This document shows positions 1 through 64,000 of a stretch of DNA of 64,000 bases, piece by piece. A program made the translations under genes and the position numbers. Within the stretch, counting starts at the first letter, position 1; each line of letters opens with the position of its first letter. Where the stretch lies: NCBI GenBank assembly GCA_009746045.1, contig RPFO01001933.1, positions 2,501-66,500 of the forward strand, read 5' to 3'. The DNA comes from Mesostigma viride (taxonomy: Eukaryota > Streptophyta > Mesostigmatophyceae > Mesostigmatales > Mesostigmataceae). Under the pieces are notes generated by a model. The model saw only the letters and a list, made by a program, of their open reading frames with translations. It searched no databases and had not been told where the DNA came from.

Positions 1-140
1 AACCCTTGAAAAACAATTACTAGGAACTGCATTTTTTGTGCAATGTTTGCTAGCATCTGTCAGCTATTGGTCATGCAAACAGTCTGAATTTCTTGTGGGC
101 AGTTAACATACACTACAATACGGTTCGTAGGAGACGCGAA
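1..140. repeat. Degenerate, truncated satellite monomer
   Basis: The first ~75 bases resemble the ~184 bp satellite seen downstream, with an AACCCTTGAAAAACAATTAC-like opening, then GCTAGCATCTGTCA and GGTCATGCAAACAGTCTGAA, but are clearly diverged. The window edge cuts the monomer. Nothing coding is recognised between 140 and 600. Confidence 0.5.
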
Positions 141-599
141 ATGAGTGAGAATGTTACCCGAGCGGTAACGAGGATTCGCACCGTTGATTTTAACATATGT
201 TTCTTTTTTTGCGCCATTTGGCGAGCATCGACTGGAGCCTGAACCTAGCGGGGGGGATCGTACGGGGGAATCTTGCGGGGGAATCTTGCGGGGAAAAAAT
301 TCCGAACGTGAATTAGCGAAGTCCTACTACATTTGCTTGGGTACACGGTACTACAGTTTCGTCACTGAAAATTTTCTGTAGTTGCGTTGGTGTTTCGTAC
401 GTTCCGCTGAAATTTTTCGTGTTCAGTGACCAGATCACAATTTGATCCGGGCCAAAATGATTGGCTGTACGGTACGAACCAAAAACGAAATTTTAGTATC
501 TAAGTTCCGCAGCGCTTGCTGAATTTGCCCCGGAAGCCCGGGGGCACTTTCCCCGCTGAAAAAGGTGTCCGCGGAAGCGTATTGTAGTGTAGATGTTTT

Positions 600-1352
600 T
601 ATGAGCTGTGCAAAGTTCTAGGCTTAACTGAGTTCATTGATATAGGCACCCATGTGTTGGAACCCTTGGAAAACCAAGAAAAACTGCCTTTTGGGTTGTT
701 TTTTGCTAGCATCAGTCACCATTTTGTCATCCAACCAGCCTGAAACTTTGTGGGCATGCTGCATGGGATGTGTTTAGAACATGTGCAAAGTTCCAGCTCC
801 AACTGAGTTCATTTGGTGTCATTATGTATGCATATGTGTGATAAAACCCTTGGAAAACCATGAAAAGCTGCATTTTGGGGTATTTATGCTGGCATTTGTC
901 ACCACTGATTTGTCATCCAACCAGCCTGAAACTTTGTAGGCATGCTGCATGGGATGTGTTTAGGACATGTGCAAAGTTCCAGCTCCAACTGAGCTCATTT
1001 GGTATGCATATGTGTGATAAAACCCTTGGAAGAACAATAGAAAGCTGATTTTTCTGTGGTATTTATGCTAGCATCTGTCACCAATTTGTTATCCAACCAG
1101 CCTGAAACTTTGTGGGCATGCTGCATGGGATGTGTTTAAAACATGTGCAAAGTTCCAGCTCCAACTGAGCTCATTTGGTGTCATTACATATGTATGCATA
1201 TGTGTACGTGATAAAACCCTTGGAAAACCATGAAAAGCTGCATTTTTTGGGTATTTATGCTAGCATTTGTCACCAATTTGTCATCCAACCAGCCTGAAAC
1301 TTTGTGGGCATGCATGCTGCATGGGATGTGTTTAGAACATGTGCAAACACAT
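600..1352. repeat. ~184 bp satellite array, copy 1
   Basis: About four head-to-tail monomers. Each opens with AACCCTTGGAAAACCATGAA (near 661, 845, 1021 and 1216; spacing 176-195 bp), followed by GCTAGCATCTGTCACCA, CAACCAGCCTGAAACTTTG, TGCTGCATGGGATGTGTTT and CCAACTGAGTTCATTTG. The same family recurs at 3835-4600. The array stops abruptly at about 1350, where GC-rich unrelated DNA begins. The monomer length is in the range typical of centromeric or subtelomeric satellites, but nothing here proves such a role. Confidence 0.85.
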
Positions 1353-2343
1353 CAGTCCGGCGCCGCGCCTTGCACACCCCGGTAATTCCCCCGCGAAAGT
1401 TGACGAAATTCGGTGCGCGCGTGCAATGTTGACTGGAATTCGGTGTGCACGGCTATGGTGACGCGAAAATTTATTGCGAGCTGATTACGCAACCATTTTG
1501 GACGTTATTTCGCTTGTTCGGACGTTGATTACATAAGGAAAAGTATCGTACATTAAAAAACCTGAAAAACAGTTTCTTTTTTTCTGCAGCGAGGGCACGT
1601 GGGCAGCAGGCGGGCTTTTGCACACCAACCGGCCCGACCCGTGTGTGTGCAAGGTAAAACACAGACAGGAAAAACATGCTCTCGGCTGTCATGAACACAT
1701 TCTACCAGTTCCTAACATCATTTCAAAGAAACCCAGCGATGGATTTCCCTTAATTTTGCGTTTCTTCGATTTTTAGCCCCTTCCGCGAAAAAGTGAGAAT
1801 TATAGGAGCGCTGACAGGTGCAACACTGCATGTCGTGCTTTTAATCGCTTTACGTCTTTTCTTGCAGCTATATGACTTCCCTGGCGCAGCAACATCGCCC
1901 GGTGTTTATCCTGCGGGCGGGGCTTGCTGGCCCCGTCCGGAGTGTGCTCGGGGTGCGGGAAAAACCACAGCTACTGGTTTATAACGTCGACAACCCCCCA
2001 TTTTCTGGTCATTAACCGGCGTATTCTTGTGGTTTAAGCTCCGGCGACGGGCGAAAAGAGCTCTTACCATGACGGCATGCTCTGGGGAGGCGTTCCGAGA
2101 AGGACTGGGGCGGGCAGGCAAATTTACACGCGACAGTGCCCGCACGTCGCCTGCGCACCCCGGCGTACAAGGCAAAGCGCAGTGTTTCCCTCCTGGACGG
2201 CCCATCGCTGCCTTTGCCGGGCGGCCATGTTGGGGAGGCGGCTCCTTCTTCCTTTCTTACCGCCCGTTTCATAGTTCATACCCCGTGAGTTTCCCAACGG
2301 AGGCGTGTTAATGATGAGCGGGCTGCATGCATGAATGAACGGG
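1353..2343. other. GC-rich spacer, no gene recognised
   Basis: The stretch between satellite copy 1 and the GGGA microsatellite. Several short overlapping open frames exist on both strands, as expected in GC-rich DNA. None shows a recognisable domain or a consistent codon pattern. Confidence 0.5.
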
Positions 2344-3112
2344 TGTATGAATGAGGGAGGGGGGGAGGGAGGGAGGGAGGGAGGGAGGGGGAGGGAGGGA
2401 GGGAGGGAGGGAGGGAGGAGGAGGGAGGGAGGGAGGGAGGAGGGAGGGAGGGAGGGAGGGAGGGAGGGAGGAGGAGGGAGGGAGGGAGGAGGGAGGGAGG
2501 GAGGGAGGGAGGAGGGAGGAGGGAGGGAGGGAGGGAGGGAGGGAGGAGGGAGGGAGGGAGGGAGGGAGGGAGGGAGGAGGGAGGGAGGGAGGGAGGGAGG
2601 GAGGGAGGAGAGGAGGGGAGGGAGGGAGGGAGGAGGGAGGGAGGGGAGGAGGGAGGGAGGGAGGGAGGGAGGGAGGGAGGGAGGGAGGGAGGGAGGAGGG
2701 AGGGAGGGAGGGAGGGAGGGAGGGAGGGAGGGAGGGAGGGAGGGAGGGAGGAGGGAGGGAGGGAGGGAGGGAGGGAGGGAGGGAGGGAGGGAGGGAGGGG
2801 GGGGGGAGGGAGGAGGGAGGAGGGAGGGAGGGAGGGAGGGAGAGGAGGGAGGGAGGGAGGGAGGGAGGAGGGAGGGAGGGAGGAGGGGAGGGAGGGAGGG
2901 AGGGGAGGGAGGGAGGGAGGGAGGAGGGAGGGAGGGAGGAGGGAGGGAGGGAGGAGGGAGGGAGGGAGGGAGGGAGGAGGGAGGGAGGGAGGGAGGAGGG
3001 AGGAGGGAGGGAGGGAGGGAGGGAGGGAGGGAGGGAGGGACGGAGGGAGGGAGGGAGGGAGGGACGGAGGGAGGGAGGGAGGGAGGGACGGAGGGAGGGA
3101 GGGAGGGAGGGT
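2344..3112. repeat. (GGGA)n purine-only microsatellite
   Basis: About 770 bp of GGGA repeats with scattered GGAGGA interruptions and a few GGGACGGA variants near the right end. The plus strand is almost entirely purine, which favours triplex or G-quadruplex structures. All frames are open, giving GREG or LPPS peptide repeats; these are shadows of the repeat, not proteins. Confidence 0.97.
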
Positions 3113-3114
3113 AT

Positions 3115-3297
<183 letters not shown>

Positions 3298-3458
3298 TAC
3301 GTGTATGCATGGGTGGGTGGATACATGTGTACGTGTGTGTGTGTGGGTGGGTGGGTAAGGGATCGACGTGTGTGTGTGTGTGTGTGTATGTGTGTGTGTG
3401 TGTGCTTCTCTGCTTAGGCGTTGGAGCACACGCATGCACTGGAGGAAGGGGGTGATGA

Positions 3459-3677
3459 AAACCCAGACCAACTGTCGCACCCACGGTCCCCTCCACCTTC
3501 ACCAAGCGTAAGGCCAAGCGTGCCATGGGGGTAGGGTAGCTGACGCAAGTCACCAACGTCAGGGTGCTCACCAGGCTGGTGGATGAGAAGATGGGGGGCA
3601 GGCCCCTGTCAGATGCAGAGAAGAAGAAAAGGAAAAGGATGCAGGGCCGTGAGAACGTGCCCCGGGTGTGGCATTAG
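3459..3677 (+). pseudogene. Exon-like fragment with one in-frame stop
   Basis: One frame runs from about 3459 to a TAG at 3675-3677. It encodes a basic stretch ([10 protein letters not shown]) followed by [11 protein letters not shown] and a lysine-rich, nuclear-signal-like AEKKKRKR, and ends RVWH-stop. A single TAG at 3537-3539 divides it. The downstream part (3540-3674, 45 codons) could instead be a terminal exon whose acceptor is the AG of that TAG. The residue mix differs sharply from the repeat shadows on either side. No family is recognised. It may be a relic of a nuclear protein gene captured between repeats, or a real last exon. Confidence 0.4.
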
Positions 3678-3834
3678 CCACTATATAGCTAGCTAGCTGG
3701 CTAGAGCTGTGTTATTAATGCATTGTACTATAGGCATGTGACCCCAAGTATGCCTTCCTGCATTGTAAATATGATGCATAATGTAATGATGTGTTGTTTG
3801 GAACCTTCTGTACACCAAGGTGGAATGATTGCCA

Positions 3835-4600
3835 TGAAACCCTTGGAAGAACAATAGAAAGCTGATTTTTCTGTGGTATTTATGCTAGCATCTGTCACCA
3901 ATTTGTTATCCAACCAGCCTGAAGCTTTGTGGGCAGGCTGCATGGGATGTGTTTCGAACATGTGCCAAGTTCCAGGTCCAACTGAGTTCATTTGATGTCA
4001 TTATATATGCACATGTGTGATGAAACCCTTGAAAAACCATGAAAAACTGCATTTTTGTGGTATTTATGCTAGCATTTGTCACCAGTTTGTCATCCAACCA
4101 GCCTGAAGCTTTGTGGGCAGGCTGCATGGGATGTGTTTCGAACATGTGCCAAGTCCCAGGTCCAACTGAGTTCATTTGATGTCATTATATATGCAAATGT
4201 GTGATGAAACCCTTGGAAAACCCTGAAAAACTGCATTTTTGTGGTGTTTATGCTAGCATCTGTCACCAATTTGTCATCCAACCAGCCTGAAACTTTGTGG
4301 GCATGCTGCATGGGATGTGTTTAGAACATATGCAAAGTTCCAGGCCCAACTGAGTTCATTTGATGTCATTATATATGCATATGTGTGATGAAACCCTTGG
4401 AAAACCCTGAAAAACTGCATTTTTGTGGTGTTTATGCTAGCATCTGTCACCATTTTGTGATCCAACCAGCCTGAAACTTTGTGGGCATGCTGCATGGGAT
4501 GTGTTTATAACATGTGCAAAGTTCCAGGCCCAACTGAGTTCATTTGATGTCATTTTATACGCATACATGCCAGAAAGTGCTGAAAATTCGGTATTTTTAT
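3835..4600. repeat. ~184 bp satellite array, copy 2
   Basis: Four monomers of the family seen at 600-1352, opening near 3839, 4025, 4208 and 4391, so the period is about 184 bp and very regular. A partial monomer (AAGTTCCAGGCCCAACTGAG) recurs at about 4770-4815. Minus-strand open frames of 73-89 codons repeat once per monomer and are shadows of the satellite. Confidence 0.88.
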
Positions 4601-5330
4601 GCTAGCAAATGTCACCATGTTACCATGCTGCCGACTCCCAAAAAATTATTTGACCACATGCCACCATAAGGTATCTGATTAGGCACCTTGGTGCCAAATT
4701 TGAGGCCAAAATAATCATTAGCCTATCCTAGAATAATTTTCAGGGTGGAAAAATGGCTTTTTGGAATGATGTGAAGTTCCAGGCCCAACTGAGTTCATTT
4801 GGTGTCATTATGTATGCGGGGGGGCCCACAATCAATCTACAATACCCATGCCAAATTTTATTACTTGAGGAGACGCCATTTCAACAAATACATGACAATT
4901 GATGCTCATTGTGAATGCGTTTCCACATGAAATCATTACCATTTCATGCAATTTGGTCACTGGTGCGCTTTCCGCGTGCACTTTTCATTACTAGATTGCT
5001 TAAATTTATTAAAATTTATTAAAATTTATTAACATTTATTAAAATTTATTCAAGTCGGGGTAAAATTGGCTGTTTTTGTCAAAGTGTCATGCACTCGGAG
5101 GGTAAGCAAGTGAGACAAGTTGTAGATTAAATTTACAATTGCACAACCCTCTCCACGACCCCGCTAGTTCTATTTATAGAACGAATTATAATTATTGCCA
5201 AAATTGTGCACAAGCCTGTGCACAACCCAACCAGTAATTCCCACTTGAACTTTGAATATTCAAGTGAATGCTCTGGAGACAGATGTACAGATCGATCTTT
5301 ACAAATGTACACGAGTTCAGATCAAGCTAT
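4601..5330. other. AT-rich spacer with short TTATT tandem repeat
   Basis: No gene is seen. At about 5004-5055 an ~11 bp unit (AAAATTTATT-like) is repeated about five times. The interval lies just beyond the 3' end of gene A and would contain its 3' UTR. Confidence 0.5.
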
Positions 5331-6149
5331 CTAACTACCTACTAACAGGCGTTTCTTTACAGGTGCCCGTCCGCTCGTCTTCTTTACACCCCCCTCCCGC
5401 ACATCTGCGCCAGCCTTCCCTTGAGGTTTTCGTTTGCCCTGCCCTGCGGCTTGGTCTCCCCCCTTCTCTTGGAGTCGTGGGGAAGATCTGGTCGCTGGGG
5501 AAGATCTGGTCGCCAGGTACCCCTTGTCCATCCACCACTCCAAATACGTTCCCTCAGGTGGCTTGAAACAGTTCCGCATCTCGTCTTGTTGTACCTTGAA
5601 AATTATGTTGGGCATCGTCCCCTGCTCCCCATTAATCCAGATTCCCTTTTCGTCACACCCTTCTGCCCAAAATTTAACGTACCACACGCCCGTTTTATCC
5701 ACCTTTCGAACGACTCCATGCACCAGGAACGTGTCGACGTGGAAATCAGGCATGTGTGCCAGCTTCATTGGGTCTGCATTGAGTTTAGCCACCGAATCAG
5801 CAGCCCACGTGGGCTTCCACAACGTATCAAGGCGCTGGGATTGGTTCTTCCGATACTGGCAAAATTCCCCGCCGTGCTTGCACAATACCGAAACCGGACA
5901 TCCAACAGGCGAGCGGGGCACGACCCGTTTCCCCCCCCCCACCTTCCAGATTCTCCATCCACGTCTGCCAACTTGGTGGTGGCACTTTCTTGTCTAGTGG
6001 CTTGGGCTGGGTTGCGGTAACTGTGACACGTCTTTGTGGCGCTTCCTCCTCAGGTTCCGATTCTTCCGATTCTTCCGAATCTTCCTCAAACCCTTTGGGT
6101 GGGCCGCCATGCGCGTCATCCTTTGGCGGCTCCTCTTCAGACTCGTCAC
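5331..6149 (-). CDS. Gene A, last exon (acidic, then conserved-looking C-terminus)
   Basis: The exon starts after a good acceptor (CCCACACACAG, exon from 6149) and joins exon 3 in phase (donor GTAAGT at 6268). The frame opens with an acidic low-complexity stretch (ESEEEPPKDD, EESEESEPEEE), then a compact region with spaced Cys/His and aromatic residues (VSVLCKHGGEFCQYRKN, VWYVKFWAEGCDEKG, TYLEWWMDKGY), then a basic Lys/Gly tail to the stop at 5331. A run of ten C at 5931-5940 shifts the frame by -1 or +2; the same reading continues on either side. The protein family is not recognised. The acidic linker, basic tail and nuclear-signal-like motif in exon 3 suggest a nuclear protein. Confidence 0.6.
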
Positions 6150-6268
6150 CTGTGTGTGGGACAAGCAATGACGAGCGGCGCAATTAGTTATCATTACAAT
6201 CGCAAATCAAACTTGGGAATATGCAAACATCATAATTTAACCGACCATATTCACTCAGATTAACTTAC

Positions 6269-8680
6269 CCTTTGACAGATGACTAGCCGTTGCTCTTGAT
6301 CGAACGTGCCCGCCAGGCGAAAGGAGCTTTTTGCAGTAGTCGACGGCACGCCCCAACATCCCCCCCCCGACGCCCCCGAATTCCCCTCGAGCCTCCCTCC
6401 CCTCCCCCCCCTCCTTCCCCCCTTCCCCCGATGCGCCGGTCGACCCGCCCCCCTCTCCGCCCTTCGACCCGCCCCCCTCTCCGCCCTTTGACCCGCCCCC
6501 CTCTCCACCCTTCTCTCCCCCCCCTCTCCGCCCTTGGACCCGCCCCCCTCTCCGCCCTTTGACCCGCCCCCCTCTCCACCCTTTGACCCGCCCCCCTCTC
6601 CGCCCTTCGACCCGCCCCCCTCTCCGCCCTTCGACCCCCTCCCCTCTCCGCCCTTCTCTCCGCCCCCCTCTCCATCCTTCGACCCCCTCCCCTCTCCGCC
6701 CTTCGACCCGCCCCCCTCTCCGTCCTTCGACCCCCCCCCTCTCCGCCCTTCGACCCCCCCCCTCTCCGCCCTTCGACCCGCCCCCCTCTCCGTCCTTCGA
6801 CCCCCCCCCTCTCCGCCCTTCGACCCGCCCCCCTCTCCGCCCTTCGAACCCCCCCCTCTCCGTCCTTCGACCCGCCCCCCTTATCACCACCCTCATTCCC
6901 GTCCCCCTCATCATCGCCGGCACCATCATCACCAACCTCCTCCCCATCATCACCCCCATGTGACCCGACATCCTCATCATCCCCCATTGAGACGTCTTCG
7001 GCCGCGGGGGTCTCCGAGGCGGCGCGCTTCCGGCGTTTCTTTTTGGTGCCAGCGCCTGCCGTCTCCAGCGGACGCTTCTGGGCTGCACCCGCAATTTCCT
7101 TGCCCGAACGGCCGTTGGGATTGGAAATATCCTCCCCCTCAGGCCGCTTCCCAAGTACCTTCAGAAGGACCTTAAACCCATCCACCTGCTCCTTTGACCC
7201 AATGAAGATCACGGGTGGGTTGAAGAATCCCGTGAAATCGCCTAGGTACGACGACCAGTCGTCCTTCACACCATTGAAATCTCCACAATCCTTCGCCGCC
7301 TTCCAGTCCCTTTTCTCCACCCACGAACCCGTTCGACCCTTCAACAATTCCTCATCATTCCACAGCTTGGCGTGATGTTCCAAATTCAGCAGCACTACCC
7401 CATTCTTGATATCTGGCTGGTTCACCCCCCCTTCCTCTTCACAACAAATTCGAACCCCTCCATTGCATTAAGTACCACTTGAGCCAACCGTGTCGGCCCA
7501 TCGCTTTTCTCCCACGCGAAAGTCTTCATCATGAACTCACAGGTCTCTTCCCCGTCAGACGTGTAAACTCTCTTAGAAATCCACGGGCCCTGCTGCTCGA
7601 TTTCGGATGCCATCTCCTCCGACCCAAACTTCCGCGGGGGTTCCCGCTTCTCCCCCACCTTTTTTTGGCGACCCGACTGGACGTCCTCTGCCTCGGCATG
7701 TTCGGCTTGGCCTTCCTCCGGCACAGCCCCCGTCACCACCACAGCCCCCGCCACAGGCTGTACGGGTTGGGGCACCACAGCCTGTTCGGTTGGGGGTTCG
7801 GGCGCAATCAGGACCCACCATTTCGTTTCCTCCTTGTGGGTCGTCCAAAAATCCGTCCTCTCCAGCAGTGCAAGTGGGAAGGTGGAATCGTCCCTCCCCG
7901 TTGGCCTGATAACCGCCCTTAGTCTCTTGGCAGCTACAGCGACCGTATCGGCCACCCTCTGAAGGGCGCTGTCGGCTTCCGAAGGCTGCATCGGCAACCA
8001 GCCGAGGTCGCGTGGTTCGGGGTATTTCCCCAAATCGCGGTTGTAGATCATGAAAAGCTGGACCATCACCTCGCAGAAGATCTTGGCCATGTATGTCAGG
8101 TCATACAAGCACTGAGGAGGAACGTGTTTGGCCTTCACGGTTGCCATGATAGACGGCCAGAATCGAAAGCGGGCTAGACTCCTCCACCCTTCCTGTTTGA
8201 TCCCCCCCCCTTCCTCATCACCCTTCCCTCCCCGTCCAGCTTGTCCGCTGCCACGATGTCCAGAAACTCTGCAAGCTCCTTGGCCAGCTTGTCCTCAATC
8301 GGCATTCCACATCTACTGTCGTCGTTCGGAGCGACCGTTTCATCCTTCACAGCCGAGATGAAGTCGTAGACTTGGGTTTTCTCCGATTCGGACAAACCAC
8401 CCTCGTTCAATCGCCCTCCAACCCGCTCCTCACCACCCTCCTCCCCCTCCCCGTCCTTCCTTGCCTTCTCAGTGCTGCTTGAAACCCCATGAATCAAATT
8501 CCATATTTCTTTCTGGTCCTGAAGGGGCACCTCCGGCTTATCCCAGGATTCCTCCATGTGCGTCTTGAAATAGTTGTGCACTTCCAGCAGCGCCGTCCCC
8601 CTCGACTTTTTGGAAACGGCCTCGTCTTCTGCATTCAGCCCCCCTCCGATCAGGGCAACCCTCCGATGCGCCTCTCTCCC
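6269..8680 (-). CDS. Gene A, exon 3 (large, two G-run frameshifts)
   Basis: The acceptor TTTCATGCATGCAG is followed by the exon at 8680, in phase 0 with exon 2. The exon ends at 6269 before a consensus GTAAGT donor. Coding is interrupted by C9 at 8202-8210 and C7 at 7435-7441 (G runs on the coding strand). One extra G in each restores a continuous, normal-looking protein, including MATVKAKHVPPQCLYDLTYM near 8147 and an EVMVQLFMIYNRDLGKYPEP segment. Further on lies a nuclear-localisation-like TKKKRRKRAAS with an acidic stretch, then a Gly/Arg/Glu minisatellite (6420-6880) where the frame slips again before LLSPGGHVRSRATASHLSKG. No domain family is recognised. Confidence 0.6.
6420..6885 (-). 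repeat. Coding-region minisatellite, ~24-27 bp, C-rich on plus
   Basis: About eighteen copies of CGCCCTTCGACCCGCCCCCC-TCTC with length variation in the C runs. They lie inside gene A exon 3 and would encode Gly/Arg/Glu-rich peptide (RRAERGAG, GGRVEGRR). Units are not multiples of three, so the frame changes from copy to copy. The length and true frame of this protein segment are therefore unreliable. Confidence 0.85.
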
Positions 8681-8775
8681 CTGCATGCATGAAATGTGAA
8701 TCAGTGTTTGAGACAAAAAACGGTCATACAACACACGACCTGACATTTTGTCCTTACACTTTGGAAGATCGGCCG

Positions 8776-9251
8776 TTCCCGAACAAAAATCACACCCTAA
8801 TTTCCAGTTTCCAACGGCCGTTGGCGCAAGAAAAATCACACCCTAATTTCCAGGTTCCAACGGCCGTTGGCGCAAGAAAAATCACACCCTAATTTCCAGG
8901 TTCCAACGGCCGTTGGCGCAAGAAAAATCACACACTAATTTCCAGGTTCCAACGGCCGTTGGCGCAAGAAAAATCACACCCTAATTTCCAGGCTCCAACG
9001 GCCGTTGGCGCAAGAAAAATGTCGACCGAATTTCCAGGTTCCAACGGCCGTTGGCGCAAGAAAAATATCAACCAAATTTCCAGGTTCCAACGGCCGTTGG
9101 CGCAGGAAAAATGACACCCTAATTTCCAGGTTCCAACGGCCGTTGGCGCAAGAAAAATCACACACTAATTTCCAGGTTCCAACGGCCGTTGGCGCAAGAA
9201 AAATCACACCCTAATTTCCAGGTTCCAACGGCCGTTGGCGCAAGAAAAATA
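8776..9251. repeat. 46 bp palindrome array filling gene A intron 2
   Basis: About ten units of ~46 bp. Each has CCAACGGCCGTTGG followed by CGCAAGAAAAATCACACCCT and AATTTCCAGGTT. Together they make up almost all of the ~617 bp intron between the exon 2 donor (GTAAAT at 9297) and the exon 3 acceptor (8681). Unit spacing is nearly constant (starts near 8811, 8857, 8903, 8949, 8996, 9042, 9088, 9135, 9180, 9227). The minus-strand frames across it (LAPTAVGTWKLGC) are repeat shadows. Confidence 0.93.
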
Positions 9252-9297
9252 ACATCTAGTGCCTAAAACGTTCCCACACCCGATCCGTTATATTTAC

Positions 9298-10452
9298 CTT
9301 TTGCGTCCGCATGTCCTTCATGGGCGGGATCAGTGCTTCCCCCTCCACCTCCCAGCCCTTGAGCACGTCCAGATTGGTGTACTTGAACTTCTCCGCGTCC
9401 CTCACCAACCCCCTCCACAAATCAAACGCCTCGTCGGTTGTCTCCACGAACTTGCCCTTTTGTTTACCCGCAATCTCGCCAGCTATCGCAGTACTCACTT
9501 GCTCGTCAGAGCCCTCGAAAATCACGGACTTCAACATCTGTGTGTAGTGGTTGCCGTCCAGCACGGCAAACTGCACAAACACGCAAGGCGTCTGGTCTCG
9601 AAATTTACCCTTAAGGCCGGCATGGTCCGAGATGTTCAAGCTCCCCAGCGCGGATTTCGTCAGGTCAACTACTGCCTCACGCTCAGATTCATTTGACCAC
9701 TCGGACGGATCCAACTCCATGGTGATCAACTCGTCTGAGCAAGCGGCCGCCATGTCCTTCAGGGAGTCCGTCCGGAGAATGGACATGGCTTCCTCGGCCG
9801 TTGGCGAACGATAGTATCCGAACCTCTGCACGGCACGGTCACTGTCGTCCCCCGTCAGTATTTTAATGTGGTAAGGAACCTTTTCACTCCTCTGCACCCA
9901 TAAATTGTAGAGACCTGGATCACGGTCTGCCAGCACCTGCCACGCAAACCGGAAGATCGGCACGGCACATTTTGCTTTTGTCAGACTTGTGCCGGCCCCC
10001 ACGAACCACGGCGCGAGCCCCCTACAATTCCGCACCGTCACCGTCCGGTGCCGCATGAGTTCCGGGAGTTGGCACAAGTTCTCCGTGGGGGCCCGTACTT
10101 GAGTCGCAATCGCGGACCCCCCCACGATGTCGACATCGTCTGGAACTAGGCGTATCTTCTGCCGCAGATGAAACGCCGCCTGTATGGTGTCAGTTAGATT
10201 CTTGTCGTGCACTTGAGAGGACGGCGCTGGCTCCCAGGAGTCCAAAATGCTGGGCTTCGCATTTCCAGCACGTGTCGTCAGCAGCCCCTTCCTCTCAAAG
10301 GTCTTCACAATAACCGACCATAAGTCGGTGCCCGGTGCTCGTTGGCGCCAGTCCTCAAAAAATGTTGTGAGATGCCTTTCCGAACAGTTATGTTCAATCT
10401 TGTAAGCCCACTTCCTCCGCTCTTCGTCCGTTCTCTGCCTTGACGGACGCCC
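9298..10452 (-). CDS. Gene A, exon 2 (385 codons, unknown family)
   Basis: An uninterrupted 385-codon exon. It is bounded by an acceptor (GTATGTTTTTTGCATGTGAT-CAG, exon from 10452, GRPSRQRTDEE) and a donor (CAAAAG-GTAAAT, exon end 9298, after MKDMRTQK). Both junctions are phase 0, so exons 1, 2 and 3 join in frame. The protein has mixed hydrophobic and charged composition with no repeats, e.g. HLTTFFEDWRQRAPGTDLWS, FRFAWQVLADRDPGLYNLWV, and ends near LDVLKGWEVEGEALIPPMKD. No transmembrane segment or known catalytic motif is visible. This is the best-preserved exon of the gene and the best search query. Confidence 0.75.
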
Positions 10453-10496
10453 CTGATCACATGCAAAAAACATACAGATAGCCGGAAGGTCAGTAC

Positions 10497-11345
10497 TATG
10501 TTCCAACGGCCGTTGGCGACAGAAAAATAACACCCTAATTTCCAGGTTCCAACGGCCGTGGGCGCATGAAAATCACACCCTAATTTACAGGTTCCAACGG
10601 CCGTTGGCGCATGAAAATCACACCCTAATTTCCAGGTTCCAACGGCCGTTGGCGACAGAAAAATAACACCCTAATTTCCAGGTTCCAACGGCCGTTGGCG
10701 CATGAAAATCACACCCTAATTTTAAGGTTCCGACGGCCGTTGGCGCATGAAAATCACACCCTAATTTACAGGTTCCAACGGCCGTTGGCGCATGAAAATC
10801 ACACCCTAATTTACAGGTTCCAACGGCCGTTGGCGCATGAAAATCACACCCTAATTTCCAGGTTCCAACGGCCGTTGGCGACAGAAAAATCACACCCTAA
10901 TTTCCAGGTTCCAACGGCCGTTGGCGCGAGAAAAATGACACCCTATTTTCCAGGTTCCAACGGCCGTTGGCGCGAGAAAAATCACACCCTATTTTCCAGG
11001 TTCCAACGGCCGTTGGCGCATGAAAATCACACCCTAATTTCCAGTTTCCAACGGCCGTTGGCGCGAGAAAAATGACACCTTCATTTCCAGGTTCCAACGG
11101 CCGTTGGCGACAGAAAAATAACACCCTAATTTCCAGGTTCCAACGGCCGTTGGCGCATGAAAATCACACCCTAATTTTAAGGTTCCGACGGCCGTTGGCG
11201 CATGAAAATCACACCCTAATTTACGGGTTCCAACGGCCGTTGGCGCATGAAAATCACACCCTAATTTCAAGGTTCCGACGGCCGTTGGGCAAAAAAAAAA
11301 TAACACCCTAATTTCCAAATTGCAACGGCCGTTGGCGCAAGAAAA
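10497..11345. repeat. 45-46 bp palindrome array in gene A intron 1
   Basis: About 19 units with the same spacer family as the intron 2 array (GCATGAAAATCACACCCTAA then TTTCCAGGTT) and a palindrome in each. Three units have CGACGGCCGTTGG and one GTGGGCG in place of GTTGGCG. The array begins about 45 bp inside intron 1 from the exon 2 acceptor and runs directly into the hexamer array. Confidence 0.93.
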
Positions 11346-14300
11346 TCAAGCAAGAAAAGGACAAGGACAAGGACAAGGACAAGGACAAGGACAAGGACAA
11401 GGACAAGGACAAGGACAAGGACAAGGACGAGGACAAGGACAAGGACAAGGACAAGGACGAGGACAAGGACAAGGACAAGGGCAAGGACAAGGACAAGGAC
11501 AAGGACAAGGACAAGGACAAGGACAAGGACAAGGACAAGGACAAGGACAAGGACAAGGACAAGGACAAGGACAAGGACAAGGACAAGGACAAGGACAAGG
11601 ACAAGGACAAGGACAAGGACAAGGACAAGGACAAGGACAAGGACAAGGACAAGGCAAGGACAAGGACAAGGACAAGGACAAGGACAAGGACAAGGACAAG
11701 GACAAGGACAAGGACAAGGACAAGGACAAGGACAAGGACAAGGACGAGGACGAGGACAAGGACAAGGACAAGGACAAGGACAAGGACGAGGACGAGGACG
11801 AGGACAAGCACAAGGACAAGGACAAGGACAAGGACAAGGACAAGGACAAGGACAAGGACAAGGACAAGGACAAGGACAAGGACAAGGACAAGGACAAGGA
11901 CAAGGACAAGGACAAGGACAAGGACAAGGACAAGGACAAGGACAAGGACAAGGACAAGGACAAGGACAAGGACAAGGACAAGGACAAGGACAAGGACAAG
12001 GACAAGGACAAGGACAAGGACAAGGACAAGGACAAGGACAAGGACAAGGACAAGGACAAGGACAAGGACAAGGACAAGGACAAGGACAAGGACAAGGACA
12101 AGGACAAGGACAAGGACAAGGACAAGGACAAGGACAAGGACAAGGACAAGGACAAGGACAAGGACAAGGACAAGGACAAGGACAAGGACAAGGACAAGGA
12201 CAAGGACAAGGACAAGGACAAGGACAAGGACAAGGACAAGGACAAGGACAAGGACAAGGACAAGGACAAGGACAAGGACAAGGACAAGGACAAGGACAAG
12301 GACAAGGACAAGGACAAGGACAAGGACAAGGACAAGGACAAGGACAAGGACAAGGACAAGGACAAGGACAAGGACAAGGACAAGGACAAGGACAAGGACA
12401 AGGACAAGGACAAGGACAAGGACAAGGACAAGGACAAGGACAAGGACAAGGACAAGGACAAGGACAAGGACAAGGACAAGGACAAGGACAAGGACAAGGA
12501 CAAGGACAAGGACAAGGACAAGGACAAGGACAAGGACAAGGACAAGGACAAGGACAAGGACAAGGACAAGGACAAGGACAAGGACAAGGACAAGGACAAG
12601 GACAAGGACAAGGACAAGGACAAGGACAAGGACAAGGACAAGGACAAGGACAAGGACAAGGACAAGGCTGGACAAGGACAAGGACAAGGACAAGGACAAG
12701 GACAAGGACAAGGACAAGGACAAGGACAAGGACAAGGACAAGGACAAGGACAAGGACAAGGACAAGGACAAGGACAAGGACAAGGACAAGGACAAGGACA
12801 AGGACAAGGACAAGGACAAGGACAAGGACAAGGACAAGGACAAGGACAAGGACAAGGACAAGGACAAGGACAAGGACAAGGACAAGGACAAGGACAAGGA
12901 CAAGGACAAGGACAAGGACAAGGACAAGGACAAGGACAAGGACAAGGACAAGGACAAGGACAAGGACAAGGACAAGGACAAGGACAAGGACAAGGACAAG
13001 GACAAGGACAAGGACAAGGACAAGGACAAGGACAAGGACAAGGACAAGGACAAGGACAAGGACAAGGACAAGGACAAGGACAAGGACAAGGACAAGGACA
13101 AGGACAAGGACAAGGACAAGGACAAGGACAAGGACAAGGACAAGGACAAGGACAAGGACAAGGACAAGGACAAGGACAAGGACAAGGACAAGGACAAGGA
13201 CAAGGACAAGGACAAGGACAAGGCTGGACAAGGACAAGGACAAGGACAAGGACAAGGACAAGGACAAGGACAAGGACAAGGACAAGGACAAGGACAAGGA
13301 CAAGGACAAGGACAAGGACAAGGACAAGGACAAGGACAAGGACAAGGACAAGGACAAGGACAAGGACAAGGACAAGGACAAGGACAAGGACAAGGACAAG
13401 GACAAGGACAAGGACAAGGACAAGGACAAGGACAAGGACAAGGACAAGGACAAGGACAAGGACAAGGACAAGGACAAGGACAAGGACAAGGACAAGGACA
13501 AGGACAAGGACAAGGACAAGGACAAGGACAAGGACAAGGACAAGGACAAGGACAAGGACAAGGACAAGGACAAGGACAAGGACAAGGACAAGGACAAGGA
13601 CAAGGACAAGGACAAGGACAAGGACAAGGACAAGGACAAGGACAAGGACAAGGACAAGGACAAGGACAAGTGCTGGACAAGGACAAGGACAAGGACAAGG
13701 ACAAGGACAAGGACAAGGACAAGGACAAGGACAAGGACAAGGACAAGGACAAGGACAAGGACAAGGACAAGGACAAGGACAAGGACAAGGACAAGGACAA
13801 GGACAAGGACAAGGACAAGGACAAGGACAAGGACAAGGACAAGGACAAGGACAAGGACAAGGACAAGGACAAGGACAAGGACAAGGACAAGGACAAGGAC
13901 AAGGACAAGGACAAGGACAAGGACAAGGACAAGGACAAGGACAAGGACAAGGACAAGGACAAGGACAGGACGAGGACGAGGACAAGGACAAGGACAAGGA
14001 CAAGGACAAGGACAAGGACAAGGACAAGGACAAGGACAAGGACAAGGACAAGGACAAGGACAAGGACAAGGACAAGGACAAGGACAAGGACAAGGACAAG
14101 GACAAGGACAAGGACAAGGACAAGGACAAGGACAAGGACAAGGACAAGGACAAGGACAAGGGCTGGACAAGGACAAGGACAAGGACAAGGGCTGGACAAG
14201 GACAAGGACAAGGACAAGGACAAGGACAAGGACAAGGACAAGGACAAGGACAAGGACAAGGACAAGGACAAGGACAAGGACAAGGACAAGGACAAGGACA

Positions 14301-15087
14301 AGGACAAGGACAAGGACAAGGACAAGGACAAGGACAAGGACAAGGACAAGGACAAGGACAAGGACAAGGACAAGGACAAGGACAAGGACAAGGACAAGGA
14401 CAAGGACAAGGACAAGGACAAGGACAAGGACAAGGACAAGGACAAGGACAAGGACAAGGACAAGGACAAGGACAAGGACAAGGACAAGGACAAGGACAAG
14501 GACAAGGACAAGGACAAGGACAAGGACAAGGACAAGGACAAGGACAAGGACAAGGACAAGGACAAGGACAAGGACAAGGACAAGGACAAGGACAAGGACA
14601 AGGACAAGGACAAGGACAAGGACAAGGACAAGGCTGGACAAGGACAAGGACAAGGACAAGGACAAGGACAAGGACAAGGACAAGGACAAGGACAAGGACA
14701 AGGACAAGGACAAGGACAAGGACAAGGACAAGGACAAGGACAAGGACAAGGACAAGGACAAGGACAAGGACAAGGACAAGGACAAGGACAAGGACAAGGA
14801 CAAGGACAAGGACAAGGACAAGGACAAGGACAAGGACAAGGACAAGGACAAGGACAAGGACAAGGACAAGGACAAGGACAAGGACAAGGACAAGGACAAG
14901 GACAAGGACAAGGACAAGGACAAGGACAAGGACAAGGACAAGGACAAGGACAAGGACAAGGACAAGGACAAGGACAAGGACAAGGACAAGGACAAGGACA
15001 AGGACAAGGACAAGGACAAGGACAAGGACAAGGACAAGGACAAGGACAAGGACAAGGACAAGGACAAGGACAAGGACAAGGACAAGG
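11346..15087. repeat. (GGACAA)n hexanucleotide array, ~620 copies, in gene A intron 1
   Basis: About 3.7 kb of GGACAA, broken by a few GGACGA variants (about 11429, 11460, 11744-11808, 13967-13980) and by GGCTGGAC interruptions near 12666, 13222, 14162, 14188 and 14633. An AGTGCTGGAC interruption lies at 13670. The sense strand of gene A reads CCTTGT repeats. All six frames are open over long stretches (Gly-Gln, Lys-Asp, Arg-Thr on plus; Cys-Pro, Leu-Ser, Leu-Val on minus), so the >1000-codon frames here are repeat shadows. It lies between the exon 1 donor (15126) and the exon 2 acceptor (10453). Confidence 0.97.
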
Positions 15088-15126
15088 ATGGCGCAAGAAA
15101 ATCACATCCTTGTGCGTAACACCTAC

Positions 15127-15424
15127 CCGGACAGCTGGCAGTGTGTGGTGGGTTGCTTTTCCAGTTGCTGCCGTCGCGGCATCGGAACCCGATGACCCAG
15201 AAGCCGCCGATTTCCTCCGCTCCTTCGCCGCCTTTGCTGCATGAGCGCCGCGCGCCTGTTGCCCCGACGATGGTGCGGGGGAGGGGCATTTGCTGTGCTG
15301 CCGCTGCAGCTTCCGACGGCGCGGAAGGGCCGGCGGCGGGAGGGGGCAACACCGGTGGCGGCGGAGAGCCCGGCGGCGGGGGCGCCGGCGGAGGGGAACG
15401 CGGGTGGTTGTGCGTACAAGCACG
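15127..15424 (-). CDS. Gene A, first visible exon (low-complexity, basic)
   Basis: The exon ends at a good donor (CTGTCCGG-GTAGGT, GT at 15126-15125) in phase 0 with exon 2. It probably starts after a strong acceptor (TTTCTTCTTTGTCGTCTGCG-TGTCACAG, exon from 15424), so an upstream exon or a 5' UTR exon is expected. A start at ATG 15444 is also possible if that acceptor is unused. The chosen frame gives AAKAAKERRKSAASGSSGSD, then ATAATGKATHHTLPAVR. The region is GC-rich and other frames are also open, so the frame choice rests on the in-phase join. Confidence 0.5.
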
Positions 15425-15938
15425 CTGTGACACGCAGACGACAAAGAAGAAATCCGCCGAATATGTTAGCAAGCGGTGCGGTGCAGCACACACACCTGAC
15501 AAAGCTAATAGGTCAACCCTTAAAACCGTGTCCAACTGCCCGCTATAAAAACCGGGCAATGGTCACTTTCCATGATAATGTCCACAAACCAACCTAATAG
15601 TTAGTTATGGTCCATTATAGGACACAAGCACACACATATATTCACCACCTTGGGGGTCATGTCATTGGTCATATTGCAATGTCCTATGGGTGCCAAATAT
15701 AGCACCCCCTGACAGAAAGGAAGCTAGTAAAGGGCTCATGAACACCAAGGTTGCATGTGGAGGAGCAGGGACCCAGCTGCAAGCTCTAACAATAAATGCC
15801 CACTACAAATAGCGGACAGTTTGGTTTGTGACACCTGCTAGCATTACAAAGCTCAATTCTCATCCCGTAGCAACAAAAATGTAATGTCCGCTGTAAATAT
15901 CACTCAAAACGGCTAAAGGGTTAAAACGAAGTTGTAGT
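15425..15938. other. Spacer upstream of gene A, no gene seen
   Basis: Unique-looking sequence between the first visible exon of gene A and element E1. A TATA-like GCTATAAAAACC lies at about 15542 on the plus strand, the wrong orientation for gene A. Neither strand has a convincing coding exon. Confidence 0.4.
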
Positions 15939-17730
15939 TCTATTCCCACTATTACCAATCCACCAACATTTGATTAAAACAATAAGTGGGCAATTACAGA
16001 ACCCATGAGTGAGCCTGCCACGCTGCACCCATTTCATGATTGATTGTAGTTCTCGTTACCCTAGAAACAAACACAAGAAGAGGGAGGGAGGGCGGGACAA
16101 GAAAAAGAGACCTAGAACATCGTGCAAATGGCACTTTAGGGCGGCGTAGCCCGGGCTCGCCTCATGAGCCGTCAGCAACAGTAACTTAATTGCTACTTAA
16201 CTTAACGAACTAGAAATGGCCATACAAAACTGGCCAACTAATTCTAACTCATGGAACCGGTCCAGCCCAAGGCCCACCGTCCCGTAGTACCACTCACATA
16301 GCGGCGTTCATTCTCATCTGTTATAAAGAAACTACGTTCAGAGAACACCGATTCTATTCCCACTATTACCAATCCACCAACATTTGATTAAAACAATAAG
16401 TGGGCAATTACAGAACCCATGAGTGAGCCTGCCACGCTGCACCCATTTCATGATTGATTGTAGTTCTCGTTACCCAACCCCCTTTCCTGGTGCTTTATCT
16501 CCAAAGCTCCGCCAACCACTTTCGCTCAGTGGCTCCCGAGGCTGCCCTGCCGCAACGGTCACGACCATTACAATCGCCGGCGGCTGTAGCGAGCCTCATG
16601 CACGATAACCCTTTGCAGGGCCCCCCCCAGCCTTCCACCCTCGGCCAGTAAAAGAGGGTGTTGAATGTGCACGCAAAGACAAGGAAGAAGACGCCTCGTT
16701 TAACGATCACGGACCTCCCTCAAAGGCCAGTGCCGCCCTAACGAGACGACAACTTGTAGGACGTCACCCGATGCCACCATATCTCGATTACTGTCAACGT
16801 TGTCACCTGGGGGAGTAACTTTCCATATTTCAGGTTTTAGTTGATGAGCAGGCTCTCATCACACACCCCAGCGGCCGATAAAGCGCAAGCGCAACTGGGC
16901 CGGCCAAAATATTTGGTCCTGCCCGGCCCAGGTCCGTCTGTTAAACTGGCCCCTTAAGTCTCGGTCTGAATCGAAATATTGCATAATTCCGGAATTCGTC
17001 CCACCACATTCCCGAGACCTCACGCACCCATAAGAGCGGATGCTGGTAAATATTTTTCTACTTACGCGAGGGCCGACAGACTTGTCGTCCATCACAATGC
17101 CCACTAAAAGTAACCCGACCACCCTTCCTTCGGCAGTCAGCAGTCAGGAACTGCAACCCTGCTGCGACACTCCGCAGCAAAGCGGTAGGCACTGCAGCGT
17201 GGCACGGAAATCTTACTCATGGCTTCAGAGTTCCGTACAGGTGCCACGCGCAGGCAAACGCGAAGTATTTTATAGTCTCTCGTCGGCCAAGAACCCAGCT
17301 GCGGGGAGAAAACCGACGAGGGTAATCAATTTCTTTTTCACAGTCACGTGACTGTTCAAGCTATGTCAGTCACGCGCCATCTCTAATCGGCCACCGCCAG
17401 CCAAAAGGCTGACGCGATTAGGGCAGCATTAAATTTCTTGTAATCCGCCATACCCATACCCCATACATCCGATTACAAGAAAAAGAGACCTAGAACATCG
17501 TGCAAATGGCACTTTAGGGCGGCGTAGCCCGGGCTCGCCTCATGAGCCGTCAGCAACAGTAACTTAATTGCTACTTAACTTAACGAACTAGAAATGGCCA
17601 TACAAAACTGGCCAACTAATTCTAACTCATGGAACCGGTCCAGCCCAAGGCCCACCGTCCCGTAGTACCACTCACATAGCGGCGTTCATTCTCATCTGTT
17701 ATAAAGAAACTACGTTCAGAGAACACCGAT
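15939..17730 (-). mobile_element. Element E1: TOC1/PAT-like split-direct-repeat element
   Basis: Read on the minus strand the layout is A1 (17730-17475, 256 bp), internal region (17474-16476), B1 (16475-16353, 123 bp), A2 (16352-16097, 256 bp), a 35 bp pyrimidine-rich spacer, then B2 (16061-15939, 123 bp). A starts ATCGGTGTTCTCTGAACG and ends TCTCTTTTTCTTGT; B starts GGGTAACGAGAAC and ends GGGAATAGA. A1 and A2, and B1 and B2, appear near-identical by eye. A1-internal-B1-A2-B2 is the split direct repeat structure of PAT/Ngaro/TOC1-type tyrosine-recombinase elements. The ~1 kb internal region has no recombinase or reverse transcriptase frame, so the element is non-autonomous. It closely matches E3. 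Confidence 0.85.
17268..17274 (-). promoter_or_regulatory. TATA box inside element E1
   Basis: On the minus strand the internal region reads ACTATAAAATACTTCGCG, about 460 bases from the A1 start; E3 has the same motif at 56453. It is the only good TATA-like motif noticed in the element and may drive an internal transcript. Confidence 0.4.
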
Positions 17731-17742
17731 TGTTTTGCGGCA

Positions 17743-17861
17743 TCAAGTTTCAAAGTACGTACTGGGATACCCTTCGCCAGCCTGCTTGGCATCCAGGATA
17801 AGATCTTGGAACCAGTAAGGGGGCTTCGCTTGCTGCGGCAGATGGTGCAATCCATTGTGAT
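17743..17861 (-). CDS. Putative terminal exon beside E1
   Basis: After an acceptor (TATGTTTTGCGCGCAG, exon from 17861) one minus-strand frame reads LHHLPQQAKPPYWFQDLILD, then AKQAGEGYPSTYFET and a stop at 17743. The composition looks like real protein rather than repeat shadow. It lies 12 bp from the E1 boundary. The upstream side is the 79 bp tandem repeat, so the preceding exon is not found here. The family is not recognised. It may be the 3' end of a gene whose intron holds the tandem repeat, or a fragment. Confidence 0.4.
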
Positions 17862-17914
17862 CTGCGCGCAAAACATACACAAACAACCAAACCCTCATAG
17901 GTTGAGCAATCCAC

Positions 17915-18290
17915 AAAATCATGCCATTACTGTAACAACATGGGCAAAGCATACACAAACGAACAACCATCATAGATTGAGCTAACAATCCAGAAAATCA
18001 TGCCATTACTGTAACAACATGGGCAAAGCATACACAAACGAACAACCATCATAGATTGAGCTAGCAATCCACAACATTATGCCATTACTGTAACAACATG
18101 GGCAAAGCATACACAAACGAACAACCATCATAGATTGAGCTAGCAATCCACAACATCATGCCATTACTGTAACAACATGGGCAAAGCATACACAAACGAA
18201 CAACCATCATAGATAGAGCAATCCACAACATCATGCCATTAATGTAATAACATGGGCAAAACATACACAAACAAATAGCCATGATAGGGC
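17915..18290. repeat. ~79 bp tandem repeat, about 4.5 copies
   Basis: Units contain ATGCCATTACTGTAACAACA, TGGGCAAAGCATACACAAAC, GAACAACCATCATAGATTGA and GCAATCCACAACATC. The ATGCCATTA motif recurs near 17931, 18000, 18079, 18158 and 18234. Short minus-strand frames across it are shadows. It separates the 17743 exon from the plastid-derived block. Confidence 0.9.
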
Positions 18291-18329
18291 ATTAAGAGAA
18301 TAGCCATGATTGGGGCAATAAGAGAATTT

Positions 18330-18873
18330 TTTTGTTCAATTCAATGATCACAATTTATGCACACAGTCGATGCATTCATAAATGAGGCAGGTTCTTCCGA
18401 AAATTGGCTCCGTCGTAGAGTGTCAACGGCCAACTTGCAAACACGCACGTTACATGATATACATCCTAGTCATTATGGTCCTATACAAACGCCAGAAGGG
18501 CCGAATACCGGTTTAATTGGATCTTTAGCTACGCATAGTAAAGTAAATGAATATGTTTTCTTGTCCTTTTTATACATTACAAAAAAATCAAGTAATTAAA
18601 AGTGAAATACCTATTTTTATACCTCCACATCAACAAGATCAATTTAAATTCGCCCCAGAATATTTATTACTTTCTTGTTACTCTAGTGTTGAAAATAATT
18701 ATGTTCATGTGCGATATAAACCAGAATTTAGTAGTAAAGCAGAAGAAGTCGATTATTTGGGGATTTCTCCAACGCAAGCTTCAATAGCTACTTCATTTAT
18801 TCCCTTGGTGGAACATGATGATGCAATCCGAGCATTAATGGGTTGTAATATGCAAAGACAAGCAGTTCCATGA
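18330..18873 (+). pseudogene. rpoB: Plastid-derived rpoB fragment (NUPT)
   Basis: The plus strand encodes a piece of the plastid RNA polymerase beta subunit. It includes [29 protein letters not shown], then [40 protein letters not shown] and NMQRQAVP, all conserved in bacterial and plastid RpoB. It is a decayed copy: three residues expected between SHYG and PI (usually RIC) are missing, there is one frameshift at about 18550-18570, and similarity ends right after QRQAVP at 18873. The block is much more AT-rich than its surroundings, as expected for transferred plastid DNA. It cannot encode a working polymerase subunit. Confidence 0.9.
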
Positions 18874-19109
18874 CACCAAGGTTGAGACTTACATGCATGG
18901 GACAAGAAAAACCTCGTTGCAAGGGTTGAAACAATAACGAAATTGTATGACCACAGACACATAAAATGGAAGGCTTGCTCAGTATTATTATTTACCCATC
19001 AATCAATTTTAAAGGCAAGGAAATGTTGAAATACGGACGACCGTCCCAAGTTCGCCAGCATTAACAAAAGCATTTCTGTGACAAGAACAGTGGGCGACCA
19101 TTCCCATTA
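18874..19109. other. Spacer, no feature recognised
   Basis: Short unique sequence between the plastid-derived fragment and the first gene of the minus-strand cluster. Confidence 0.4.
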
Positions 19110-19891
19110 TTATCTTTTCCTCTTTTGTTTCTTCCCCTTCCCGGACTCGCATGCATAAGCGACGTCCGCCATCCCCAAACGATGCAAAATTTTGTTGGAG
19201 CTCTGCATCTTCTCCAACAGTTCTTGATCCGATTCCTCCTTTGCACGACGCGCTTCCTCTGCCTTCGCCTTTGCGGCCTCCACATCTGCATCTATATCCG
19301 CCTTCACCACCATCCTGATCAAACGGTCCCGCTCCTCAGGCCTCTCGGCAGTCCCACCGGCTCTGCGGCAAGAAGAGCCTCCAAAATATCCTTGTGCAGT
19401 CTTTGTGCTTCCACAAATCCATTATTCGTCATCAAGGTGTACGCGCATTCACGCGCCACACCCTGCAAGGAATCCCCCATGGTAACGTTAAGCCCATGAG
19501 CAAACCCGTACGCGCTGTCCCCCTCTGCCAAAATCTCGAGTCCCTGCCTGTCGAGGCGCACCAGCTCAACTTTCCGTTCCCCAGTGTGCGTTGCCGTGAA
19601 GTGGAGGACCGAGCGTGTCATTCCGGTCTTCCCCATCAACATCTGCAAACTTGCTACGTATGCGATCCCACGAGCGCACACGTCCTCCAACTTCTCGGCA
19701 AAAGGTAGATGTGTCTTGCAATACACATCCAATCCCTCCAGTGGTCTATCACATCTAAGAAATCCACACCCCCCGTATGGATCCTTGGCATGTTGGTACT
19801 CGAGGTCGTGCGCTTGTAGGAACTTGTAATGTTCCGCGCACAGTCCCTCGACCCTTACGGGCTCCGTACAGATTTTGCATTTCGTTGCCAT
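19110..19891 (-). CDS. Zinc-motif protein with Lys-rich coiled-coil tail
   Basis: The start is ATG at 19891, directly after a CAG that looks like a splice acceptor (CAATTGCGCAG-ATGG). The N-terminus has two Cys/His motifs: C5-x2-C8-x9-C18-x2-H21 (CKIC...CAEH), then GGCGFLRC...CKTH. These are probable metal ligands shared with the genes at 20118 and 21301. A middle domain follows (SVLHFTATHTGERKVELVRL). A one-base shift near 19353-19355 (GGG on the coding strand) breaks the frame; with one extra G it continues into a charged helix (AAKAKAEEARRAKEESDQEL) and a basic tail (GKGKKQKRKR) ending at 19110. About 260 residues. No known family; a nuclear role is a guess from the tail. Confidence 0.6.
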
Positions 19892-20117
19892 CTGCGCAAT
19901 TGCCATGAGTCCCATACAGCAGCCATTGTATAACAGGGGCAATGAGCACCGTCAGAACCCCCTCTGGCGTCTTTCTCACACAATTCTCAATCTAGTCTTT
20001 TTGTGCAATAATTGTTGGTTCAAAGAAGGTCCGTTCAAAGAAGTTTTATGAGACAAAATAAATTAGTTTCAATTACACGCATCAGATTAATCAAATCATA
20101 TTTTCTCCCTCTCTTTC

Positions 20118-20690
20118 TTACTGAGCAATTCTGTCCATCCTGCCCCTCTTTGCCGGCTTCTCATCAATCTCCTCATCAAAATCACACACACGTCTAATCT
20201 GCTGTCTAATCTGCTCTACCAACCCCCCCTTGCGCATCAGGTCTTTCACCTCCCCCTTCAAGAGCGCTGTCACGAGTCGCGCGCACTCATACGCGGACTC
20301 CGTGGCCAGGTCCCTTCCCATATCATGCCACACTTTGGCCGTTGGACAGTCGGGATGGTCTCCCATGTAAGCCCACACATGCCTTGGCGGCTTGTCCTCT
20401 CCGCCTATCCCCTCTCCAGGTCGCATCTGTCCCACCTCCTCTATCACCCACTCTGCATCACGCAGCATGAATCGAGGCTTCTTGTCAACATAGTACAAGA
20501 CCAAAACCATGTTGTTGGGCCAAGGCTTCCACTTTTTCGTCACGATGTGACGGTCAATCGTCATCAGCCCGCTCTCGATTTCGGCAAACAACGCCCCCCA
20601 TACGTCAGAATGCTTGGGACAGAACCACTCGCTGTCCGTCGGCATTCCTTCCCATTGACAATCCGGATGTTCGCATCGAATGGGGTCCAT
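20118..20690 (-). CDS. Small zinc-motif protein, cluster paralogue
   Basis: 190 codons from ATG 20690, which again follows a CAG (GATGTGCACAG-ATGG). An upstream in-frame start at 20747 is possible if that CAG is not an acceptor. The motif C6-x4-C11-x12-C24-x2-H27 (CEHPDC...CPKH) matches the N-terminal module of its neighbours. It is followed by a mixed alpha/beta-looking domain (NMVLVLYYVDKKPRFMLRDA) and a C-terminal charged tail (KPAKRGRMDRIAQ). Palindrome copies lie at about 20745 and 20790, just 5' of the gene. No described family is recognised; it may be a lineage-specific expansion. Confidence 0.65.
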   Translation of the reverse strand: MDPIRCEHPDCQWEGMPTDSEWFCPKHSDVWGALFAEIESGLMTIDRHIVTKKWKPWPNNMVLVLYYVDKKPRFMLRDAEWVIEEVGQMRPGEGIGGEDKPPRHVWAYMGDHPDCPTAKVWHDMGRDLATESAYECARLVTALLKGEVKDLMRKGGLVEQIRQQIRRVCDFDEEIDEKPAKRGRMDRIAQ

Positions 20691-20884
20691 CTGTGCACAT
20701 CGATATTTTTTACACCACCCGCAAACGCACGCATTCAGCAGGGTCAACGGCCGTTGGCCCTGTTAAATTCCACACATCCCAACGGCCGTTGGCCTTAGAC
20801 GCACAAAACTTGACACCATCAGGCGATTTTTTCCAAATGATTCTTCTTTATTAAATAAATTTACATTCATCCTAAAATCACATT

Positions 20885-21229
20885 CTAGTCAACATCCTCC
20901 CCATCTTTAGTGGGTTGCATTCGACCCCAATTGTCGTTCATAAAACTGACCAAAACATGAGCCGGAGTCCCCACATCCTCCTCACGCCTCAATTTACGCA
21001 ATACACCTTTAGCAATTCCACCATACCCATCAACCTCCGACATCATCATGCCCACGCCATCAAGACGTTCAGCGTGCAATTGCCCGTCCTCTTCGAGAAC
21101 CAGATCGGGCAGGTCTTCCAGTTCGGCCTCCACAATCTCTATCAGGTTTTCCTTTGTAGTCTCCCCCCCTTCCTTTCCTTCTTTTCCGCACTCCATCCTA
21201 CACCCTGCCCCTGCACAACCGACGTCCAT
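20885..21229 (-). CDS. Small acidic protein with truncated Cys motif
   Basis: 114 codons from ATG 21229. It opens MDVGCAGAGC, which mirrors the M-x3-C-x4-C opening of the neighbouring zinc-motif proteins but lacks the C-x2-H half. The rest is acidic (EIVEAELEDLPDLVLEEDGQ) and ends PTKDGEDVD. A palindrome copy lies about 45 bp upstream (21273). It may be a truncated or specialised family member. Confidence 0.5.
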   Translation of the reverse strand: MDVGCAGAGCRMECGKEGKEGGETTKENLIEIVEAELEDLPDLVLEEDGQLHAERLDGVGMMMSEVDGYGGIAKGVLRKLRREEDVGTPAHVLVSFMNDNWGRMQPTKDGEDVD

Positions 21230-21300
21230 GGCAAGTTAAGAAACGGACTCAGCTCACAGGACATTTTGCAAGTCCAACGGCCGTTGGCGACCAAAAACAC

Positions 21301-22082
21301 CTAGTCGCATGCATTCCTTGCTCTCTCCACCAAAGCAGAGGCCAGGACGACCCTTTCCACGACCTTTTCAATTTCCTCCCCCTCAGCATCAGCAACAACG
21401 GTCATGGCAAATCGGGCTTGGCGCTTAACCCCCGATGCCAGAACGGCAGCCATCTCCACACGAGTTTTTGAGACTTCAACAGGTACAGGCAATTCGCCGA
21501 CCGCAAAAGTAAGCCTTGCGAGGTGCGGGACCCACCAATCACCTTCCAAAAATCCGCAACCCCATCCAATCATGAAATACAACAACAGGTCTGCGCCCAT
21601 GGCGCCTGCGATATCCAAGTCGTCATGCGAAACAATCGCATGCACGTCATCCTCCGAGCACAGCATCCATGTAAAAACGGCGTCCCCGAAACCTTGGCAG
21701 TAGGCATACGAGTCAAAGTCAGGGTGATTCAACATCCATTCCCGCGACCTGACCGCCATTCTTTCCAGACTTCCAGCACTGTCCACCTCAAAACTCAGGA
21801 CAAGAGGTCCTTCACCAGCACTGGACTCGCCATGCACAAACAACAAGCCTCCTTTGATCACCTCTTGCATCTCCCCTGACAACTTGGCGTGTCCATCACA
21901 AAAAGGCATGCAATCCGTCCCGAATGGAAGCTGGCAATCCCGGGCGATACACCCCCCTTTTTTGCAAACAAATCCTTCACCCTCCCTGCCATTCCCGTTC
22001 GCACGCTGACATGACGCACGCACAAGTCATCCCCTCCTGCTCTCGCTTCCTGGCACCACGCAACCGTGCATTTGACCGCCAT
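21301..22082 (-). CDS. Zinc-motif protein with G-run frameshift
   Basis: ATG at 22082 follows a CAG (GGTGGTCGCAG-ATGG). There are two Cys/His modules: C5-x4-C10-x10-C21-x2-H24 (CTVAWC...CVRH), then CIARDC...CDGH. Between them the frame breaks at C6 in 21952-21957; one added G on the coding strand joins KDLFAKK to GGCIARDC. The C-terminal domain includes VFTWMLCSEDDVHAIVSHDD and a Cys/Trp-rich IGWGCGFLEGDWWVPHLARL and ends near ERARNACD at 21301. Total about 260 residues. Probably a paralogue of the 19110 and 20118 genes. Palindromes lie 5' (22121) and 3' (21273). Confidence 0.62.
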
Positions 22083-22400
22083 CTGCGACCACCAACACCG
22101 TTTGATACACATTTCTCACCGTCAACGGCCGTTGGCTTGAAACAACAAGAATGATTTATTACTCGCACGAAAATCACACCATTTTCCAGCCTCCAACGGC
22201 CGTTGGCGCACGAAAAATGCACGAAAAAAATTTTTATTATGCATTTATTGATTACATCCATAGTGCCACGTGGCGAATCACACCCAACTTTCCAGCTGCC
22301 AACGGCCGTTGGCGCAAAGAAAATCAAACCCTAATTTGCAGGTTCCAACGGCCGTTGGCGCAAAGAAAATCACACCCAACACTTCAGTCGCATAATCGAT
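22083..22400. repeat. Gene-flank segmental duplication, copy 1
   Basis: This flank and 22989-23300 are diverged copies: both contain ACACCGTTTGATA, CATTTCTCACCGTCAACGGC, TTATTATGCATTTATT, ACATCCATRGTGCCACGTGG, AATCAAACCCTAATTTGCA and CTTCAGTCGCA. Copy 1 carries palindromes at about 22121, 22194, 22300 and 22346. Its 22384-22400 end runs into the 3' end of the next gene. Confidence 0.88.
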
Positions 22401-23001
22401 TCGCGTCAGTCACGCACTCGAACTTGTACTCCTGCCCCAGCGCGGACATCACCTCACGAACCGCTTTCTCAAACTCGTCAACACCGTCGGGTCCCCACTC
22501 ATGCACGTATTCCCTCAACCAGAACATGCAATCTCCAGCAGACACGAACAGCCGGTCGATGATCAGGTCAGTGTGATGCTTGAAGTACTTGCCGTCCTTC
22601 AAGATGACCCATTCGAACCGTCCCACCTCCCCTAAACCCTTAAACCCTTCTCCCCTATCATATGGCCGCGTCATCTGTATCCAACTTTCATTACCATCAG
22701 CATCGATCGACTGAAAACAAATTGGGCTGGGTATTGATGGATCATAGGGCCTTATAGCACCACACCTCACAAGCACCTCCTCAAATGGCTCTACGGTCGG
22801 GTTTGGGAGTCCCCGACCCTCGATATTGAAAACAAGAGCCGCGGCCTTCGCGACATCCGGTTTCAAAAGAGACCTTTCACCCTCCTTGGGCTTAAAATCC
22901 AGCTTAATGTCCGGCAGAAGCCTGAGCGCGCTCTTAACCACTCCCAGAAGCCTGTCTTCCAAGTTGATCCACTCGCCCCCCTCCGTCCTGTAGAACGTCA
23001 T
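22384..23001 (-). CDS. Hypothetical protein, 205 codons
   Basis: ATG at 23001 directly follows GGGTTGCAG. The uninterrupted frame runs to 22384 and contains NLEDRLLGVVKSALRLLPDI, EEVLVRCGAIRPYDPSIPSP, RFEWVILKDGKYFKHHTDLI and a C-terminus ending ALGQEYKFECVTDANRLCD. No Cys/His motif like its neighbours'. A degraded copy of its last ~30 codons lies at about 23282-23385, beyond the next gene's stop, showing that the gene end and flank were duplicated together. No family is recognised. Confidence 0.62.
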   Translation of the reverse strand: MTFYRTEGGEWINLEDRLLGVVKSALRLLPDIKLDFKPKEGERSLLKPDVAKAAALVFNIEGRGLPNPTVEPFEEVLVRCGAIRPYDPSIPSPICFQSIDADGNESWIQMTRPYDRGEGFKGLGEVGRFEWVILKDGKYFKHHTDLIIDRLFVSAGDCMFWLREYVHEWGPDGVDEFEKAVREVMSALGQEYKFECVTDANRLCD

Positions 23002-23385
23002 CTGCAACCCACCGACACCGTTTGATATACATTTCTCACCGTCAACGGCCGTTGGCTTGAAAAAACAACAAGAATTTTAAGATTTATTACGCGCACAAAT
23101 CACACACTAGTTTTCAGTCTCCAACGGCCGTTGGCGCACGAAAAATGTTTTATTATGCATTTATTAATTACATCCATGGTGCCACGTGGCAAACCACACC
23201 CTACTTCCGGTTGCAAAGAAAATCAAACCCTAATTTGCAAGTTCCAACGGCCGTTGGCGCAAGAAAATCACACCCAAAATTTCTTCAGTCGCAGAATCCA
23301 TTCCCCTCACGCAGTCGAACAGGGGTACTGTTCCCCCAGCGCGGACATCGCCTCACAAATCGCCCTGGGGTACGATTTAGTCCCC
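22989..23385. repeat. Gene-flank duplication, copy 2, with gene-end remnant
   Basis: Counterpart of 22083-22400, with palindromes at about 23043, 23124 and 23244. The copy 1 palindrome at 22300 is missing here: copy 1 reads CCAGCTGCCAACGGCCGTTG before GCGCAAAG, whereas copy 2 reads CCGGTTGCAAAG. Bases 23282-23385 match the 3' coding end of the 22384 gene (CCCCCAGCGCGGACATC shared) but are out of frame, so this part is a relic. Confidence 0.8.
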
Positions 23386-24176
23386 TCAAAAAACCTTGAA
23401 CATTTCACCTTTGAACTTGAAATGCACTTCACCCCCCATCCGAATTACAAGTCCGGCCAAATTGACACCAGACCAGCTGTCTGTAACGTCGCCGTGCATA
23501 GTGCTGAGAGACTTTCTCGCCTCACGATACTTGTTACACCACTTCTTGTGTTCCTCCCAGTCCGCACGCTGGCATTCGGCAGCACAATACCGGACGTCTC
23601 GACAACCCCCGCACTTGCGGTGGACACCCTCCATCACAGAGCACGCCTGATTCGAGCAACACTTTGGAAGCGAGCCCAGCATCGGCCCTCCCACCCCCGG
23701 GAGAACGATCATCCGTGAAAACGTCAATTTCACGGACTCGGAATTCCCGAATGTAAAATGGAAACCTTCAAACCCCCCCCCTCTACTCTCGCCGATACGG
23801 TCAATCTCGGCTGCGCCTCACTCGCGTCTGGAAATTTCCCCCACTGGTCTTTCTCCCACTGGTCCCACCCAACCTTTCCGACATACGACACCAAAAGTCG
23901 AAACTCGACGTCTCGATTGAGTGGAACCCGATCCGCCGGCGTGGGCTTGTAGAATCCGCCAGCCAAGGCGAAGTACATGTCCAGCAACTGGAGATTAATC
24001 TGTCGTCCTACTGAGGCGAACGAGTCATACACGACCAAAACCGCAAACTGGCGACCCAGGCGCTTCTCGTGCTGCCGTACCCATCCGTGGATCTCGCGAG
24101 CCCGGTTAAGTACGTTTGCTGCCACGCAGGCAATCGCAGCGCGGGTCGAAGATTCCAGCTCGCCCGTCTCCGCCAT
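23386..24176 (-). CDS. MYND-finger protein, paralogue 1 (frameshifted)
   Basis: From ATG 24176 (a possible acceptor GGCGCAG lies just upstream). The N-terminal domain (GRQFAVLVVYDSFASVGRQI, then EFRLLVSYV) aligns with the gene at 30725. A C9 run at 23773-23781 breaks the frame; one extra G on the coding strand continues it into GGGFEGFHFTFGNSESVKL and a C-terminal MYND zinc finger (CSNQAC...CGGCRDVRYC...CQRADWEEHKKWC) with all the expected Cys and His. The stop is at 23386. MYND fingers generally bind proline-rich partner peptides; the N-terminal domain is unknown. About 263 residues once joined. Either a recent pseudogene or an under-called homopolymer. Confidence 0.72.
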
Positions 24177-24227
24177 CCCTCCCCTGCGCCAATTGGCACG
24201 TGCGTAATACGTAAGTAATGTTTTTCA

Positions 24228-26540
24228 AGTCTAACGGCCGTTGGCTCACAACCCCCCTGTGGGAAGGGTGGATGCCTTACGAACCATTCAACCACATCTT
24301 TATGCTCAGCTAGATTTTTGGAGGCCTTTCTTGGAAGGCACATGGTAATAACCATCACTAAGCTGCATAAAAGACACATCCTGCCTTACTGCCACCAAAT
24401 GAAACGAATGAAATGCACATGGTAATGTTTTTCAAGTCTAACGGCCGTTGGCTCACAACCCCCCTGTGGGAAGGGTGGATGCCTTACGAACCATCCAACC
24501 ACATCTTTATGCTCAGCTAGATTTTTGGAGGCCTTTCTTGGAAGGCACATGGTAATAACCATCACTAAGCTGCATGAAAGACACATCCTGCCTTACTGCC
24601 ACCAAATGAAAAGAATGAAATGCACATGATAATGTTTTTCCAATTCCAACGGCCGTTGGCTCACAACCCCCCTGTGGGAAGGGTGGATGCCTTACGAACC
24701 AGTCAAGCCCCATCTTTATGCTCAGCTAGATTTTTTGGAGGCCTTTCTAGGAGAAAAATGGTAAATAGCCACCACTAAGCTGCATAAAAGACACATCCTG
24801 CCTTATTGCCACCCAATTAAACGAATGAAATGCACATGGTAATTTTTTCAAGTCCAACGGCCGTTGGCTCACAACCCCCGTGTGGGAAGGGTGGATGCCT
24901 TACGAACCATTCAACCACATCTTTATGCTCAGCTAGATTTTTGGAGGCCTTTCTTTGAAGGCACATGGTAATAACAATCACTAAGCTGCATGAAAGACAC
25001 ATCCTGCATTATTGCCACCAAATGAAACGAATGAAATGCACATTTTATTGTATTTCCAATTCCAACGGCCGTTTGCTCACAACCCCCCTGTGGGAAGGGT
25101 GGATGCCTTACGAACCATTCAACCACATCTTTATGCTCAGCTAGATTTTTGGAGGCCTTTCTTGGAATAAAAATGGTAATAGCCACCACAAAGCTGAATG
25201 AAAGATACATCCTGGCTGATTGCCAACCCACTCAAAGGAATGAAATGCACATGATAATGTTTTTCAAGTCCAACGGCCGTTGGCTCACAACCCCCCTCTG
25301 GGAAGGGTGGATGCCTTACGAACCATTCAACCACATCTTTATGCTCAGCTAGATTTTTGGAGGCCTTTCTTGGAAGAAAAATGGTAATAGCCACCACTAA
25401 GCTGAATGAAAGATACATCCTGGCTGATTGCCAACCCACTCAAAGGAATGAAATGCACATGATAATGTTTTTCAAGTCCAACGGCCGTTGGCTCACAACC
25501 CCCCACTGGGAAGGGTGGATGCCTTACGAACCAGTCAAGCCCATCTTTATGCTCAGCTAGATTTTTGGAGGCCTTTCTTGGAAGAAAAATGGTAATAGCC
25601 ACCACTAAGCTGAATGAAAGATACATCCTGGCTGATTGCCAACCCACTCAAAGGAATGAAATGCACATGATAATGTTTTTCAAGTCCAACGGCCGTTGGC
25701 TCACAACCCCCCTCTGGGAAGGGTGGATGCCTTACGAACCAGTCAAGCCCATCTTTATGCTCAGCTAGATTTTTGGAGGCCTTTCTTGGAAGAAAAATGG
25801 TAAATAGCCACCACTAAGCTGCATGAAAGACACATCCTGCCTTATTGCCACCAAATGAAACGAATGAAATGCACATGATAATGTTTTTCAAGTCTAACGG
25901 CCGTTGGCTCACAACCCCCCTGTGGGAAGGGTGGATGCCTTACGAACCAGTCAACCACATCTTTATGCTCAGCTAGATTTTTGGAGGCCTTTCTTGGAAG
26001 CACATGGTAATAGCCACACTAAGCTGCATGAAAGACACATCCTGCCTTACTGCCACCCAATGAAACGAATGAAATGCACATGATAATGTTTTTCCAATTC
26101 CAACGGCCGTTGGCTCACAACCCCCCTGTGGGAAGGGTGGATGCCTTACGAACCAGTCAACCCATCTTTATGCTCAGCTCGATTTTTTGGAGGCCTTTCT
26201 AGGAGAAAAATGGTAAATAGCCACCACTAAGCTGCATAAAAGACGCATCCTGCCTTATTGCCACCCAATGAAACGAATGAAATGCACATGATAATGTTTT
26301 TCCAATTCCAACGGCCGTTGGCTCACAACCCCCCTGTGGGAAGGGTGGATGCCTTACGAACCAGTCAAGCCCATCTTTATGCTCAGCTAGTTTTTTTGGA
26401 GGCCTTTCTAGGAGAAAAATGGTAAATAGCCACCACTAAGCTGCATGAAAGACACATCCTGGCTGCTTGCCACCCTATCAAACGAATAAAAAGCACATGA
26501 TAATGTTTTTCCAATTCCAACGGCCGTTGGCTCACAACCC
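24228..26540. repeat. 208 bp tandem array, ~12 copies, one palindrome each
   Basis: Unit: TAACGGCCGTTGG or CCAACGGCCGTTGG, CTCACAACCCCCCTGTGGGA, GGATGCCTTACGAACC, TCTTTATGCTCAGCTAGATT, GGAGGCCTTTCTTGGAAG, and so on. Palindromes recur about every 208 bp (near 24232, 24440, 24648, 24857, 25064, 25272, 25481, 25689, 25897, 26103, 26310, 26519). The last unit merges into the end of an exon at 26561. Every unit keeps a GGTTC-GTAAGG-like sequence on the minus strand that resembles that exon's donor. Frames of 66-100 codons are shadows. Confidence 0.95.
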
Positions 26541-26560
26541 CCTTCGGGTAGAGGCCTTAC

Positions 26561-26687
26561 GGACCAGTCAGAAATGGTGTCCACCAAGCTATTCCCCCCA
26601 CACCCACAGTTGTCCTTGTCCACATACCTTTCCAGTACAGTTGTCCTCAGCTTCTCAGCAACGGGCGACTCCTCTCCTTCTTGATGC
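26561..26687 (-). CDS. Small exon upstream of the 208 bp array
   Basis: Acceptor-like GTGATATCTGTCAAG precedes 26687. The frame then reads HQEGEESPVAEKLRTTVLER, YVDKDNCGCGGNSLVDTISD and WS, and meets a GTAAGG donor at 26560. The palindrome nearest the donor lies about 30 bp into the presumed intron. Joining it straight to the MYND gene at 24190 does not keep phase, so its partner exons are unknown. Confidence 0.45.
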
Positions 26688-26699
26688 CTTGACAGATAT

Positions 26700-27452
26700 C
26701 ACATAAACAAAACACGATCACGAGAGCATCAGGATTGTTAGAGGTTTCCTCCATCAACGACCGTAAGATACACACACCTCAAAAACCAACTTTCTTGTCC
26801 TCCCAAATAACATATGTTTTTAAATGTAAAATAAATCACATTCATATTCTGTCACTTGATTTAACCACACAATTGTTCAGGTCCAACGCCCGTTGGCATT
26901 ACGCCTCTTCCCGGTAAAATACTATTTATTGCTCCAACCCCACAAGAAACTCGTTCCGGACCTGTTCGAAGCGAAGAGCACTGCCAGGGATCGGAGTCGA
27001 GCCAGATTTGTGTGCGGAACATGATGGCTGGCCTACCTGGTGTGGAGCAATAATGTCGACATTTTCAGTGACTGTTCAGCCTAAAAAAATAACAAGCAGA
27101 TGCGACGGCCCCTCCATTAAACAAATTATCCACCACTGTTGCGCTACACTAGCAATGTTTGTCAAGGTCCAACGGCCGTTGGCATCAAATAAATCACAAC
27201 CATTGGTCACTCCATTTAACCAATACCCACAACTTTTTAACCACACTAGAAATGTTTTTTGAGGTCCAACGGCCGTTGGAATCCAAAAAATGCCGAATTC
27301 ATGTCAAATTTATATAAATGTGACAGTTGACAGAATTAGAGATAATTAAATCATCAAATCCAGCTTTAGCCATCAGCCTTACCCATCAGCAAAAATTGGC
27401 GAATTTCATTCAATATTAGAATTCAAAATTTACTAATGAAATTTATGTTTCA
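26700..27452. other. Intergenic, three palindrome copies
   Basis: No exon is convincing. Palindromes lie at about 26883 (imperfect, AACGCCCGTTGG), 27170 and 27267, each preceded by AGGTC. The right part is AT-rich and lies 3' of the F-box gene. Confidence 0.5.
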
Positions 27453-28222
27453 TCATTCAACCTCTTCAGAATCCTCATCCAAACACAACATCATGTCCCC
27501 TTTCCACTTGTACATACTACTCTCGGCCAAATACAGCAAGCGTGCCTTCTTCCCCCCAAAAAACTTGAGATAATCCGGTGTGAAGATTGTTCCGCTGAGG
27601 ACCTGCATAGCTAACTCCACCAAAACGCTTGCCATATCCTCCTCCCTACACCTCCTCTCTAATAAGGCCTTCATGTCTGCGTTCTCATCAAATCCCATGA
27701 TCAGAACTGCACATGCCATTCCTCCCCCCTCCAGAGGCAGCCCCTCCAAAAGCTTCACCCATTCTGCCTCCCTACGCGCTCTCCTCCCCGGAGGAAAAAA
27801 AATGTCCTCATCCGGGTCATAAGGAGTATCGCAGAACCAGAAAATGCTCCTTAACCCCCATAGTTCATAATTATCGTACAAGTCATCCATTTCCTTTCCC
27901 AATTGGCGTAAGCGAGCTGTCCACCCCCTCCAATTCCTCTCCAACACACGTCTCCTCTCAGCACGCTCGGACCTGAACAACCCTCCCATCGTCCTTGCTC
28001 GTGCATGTCCCTCTGGTGCTGGCTGGCGTCCTAACACCTCCTCAACTTCTTCACAATATACCTTAAAATACATTCCCCTTGTGACGAGTGTGTAGGGGGT
28101 GATATCAGCGCTTGCACACTTTACTTGCCCGCCATACAATTCTCGGAAAAGAGACTCAGTTATCAATGTACGAGGACCATCCCCGAATGCGTCCACGAAC
28201 CCAGAAATTAACTTAAAGCTGA
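27453..28222 (-). pseudogene. F-box gene, 3' part, split by element E2
   Basis: The downstream portion of the gene that starts at 30362. Deleting E2 (28223-30184) joins the two parts exactly in frame (RYEP-Q-FSFK). This part encodes about 255 residues of unknown fold: SGFVDAFGDGPRTLITESLF, GMYFKVYCEEVEEVLG, an Arg-rich RSERAERRRVLERNWRGW, an acidic YDPDEDIFFPPGRRARRE, and ends CLDEDSEEVE at 27453. With E2 present, translation from the 5' part runs into the element. The gene is dead unless the element is spliced out; possible splice sites are described under findings. No other frame damage is seen, so the insertion is probably recent. Confidence 0.7.
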
Positions 28223-30184
28223 ATCGGGGTTCTTTGAACGGAGTTTCTTCTATACGTGAATGCGGGAACAAGAGGCCGCTGGATGAGCGGCTTATAGGTC
28301 GCAGTGTTTACTCGTAGCTGTTTGGCTAGAGCTTTTGTGATTAGTAGATGCAATATAGTGCATGGTTGAAAACTGAATTAAATAAAATGTGCGTTCCGCG
28401 CTTGGGTTGATTATACCCGGGCGGAACGGGGCGTGAGGTGCAGTGCCCCTGAAAAGAACAACCTACGCATTATTTAATACTAGCCGTGCAGATTCGGGAT
28501 ATTCTACCCCGGTCTGTACGGTTAGCGTCTTACTAGCATCCACTAAACATAAGGGTTTAATGACGTCAGTTAGCTAGGGATAAGGGAGGTTTTGCGACTA
28601 AAAGCCGCTCTGGCTGGTTTTGTCGGCCTCTTTCTTTGCTCGTTGTCGTTGCGGCGGCAGCCGCAGCTATGGGTGCTGCGGAGCAAAATCCCAAAAGCAC
28701 TGGTTGCACTGGCCACTTGGCCAGTGGTGAGACTTCCAGTTGTTAACCGGCCAGGCGTAGTTCCTCGCCCGGTTAACTAAAAGAAAAGAAAAAGATTACC
28801 TCCGGTCCGCACCTTTTCCCCAGCTTGGGGTCTTTGGTGGGCCGGATGCCGTGACAGGTGCTCAACTGTCGCTTGGTCGGCCCAGTGCGCGAGCTGGTGC
28901 TCCGTACCTGGGGATGCTTGCACCCCGGGTTGGAGCCGGATGGCTGGCACTGGCGACCCGTGTCTCGGTCCGCGGCCTGCGGCTTTTTCTTCGGAAATTG
29001 CTGCTGGCCAGCAAACTTTGCAATTGCCTTCCGCCGAGGGGGGGTGGTTGGGGCTGGGGACGGCGATGGGAAAAGCGTCTAAGCTAGAAATTTTTTCCCC
29101 ACGCATAGAAACCTCGGGGGGGAATGCGGTCTTGGCTGAACGGACTCTCGTTCAGCCAGGTGCCTGGGGCTGTGGCCTCGGGCATCCGGGCTGGCGGGGC
29201 CTGGGCTAGGTCCACGTTTTTTCTCGAAGCACCCCGGGTCTATGGGGAGACGGCCATAGCGGTACCGACTCGGGGCCCCGAGAGGGGTCATGATAGGCTG
29301 GCCGTGCGCAATCGCAGTGCAAATGCGCTGGGCCTTTTTGGGCCTGGCCATGCATCCACAGCCGCCGGGCACACGCCTCCCGATGTGGGGGGGCTCCCGT
29401 TTTGCGGCAGGGCGGTCACTTGTGACAACGAGCAAGGTGGAGTGCGGCTTCAAGGGAAAGCCAGGGCGGGGGTGATTGGGCAACGTACTTCATGAAGGGC
29501 CTTGAACGGCGTGCCTCCGGGCATGTCAATTAGTGTCACATGTATGCTTCCACTTATTGTTTTAATGAAGATGCTGGTTTTTGTGGGAGCTACGTGGGAC
29601 ATGAATCGGGGTTCTTTGAACGGAGTTTCTTCTATACGTGAATGCGGGAACAAGAGGCCGCTGGATGAGCGGCTTATAGGTCGCAGTGTTTACTCGTAGC
29701 TGTTTGGCTAGAGCTTTTGTGATTAGTAGATGCAATATAGTGCATGGTTGAAAAATGAATTAAATAAAATGTGCGTTCCGCGCTTGGGTTGATTATACCC
29801 GGGCGGAACGGGGCGTGAGGTGCAGTGCCCCTGAAAAGAACAACCTACGCATTATTTAATACTAGCCGTGCAGATTCGGGATATTCTACCCCCGGTCTGT
29901 ACGGTTAGCGTCTTACTAGCATCCACTAAACATAAGGGTTTAATGACGTCAGTTAGCTAGGGATAAGGGAGGTTTTGCGACTAAAAGCCGCTCTGGCTGG
30001 TTTTGTCGGCCTCTTTCTTTGCTCCCCACCCACCCACCCTTGTCTTGGTTGCCTCTAGGGCAACGTACTTCATGAAGGGCCTTGAACGGCGTGCCTCCGG
30101 GCATGTCAATTAGTGTCACATGTATGCTTCCACTTATTGTTTTAATGAAGATGCTGGTTTTTGTGGGAGCTACGTGGGACATGA
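28223..30184 (+). mobile_element. Element E2: TOC1/PAT-like element inside the F-box gene
   Basis: A1 28223-28641 (~419 bp), internal ~836 bp, B1 29478-29604, A2 29605-30024, a 33 bp C/T-rich spacer ending CTAG, and B2 30058-30184 (127 bp). A starts ATCGGGGTTCTTTGAACGGA; B starts GGGCAACGTACTTCATGAAG and ends GGGACATGA. A1/A2 differ by about one indel by eye. The layout matches E1 and E3, but the sequence is related only near the ends (CACTTATTGTTTTAAT shared in B). TGAAT is present at host-A1, B1-A2 and B2-host junctions. There is no recombinase or reverse transcriptase frame, so it is a non-autonomous, distinct subfamily. Confidence 0.85.
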
Positions 30185-30362
30185 ATTGGGGTTCATACCT
30201 CCCCGACACCGCTTCCCTAGCCCCTCTACAAACTGCTTCAAAGCGGGCTACGTCGGGCGCCTCCATAAAAGCTGCGACTTCGGTCCAAATTTCCCACGGC
30301 AGTGAGATATCCCCTTCCATTATCGGCCCCGACGTCAAACTTGTCCCCTCTGCACATAACAT
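30185..30362 (-). pseudogene. F-box gene, 5' part, split by element E2
   Basis: Starts at ATG 30362 (or at the internal ATG of MEGDISLPW, about 30318). ISLPWEIWTEVAAFMEAPDV followed by ARFEAVCRGAREAV fits the F-box pattern (LPxEI, hydrophobic core, Asp-x-x-Arg/Lys, VCRxxR). F-box proteins generally link substrates to SCF ubiquitin ligases. The reading is cut after RYEPQ by the B2 end of E2 and continues at 28222. An F-box at the very N-terminus with an unrelated C-terminal domain is usual for substrate receptors; the target is unknown. Confidence 0.65.
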
Positions 30363-30504
30363 ACATCGACGTCCATCCTTAAAAAAAAATGAGGTTTTGT
30401 CGGAAAGAAAATATGCAAACGTTAGGCGAGGTTTCCAATCCCTAACGGCCGTTGGGTCACTAATTGTTGTTTAACCCACTACAGTCGCATGAGAGAAAAC
30501 GAAA

Positions 30505-30650
30505 GTCAATTTTATTCCAATTTCAAAGTGAAAGGAGAATCCACTATTACACCATTTTACAACACAAATCAGGTCAATTTTATTCCAATTTCAAAGTAAA
30601 AAGAGAATTCACCATTACACCATTTTACAACACAAATCAGGACTACATAC
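30505..30650. repeat. ~70 bp direct repeat, two copies
   Basis: GTCAATTTTATTCCAATTTC, AAAGT, GAGAATYCACYATTACACC and ATTTTACAACACAAATCAGG occur twice in tandem in the spacer 3' of the MYND gene. A TAACGGCCGTTGG palindrome lies just left, at about 30443. Confidence 0.85.
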
Positions 30651-30724
30651 ACAAATTTCAAACCCAAAATGCGTCCAGTTATCCAACCTCAAAAGCAAAT
30701 TATTACTCTACATTTCCAGTTTTT

Positions 30725-31501
30725 CTATGAGGAAGAACCGTAGTAGAAGGTGAAGGAGAAGTCGACCTCAGAGAAGTCGACCTGAGTTCCATCCAGTATG
30801 GTCGTCCTGTTTACCCCCCTTATCACCCCTGCCAGCCCCTCCCTTGCTTGCCTCAGACGTTCGCATCTATCCTTATGCCTACTCCAGTCAGCACGCTGGC
30901 ACTCCTCACTGCAATATCTGGCATCCCTACATCCTCTACACCACTTCTGAGGGCCTGTTTGGCACCCACACCCCTCCTTGGAGCAATTTCGCATACCACG
31001 CATGGGGTCCCCATCCCTCACGATCGGGTCAGAGAGCAAGAAAAGGTTCATGTTGAGGGGTACTTCTGCCCCTACACACGCGTCAGCCCTCACGCGCAGG
31101 GAAGACGTAACATTCGGGTAAAATGCGCGCCCGTAGGTGCACCCAACCTGAGCCCCTTCCTCTTCCCCCAACTCTATCTTTGGCCCCTTTGTAATGAACG
31201 ACACCAAAAGGCGGAACTCCCTCGTTGGGTCTATTGGCGCTCTTAGATCCATCTGTGGTACGAAAAAACCCTGTTGAATACAGAAGTTCATATCAGCTAG
31301 CTGGGCGTACACAACCCTCTCCATTTGGCTGAACGAATCAAACGCCAATAAAACGGCCAAGTGGCGGCCTGTCTTCTCCTGCGCGACACGAACTTCCTCG
31401 AATATGACACGCGACAGGAAGCGAACTTGTTTGTAAACGTTTTGAAGGACGCTTCCGTAGACTTCATTCACGATCTCGGACTCATTCGCGATCTCGGCCA
31501 T
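30725..31501 (-). CDS. MYND-finger protein, paralogue 2 (intact)
   Basis: 258 codons from ATG 31501, which follows a pyrimidine-rich tract and AG (TTTTTTCCCTGAAAAAG). The N-terminal domain (LQNVYKQVRFLSRVIFEEVR, GRHLAVLLAFDSFSQMERVV, EFRLLVSFI) is shared with the 23386 gene. The MYND finger (CSKEGCGC...CRGCRDARYC...CQRADWSRHKDRC) is at residues ~185-225 with all ligands present, followed by a short acidic/aromatic tail ending FTFYYGSSS. MYND domains are protein-interaction zinc fingers. No SET or other catalytic domain is visible, so it is more likely an adaptor. This is the undamaged reference for paralogue 1. Confidence 0.85.
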   Translation of the reverse strand: MAEIANESEIVNEVYGSVLQNVYKQVRFLSRVIFEEVRVAQEKTGRHLAVLLAFDSFSQMERVVYAQLADMNFCIQQGFFVPQMDLRAPIDPTREFRLLVSFITKGPKIELGEEEGAQVGCTYGRAFYPNVTSSLRVRADACVGAEVPLNMNLFLLSDPIVRDGDPMRGMRNCSKEGCGCQTGPQKWCRGCRDARYCSEECQRADWSRHKDRCERLRQAREGLAGVIRGVNRTTILDGTQVDFSEVDFSFTFYYGSSS

Positions 31502-31671
31502 CTTTTTCAGGGAAAAAACGAACAAAAAGATTTACATCGCGGCCAAAAAAACGCGTTTTCCCATTAGTGTGTTTGCCTAATTTATTGTAATCATTCATTT
31601 TTAAAACAGTCAGGTCCTTCACAACCTCAGAAAATGATTTCATTAAATTGGCATATACATTTAAAAACATC

Positions 31672-31935
31672 TTAGGTTTTGCGTTTCAGTTTACGTTTGT
31701 TTCCCGGTTGAATAAAGTTGACACCATCCCCTTCATCGTCGGAAATTAAGGCCGGCATTTCGTCCACTTCAGCTTGTACATCATCTTTTTTCATCACAAC
31801 CATGGCTGGAATTGAATCCCAAAATTTCTCAATCGCTCTAACAACTTCGGCTGGCAGTTTTTTGGCCCCCCGTTCAACTGCCTCTCTCTCCTGGTTCGAC
31901 ACCGAAACGTCCTTGTCTTTCTCCATTGAAAAAAA
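31672..31935 (-). CDS. Small charged protein or terminal exon
   Basis: After an acceptor (GTGCTTCACGTGCAG, exon from 31935) the frame enters MEKDKDVSVSNQERE (ATG 31926), then KKLPAEVVRAIEKFWDSIPA, an acidic EMPALISDDEGDGVNF and a basic GNKRKLKRKT tail ending at 31672. The 46-nt exon at 32291-32336 may precede it, with three palindromes in the intervening intron. No family is recognised; the basic tail suggests a nuclear protein. Confidence 0.5.
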   Translation of the reverse strand, partial: FFSMEKDKDVSVSNQEREAVERGAKKLPAEVVRAIEKFWDSIPAMVVMKKDDVQAEVDEMPALISDDEGDGVNFIQPGNKRKLKRKT

Positions 31936-32029
31936 CTGCACGTGAAGCACAACTGGCACAACCAATGTAAGTAAACCTAGTACCTTCAGGGGCGGATTAA
32001 TTCATCAGCCGGAGTACAATTTTATTTTA

Positions 32030-32425
32030 CAACGCCAACGGCCGTTGGCATTACAGCAATGAAGTTAAGATAAAAACGTCGTAATGCAACGGCTGATAAA
32101 ACTGGCGTATAATCAATAACGCAAAAAAAATTGGCAAGAACTTTTTTTTGGAGGTCCAACGGCCGTTGGCATCACGTAAATCACAACAGCAATGATGGAA
32201 ACTGATTTTGCAAGTCCAACGGCCGTTGGCATCAAGAAAATCAGAAGAGGGAGCGACTGCCCAAAAAACGCATAATAATAAAACAAGTACCTTGCAGGTG
32301 GTTGACAGACGCGAATCTTGTGTGGCGACGTGGAATCTGCAAGGAATGCGCAAAAACGTTGCAATCAGAATTACAAGGATTACATATTTTCCACATTTAG
32401 TTTTTCAGGTCCAACGGCCGTTGGC
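32030..32425. repeat. Four dispersed palindrome copies
   Basis: Copies at about 32036, 32157, 32216 and 32410, each preceded by AGGTC, AAGTC or a similar flank and followed by CATCA/CATGA/CATTA. They flank the candidate 46-nt exon on both sides. Confidence 0.9.
32291..32336 (-). CDS. Candidate 46-nt micro-exon
   Basis: On the minus strand GCGCATTCCTTGCAG precedes 32336 and CTGCAAG-GTACTTG ends it at 32291, so both splice signals are present around 46 nt of non-repetitive sequence. It may precede the 31935 exon. The frame cannot be chosen from so short a stretch. Confidence 0.3.
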
Positions 32426-32504
32426 ATGAGATTAATAAGAATACCACTACATGCGTGTGAGAAAATTGTGCCGGGTGACAGAATTAAATCCAAGTTGCCC
32501 AGCA

Positions 32505-33007
32505 GGTGGGAGGGAGGGAGGGAGGGAGGGAGGGAGGGAAGGAGGGAAGGAGGGAGGTAGGGAAGGAGGGAAGGAGGGAAGTAGGGAGGGAGGGAGGAGG
32601 GAGGAGGGAGGGAGGGAGGGAGGGAGGGAGGGAGGGAAGGAGGGAAGGAGGGAAGGAGGGAAGAAGGGAAGGAGGAAGGAGGGAAGGAGGGAAGGAGGGA
32701 AAGGAGTAGGGAAAGGAGGAGGGAAGGAGGGAAGGAGGGAAGGAGGGAAGGAGGGAAGGAGGGAAGGAGGGAAGGAGGGAAGGAGGGAAGGAGGGAAGGA
32801 GGGAAGGAGGGAAGGAGGGAAGGAGGGAAGGAGGGAAGGAGGGAAGGAGGGAAGGAGGGAAGGAGGGAAGGAGGGAAGGAGGGAAGGAGGGAAGGAGGGA
32901 AGGAGGGAAGGAGGGAAGGAGGGAAGGAGGGAAGGAGGGAAGGAGGGAAGGAGGGAAGGAGGGAAGGAGGGAAGGAGGGAAGGAGGGAAGGAGGGAAGGA
33001 GGGAAGG
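32505..33007. repeat. GGGA / GGAGGGAA purine microsatellite
   Basis: Irregular GGGA repeats (32505-32720) give way to a regular GGAGGGAA octamer up to 33007, where the 29 bp array begins without a spacer (GGAAGGATAAATACCTAGG). The plus strand is all purine. Confidence 0.96.
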
Positions 33008-36000
33008 ATAAATACCTAGGGGGGGTGCTGGCATGCATAAATACCTAGGGGGGGTGCTGGCAAGCATAAATACCTAGGGGGGGTGCTGGCATGCATAAAT
33101 ACCTAGGGGGGGTGCTGGCATGCATAAATACCTAGGGGGGTGCTGGCATGCATAAATACCTAGGGGGGGTGCTGGCATGCATAAATACCTAGGGGGGTGC
33201 TGGCATGCATAAATACCTAGGGGGGGTGCTGGCATGCATAAATACCTAGGGGGGGTGCTGGCATGCATAAATACCTAGAGGGGGTGCTGGCATGCATAAA
33301 TACCGAGGGGGGGTGCTGGCAAGCATAAATACCTAGGGGGGGTGCTGGCATGCATAAATACCTAGGGGGGTGCTGGCATGCATAAATACCTAGGGGGGGT
33401 GCTGGCATGCATAAATACCTAGGGGGGGTGCTGGCATGCATAAATACCTAGAAGGGGGTGCTGGCATGCATAAATACCTAGGGGGGGTGCTGGCATGCAT
33501 AAATACCTAGGGGGGGTGCTGGCATGCATAAATACCTAGGGGGGGTGCTGGCATGCATAAATACCTAGGGGGGGTGCTGGCATGCATAAATACCTAGGGG
33601 GGGTGCTGGCATGCATAAATACCTAGGGGGGTGCTGGCATGCATAAATACCTAGGGGGGGTGCTGGCATGCATAAATACCTAGGGGGGGTGCTGGCATGC
33701 ATAAATACCTAGGGGGGGTGCTGGCATGCATAAATACCTAGGGGGGGTGCTGGCATGCATAAATACCTAGGGGGGGTGCTGGCATGCATAAATACCTAGG
33801 GGGGGTGCTGGCATGCATAAATACCTAGGGGGGGTGCTGGCATGCATAAATACCTAGGGGGGGTGCTGGCATGCATAAATACCTAGGGGGGGTGCTGGCA
33901 TGCATAAATACGTAGGGGGGGTGCTGGCATGCATAAATACCTAGGGGGGGTGCTGGCATGCATAAATACCTAGGGGGGGTGCTGGCATGCATAAATACCT
34001 AGGGGGGGTGCTGGCATGCATAAATACCTAGGGGGGGTGCTGGCATGCATAAATACCTAGGGGGGGTGCTGGCATGCATAAATACCTAGGGGGGTGCTGG
34101 CATGCATAAATACCTAGGGGGGGGCTGGCATGCATAAATACCTAGGGGGGGTGCTGGCATGCATAAATACCTAGGGGGGGTGCTGGCATGCATAAATACC
34201 TAGGGGGGGTGCTGGCATGCATAAATACCTAGGGGGGGTGCTGGCATGCATAAATACCTAGGGGGGGTGCTGGCATGCATAAATACCTAGGGGGGGTGCT
34301 GGCATGCATAAATACCTAGGGGGGGTGCTGGCATGCATAAATACCTAGGGGGGGTGCTGGCATGCATAAATACCTAGGGGGGGTGCTGGCATGCATAAAT
34401 ACCTCGGGGGGGTGCTGGCATGCATAAATACCTAGGGGGGGTGCTGGCATGCATAAATACCTAGGGGGGGTGCTGGCATGCATAAATACCTAGGGGGGGT
34501 GCTGGCATGCATAAATACCTAGGGGGGGTGCTGGCATGCATAAATACCTAGGGGGGGTGCTGGCATGCATAAATACCTAGGGGGGGTGCTGGCATGCATA
34601 AATACCTAGGGGGGGTGCTGGCATGCATAAATACCTAGGGGGGGTGCTGGCATGCATAAATACCTAGGGGGGGTGCTGGCATGCATAAATACCTAGGGGG
34701 GTGCTGGCATGCATAAATACCTAGGGGGGGTGCTGGCATGCATAAATACCTAGGGGGGTGCTGGCATGCATAAATACCTAGGGGGGGTGCTGGCATGCAT
34801 AAATACCTAGGGGGGTGCTGGCATGCATAAATACCTAGGGGGGGTGCTGGCATGCATAAATACCTGGCATGCATAAATACCTAGGGGGGTGCTGGCATGC
34901 ATAAATACCTAGGGGGGGTGCTGGCATGCATAAATACCGGGGGGTGCTGGCATGCATAAATACCTAGGGGGGGTGCTGGCATGCATAAATACCTAGGGGG
35001 GGTGCTGGCATGCATAAATACCTAGGGGGGGTGCTGGCATGCATAAATACCTAGGGGGGGTGCTGGCATGCATAAATACCTAGGGGGGGTGCTGGCATGC
35101 ATAAATACCTAGGGGGGGTGCTGGCATGCATAAATACCTAGGGGGGGTGCTGGCATGCATAAATACATGGGGGGGTGCTGGCATGCATAAATACCTAGGG
35201 GGGGTGCTGGCATGCATAAATACCGAGGGGGGGTGCTGGCATGCATAAATACCGAGGGGGGGTGCTGGCATGCATAAATACCTAGGGGGGGTGCTGGCAT
35301 GCATAAATACCTAGGGGGGTGCTGGCATGCATAAATACCTAGGGGGGGTGCTGGCATGCATAAATACCTAGGGGGGGTGCTGGCATGCATAAATACCTAG
35401 GGGGGGTGCTGGCATGCATAAATACCTAGAGGGGGTGCTGGCATGCATAAATACCGAGGGGGGGTGCTGGCATGCATAAATACCGAGGGGGGGTGCTGGC
35501 ATGCATAAATACCGAGGGGGGGTGCTGGCATGCATAAATACCTAGGGGGGGTGCTGGCATGCATAAATACCTAGGGGGGGTGCTGGCATGCATAAATACC
35601 TAGGGGGGTGCTGGCATGCATAAATACCTAGGGGGGGTGCTGGCAAGCATAAATACGTCGGGGGGGTGCTGGCATGCATAAATACCTAGGGGGGGTGCTG
35701 GCATGCATAAATACCTAGGGGGGGTGCTGGCATGCATAAATACCTAGGGGTTCAGCTGCCATTCGTACCTTTTTTTCTGTTTTTATTTTTTAATGGGGGC
35801 CGGCCTGGGGCAGCGGCGGCGGGTGGACGAAAACTGATAGCGTTCCCGTTTGTGCATCCCGTGACCACCGGCCACCAAACGGAGGCACGACACCAAGGCA
35901 GATCAAGCACCAAAGGAAGCAGCAAGGACGTTGACGTTATTAACCAAGAATGGGGGTGCTGGCATGCATAAATACGTCGGGGGGTGCTGGCATGCATAAA

Positions 36001-39000
36001 TACCTAGGGGGGGTGCTGGCATGCATAAATACCTAGGGGGGGTGCTGGCATGCATAAATACCTAGAGGGGGTGCTGGCATGCATAAATACCGAGGGGGGG
36101 TGCTGGCATGCATAAATACCTAGGGGGGGTGCTGGCATGCATAAATACCTAGAGGGGGTGCTGGCATGCATAAATACCGAGGGGGGGTGCTGGCAAGCAT
36201 AAATACCTAGGGGGGGGTGCTGGCATGCATAAATACCTAGGGGGGGTGCTGGCATGCATAAATACCTAGGGGGGGTGCTGGCATGCATAAATACCTAGGG
36301 GGGGTGCTGGCATGCATAAATACCTAGAAGGGGGTGCTGGCATGCATAAATACCTAGGGGGGGTGCTGGCATGCATAAATACCTAGGGGGGTGCTGGCAT
36401 GCATAAATACCTAGGGGGGGTGCTGGCATGCATAAATACCTAGGGGGGGTGCTGGCATGCATAAATACCTAGGGGGGGTGCTGGCATGCATAAATACCGA
36501 GGGGGGGTGCTGGCATGCATAAATACCTAGGGGGGGTGCTGGCATGCATAAATACCTAGGGGGGTGCTGGCAAGCATAAATACGTCGGGTGGGGTGCTGG
36601 CATGCATAAATACCTAGGGGGGGGGCTGGCATGCATAAATACCTAGGGGGGGTGCTGGCATGCATAAATACCTAGGGGGGGTGCTGGCATGCATAAATAC
36701 CTAGGGGGGTGCTGGCATGCATAAATACCTAGGGGGGGTGCTGGCATGCATAAATACCTAGGGGTTCAGCTGCCACTCGTACCTTTTTTTCTGTTTTTAT
36801 TTTTTAATGGGGGCCGGCCTGGGGCAGCGGCGGCGGGTGGACGAAAACTGATAGCGTTCCCGTTTGTGCATCCCGTGACCACCGGCCACCAAACGGAGGC
36901 ACGACACCAAGGCAGATCAAGCACCAAAGGAAGCAGCAAGGACGTTGACGTTATTAACCAAGAATGGGGGTGCTGGCATGCATAAATACGTCGGGGGGGT
37001 GCTGGCATGCATAAATACCTAGGGGGGTGCTGGCATGCATAAATACCTAGGGGGGGTGCTGGCATGCATAAATACCTAGAGGGGGTGCTGGCATGCATAA
37101 ATACCGAGGGGGGGGTGCTGGCAAGCATAAATACCTAGGGGGGGGTGCTGGCATGCATAAATACCGAGGGGGGGTGCTGGCATGCATAAATACCGAGGGG
37201 GGGATGCTGGCATGAATAAATACCTAGGGGGGGTGCTGGCATGCATAAATACCTAGGGGGGGTGCTGGCATGCATAAATACCTAGGGGGGTGCTGGCATG
37301 CATAAATACCTAGGGGGGGTGCTGGCATGCATAAATACCTAGGGGGGGGTGCTGGCATGCATAAATACCTAGGGGGGTGCTGGCATGCATAAATACCTAG
37401 GGGGGGTGCTGGCATGCATAAATACCTAGGGGGGGGTGCTGGCATGCATAAATACCTAGGGGGGTGCTGGCATGCATAAATACCTAGGGGGGGTGCTGGC
37501 ATGCATAAATACCTAGGGGGGGTGCTGGCATGCATAAATACCTAGGGGGGGTGCTGGCATGCATAAATACCTAGGGGGGGTGCTGGCATGCATAAATACC
37601 TAGGGGGGGTGCTGGCATGCATAAATACCTAGGGGGGGTGCTGGCATGCATAAATACCTAGAGGGGGTGCTGGCATGCATAAATACCGAGGGGGGGGTGC
37701 TGGCATGCATAAATACCTAGGGGGGGTGCTGGCATGCATAAATACATGTGGGGGGTGCTGGCATGCATAAATACCTAGGGGGGGTGCTGGCATGCATAAA
37801 TACCGAGGGGGGTGCTGGCATGCATAAATACCGAGGGGGGGATGCTGGCATGAATAAATACCTAGGGGGGGTGCTGGCATGCATAAATACCTAGGGGGGG
37901 TGCTGGCATGCATAAATACCTAGGGGGGGTGCTGGCATGCATAAATACCTAGAGGGGGTGCTGGCATGCATAAATACCGAGGGGGGGGTGCTGGCATGCA
38001 TAAATACCTAGGGGGGGGGCTGGCATGCATAAATACATGTGGGGGGTGCTGGCATGCATAAATACCTAGGGGGGGTGCTGGCATGCATAAATACCTAGGG
38101 GGGTGCTGGCATGCATAAATACCTAGGGGGGGTGCTGGCATGCATAAATACCTAGGGGGGTGCTGGCATGCATAAATACCTAGGGGGGGTGCTGGCATGC
38201 ATAAATACCTAGAGGGGGTGCTGGCATGCATAAATACCGAGGGGGGGTGCTGGCATGCATAAATACCTAGGGGGGTGCTGGCATGCATAAATACCTAGGG
38301 GGGGGCTGGCATGCATAAATACCTAGGGGGGGGGCTGGCATGCATAAATACCTAGGGGGGGTGCTGGCATGCATAAATACCGAGGGGGGGTGCTGGCATG
38401 CATAAATACCTAGGGGGGGGCTGGCATGCATAAATACGTCGGGGGGTCGCTGGCATGCATAAATACCTAGGGGGGTGCTGGCATGCATAAATACCGAGGG
38501 GGGTGCTGGCATGCATAAATACCTAGGGGGGGGGGCTGGCATGCATAAATACCTAGGGGGGGTGCTGGCATGCATAAATACCTAGGGGGGGGCTGGCATG
38601 CATAAATACGTCGGGGGGGTCGCTGGCATGCATAAATACCTAGGGGGGGTGCTGGCATGCATAAATACCTAGAGGGGGTGCTGGCATGCATAAATACCTA
38701 GGGGGGGGGGCTGGCATGCATAAATACCTAGGGGGGGGTGCTGGCATGCATAAATACCTAGGGGGGGTGCTGGCATGCATAAATACCTAGGGGGGGGGGC
38801 TGGCATGCATAAATACCGAGGGGGGGGTGCTGGCATGCATAAATACCTAGGGGGGTGCTGGCATGCATAAATACCTAGGGGGGGTGCAGGCATGCATAAA
38901 TACCGAGGGGGGGTGCTGGCATGCATAAATACCTAGGGGGGTGCTGGCATGCATAAATACCTAGGGGGGGGGCTGGCATGCATAAATACCTAGGGGGGGG

Positions 39001-42000
39001 CTGGCATGCATAAATACCTAGGGGGGGTGCTGGCATGCATAAATACCTAGGGGGGGTGCTGGCATGCATAAATACCTAGGGGGGGGGCTGGCATGCATAA
39101 ATACGTCGGGGGGTCGCTGGCATGCATAAATACCTAGGGGGGGGGGCTGGCATGCATAAATACCTAGGGGGGGTGCTGGCATGCATAAATACCTAGGGGG
39201 GGGGCTGCCATTCGTACCTTTTTTTCTTTTTTTATTTTTAAGCCGGCCTGGGGCAGCGGCGGCGGGTGGACGAAAACTGATAGCATTCCCGTTCGTGCAT
39301 CCCGTGACCACCGGCCACCAAACGGAGGCACGACACCAAGGCAGATCAAGCACCAAAGGAAGCAGCAAGGACGTTGACGTTATTAACCAAGAATGGGGGT
39401 GCTGGCATGCATAAATACGTCGGGGGGGTGCTGGCATGCATAAATACATGTGGGGGGTGCTGGCATGCATAAATACCTAGGGGGGGGGCTGGCATGCATA
39501 AATACCTAGGGGGGTCGCTGGCATGCATAAATACGTCGGGTGGGGTGCTGGCATGCATAAATACCTAGGGGGGTGCTGGCATGCATAAATACCTAGGGGG
39601 GGTGCTGGCATGCATAAATACCGAGGGGGGGTGCTGGCATGCATAAATACCTAGGGGGGTGCTGGCATGCATAAATACCTATGGGGGGGTGCTGGCATGC
39701 ATAAATACCTAGGGGGGTGCTGGCATGCATAAATACCTAGGGGGGGTGCTGGCATGCATAAATACCTAGGGGGTGCTGGCAAGCATAAATACGTCGGGTG
39801 GGGTGCTGGCATGCATAAATACCTAGGGGGGGTGCTGGCAAGCATAAATACGTCGGGTGGGGTGCTGGCATGCATAAATACCTAGGGGGGGTGCTGGCAT
39901 GCATAAATACCTAGGGGGGGTGCTGGCATGCATAAATACCTAGGGGTTCAGCTGCCATTCGTACCTTTTTTTCTGTTTTTATTTTTTAATGGGGGCCGGC
40001 CTGGGGCAGCGGCGGCGGGTGGACGAAAACTGATAGCGTTCCCGTTTGTGCATCCCGTGACCACCGGCCACCAAACGGAGGCACGACACCAAGGCAGATC
40101 AAGCACCAAAGGAAGCAGCAAGGACGTTGACGTTATTAACCAAGAATGGGGGTGCTGGCATGCATAAATACGTCGGGGGGTGCTGGCATGCATAAATACC
40201 TAGGGGGGGTGCTGGCATGCATAAATACCTAGGGGGGGTGCTGGCATGCATAAATACCTAGGGGGGGCTGGCATGCATAAATACCGAGGGGGGTGCTGGC
40301 AAGCATAAATACCTAGGGGGGGGTGCTGGCATGCATAAATACCTAGAGGGGGTGCTGGCATGCATAAATACCGAGGGGGGGTGCTGGCAAGCATAAATAC
40401 CTAGGGGGGGGGTGCTGGCATGCATAAATACCTAGGGGGGTGCTGGCATGCATAAATACCTAGGGGGGGTGCTGGCATGCATAAATACCTAGGGGGGTGC
40501 TGGCATGCATAAATACCTAGAAGGGGGTGCTGGCATGCATAAATACCTAGGGGGGTGCTGGCATGCATAAATACCTAGGGGGGTGCTGGCATGCATAAAT
40601 ACCTAGGGGGGGTGCTGGCATGCATAAATACCTAGGGGGGGGTGCTGGCATGCATAAATACCTACTAGGGGGGGTGCTGGCATGCATAAATACCTATGGG
40701 GGGGTGCTGGCATGCATAAATACCTAGGGGGGGTGCTGGCATGCATAAATACCTAGGGGGGGTGCTGGCAAGCATAAATACGTCGGATGGGTGCTGGCAT
40801 GCATAAATACCTAGGGGGGGGGGCTGGCATGCATAAATACCTAGGGGGGGTGCTGGCATGCATAAATTAACCTAGGGGGGGGTGCTGGCATGCATAAATA
40901 CCTAGGGGGGGTGCTGGCATGCATAAATACCTAGGGGGGGGTGCTGGCATGCATAAATACCTAGGGGTTCAGCTGCCACTCGTACCTTTTTTTCTGTTTT
41001 TATTTTTTAATGGGGCCGGCCTGGGGCAGCGGCGGCGGGTGGACGAAAACTGATAGCGTTCCCGTTTGTGCATCCCGTGACCACCGGCCACCAAACGGAG
41101 GCACGACACCAAGGCAGATCAAGCACCAAAGGAAGCAGCAAGGACGTTGACGTTATTAACCAAGAATGGGGGTGCTGGCATGCATAAATACGTCGGGGGG
41201 GTGCTGGCATGCATAAATACCTAGGGGGGTGCTGGCATGCATAAATACCTAGGGGGGTGCTGGCATGCATAAATACCTAGAGGGGGTGCTGGCATGCATA
41301 AATACCGAGGGGGGGTGCTGGCAAGCATAAATACCTAGGGGGGGGTGCTGGCATGCATAAATACCGAGGGGGGTGCTGGCATGCATAAATACCGAGGGGG
41401 GATGCTGGCATGAATAAATACCTAGGGGGGGTGCTGGCATGCATAAATACCTAGGGGGTGCTGGCATGCATAAATACCTAGGGGGGTGCTGGCATGCATA
41501 AATACCTAGGGGGGTGCTGGCATGCATAAATACCTAGGGGGGGTGCTGGCATGCATAAATACCTAGGGGGGTGCTGGCATGCATAAATACCTAGGGGGGG
41601 GGCTGGCATGCATAAATACCGAGGGGGGGTGCTGGCATGCATAAATACCTAGGGGGGTGCTGGCATGCATAAATACCTAGGGGGGTGCAGGCATGCATAA
41701 ATACCGAGGGGGGGTGCTGGCATGCATAAATACCTAGGGGGGTGCTGGCATGCATAAATACCTAGGGGGGGGGCTGGCATGCATAAATACCTAGGGGGGG
41801 GCTGGCATGCATAAATACCTAGGGGGGGGTGCTGGCATGCATAAATACCTAGGGGGGTGCTGGCATGCATAAATACCTAGGGGGGGGCTGGCATGCATAA
41901 ATACGTCGGGGGGTCGCTGGCATGCATAAATACCTAGGGGGGGGGGCTGGCATGCATAAATACCTAGGGGGGTGCTGGCATGCATAAATACCTAGGGGGG

Positions 42001-45000
42001 GGGCTGCCATTCGTACCTTTTTTTCTTTTTTTATTTTTAAGCCGGCCTGGGGCAGCGGCGGCGGGTGGACGAAAACTGATAGCATTCCCGTTCGTGCATC
42101 CCGTGACCACCGGCCACCAAACGGAGGCACGACACCAAGGCAGATCAAGCACCAAAGGAAGCAGCAAGGACGTTGACGTTATTAACCAAGAATGGGGGTG
42201 CTGGCATGCATAAATACGTCGGGGGGGGTGCTGGCATGCATAAATACATGTGGGGGGTGCTGGCATGCATAAATACCTAGGGGGGGGGCTGGCATGCATA
42301 AATACCTAGGGGGGGTCGCTGGCATGCATAAATACGTCGGGTGGGGTGCTGGCATGCATAAATACCTAGGGGGGGTGCTGGCATGCATAAATACCTAGGG
42401 GGGGTGCTGGCATGCATAAATACCGAGGGGGGGGTGCTGGCATGCATAAATACCTAGGGGGGTGCTGGCATGCATAAATACCTATGGGGGGGTGCTGGCA
42501 TGCATAAATACCTAGGGGGGGCTGGCATGCATAAATACCTAGGGGGGGGTGCTGGCATGCATAAATACCTAGGGGGGTGCTGGCAAGCATAAATACGTCG
42601 GGTGGGGTGCTGGCATGCATAAATACCTAGGGGGGTGCTGGCAAGCATAAATACGTCGGGTGGGGTGCTGGCATGCATAAATACCTAGGGGGGTGCTGGC
42701 ATGCATAAATACCTAGGGGGGGTGCTGGCATGCATAAATACCTAGGGGTTCAGCTGCCATTCGTACCTTTTTTTCTGTTTTTATTTTTTAATGGGGGCCG
42801 GCCTGGGGCAGCGGCGGCGGGTGGACGAAAACTGATAGCGTTCCCGTTTGTGCATCCCGTGACCACCGGCCACCAAACGGAGGCACGACACCAAGGCAGA
42901 TCAAGCACCAAAGGAAGCAGCAAGGACGTTGACGTTATTAACCAAGAATGGGGGTGCTGGCATGCATAAATACGTCGGGGGGGGTGCTGGCATGCATAAA
43001 TACCTAGGGGGGGTGCTGGCATGCATAAATACCTAGGGGGGGGTGCTGGCATGCATAAATACCTAGGGGGGGGCTGGCATGCATAAATACCGAGGGGGGG
43101 GTGCTGGCAAGCATAAATACCTAGGGGGGGTGCTGGCATGCATAAATACCTAGAGGGGGTGCTGGCATGCATAAATACCGAGGGGGGGTGCTGGCAAGCA
43201 TAAATACCTAGGGGGGGTGCTGGCATGCATAAATACCTAGGGGGGTGCTGGCATGCATAAATACCTAGGGGGGGTGCTGGCATGCATAAATACCTAGGGG
43301 GGGTGCTGGCATGCATAAATACCTAGAAGGGGTGCTGGCATGCATAAATACCTAGGGGGGGGTGCTGGCATGCATAAATACCTAGGGGGGTGCTGGCATG
43401 CATAAATACCTAGGGGGGGTGCTGGCATGCATAAATACCTAGGGGGGGGTGCTGGCATGCATAAATACCTACTAGGGGGGGTGCTGGCATGCATAAATAC
43501 CTATGGGGGGGTGCTGGCATGCATAAATACCTAGGGGGGTGCTGGCATGCATAAATACCTAGGGGGGTGCTGGCAAGCATAAATACGTCGGATGGGGTGC
43601 TGGCATGCATAAATACCTAGGGGGGGGGCTGGCATGCATAAATACCTAGGGGGGTGCTGGCATGCATAAATACCTAGGGGGGGGTGCTGGCATGCATAAA
43701 TACCTAGGGGGGGTGCTGGCATGCATAAATACCTAGGGGGGGTGCTGGCATGCATAAATACCTAGGGGTTCAGCTGCCACTCGTACCTTTTTTTCTGTTT
43801 TTATTTTTTAATGGGGGCCGGCCTGGGGCAGCGGCGGCGGGTGGACGAAAACTGATAGCGTTCCCGTTTGTGCATCCCGTGACCACCGGCCACCAAACGG
43901 AGGCACGACACCAAGGCAGATCAAGCACCAAAGGAAGCAGCAAGGACGTTGACGTTATTAACCAAGAATGGGGGTGCTGGCATGCATAAATACGTCGGGG
44001 GGGTGCTGGCATGCATAAATACCTAGGGGGGGTGCTGGCATGCATAAATACCTAGGGGGGGGTGCTGGCATGCATAAATACCTAGAGGGGGTGCTGGCAT
44101 GCATAAATACCGAGGGGGGGTGCTGGCAAGCATAAATACCTAGGGGGGTGCTGGCATGCATAAATACCGAGGGGGGGTGCTGGCATGCATAAATACCGAG
44201 GGGGGATGCTGGCATGAATAAATACCTAGGGGGGGTGCTGGCATGCATAAATACCTAGGGGGGTGCTGGCATGCATAAATACCTAGGGGGGTGCTGGCAT
44301 GCATAAATACCTAGGGGGGTGCTGGCATGCATAAATACCTAGGGGGGGGTGCTGGCATGCATAAATACCTAGGGGGGTGCTGGCATGCATAAATACCTAG
44401 GGGGGGTGCTGGCATGCATAAATACCTAGGGGGGGTGCTGGCATGCATAAATACCTAGGGGGGTGCTGGCATGCATAAATACCTAGGGGGGGTGCTGGCA
44501 TGCATAAATACCTAGGGGGGTGCTGGCATGCATAAATACCTAGGGGGGGTGCTGGCATGCATAAATACCTAGGGGGGGTGCTGGCATGCATAAATACCTA
44601 GGGGGGTGCTGGCATGCATAAATACCTAGGGGGGGTGCTGGCATGCATAAATACCTAGAGGGGGTGCTGGCATGCATAAATACCGAGGGGGGGTGCTGGC
44701 ATGCATAAATACCTAGGGGGGGTGCTGGCATGCATAAATACATGTGGGGGGTGCTGGCATGCATAAATACCTAGGGGGGGGTGCTGGCATGCATAAATAC
44801 CGAGGGGGGTGCTGGCATGCATAAATACCGAGGGGGGGATGCTGGCATGAATAAATACCTAGGGGGGGTGCTGGCATGCATAAATACCTAGGGGGGTGCT
44901 GGCATGCATAAATACCTAGGGGGGGGTGCTGGCATGCATAAATACCTAGAGGGGGTGCTGGCATGCATAAATACCGAGGGGGGGGTGCTGGCATGCATAA

Positions 45001-47815
45001 ATACCTAGGGGGGGGGCTGGCATGCATAAATACATGTGGGGGGTGCTGGCATGCATAAATACCTAGGGGGGGTGCTGGCATGCATAAATACCTAGGGGGG
45101 GTGCTGGCATGCATAAATACCTAGGGGGGGTGCTGGCATGCATAAATACCTAGGGGGGTGCTGGCATGCATAAATACCTAGGGGGGGTGCTGGCATGCAT
45201 AAATACCTAGAGGGGGTGCTGGCATGCATAAATACCGAGGGGGGGTGCTGGCATGCATAAATACCTAGGGGGGTGCTGGCATGCATAAATACCTAGGGGG
45301 GGGGCTGGCATGCATAAATACCTAGGGGGGGGGCTGGCATGCATAAATACCTAGGGGGGGTGCTGGCATGCATAAATACCGAGGGGGGGTGCTGGCATGC
45401 ATAAATACCTAGGGGGGGGCTGGCATGCATAAATACGTGGGGGGTCGCTGGCATGCATAAATACCTAGGGGGGTGCTGGCATGCATAAATACCTAGGGGG
45501 GGTGCTGGCATGCATAAATACCTAGGGGGGGGCTGGCATGCATAAATACCTAGGGGGGGTGCTGGCATGCATAAATACCTAGGGGGGGGCTGGCATGCAT
45601 AAATACGTCGGGGGGGTCGCTGGCATGCATAAATACCTAGGGGGGTGCTGGCATGCATAAATACCTAGGGGGGTGCTGGCATGCATAAATACCTAGGGGG
45701 GGGGCTGGCATGCATAAATACCTAGGGGGGGTGCTGGCATGCATAAATACCTAGGGGGGTGCTGGCATGCATAAATACCTAGGGGGGGGGCTGGCATGCA
45801 TAAATACCGAGGGGGGGTGCTGGCATGCATAAATACCGAGGGGGGGTGCTGGCATGCATAAATACCTAGGGGGGGTGCAGGCATGCATAAATACCGAGGG
45901 GGGGTGCTGGCATGCATAAATACCTAGGGGGGGTGCTGGCATGCATAAATACCTAGGGGGGGGGCTGGCATGCATAAATACCTAGGGGGGGGCTGGCATG
46001 CATAAATACCTAGGGGGGGTGCTGGCATGCATAAATACCTAGGGGGGGTGCTGGCATGCATAAATACCTAGGGGGGGGGGCTGGCATGCATAAATACGTC
46101 GGGGGGTCGCTGGCATGCATAAATACCTAGGGGGGGTGCTGGCATGCATAAATACCTAGGGGGGGTGCTGGCATGCATAAATACCTAGGGGGGGGGCTGC
46201 CATTCGTACCTTTTTTTCTTTTTTTATTTTTAAGCCGGCCTGGGGCAGCGGCGGCGGGTGGACGAAAACTGATAGCATTCCCGTTCGTGCATCCCGTGAC
46301 CACCGGCCACCAAACGGAGGCACGACACCAAGGCAGATCAAGCACCAAAGGAAGCAGCAAGGACGTTGACGTTATTAACCAAGAATGGGGGTGCTGGCAT
46401 GCATCAATACCTAGGGGGGGTGCTGGCATGCATAAATACATGTGGGGGGTGCTGGCATGCATAAATACCTAGGGGGGGGCTGGCATGCATAAATACCTGG
46501 GGGGTCGCTGGCATGCATAAATACGTCGGGTGGGGTGCTGGCATGCATAAATACCTAGGGGGGTGCTGGCATGCATAAATACCTAGGGGGGGTGCTGGCA
46601 TGCATAAATACCGAGGGGGGGGGCTGGCATGCATAAATACCTAGGGGGGGTGCTGGCATGCATAAATACCTAGGGGGGGGGCTGGCATGCATAAATACGT
46701 CGGGGGGTCGCTGGCATGCATAAATACGTCGGGTGGGGTGCTGGCATGCATAAATACCTAGGGGGGTGCTGGCATGCATAAATACCTAGGGGGGGGGCTG
46801 GCATGCATAAATACCTAGGGGGGGTGCTGGCATGCATAAATACCTAGGGGGGTGCTGGCATGCATAAATACCTAGGGGGGGGGCTGGCATGCATAAATAC
46901 CGAGGGGGGGTGCTGGCATGCATAAATACCTAGGGGGGTGCAGGCATGCATAAATACCTAGGGGGGGTGCTGGCATGCATAAATACCTAGGGGGGTGCTG
47001 GCATGCATAAATACCTAGGGGGGGTGCTGGCATGCATAAATACCTAGGGGGGGGGCTGCCATTCGTACCTTTTTTTCTTTTTTTATTTTTAAGCCGGCCT
47101 GGGGCAGCGGCGGCGGGTGGAGGAAAACTGATAGCGTTCCCGTTTGTGCATCCCGTGACCACCGGCCACCAAACGGAGGCACGACACCAAGGCGGATCAA
47201 GCACCAAAGGAAGCAGCAAGGACGTTGACGTTATTAACCAAGAATGGGGGTGCTGGCATGCATAAATACGTCGGGTGGGGTGCTGGCATGCATAAATACC
47301 TAGGGGGGTCGCTGGCATGCATTAATACGTCGGGTGGGGTGCTGGCATGCATAAATACCGAGGGGGGGTGCTGGCATGCATAAATACATGTGGGGGGTGC
47401 TGGCATGCATAAATACCGAGGGGGGGTGCTGGCATGGATTAATACGTCGGGGGGTGCTGGCATGCATAAATACCGAGGGGGGGTGCTGGCATGCATAAAT
47501 ACATGTGGGGGGTGCTGGCATGCATAAATACGTCGGGGGGGTGCTGGCATGCATAAATACCTAGGGGGGGTGCTGGCATGCATAAATACCTAGGGTGGGG
47601 TGCTGGCATGCATAAATACCGAGGGGGGGTGCTGGCATGCATAAATACCGAGGGGGGGTGCTGGCATGCATAAATACCTAGGGGGGGTGCTGGCATGCAT
47701 AAATACCTAGGGTGGGGTGCTGGCATGCATAAATACCGAGGGGGGGTGCTGGCATGCATAAATACCTAGGGGGGGTGCTGGCATGCATGAAAAAAGGTGG
47801 TGGGGTGCTGGCATG
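33008..47815. repeat. ~29 bp minisatellite array, ~14.8 kb, with islands
   Basis: Several hundred head-to-tail copies of GGCATGCATAAATACCTAGG followed by 4-9 more G and TGCT. Variants: ATACCGAGG, ATACGTCGGG, ATACATGTGG, ATACCTAGAGG, and GCAAGCATAAATA. Unit length varies mainly with the G run, so frames change from unit to unit and the open frames are shadows. Each unit holds the palindromes TGCATGCA/GCATGC and CCTAGG. The left ~2.7 kb is homogeneous; variants and islands accumulate to the right. Confidence 0.98.
35751..47246. repeat. Ten ~190-200 bp islands in the 29 bp array (higher-order repeat)
   Basis: Islands share GGGGCAGCGGCGGCGGGTGG, CATCCCGTGACCACCGGCCA and CGTTGACGTTATTAACCAAG. Three classes: A (TTCAGCTGCCATTC) at 35751, 39947, 42749; A' (TTCAGCTGCCACTC) at 36765, 40968, 43769; B (no TTCA lead, AAGCCGGCC) at 39204, 42003, 46196, plus a B variant at 47055. 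The order A, A', B repeats three times. A-to-A' spacing is about 1015-1021 bp and B-to-A about 745 bp. A'-to-B is about 2430 bp in two repeats and 1035 bp in one, so the unit is ~4.2 kb with one ~1.4 kb shorter version. Confidence 0.9.
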
Positions 47816-47818
47816 CAT

Positions 47819-48290
47819 AAATACATGTGGTGTGGTGCCGCCATGCATAAATACATGTGCCAGCAAACCTGAGCTGCAAGGGAGCGAGAAAACCAAGAAA
47901 AAAAGCACGCAACACACCACGCGTCGTACCTTTTTATAGATGTTTCTTTTTTTTTATGGGGCCGGCCGGGGGCGGCGGTGCCGGCAAAAATGAAGCTAGT
48001 GACACCGCGCAGATGACGCCGTGAACATGTCGCGTTGTACCGTAGAAGATACGAACAAAAAACAAAACACGAAAAAAGAGAGGCGGACCGCATATGACAG
48101 GGACGAAAAAAAGTCAGACACACAGCCTGTGTTATCTGGCATGCATAAATACATGTGGTGTGGTGCCGGCATGCATAAATACATGTGCCAGCAAACCTGA
48201 GCTGCAAGGGAGCGAGAAAACCAAGAAAAAAAGCACGCAACACACCACGCGTCGTACCTTTTTATAGATGTTTCTTTTTTTTTATCCTTG
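47819..48290. repeat. ~320 bp direct duplication at array edge
   Basis: GCATGCATAAATACATGTGG...GCCAGCAAACCTGAGCTGCA, AGGGAGCGAGAAAACCAAG, CACCACGCGTCGTACC and TTTTTATAGATGTTTC occur at 47819-47957 and again at 48138-48283. The first copy reads on into GGGGCCGGCCGGGGGCGGCG, the second into the island-like sequence. Confidence 0.85.
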
Positions 48291-48296
48291 TCCTTC

Positions 48297-48440
48297 GGGG
48301 GCAGCGGCGGCGGGTGGAAGAAAACTGATAGCGTTGTTGTGCATCCCGTGACCACCGGCCACCAAACGGAGGCACGACACCAAGGCAGATCAAGCACCAA
48401 AGGAAGCAGCAAAACATCAACGTTAGTAACCAAGAATGGG
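48297..48440. repeat. Island-like sequence outside the array
   Basis: Matches the island core (GGGCAGCGGCGGCGGGTGGA, CATCCCGTGACCACCGGCCA, GCAGATCAAGCACCAAAGGA) but has AAACATCAACGTTAGTAACC where islands have GACGTTGACGTTATTAACC. It continues into unique DNA rather than a 29 bp unit. It may represent the source from which the islands were captured. Confidence 0.7.
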
Positions 48441-49010
48441 AGCCGGGGGAAAGATCATACGGCGCTGCCATGGCAAGAAAACCCAGCAACCCAGCAACGC
48501 AGCTATGGCGCAACCCAGAAACGAAAACATTTGCGACAGCCTGCTTCAATAATGCTTGGATTCACACAAATGAACAAGTGGGGCTTACCAATCCAATCGA
48601 TGGTCTCGGCTTGCTCGCAAATCCCTGCAACCAAACGAGAACCGACAAAAACACTTACACTCCCCCGTCAGCGACCGGCACCACGACACCAAAAAAGCGA
48701 CGAAATTATCTATCTCACACTCCCCCGTCATCGAGCTGCTTGTGGACAACTATCTGTCAAAAGCATCCATGTACATCCACCGCCATTGCTCACCTCTTTT
48801 CACACTCTTCGGCTGCACACAATGGCGTTGCTCAGTCGAATATGGCTGTCGGGTTGCTAATATCGTTGTCACTTTCGGCCGATGTCGCGAATACCCGCCG
48901 TTGATGCTCGGGTGCAAGGTGCATCCACGGTGTCGGTCTTCCAGGAGGGCTGGAAAGCGCCAACGCAGCACCTGCAATTCAAATTCCCTGGTGCTGGTAT
49001 GCCGACGCGC
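48441..49010. other. Spacer without recognised gene
   Basis: Open frames of 137-190 codons exist on both strands but lack domains or splice context. ACACTTACACTCCCCCGTCA and TCTCACACTCCCCCGTCATC form a short near-repeat (about 48650 and 48713). Confidence 0.4.
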
Positions 49011-49011
49011 A

Positions 49012-49240
49012 AATGGAATGGCGCGGCGCCTAAAAGGCGCCGCGCGCGGGAAAAAAATTGACGCGCCAAACGATATGGCGCGGCGCCGGGACGGCGCCGC
49101 GCTGAAAAATACTTGCAGTCGCAACTGTGACGTGGCGCTGCAGACCACACGGTAGGGAATTCGCAGCGCCATATATGGCGCCACGCCGACTCCTGACGCC
49201 GTGTGGCGCCACATGGACGCGGCGCTGCACACAGCTCGAG
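49012..49240. repeat. Cluster of GC-rich hairpin-forming inverted repeats
   Basis: ATGGCGCGGCGCC-TAAAA-GGCGCCGCGC (about 49018-49044) and ATGGCGCGGCGCCG-GGA-CGGCGCCGCGC (about 49075-49102) are perfect hairpins with 3-5 base loops. A further palindromic GCGCCATATATGGCGC (about 49167) and GTGTGGCGCCACA (about 49200) follow. They share the GGCGCC core and give CGCG-rich stems. Confidence 0.85.
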
Positions 49241-49328
49241 CCCATTTTTTCACATTCCTGCTACCTGATTGGACGCCTGGCGGAGGAAGCTTTTCACGGC
49301 GCGACGCCGAGGGGCTTCAAAAACGTAT

Positions 49329-49336
49329 ATAAGCAG
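49329..49336 (+). promoter_or_regulatory. TATA-like element
   Basis: AACGTATATAAGCAGGC contains TATATAAG with suitable GC-rich flanks. The same bases also translate as NVYKQAKFL, similar to NVYKQVRFL in the MYND protein at 30725, so it may be a gene-fragment relic rather than a promoter. Confidence 0.25.
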
Positions 49337-49468
49337 GCAAAATTTCTCCGAAATTTAATGAACGAGCGCGACGCGGAGACCATGCTAGTGTGCGGAACTG
49401 GTGAACCACACCGGTACGGGACAGATTCTTGGCTGATCCTCGTAGTACCTCGTGAACACGTCTAGTAG

Positions 49469-49503
49469 GCCCGGGTTCAACTCCCGTCGTAACATTTTTT
49501 TTT
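49469..49503 (+). other. Pol III B-box-like motif and T-run
   Basis: GGGTTCAACTCCCG matches a tRNA T-arm/B-box closely and is followed within ~10 bp by nine T, a polymerase III stop. No matching tRNA 5' half or A-box was found upstream, so this could be a SINE tail or a chance match. Confidence 0.3.
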
Positions 49504-49777
49504 GGGTTGGTGTGGCAAGCCTATAAAGCAATCCGCAAACCACTACACGGCTGGTAAGATTTAATATAATAGCAACCTAATAGCTATATCAAAAATGTTT
49601 ATGGGCATGGAAATTTTTAATATGTTGATATTAGACTGCAATGAAACGAATATGCAACCTGCCCCCCTATGTTTAATACAATTATTATTATTATTTGTGG
49701 CATGAATATAATAATTGTGTGAAATACAATGCTATGTGCAATATATTGCTGGTATGCCATGCAATTGTAACCAACAG

Positions 49778-49840
49778 GTGCAAGACCAAAAGGCGTCTTC
49801 AGGGCCCACCTGCTGCGAACAAGAGCTATGGCGGCAAGAG
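49778..49840 (+). CDS. Gene B, possible upstream exon (63 nt)
   Basis: An acceptor-like GTAACCAACAG and a donor GTGCGT bracket 63 nt. In phase 1 it gives ARPKGVFRAHLLRTRAMAAR, which joins the next exon in phase (G-EAHNKDLS). The intron so defined (49841-50633) contains the 61 bp palindrome array, matching the pattern of other introns here. No initiator codon for gene B is established. Confidence 0.4.
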
Positions 49841-49929
49841 GTGCGTGCAGGGTTACGGATTTACGGGGTTGTTGACCACCAAATTTGTTGTTACGTGTGT
49901 TATGGAAACATTTCAGTCGAATTTCTGGG

Positions 49930-50560
49930 TTCCAACGGTCGTTAAGGTTATAAAAAGTGCGTTGGGATTCGGAAATTCACATCCTGGCGTGTAAAAAATG
50001 CAGGTGTTGGCGAGTTTTCGGCCCGCTTTCAGGGGTCCAACGGCCGTTGGGTGTCTAAAATGCATGCGTTAGCGTGTTTCCGGCCCGCTTTCAGGGGCCC
50101 AACGGCCGTTGGACGTCGAAAATGCATGTGTTGGCGTGTTTTCGGCCCGCTTTCAGGGGTCCAACGGCCGTTGGGTGTCGAAAATGCATGTAAAGGGCGT
50201 GTTTCAGGCCCACTTTCAGGGGTCCAACGGCCGTTGGGTGTAGAAAATGCATGTGTTGGCGTGTTTTCGGCCCGCTTTCAGGGGTCCAACGGCCGTTGGG
50301 TGTCGAAAATGCATGTGTTGGCGTGTTTCAGGCCCACTTTCAGGGGTCCAACGGCCGTTGGGTGTCGAAAATGCATGTGTTGGCGTGTTTTCGGCCCGCT
50401 TTCTGGGGTCCAACGGCCGTTGGGTGTCGAAAATGCATGTGTTGGCGTGTTTCAGGCCCACTTTCGGGGGTCCAACGGCCGTTGGGTGTCGAAAATGCAT
50501 GTGTTGGCGTGTTTCAGGCGTACTTTCAGGGGTCCAACGGCCGTTGGGACCTACAAATTG
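49930..50560. repeat. ~61 bp palindrome array 5' of gene B exon
   Basis: About nine units of GGGTCCAACGGCCGTTGGGT, GTCGAAAATGCATGTGTTGG, CGTGTTTTCGGCCCGCTTTC, with palindromes near 50038, 50099, 50160, 50221, 50286, 50346, 50407, 50469 and 50531. A decayed copy (CCAACGGTCGTTAAGG) is near 49933. The spacer is unrelated to the 46 bp and 208 bp arrays. Frames of 100-178 codons are shadows. Confidence 0.94.
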
Positions 50561-50633
50561 GGTAATTGTTGGAAAGCAATAATTTGATAAAAAGTCAAAA
50601 CTTCGTCTGGATTCTGTATGCGCGCGGATGCAG

Positions 50634-51784
50634 GTGAAGCGCACAACAAAGACCTAAGTCTCAAGTACGTCGAGATCAAGGGCAACCAACTTGCCCTCGA
50701 CATGGCCAGCGCAATGGAATACTTGCTGAAGGACAACAATCACAAGACTGAAAACACGAAAACTGCAGTAGGCTTGAGGGCGCTTGAGCGGCTGCCAGGT
50801 GCGGTTGTGAAGGTTATGGGGAAACAGTACCGCCCTGCGCTGAAAAGAAAGGCGTCGGAGTCCTTCGCTCAGGAGGTTGTCGCTAATATCGTGCAAGGTT
50901 TCCAGGAATTGGGCAAGTCGGATGAGCACAGGAACGCGAAGTGCGCTGTGCTGTCAATGTGCTTGGGAAAGGACGGCATGAACAATCAAGGGCATTGCAC
51001 TCTCGCGCGGCTGCTTCACGTCACGCCCAAGGATATCCAGACCGCAAGGGGAATGAGGATGGGGGGCGACCTTCCCGCCCTGAAGGCGCCCCCTCGTGCT
51101 TTACGGTCGGACAAGTTTCCGGAGGAGGTCAAAGACATCGTCGGGAGTTACTGGTTGTCAGACCTAAACACGAGGGCGTCTCCCAACCATAAGGACGTGG
51201 TCAATGAGTTCGAAAGGAAGGGAAACGCCAGGATCCTCATTTCCTCCCAGGGCGGAAGGTACTATTTGGACTCGCTTGAAACGATTTACAAGCGGTTCTG
51301 TTCTGACGCGTCGCCGTACAAGGGAGGTATCGTGACGACTGCGGACGGGACAAGGTACAAGGTGGGGTACACGAAGTTCGTGGAGTTCATGCCCAAGTGC
51401 GTAAAGGGCGTGTGGAAGGACCGGGACTTGTGCGCATGCGAAAAGCACGTCGTCTTCGAGTCTCTGCTCTCTGCCTTCGCCAAAGGCGTCAAGGAGTTGA
51501 AGAGCACGCTGGAGATCGAGGAGAGGGAGGGTATCCCTTCCGTGCCTGACAATGCCCATGATTTCGTTCGACGTTTCACCTGCCACAGGGCTGAGAGGGG
51601 GGAGGGGGGGCAAGGAGGGGGGAGGACGGGCGGCCCGTTCGTTAACGTCCCAATGAACTGCTTGGAAGGGACGTGCAACGAGTGTGGGATTTCCGAGTTC
51701 ATCGTGACGGACCAGATGAAGGGGTGGACAAAGAAGTACACGTGGTTCGACTTCATAAAGGAGGGCACAGCGCCCCGTGGGACG
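50634..51784 (+). CDS. Gene B, exon with N-terminal region of transposase-derived protein
   Basis: Starts after GGATGCAG and ends at a donor (GGGACG-GTAAGC). 383 codons in phase. It contains SMCLGKDGMNNQGHCTLARL, a KDRDLCACEKHVVFESLLSA segment and CLEGTCNECG (about 51658), then Trp/Lys-rich QMKGWTKKYTWFDF. A CxC..H element, then a Cys cluster, then an RNase H-like domain is, from memory, the order in an uncharacterised DDE-transposase-derived family common in animals and protists. The Cys residues are likely structural zinc ligands. No frame damage is seen in this exon. Confidence 0.75.
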
Positions 51785-52040
51785 GTAAGCATGTATATTT
51801 GCATCGTTGAATATATATATGTAGACTTTCATACTTCCAACGGCCGTTGGCGTTGGGAAATTCCCAGCTGCTGACTTCCATTCTTCGGTCAATCCATGGT
51901 GCGCGGGCATGTATATTTGCATCGTTGAATATATATATGTAGACTTTCATACTTCCAACGGCCGTTGGCGTTGGGAAATTCCCAGCTGCTGACTTCCATT
52001 CTTCGGTCAATCCATGGTGCGCGGGTGTGTTGTGTTGCAG
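51785..52040. repeat. Gene B intron with 119 bp direct duplication and two palindromes
   Basis: Donor GTAAGC at 51785 and acceptor GTGTGTTGTGTTGCAG at 52040. The intron is two near-perfect copies of a ~119 bp unit (CATGTATATTTGCATCGTTG, AATATATATATGTAGACTTT, CCAACGGCCGTTGGCGTTGG, CTGCTGACTTCCATTCTTCG), with palindromes near 51837 and 51956. Confidence 0.9.
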
Positions 52041-52796
52041 GAGGAGGATGTGGCGCCGCAAATGAACCTGCAGCAAAAACTCATCAAGTCAACCCTCTCG
52101 GAGCTCCATGAACTCATTACGGCGCGCTTCCCGGAATTCGCCATTCACGTCCATACATGGGCCTGGCAGCACCACGCTTACAAGGAGTGCATTGACGTGA
52201 TGCCGCTGGGAACGGTGGTGGTCCTGATGGACTACTCGGAGAACTATTCGGACCACCTGCAGAAACAGTTGCAGGCGCAGTACTGGTACCCAAGTAGTTA
52301 CGTCCTGATGCCGGTGATCGTGATGTACCGTGATCCCGTATCGCTGGAAATCAAAAGGGTGAAGCACGATTACATGGGGAAGGACGTACCGAGGAATGCC
52401 CAGACCCTGGAGTTCGTGATGAAGAATACCCTTAACGTGCTGAGGGAGGAGGGGGTGGAGGTGAGGAACTGGATCAGTTGGTCCGACAACTGTAAGGAGC
52501 AGTTCCAATCCCGGTATGTGTTGGCGATGGCTGCGGACCTGCTCGAGGCCGACCCCGACTTGGAATCATTGGAGTGGAACTACTCGTGTGCAGGACATGG
52601 GAAGGGGGAGTCGGACGGGGAGGGGGGGACGGTCAAAAGCATCCTCAAAAGAGCGCAGATGCAGGAGGACAATCGGAACCTGAATACGGTGGAGGCACTG
52701 GTGGCCTACCTGAACCGGGATTGGAGAACCGGCAAAGACTCGAGTCGACCATCGGCACAATCGGACGTGGTTCGACGGGCATTTCTTCTCGATAAC
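52041..52796 (+). CDS. Gene B, RNase H-like (DDE/D-type) core exon
   Basis: 252 codons, phase 0 at both ends (donor GTAAGT at 52797). Three motifs fit an RNase H-fold nuclease or transposase core: VVVLMDYSENY (Asp codon 52230), WISWSDNCKEQFQSRYVL (Asp codon 52485) and CAGHGKGESDGEGGTVKSIL (Asp 52614, Glu 52620). From memory the same order (D-x-x-E-N-Y, SDxCxxQ, HGKGxxDxxGG) defines a widespread uncharacterised family. Catalytic residues look intact, so this may be an active transposase or a recruited nuclease. It ends VVRRAFLLDN before the donor. No terminal inverted repeats were found around the gene. Confidence 0.8.
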
Positions 52797-53098
52797 GTAA
52801 GTAAAGACAGTTGCTTTCTGGTGGTCAAGTGCAGTTCTATAATTTGTCTCTGGTTACACTTTACAGAGGACAGCTTCCTTGATGCAGTTTGAAGTTTCAT
52901 AAGGCCAACGGCCGTTGGAGCTGGAAAATCGTATAATTGTTGAGTGCCAACGGCCGTTGGAGTTGAGAAATGTACTTATATAAAGTTTCCAAGGGCCAAC
53001 GGCCGTTGGAGTTGGGAAATCTTATAATTGTTGAGTGCCAACGGCCGTTGGAGTTGGGAAATGTGCTGTGATGTTGTTTCATGGATTTACAATTGCAG
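52797..53098. repeat. Gene B intron with four palindromes
   Basis: Donor GTAAGT at 52797, acceptor TTTACAATTGCAG ending 53098. Four palindromes (near 52904, 52947, 52998 and 53038) are each followed by GAGTTG or GAGCTG and GGAAAT/GAAAAT, at 43-52 bp spacing. The spacer is a short family different from the other arrays. Confidence 0.9.
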
Positions 53099-53766
53099 AT
53101 TCTCACGTCCGGTAAGGAGCGAGGCCCGATCCGAGATATCTCCACGGCACACCAGTGGCGACTGGACAAAAAGGGCGAGCGGGTCGAGGTGGTAAAGCTC
53201 AGGCGTTTTTCATGCTTCAGTTGTGCGGAGTGCCGAGAGGGCAAGTGGACGACATGCCCAAACGATTGGAGCAGCTCGTCGTGGACTGTAAAACTCCAGG
53301 CGAGTAAGTCGCGGAACCCCACGCGATATCCGGGAACCCGCCTGAACCACGTTCAAACGGCAAGAAACGAGTTGGGGCGTGGTTTGCAGGAGGGGGAGGC
53401 CGTCGCAGTCGCATCTGAGAGGGGGCACAAGGACCATGTGCCCGACCACCCGTACTGGTTGGCGAAAGTTGTTCGAGTCGCCCACCAACTCGACAAGGAT
53501 GAGTGTTTAAACAAACATACAGGGGGGGGGGCGAGGTTTTTAAGAAAGGCAACTGGGTAATGTACGTAAAATACTTCGAGAGGTGCTCCTCCTCCGGATC
53601 GGACGCCCGACGCTTCTTCTGGAACCCAGACGACCGAGAACCCTTAACTGCAATCGTGTGCTACCTGAGCGTCGCAAAGGTCACGAAGGGCAAGTGGGAA
53701 GGACATCCGGACAACACGCGACAGGGCTGGTTCACAATTGCGAAGAAGGTGGACGCCGAAATTACG
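53099..53766 (+). CDS. Gene B, C-terminal exon with G-run frameshift
   Basis: Begins ILTSGKERGPIRDISTAHQW in phase with the previous exon. It contains LRRFSCFSCAECREGKWTTC, a Cys-rich patch typical of the C-terminal part of this family. A run of ten G (53522-53531) breaks the frame; eleven G would continue into VFKKGNWVMYVKYFERCSSS and GWFTIAKKVDAEIT, ending at a GTACGT donor (53767). The C-terminal segment (YWLAKVVRV, WVMYVKYFE, GWFTIAKK) has the alternating aromatic/hydrophobic look of a small beta-barrel, but no family is claimed. Confidence 0.68.
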
Positions 53767-53862
53767 GTACGTCATTCCAAACATTACTGTGTAAAATTGG
53801 TGTTTGTATGTCGCATGTGTTTTTTTGTCGACGGTCGTTCACCTTACTAATGTTACATACAG

Positions 53863-53883
53863 GGCAATCAGCCTATACTTTAG
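53863..53883 (+). CDS. Gene B, putative terminal exon (GNQPIL-stop)
   Basis: TACTAATGTTACATACAG is a textbook branch site and acceptor. The exon reads six codons then TAG at 53881-53883, in phase 0 with the donor at 53767. The intron is only 96 bp and, unlike the others, has no palindrome. A palindrome follows the gene at about 53928. Confidence 0.5.
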   Translation, partial: GNQPIL

Positions 53884-54129
53884 CTTGGCTGCATGGCGCA
53901 TGTCGCATATCTTAATTTCTCAAAGCCAACGGCCGTTGGACTTACGAAACTGGACAAGTGCCAAGTGCGGATTGGGTACTAAAATGGGCATTCTTGTTGA
54001 GGATGACCAGTTGTGTTTATATATTTTTGCATGGTGGCGGATGACTTGGCGTGTTGTTGCATTTTTACATACGGGTGTATGGTAGGCCTTAAACCCTAAA
54101 CCCCTACACTCCTAAACCATATTTACCCT
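53884..54129. other. Gene B 3' flank
   Basis: Contains one palindrome (near 53928) and, at 54088-54118, degenerate telomere-like runs (AAACCCTAAACCCCTA, CCTAAACC). No gene is seen. Confidence 0.5.
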
Positions 54130-55925
54130 TATATGTTGGGTGTGTTGTGTGAATGTTGGGTATGTGTGTTGGGGCGTGTGTGTTGTGTGTGTGTTGGGTG
54201 CATTCATGAAGGTGCGGGGGCGTGTAGGGTGTGTGCAAAGTGTCTTGTGTGTTGATGTTGGGTGTGGGGGGGGGGAGGTACATGTGTGTTGTGTGTGTGA
54301 CTTAGTAGGTGTGTTGTGTGTGTGACTTAGGTGTGTGTGTTGTTTGTGTTGGATATGTGTTGTGTGTGTGTGTGTTGTGTGTGTGTAGGGTGTCTTGTGT
54401 GTTGGTTTCTTGTTTTTAGTAGGTGTTGGGTGTGTGTATGTCGGGTGCAAACATAGTGTGTGTGTGTGTGTGTGTGTTCGGTATGTGTGTTGGGTGTCTT
54501 GTGTGTGTGTGTTCGGTATGTGTGTTGAGGCGTGTGTGTGTGCTCTGTGTATGTATGTTGTGTGTGTGTGTGTTGGGGCGTGTGCGTGTGTGTGTTGTGT
54601 GCATGTTAATTGTCATGTATTGGTGTTGAGTGTGAGGGGGGGGATGGACGTGTGTGTTGTGTGTGACTTAGGTGTGTTATGTGTGTGTTGTGTGTGACTT
54701 AAGTGTGTAGTGTGTGTGTTGTGTGTGTTGGATGTGTGGTGTGGGTGTGGGTGTGGGTGTGTGGGTGGGTGGGGGGGGGCCAAGTGTCTTGTGTGTTGGT
54801 ATTGGGTTTGTGTGGGGGGGTGTACGTGTGTGTTGTGTGTGACTTAGGTGTGTTTTGTGTGTGTTGTGTGTGATCGACCTAGGTGTGTGTTGCGTGTGTG
54901 TGTTGGGTGTACATGTGTTCATAAAGGGTGTGGGTGTGTGTAGGGTGTGTGCAAAGTGTCTTGTGTGTTGGTGTTGGGTGTGTGGGGGGGGAAAGTACGT
55001 GTGTGTTGTGTGTGTGACTTAGGTGTGTTGTGTGTGTGTTGTTTGCATGTTATTGTTGGTGTTGTGGGGGGGGGGGATGTACGTGTACGTGTGTTGTGTG
55101 TTGGTGTCTTATTTTTAGGTGTTGGTGTGTGTGTCGTGGGTGCAAACATTGTGTGTGTGTGTGTGTTGGGTGTGTGTTGGGTGTCTTGTGTGTTTGGTGT
55201 TTTTGGTAGGTGTTGTGTGTGCGTGTTTTCGGTATGTGTGTTGGGTGTCTTGTGTGTGTGTGGTATGTGTTTGGGTGTTGTTGTGTGTGCAGTGTTGGGG
55301 CATGTGTGTGTGTGTGTTGGGGCATGTGTGTGTGTTGTGGCATGTTAATTGTCATGTGTTGGTGTTGTGTGTGTGGGGGGGGGGATGTACGTGTGTGTTG
55401 TGTGTTACTTAGGTGTGTTATGTGTGTGTTGGGTGTGGGTGTCGTGGGCCGACCGGTGCAAACATGTGTGTGTGTGTGTGTGTGTTGGGTGTGTGTTGGG
55501 TGTCTTGTGTGTTGGTGTCTTGTTTTTAGTAGGTGTTGTGTGTGCGTGTTTTCGGTATGTGTGTTGGGTGTCTTTTGTGTGTGTGGTGTGTGTTTGGGTG
55601 TTGTTGTGTGTGCAGTGTTGGGGCATGTGTGTGTGTGTTGGGGCATGTGTGTGTGTGTGTTGGGGCATGTGTGTCAGTGTGTGTGTTGTGGCCTGTTAAT
55701 TGTCATGTGTTGGTGTTGTGTGTGGGGGGGGCGGGATGTACCTGTGTGTTGTGTGTTATAACAACTATACTTAGGTGTGTTATGTGTGTGTTGCGTGTGT
55801 GTGTTGGGTGTGTGTTGCATGGCTGTCTTGTGTGTTGGTGTCTTGTTTTTAGGTGTTGGTGTGTGTCTTGGGTGCAAACATAGTGTGTGTGTGTGTTGGG
55901 TGTGTTGTTCGTGTGTGTATGAAAA
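54130..55925. repeat. TG-rich degenerate minisatellite
   Basis: About 1.8 kb of GTGTGTTGGGTGT, GTGTCTTGTGTGTTGG and TTGTGTGTGTGACTTAGG modules with no fixed period. Longer internal copies recur (TGTCTTGTTTTTAGTAGGTG near 54405 and 55520; TTAATTGTCATGTRTTGGTG near 54605, 55345 and 55696). Long Cys/Val frames are shadows. Confidence 0.95.
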
Positions 55926-55993
55926 TATAGAAAATTGTTATATTTGACGATAGTCATAGTGTACTACTAAAAACTTGTACATACATATGCTGG

Positions 55994-57788
55994 ATCGGTG
56001 TTCTCTGAACGTAGTTTCTTTATAACAGATGAGAATGAACGCCGCTATGTGAGTGGTACTACGGGACGGTGGGCCTTGGGCTGGACCGGTTCCATGAGTT
56101 AGAATTAGTTGGCCAGTTTTGTATGGCCATTTCTAGTTCGTTAAGTTAAGTAGCAATTAAGTTACTGTTGCTGACGGCTCATGAGGCGAGCCCGGGCTAC
56201 GCCGCCCTAAAGTGCCATTTGCACGATGTTCTAGGTCTCTTTTTCTTGTAATCGGATGTATGGGGTATGGGTATGGCGGATTACAAGAAATTTAATGCTG
56301 CCCTAATCGCGTCAGCCTTTTGGCTGGCGGTGGCCGATTAGAGATGGCGCGTGACTGACATAGCTTGAACAGTCACGTGACTGTGAAAAAGAAATTGAAA
56401 TTACCCTCGTCGGTTTTCTCCCCGCAGCTGGGTTCTTGGCCGACGAGAGACTATAAAATACTTCGCGTTTGCCTGCGCGTGGCACCTGTACGGAACTCTG
56501 AAGCCATGAGTAAGATTTCCGTGCCACGCTGCAGTGCCTACCGCTTTGCTGCGGAATGTCGCAGCAGGGTTGCAGTTCCTGACTGCTGACTGCCGAAGGA
56601 AGGGTGGTCGGGTTACTTTTAGTGGGCATTGTGATGGACGACAAGTCTGTCGGCCCTCGCGTAGGTAGAAAAATATTTACCAGCATCCGCTCTTATGGGT
56701 GCGTGAGGTCTCGGGAATGTGGTGGGGACGAATTCCGGAATTATGCAATATTTCGATTCAGACCGAGACTTAAGGGGCCAGTTTAACAGACGGACCTGGG
56801 CCGGGCAGGACCAAATATTTTGGCCGGCCCAGTTGCGCTTGCGCTTTATCGGCCGCTGGGGTGTGTGATGAGAGCCTGCTCATCAACTAAAACCTGAAAT
56901 ATGGAAAGTTACTCCCCCAGGTGACAACGTTGACAGTAATCGAGATATGGTGGCATCGGGTGACGTCCTACAAGTTGTCGTCACGTTAGGGCGGCACTGG
57001 CCTTTGAGGGAGGTCCGTGATCGTTAAACGAGGCGTCTTCTTCCTTGTCTTTGCGTGCACATTCAACACCCTCTTTTACTGGCCGAGGGTGGAAGGCTGG
57101 GGGGGCCCTGCAAAGGGTTATCGTGCATGAGGCTCGCTACAGCCGCCGGCGATTGTAATGGTCGTGACCGTTGCGGCAGGGCAGCCTCGGGAGCCACTGA
57201 GCGAAAGTGGTTGGCGGAGCTTTGGAGATAAAGCACCAGGAAAGGGGGGTTGGGTAACGAGAACTACAATCAATCATGAAATGGGTGCAGCGTGGCAGGC
57301 TCACTCATGGGTTCTGTAATTGCCCACTTATTGTTTTAATCAAATGTTGGTGGATTGGTAATAGTGGGAATAGAATCGGTGTTCTCTGAACGTAGTTTCT
57401 TTATAACAGATGAGAATGAACGCCGCTATGTGAGTGGTACTACGGGACGGTGGGCCTTGGGCTGGACCGGTTCCATGAGTTAGAATTAATTGGCCAGTTT
57501 TGTATGGCCATTTCTAGTTCGTTAAGTTAAGTAGCAATTAAGTTACTGTTGCTGACGGCTCATGAGGCGAGCCCGGGCTACGCCGCCCTAAAGTGCCATT
57601 TGCACGATGTTCTAGGTCTCTTTTTCTTGTCCCGCCCCCCCTCCCTCTTCTTGTGTTTGTTTCTAGGGTAACGAGAACTACAATCAATCATGAAATGGGT
57701 GCAGCGTGGCAGGCTCACTCATGGGTTCTGTAATTGCCCACTTATTGTTTTAATCAAATGTTGGTGGATTGGTAATAGTGGGAATAGA
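55994..57788 (+). mobile_element. Element E3: TOC1/PAT-like, near-identical to E1
   Basis: A1 55994-56249 (256 bp), internal 56250-57251, B1 57252-57374 (123 bp), A2 57375-57630 (256 bp), a 35 bp spacer (CCCGCCCCCCCTCCCTCTTC then TTGTGTTTGTTTCTA), B2 57666-57788 (123 bp). Total 1795 bp versus 1792 for E1, with only a few differences noticed by eye, so both inserted recently or came from one active source. Left flank GCTGG, right flank AATGA: no more than 1-2 bases shared, unlike the TGAAT at E2. No coding capacity. Confidence 0.88.
56453..56459 (+). promoter_or_regulatory. TATA box inside element E3
   Basis: GAGACTATAAAATACTTCGC, about 460 bases from the A1 start, conserved in E1 (17268-17274 on minus). 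A plausible promoter for an internal non-coding transcript of the element. Confidence 0.4.
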
Positions 57789-57829
57789 AATGATTTTCTT
57801 TTTACTATTTCATTCACTATTTCTTCACA

Positions 57830-60800
57830 CATGTACATGCACGCAAGGGGCGGCTGCACATACACGTACACACACCGCGCACGCAAGGGGCGGCTGCACA
57901 CACACGTACATCCACCGCGCACGCAAGGGGCAACTGCACACACACGTACATACACCGCGCACGCAAGGGGCGAGTGCGCACACACGTACATACACCGCGC
58001 ACGCAAGGGGCGGCTGCACACACACGTACACACACCATGCACGCAAGGGCCGGCTGCACTCACATGTACATACACCATGCACGCAAGGGGCAACTGCACA
58101 CACACGTACACACACCATGCACGCAAGGGCCGGCTGCACTCACATGTACATCCACCGCGCACGCAAGGGCCGGCTGCACACACACGTACATACACCGCGC
58201 ACGCAAGGGGCAACTGCACACACATGTACATACACCGCGCAACCACGGGGCGGCTGCACACACACGTACATACACCGCGCACGCAAGGGGCGGCTGCACA
58301 CATACGTACCTACACCGCGCACGCAAGGGGCGACTGCACACACATGTACATCCACCGCGCACGCAAGGGCCGGCTGCACACACACGTACACACACCATGC
58401 ACGCAAGGGCCGGCTGCACACACACGTACATACACCGCGCACGCAAGGGGCGGCTGCACACACACGTACCTACACCGCGCACGCAAGGGGCGGCTGCACA
58501 CACACGTACACACACCATGCACGCAAGGAGCGACTTCACGCACAGGTACACACACCATGCACGCAAGGTTCGGCTGCACACACATGTACATCCACCGCGC
58601 ACGCAAGGGGCGAGTGCAAACACATGTACATACACCGCGCACGCAAGGGGCAACTGCCCACACATGTACATCCACCGCGCACGCAAGGGCCGGCTGCACT
58701 CACATGTACACACACCGCGCACGCAAGGGCCGGCTGCACACACACGTACATACACCGCGCACGCAAGGGGCAACTGCACACACACGTACACACCATGCAC
58801 GCAAGGGGCTGCTGCACACACACTTACACTCACCATGCACGCGAGGGGCGGCTGCACACACACGTACACACACCGCGCACGCAAGGGACGGCTGCACACA
58901 CACGTACATACACCGCGCACGCAAGGGGCGGCTGCACTTACATGTACACACACCACGCACGCAAGGGGCGGCTGCACACACACGTACATACACCGCGCAC
59001 GCAAGGACCGGCTCCACTCACATGTACATCCACCGCGCAACCACGGGGCGGCTGCACACACACGTACATACACCGCGCACGCAAGGGGCTGCTGCACACA
59101 CACTTACACACAAAATGCACGCTTGGGGCGACGGCACTCACATGTACATACACCGCGCACGAAAGGGGTGGCTGCACACACACGTACATCCACCGCGCAC
59201 GCAAGGGGCGGCTGCACACACACATACATACATGCACCATGCACGCAAGGGGCGAGTGCACACACATGTACATACACCGCGCACGCAAGGGGCAACTGCC
59301 CACACATGGACATACACCATGCACGCAAGGGGCGGCTGCACACACATGTACATCCACCGCGCACGCAAGGGGCGAGTGCACACACACGTACACACACCGC
59401 GCACGCAAGGGGCTGCTGCACACACACGTACACACACCATGCACGCAATTGCCGGCATGCACACACACGTACATCCACCGCGCACGCAAGGGGCAACTGC
59501 ACACACATGTACACACACCGCGCACGCTTGGGGCGGCTGCACACACACGTACCTACACCGCGCACGCAAGGGGCGAGTGCACACACATGTACACACACCG
59601 CGCACGCAAGGGGCGGCTGCACACACACGTACACACACCATGCACGCAATTGCCGGCATGCACACACACGTACATCCACCGCGCACGCAAGGGGCAACTG
59701 CACACACATGTACACACACCGCGCACGCTTGGGGCAGCTGCACTCACATGTACACACACCGCGCACGCTTGGGGCGGCTGCACACACACGTACATACACC
59801 GCGCACGCAAGGGGCGGCTGCACACACACGTACATACACCGCGCACGCAAGGGGCGGCTGCACACATACGTACACACACCGCGCACGCAAGGGGCGGCTG
59901 CACACACACGTACATACACCATGCACGCAAGGGGCTGCACACACACTTACACACACCATGCACGCAAGGGCCGGCATGCACACACACTGGCATACACCGC
60001 GCACGCAAGGGGCGGCTGCACACACGTACATACACCGCGCACGCAAGGGGCGAGTGCACACACACGTACACACACCGCGCACGAAAGGGGCGGCTGCACA
60101 CACACGTACACACACCATGCACGCAATTGCCGGCATGCACACACACGTACATCCACTGCGCACGCAAGGGGCAACTGCACACACATGTACACACGCTCGG
60201 GGCGGCTGCACACACACTTACACACACCATGCACGCAAGGGCCGGCATGCACACACACTGGCATACACCGCGCACGCAAGGGGCGGCTGCACACACATGT
60301 ACATACACCATGCACGCAAGGACAAGGATTCCGGCACACACACGTACACACACCGCGCACGCAAGGGGCGGCTGCACACAAACGTACACACACCATGCAC
60401 GCAATTGCCGGCATGCACACACACGTACATCCACCGCGCACGCAAGGGGCAACTGCACACACATGTACACACGCTTGGGGCGGCTGCACTCACATGTACA
60501 CACACCGCGCACGCAAGGGCCGGCTGCACACACACGTACATACACCGCGCACGCAAGGGGCAACTGCACACACACGTACACACACCATGCACGCAAGGGG
60601 CGGCTGCACACACACGTACACACACCATGCACGCAAGGAGCGACTTCACGCACAGGTACACACACCATGCACGCAAGGTTCGGCTGCACACACATGTACA
60701 TCCACCGCGCACGCAAGGGGCGAGTGCAAACACATGTACATACACCGCGCACGCAAGGGGCAACTGCCCACACATGTACATCCACCGCGCACGCAAGGGC

Positions 60801-60905
60801 CGGCTGCACTCAATTGTACATACACCGCCCATGCAAGGGGCGGCTGCACACACACGTACACACACCATGCACGCAAGGGCCGGCATGCACACACAGTACA
60901 GTACC
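57830..60905. repeat. 40 bp minisatellite, ~76 copies
   Basis: Unit ACGCAAGGGGCGGCTGCACA then CACACGTACATACACCGCGC, almost exactly 40 bp. Variants are GGGCCGG, GGGCAACTG, GGGCGAGTG, ACCATGC and GCTTGGGG. Since 40 is not a multiple of 3 and the unit lacks stops, all three plus frames stay open for over 1000 codons (THTYIHRARKG-type peptide) and several minus frames are long. They share one composition in all frames, so they are shadows. Confidence 0.97.
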
Positions 60906-62080
60906 AACCCGCGGTAACGCAACTAGTTACGCAACAATGGTACTTTCCACGGCGACCGATCGAATGTTTGTTGCGTAACTACCAAGGACCGATACGGCCC
61001 AAAGTGGTGGCGAATTTCGTACTTGAAGTTCCGCACGAGACAGACTGACTGACTTGTTACGAGCTGACCACCGGCCCAACACGTAATGTACCTACAGAAG
61101 TACAGAACGTAAAAGGGGCCTGGCTGTGTAGTGTATACGTGCGAAGGTGGCCATGGCGGTGCGCGTTCCATGAAAACTTGCCTAATTTGTCGGCCGAAAT
61201 GCAAAAAAGTTATGGAGATCGATGCTGTATGAAAGATACTCCAAAAGATGTTTTGTTGACGAAATATGCATTAGGTATGAAAGACCGCTGCCCTTCTTTA
61301 ACCCACGGTTGCGAGGGGGTCTGATTCGCAAATCTGGCCGCGATGAATATATTAGATTGGCTTCTTGCCAGAGTGATAGCCAAGATTCCTGGTATTGAAC
61401 GACGCAGAAGGGAGGGGTTTAAAGTGAGGAAATAGGAATCAAGCGAATTAGCTTTGATTTGTGGCCATTTCCGGTTTCCTTCGGAGGTAAAGTAAGCAGG
61501 CCTGCGCGAAGCGCATTCCAGCCTGCCATGGTTAACTCGCTTTCCTCGCGTGCCAGGCAGGTAATCAGGCCTGCTGCGGAAGGCTCTTTTTCTGCACCTC
61601 ATCTACCAATCTGTTTGCGCTTGAACAGTCCGTTATGGCTTGGTTTTAGCGTCATCTCCGGGATGTTCTTACCGTTTTGTTCGCCGTTTTGTTTCCTCGC
61701 CAAATTTCCCGCAGCTTTTGCTATTTTGACTAACGTTTCCGGTGGCGTGCTTGTAAGATTGTCGAGAACTGGCCAGGAAGACATTGATTTTGCTGCACGT
61801 GCTTCATTTATTTTTTAAAGTTTGTATTAGAGAGTCTATATTGCGTAGTCAGGAAACCGACCTGACCTGCCTGGTGGCGGCGTCCTTGTTCCAAGAAGCG
61901 TGCAAAAGACTGGTCAGTTTCTAGGCGTTATTGCTGTTATTAACGGCATTGCTACATTTTAATCAGATTTTACTTTTCTCAGCATGCCATCTGCAAATTT
62001 TGTGGTCCATGCCTTACATGCATTCAGGCGTGCTGAATGCCTTGTAATCCATAAGCCCCGTGCTTTGTGGATGGTGGTTG
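60906..62080. other. Spacer without clear gene
   Basis: Short frames only. One plus-strand frame at 61139-61324 (LPNLSAEMQKSYGDRCCMKD, then TKYALGMKDRCPSLTHGCEG) is of protein-like composition but has no start or splice context. Others at 61459-61818 are not convincing. Confidence 0.4.
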
Positions 62081-62085
62081 GACAT

Positions 62086-62655
62086 TACTGTAGGAGGTGA
62101 TGGCGTATGTGCGTGGATGGTGCTTGAATGGTGGGGGGCTGCAGCAATGCGTGTGTGGATGGTGGTTGGATGGCGAGGGATTGCTGCCATGCATGCACTA
62201 ATGGTTGTTTGATGGTGGTGGGCTGCAGCCATGTGTGCGTGGATGATGGTTGGATGGTGGGGGGTTGCAGCCATGTGTTGTGCGTGGATGGTGGTTGGAT
62301 TGTGGGGGGTTCAGCCATGCATGCGTGGATGGTGGTTGGATGGTGAGGTTTTGCTGCCATGCATGCGTGCCGATGGTGGTTTGATGGTGGGGGGTTGCAG
62401 CCATGTGTGCGTGGATGGTGGTTGGAAGATGGGGGGTTGCAGCCATGTGTGCGTGGATGGTGGTTGGATGGTGGGGGGTGCAGCCATGCATGCGTGGATG
62501 GTGGTTGGATGGTGGGGGGATGCTGCCATGCATGCATTAATGGTTGTTTGATGGTGGTGGGCTGCAGCCATGTGTGCGTGGATGATGGTTTGATAGTGGG
62601 GGGTTGCAGCCATGCGTGCGTGGATGGTAGTTGGATGATGGGGGTGTAGGGAGTC
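62086..62655 (+). repeat. ~41 bp minisatellite, direct arm of inverted pair
   Basis: About 13 units of GTGCGTGGATGGTGGTTGGA, TGGTGGGGGGTTGCAGCCAT. Some have GCTGCCATGCATGC in place of GCAGCCATGTGT. The same unit occurs in reverse orientation at 63195-63372. Confidence 0.92.
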
Positions 62656-62754
62656 CTTGATGGTGGGGATGTAGGGACTTCTTGATACTTCTAAGTCATG
62701 GATTATAATTAATGGATTAAAGTAAGCTTACTGATTAAATGAGACGAAATTTAG

Positions 62755-63130
62755 TTCAATTGACAATTGACAATTGACAATTGAATTGACAATTCAATTG
62801 ACAATTCAATTGACAATTCAATTGACAACTCAATTGACAATTCAATTGACAACTCAATTGACAGTTCAATTGACAATTCAATTCAATCAATTCAATTCAA
62901 TTCAATTCAATTCAATTCAATTCAATTCAATTCAATTCAATTCAATTCAATTCAATTCAATTCAATTCAATTCAATTCAATTCAATTCAATTCAATTCAA
63001 TTCAATTCAATTCAATTCAATTCAATTCAATTCAATTCAATTCAATTCAATTCAATTCAATTCAATTCAATTCAAGTCAATTCAAGTCAATTCAAGTCAG
63101 TTCAGTTCAATTCAATTCTATTCAATTTAA
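62755..63130. repeat. AATTGACAATTC and (TTCAA)n arrays
   Basis: An ~11 bp CAATTGACAATT-type repeat (62755-62885) passes into about 40 copies of the pentamer TTCAA (62886-63073), then TTCAAGTCAA variants. It is extremely AT-rich and sits between two inverted minisatellite arms. Confidence 0.96.
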
Positions 63131-63194
63131 ATAATTCAATTCAACTTCGCATAGTCTAGCCGTAAATTTCTTGGATCATGAACAATGGGCAGTT

Positions 63195-63372
63195 GCAACC
63201 ACCATCCATGCACGCATGGCTGCACCCCCCCACCATCCCACCACCATCCACGCATGCATGGCTGCAACCCCCCACCATCCCACCACCATCCATGCACACA
63301 TGGCAGCAAATCCTCACCATCCAACCACTATTTATCCACGCACGCTAGCTGCAGCCCCCAACCATCCAACCA
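63195..63372 (-). repeat. ~41 bp minisatellite, inverted arm
   Basis: Four units reading CCACCATCCACGCATGCATG, GCTGCAACCCCCCACCATCC: the reverse complement of the 62086-62655 unit. The two arms enclose the TTCAA array. Confidence 0.9.
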
Positions 63373-64000
63373 TCACAACCCTAAACCCTAAACAGTTGTA
63401 AGCCCAGCTCAGCATCTTATAATCCTCCTCCTCCTGGCTAAACTGTTTATTTTGACATGACATGGCCAGCATACTGACTGGCACATTATGCCCATGGTTT
63501 GTCACCAAGATTTTCTATCACCCGTATAAGCTTGAAAGCACCCTTGAAGCAGCCCATGGCCAAACAATCACGCAATATGAACGTAGCAAAAGAATAAATA
63601 ACATCTATGAATGTTATTCAACGCATTTAGCGTTAGAAACATGCACTACCACACCATGGTGTGGCATTTGCATGGTAAAAAAAGAGGGCTTTAGAGAGGG
63701 CCAGGCAACGGTCGAGAAAGATCATCAAGGCTGAAAAGTGACAACGCCTCACAAGATTAAATTCATTTACAAACGTCAGGAAACCATGGGGGAACGATAA
63801 ACCAGCCATACCTTGCATGGCTAACGTTACCTTGGCCCAGGCAGTGCCCGCAAAAGCGGCACTTTGCGGCACACAAGCTGTGATGTGACAGGGTGGTCAA
63901 AATCGTCACATCTTTACTGCCGCTGCCTATATTCAACGACGATGCATGATAACAAGTAATTAAATAAACCTAGACACCCGCCGGGTTGCGCCGTAAAGCA
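63373..64000. other. Terminal segment, one weak open frame
   Basis: Starts with AACCCTAAACCCTAAACAG, a 2.5-copy plant-type telomere motif. A 90-codon plus frame (63462-63734, with LEAAHGQTITQYERSKRINN and TPWCGICMVKKEGFREGQ) has a protein-like composition but no recognised family. Not called as a gene. Confidence 0.35.

Follow-up and report, generated by a model that had tools for sequence, protein, structure and literature searches.

A candidate 34-bp dyad operator in a giant amplified repeat of the streptophyte alga Mesostigma viride

A 14-bp perfect palindrome recurs through the 64-kb window of Mesostigma viride DNA analyzed here (the whole stretch studied) and forms the core of an extended symmetric site of about 34 bp, TTTY-N6-CCAACGGCCGTTGG-N6-RAAA, whose dyad halves are CCAACGG and CCGTTGG. 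On balance, we regard it as rather probable that this dyad is the DNA site of a dimeric protein and acts as a cis-element for the genes of one giant amplified M. viride repeat. If true, this reading provides a sharply defined and testable operator, carried by a unit of tens of kilobases that is present in more than 100 copies in an early-diverging streptophyte alga.

Abundance and architecture of the palindrome

The window contains 61 exact copies of the 14-mer, whereas none is found in 100 dinucleotide-preserving shuffles. Allowing up to three mismatches yields 78 sites (61 exact, 15 with one mismatch and two with three), compared to a shuffle mean of 4.6. An earlier note on this DNA had counted about 75 copies by eye, in good agreement with the 76 sites detected at no more than one mismatch, and had placed all of them between 8.8 and 54 kb; this range holds for every exact copy (8811-53939), but one near-copy lies further left, at 7105. 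The tandem arrays reported in that note are all present. The 46-bp period in introns 1 and 2 of gene A (measured as 45-46 bp, at 8.77-9.25 and 10.50-11.35 kb) and the 208-bp period at 24.2-26.5 kb were recovered as described, whereas the periods given as about 61, 119 and 43-52 bp were measured as 62 bp (50.0-50.5 kb), 118 bp (51.8-52.0 kb) and 42/49 bp (52.9-53.06 kb), respectively. The hexamer (11.36-15.09 kb), 29-bp (33.0-47.9 kb) and 40-bp (57.8-60.9 kb) arrays are free of exact copies, as noted previously. Within the window, none falls inside the three exons of gene E.

The palindrome had been thought to be the only sequence common to these arrays, but the RAAA/TTTY arms are shared as well. 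The arm set comprised 39 distinct arms kept out of 150, with arms running into another core excluded, and RAAA occupies positions +7 to +10 in 24 of the 39; stricter removal of related arms leaves 8 of 18 and 3 of 12, all of these statistics taking the arms as independent. At least one side lacks AAA in 21 of 75 sites. Nor are the spacers uniformly unrelated, as had been proposed, since promoter sites near 22.3 and 23.2 kb have spacer sequence in common with the 46-bp units of the gene A introns.

Analysis of variation per column revealed that core and arms are far more uniform than their surroundings. In the 46-bp array (129 of 133 units, four being dropped as too divergent) variation amounts to 1.4% in the core, 1.6% in the arms, 7.8% in the N6 spacers and 18.4% in the outer columns, and the corresponding values for the 62-bp array (59 of 66 units, seven dropped on the same grounds) are 0.6%, 1.7%, 9.9% and 13.6%. 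In these two arrays, whose spacers are unrelated, the core is thus 6- to 17-fold less variable than the N6 columns, and for the RAAA arms the difference is 5- to 6-fold. The 208-bp array (12 units) shows 2.4% variation in its core, and its right arm is not RAAA. In a spacer-anchored check of 69 array units, for which 12 of 81 fuzzy spacer matches without a nearby core were set aside, the core carries zero, one or two mismatches in 58, 9 and 2 units, respectively.

These data bear on whether the palindrome is a plain passenger that merely happens to lie inside copied repeat units. The copies are recent, with a divergence of about 1% between the gene E exons of the window and those of the C1613 copy, and amplification alone accounts for copy number. 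Nonetheless, the 15 site groups of the window stand beside mostly different flanking sequences, and this, together with the 5- to 17-fold lower variability of core and arms relative to the adjoining N6 columns, makes the passenger reading very improbable.

A recombination or breakage site, or a seed of arrays, would also generate a uniform core without regulation if array expansion propagated intact sites only. The five site-bearing arrays carry one site per unit, and in L003, near 1654, what is presumed to be a lost site stops inside the palindrome (as judged by eye). However, lone sites outside arrays also precede genes and the window's largest arrays lack any exact site, so that we deem this explanation improbable.

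Several other origins were rejected. The N6 spacers are not complementary to each other (0.214 versus 0.283 when shuffled, over 21 distinct sites), which argues against a hairpin, and no Rfam match reaches the gathering threshold, speaking against a known RNA family. The same lack of complementarity, together with the absence of target-site duplications in the listed flanks (by eye), is at odds with the terminal inverted repeat of a MITE or small transposon. Decay at methylated CpG was likewise discarded, given that the CpG-transition variant accounts for 58 sites, compared to a mean of 118 per symmetric substitution pair (2,477/21).

Position of the sites relative to presumed gene starts

Using gene models and starts drawn by hand, we located a site 40-109 bp upstream of the ATG at 8 of 11 starts in the window (Table 1). 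Against the site density at 15.2-32.5 kb, this coincidence has a P of about 7e-5. The three remaining starts have no site within 110 bp upstream, at variance with the claim that nearly every intergenic space of the 19-32 kb cluster holds one, and the remaining sites are partly intronic. Together with the low variability of core and arms in two arrays, the sites preceding these eight ATGs lend support to the earlier suggestion of a functional site.

Table 1. Palindrome sites and associated features, in window positions.
Feature	Position	Strand	Remark
Array of 10 exact sites, 46-bp period; presumed gene A intron (gene on -)	8811..9238		Intron boundaries by hand
Array of 45-46-bp units, 14 exact and 5 one-mismatch sites; presumed gene A intron	10503..11335		
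Two sites (one with mismatch), 54 bp and more upstream of ATG 20690 (-)	20744..20792		
Lone site, 45 bp upstream of ATG 21229 (-)	21274..21287		
Four sites (one with mismatch) upstream of presumed ATG 22082 (-)	22122..22358		Start uncertain; frame changes downstream
Three sites (one with mismatch), nearest 41 bp upstream of ATG 23001 (-)	23042..23257		
208-bp array, 12 sites (8 exact, 4 one-mismatch), nearest 55 bp upstream of ATG 24176 (-)	24231..26530		Without right RAAA arm
Site with central mismatch (26883) and two exact sites (27169, 27266)	26883..27279		
One-mismatch site, 80 bp upstream of ATG 30362 (-)	30442..30455		
Four exact sites, nearest 109 bp upstream of ATG 31926 (-)	32035..32424		
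62-bp array, 9 exact sites, end 71 bp upstream of gene E ATG (50618, +)	50037..50547		
Two exact sites (118-bp duplication), gene E intron 1 (51785-52040)	51837..51968		
Four exact sites, gene E intron 2 (52797-53098)	52905..53051		
Lone exact site, 3' of gene E exon 3	53926..53939		
One-mismatch near-copy, both arms present, inside ORF taken as gene A coding sequence	7105..7118		
Gene E, exons 50618-51784, 52041-52796 and 53099 on	50618..53518	+	Exon 2 possibly RNase H-fold

In the mechanism that we propose, a dimeric DNA-binding protein would occupy the full dyad (TTTY-N6-CCAACGG abutting CCGTTGG-N6-RAAA), which would sit in proximal promoters, about 40-110 bp upstream of the ATG, as a cis-regulatory element and would thereby control transcription. 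The intronic clusters would serve genes of the same giant M. viride unit, which is itself putatively mobile. More tentatively, and as a somewhat unlikely extension, each unit could carry a private regulon, in which some 70 copies of the 34-bp dyad operator, at gene starts and in intronic homotypic arrays, would allow one dedicated dimeric protein to coordinate the expression of the unit and perhaps its mobilization. Such an arrangement would recall the operators shared by the genes of a large phage, with a eukaryotic repeat as its setting.

The amplified carrier of the palindrome

Genome-wide, the exact palindrome occurs 9,685 times, compared to zero for the reversed sequence; at no more than one mismatch the counts are 12,162 and 88. 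The palindrome is absent from six other 10-kb stretches. Among 58 dispersed near-copies we examined 34, following one inherited variant and taking the first 14 from scaffolds larger than 1 Mb, and 31 of these lie inside copies of window loci; the other three, with neither a window match nor an exact palindrome, look like chance occurrences. Since the 58 near-copies are largely inherited array variants, the examined set over-represents the gene A, gene E and 22-kb loci. The location of 31 of 34 near-copies in such copies indicates that the abundance of the palindrome does not stem from independent spread. Of the 50 exact sites that come first along the genome, 25 lie in window copies revealed by BLAST (L004, L124), 20 fit the window spacings only, three lie in L001 and two (C1:2197968 and C1:5080384) could not be assigned.

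The flank of the L001 sites has 350 genomic matches. Among the matches listed, 36 pair with a gene E copy within 150 kb, and in 35 of these pairs the flank lies 3' of gene E and on the other strand. Neighboring blocks are mostly constant in side and orientation among the matches listed and, as far as sampled, the sites are confined to such high-copy blocks. On the other hand, for 30 of the 66 gene E copies no L001-type block appears among the listed matches within 150 kb, nor does any gene E within 60 kb of six gene A copies on large scaffolds, which leaves a single fixed unit unproven. A 43-mer of gene E exon 2 has 131 genomic matches, so that each gene E copy corresponds to about 74 exact sites. 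The 9,685 copies would accordingly have arisen through amplification of the unit (131 copies, as judged by gene E) and local tandem duplication, rather than through thousands of independent insertions. A 118-bp repeat of gene E intron 1 is missing from the C1613 copy.

The earlier note had held that the palindrome is not a passenger of one repeat family. This statement is not supported by the 31 near-copies in window-locus copies and the L001 flank 3' of gene E. The possibility that it had opposed to a dispersed functional site, namely descent from one repeat family, is largely what we observe, but the family is a giant composite unit and not a simple repeat. A motif that seems pervasive in one window can therefore mark one amplified unit.

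The carrier was compared with known systems. Algae harbor giant transposons and endogenous giant viruses that span tens of kilobases, carry several genes and occur as many dispersed, near-identical copies. The M. viride unit resembles them in these three respects, but neither ends, nor an integrase family, nor a viral hallmark were identified for it. Two inverted 1.8-kb copies, at 16 and 56 kb, were discarded as the unit ends, the left one being missing from the C1 relative L124. A viral motif was also rejected, the 108 viral-contig stretches with one exact copy each being at chance level. Searches of viral contigs gave no relative for gene E exon 2 or for one gene A exon. The highly iterated palindrome of cyanobacteria, HIP1 (GCGATCGC), is likewise a perfect palindrome with extreme over-representation (PMC4390886), whereas the sampled copies of the M. 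viride palindrome are confined to one repeated unit. A HIP1-like genome-wide palindrome was thus dismissed on account of the six stretches devoid of it, the 31 near-copies in the repeated unit and the chance-like nature of the other three.

The M. viride genome is reported to contain many segmental duplications and 66% repeats (PMC6947507). In the accessible portions of the literature on M. viride transposable elements, neither the motif nor a unit of this kind was found to be described, and neither of the two M. viride genome papers uses the string "palindrom" in its main text. Publications containing the palindrome's 12-mer concern, judged by title, unrelated subjects.

Candidate binding proteins

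Two kinds of protein are candidates for binding the dyad: a host MYB, given the resemblance of the half-site to the MSA core, and a product of the unit itself. In the second case, a repeat-encoded protein such as the gene E product, with a possible RNase H fold, would bind its own promoter and introns, perhaps for mobilization. The sampled sites are confined to repeated blocks, with nine directly upstream of gene E and six in its introns, and the structure predicted for gene E has weak matches to RNase H-like folds, as a DDE transposase would. However, these derive from a poor model (pLDDT 45.6) and none reaches an E-value of 0.001, and gene E has no Pfam match and no protein homolog (using search words from its first 500 residues). 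Two gene E copies differ by 11 synonymous and 16 non-synonymous codons, showing no sign of protein constraint. Maize Ac offers a precedent, its transposase binding subterminal AAACGG repeats (PMC3260210), and the likeness extends to the presence of many short repeats in one mobile family, with protein binding and mobility being putative for the palindrome. In contrast, the Ac motif differs from the CAACGG of the palindrome and its repeats stay within 200 bp of either end, whereas the palindrome sites extend over 45 kb, at promoters and introns. The ends of the M. viride unit were not located, nor were terminal repeats or a target duplication identified, and we consider a repeat-encoded binder unlikely.

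Alternatively, the binder could be a host MYB of the MYB3R kind, in which case the repeat would have recruited a host cell-cycle regulator. In plants, MYB3R proteins bind the mitosis-specific activator (MSA) element, with its AACGG core (AACGG/CCGTT) near transcription starts in either orientation and in variable number (PMC10905365), and R2R3-MYB genes have been reported in M. viride (PMC6947507). Each CCAACGG half contains this core, so that the palindrome amounts to two MSA-like elements placed back to back, and it adjoins presumed gene starts. It differs from the MSA element, however, in being a strict 14-bp sequence with outer RAAA arms, repeated about 74 times per repeat copy. To our knowledge, such arms are not part of the MSA element, which counts against a MYB3R binder. 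In addition, the masked window shows no enrichment of lone CCAACGG (10 occurrences, compared to 3-10 for four other 7-mers), which occurs 19 times in 60 kb elsewhere. This speaks against both a MYB3R binder, a candidate that we regard as doubtful, and the single half-site as the true signal. The half-site with its arm, CCGTTGG-N6-RAAA, occurs five times in the masked window, compared to zero in the 60 kb elsewhere.

Abundance and symmetry of the palindromic site

The 14-bp palindrome CCAACGGCCGTTGG occurs in 61 exact copies in the window, where chance predicts none, and is by far the commonest of the window's 14-bp palindromes, the runner-up occurring twice. Allowing up to three mismatches yields 78 sites (15 with one mismatch, 2 with three), in agreement with the roughly 75 copies counted in the earlier note, whose array periods are also close to the measured ones; the observation is borne out. 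Genome-wide (439.9 Mb, 2,243 contigs) the palindrome has 9,685 exact copies, compared to none for the same letters reversed, and 12,162 sites with one mismatch allowed, compared to 88 for the reversed control. If all one-mismatch sites are true copies, the core would have diverged by about 1.7% per position. The palindrome was absent from six other 10-kb genome stretches.

Moving outward from the core, the 39 distinct arms from the window and from L001, another stretch of the genome, present a purine at +7 in 34 cases and A at +8, +9 and +10 in 29, 33 and 34. RAAA at +7 to +10 is found in 24 of the 39, the background being 1.5% per offset; stricter removal of related arms leaves it in 8 of 18 and 3 of 12. 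Furthermore, AAA lies within one base of this register on both sides of 54 of 75 sites, on one side of 20 and on neither side of 1; the 208-bp array (24.2-26.5 kb) lacks the right arm. The consensus site is TTTY-N6-CCAACGG|CCGTTGG-N6-RAAA, larger than the palindrome alone.

We then compared column variability in the 46-bp arrays of the presumed gene A introns and the 62-bp array upstream of gene E, which have unrelated inter-site spacers. Variation per column, possibly biased because units (129 of 133 and 59 of 66 kept, respectively) were located by their core, is 1.4% and 0.6% in the core, 1.6% and 1.7% in the arms, 7.8% and 9.9% in the N6 spacers, and 18.4% and 13.6% in outer columns. Small indels inflate the outer columns, which makes the N6 spacers the more reliable reference; relative to them, variability is 6- and 17-fold lower in the core and 5- and 6-fold lower in the arms. 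The 12 units of the 208-bp array show 2.4% (core), 1.0% (arms), 6.9% (N6) and 27.5% (outer). When units of the 46-bp family were located by spacer alone (69 array units), the core carried 0, 1 and 2 mismatches in 58, 9 and 2 units, and it differs at 1 of 210 positions between the window and its copy on contig C1613. Sites with the CpG-transition variant of the core number 58, fewer than the mean of 118 per symmetric substitution pair. The N6 spacers of opposite sides are not complementary in 21 distinct sites (0.214 versus 0.283 shuffled), and the symmetry therefore resides in two separated half-sites, a pattern more in keeping with a DNA-bound protein dimer than with a hairpin.

A repeated unit carrying the sites

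Dispersed sites were addressed through one single-mismatch variant with 58 genome sites, of which 34 were examined (14 on scaffolds above 1 Mb, then 20 more). Thirty-one of the 34 lie within copies of the gene A arrays, the 22-kb promoters or the gene E array of the window, in a sample that favours array loci because the variant is inherited within arrays; the other three stretches (L131, L154 and L155) contain neither the exact palindrome nor a match to the window. This result does not support the earlier note's proposal that the palindrome is independent of one repeat family; its reading as a functional site stands on present evidence, which makes the note's interpretation half right. The sole other kind of site locus seen is L001, whose flank 46-mer has 350 matches; two near-copies lie within the locus itself.

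A 43-mer from gene E exon 2 has 131 genome matches at up to three mismatches, which puts the exact sites at about 74 for each gene E copy; the first 100 matches in the list are without mismatch and occupy 93 contigs. Among the matches listed, on contigs up to C1900, 20 of 43 variant sites lie within 60 kb of a gene E copy, all 20 upstream (nine 2.0-2.2 kb away, nine 15.7-31.7 kb away and the last two at 44 and 49 kb); the remaining 23 have none within that distance, 20 of them on contigs without any listed copy. Also among the matches listed, on contigs up to C1597, an L001-type block lies within 150 kb of 36 of 66 gene E copies, in 35 pairs downstream of gene E on the opposite strand, 16-109 kb off, and of none of the other 30. 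C1613 is colinear with the window over 47.8-54.9 kb. Taken together, these comparisons indicate that the sampled sites are part of a large repeated unit and that the blocks of this unit mostly hold side and orientation.

Two observations speak against one fixed unit: on large scaffolds, six copies of gene A have no gene E within 60 kb among the matches listed, and on scaffold C1 the first gene E block is roughly 3 Mb from the gene A block; assembly errors within such repeats are possible. Of 47 C1 sites among the first 50 exact sites in genome order, 25 fall in window copies by BLAST, 20 match window spacing only and 2 are unassigned. Two C1 stretches about 3 Mb apart, L004 and L124, are nearly identical to pieces of the window (99.6% and 90-99%) and may reflect either segmental duplication or assembly error.

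Our preferred reading is that the unit is transposon-like, although neither its ends nor any terminal repeats or target duplications came to light. The exons of gene E diverge by 0.8-1.7% between the window and C1613, with synonymous changes in 11 codons and non-synonymous changes in 16; the copies are recent, and nothing points to constraint on the protein. A search for protein homologues of gene E gave none, viral contigs held no relative of the two pieces searched (gene E exon 2 and a gene A exon), and Pfam returned one MYND finger over cut-off, and no other family, on the window pieces tried. Gene E exon 2 yields a poor structure model (pLDDT 45.6); most of its best fold matches are RNase H-like proteins such as Argonaute/PIWI, RuvC and Mos1 transposase, and no E value falls below 0.001 (the lowest is 2.3e-3).

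Sites, genes and candidate binders

For eight of 11 hand-made starts (that at 22082 being uncertain), the distance from the ATG to the closest upstream site is 40, 41, 45, 54, 55, 71, 80 or 109 bp; for the other three it is 534, 829 and 2,369 bp. Given the density of sites at 15.2-32.5 kb, eight of 11 has a chance probability of ~7e-5, the starts having been picked from ORFs after the sites were seen. Of the 71 sites whose 10-bp centre is intact, presumed introns contain 31 and presumed coding sequence one (7105), the other 39 lying elsewhere.

Features of the window and of related stretches
Feature	Coordinates	Content
Gene E upstream array		Nine sites, end 71 bp before ATG
Gene E introns 1 and 2		Six sites; intron boundaries preserve frame
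Short intronless gene family	19319-24176; 30725-31501	Cysteine-rich or MYND-type segments, frame changes in some; Pfam cut-off reached only by 30725-31501 (zf-MYND)
AT-rich stretch	18480-18880	Plastid rpoB fragment by eye
1.8-kb unit, twice	15938-17730; 55994-57789	Opposite orientation, 99.4% identical; contains 257-bp direct repeats (LTR-like)
Direct repeats	28220-30194	423 bp (28220, 29602) and 137 bp (29478, 30058), 99% identical
Array of 29-bp units	33008-47854	14.8 kb long
L004	C1:2160634-2163647	Copy of window piece
L124	C1:5084001-5094000	Copy of window piece

We consider it moderately probable that a dimeric DNA-binding protein would occupy the bipartite site and control the genes of the repeated unit, with the intronic arrays representing homotypic site clusters generated by tandem duplication. 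A host MYB protein of MSA type would fit as binder, the half-site matching the MSA-kind MYB element in a passage of PMC10905365, although lone half-sites show no enrichment in the window. A protein encoded by the unit itself would also fit, and the confinement of the sampled sites to the unit suits it. Ac transposase, according to a passage of PMC3260210, binds AAACGG repeats; the parallel is of repeats bound by an element's own protein, but here the sites do not sit at a pair of ends. The suggestion that the palindrome seeds arrays retains some weight because site-bearing arrays hold one site per unit, even though the largest window arrays have none.

Other repeats and insertions in the window

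The MYND protein of the window is 86% identical to a Mesostigma viride protein over 67% of its length, and nearer (94% over 76%) to EukProt P0121, labelled Prorocentrum lima, a label that may reflect contamination or mislabelling. Plastid rbcL is of the green type, its land-plant and streptophyte-like matches reaching 92%, and this evidence together makes a strong though indirect case for M. viride as the host. The AT-rich stretch is probably plastid DNA in the nucleus. The left 1.8-kb copy is missing in L124, the C1 relative, and hence is an insertion; the direct repeats at 28220-30194 suggest another within the gene cluster. The distance from gene E to the cluster varies among unit copies, perhaps through the length of the 29-bp array.
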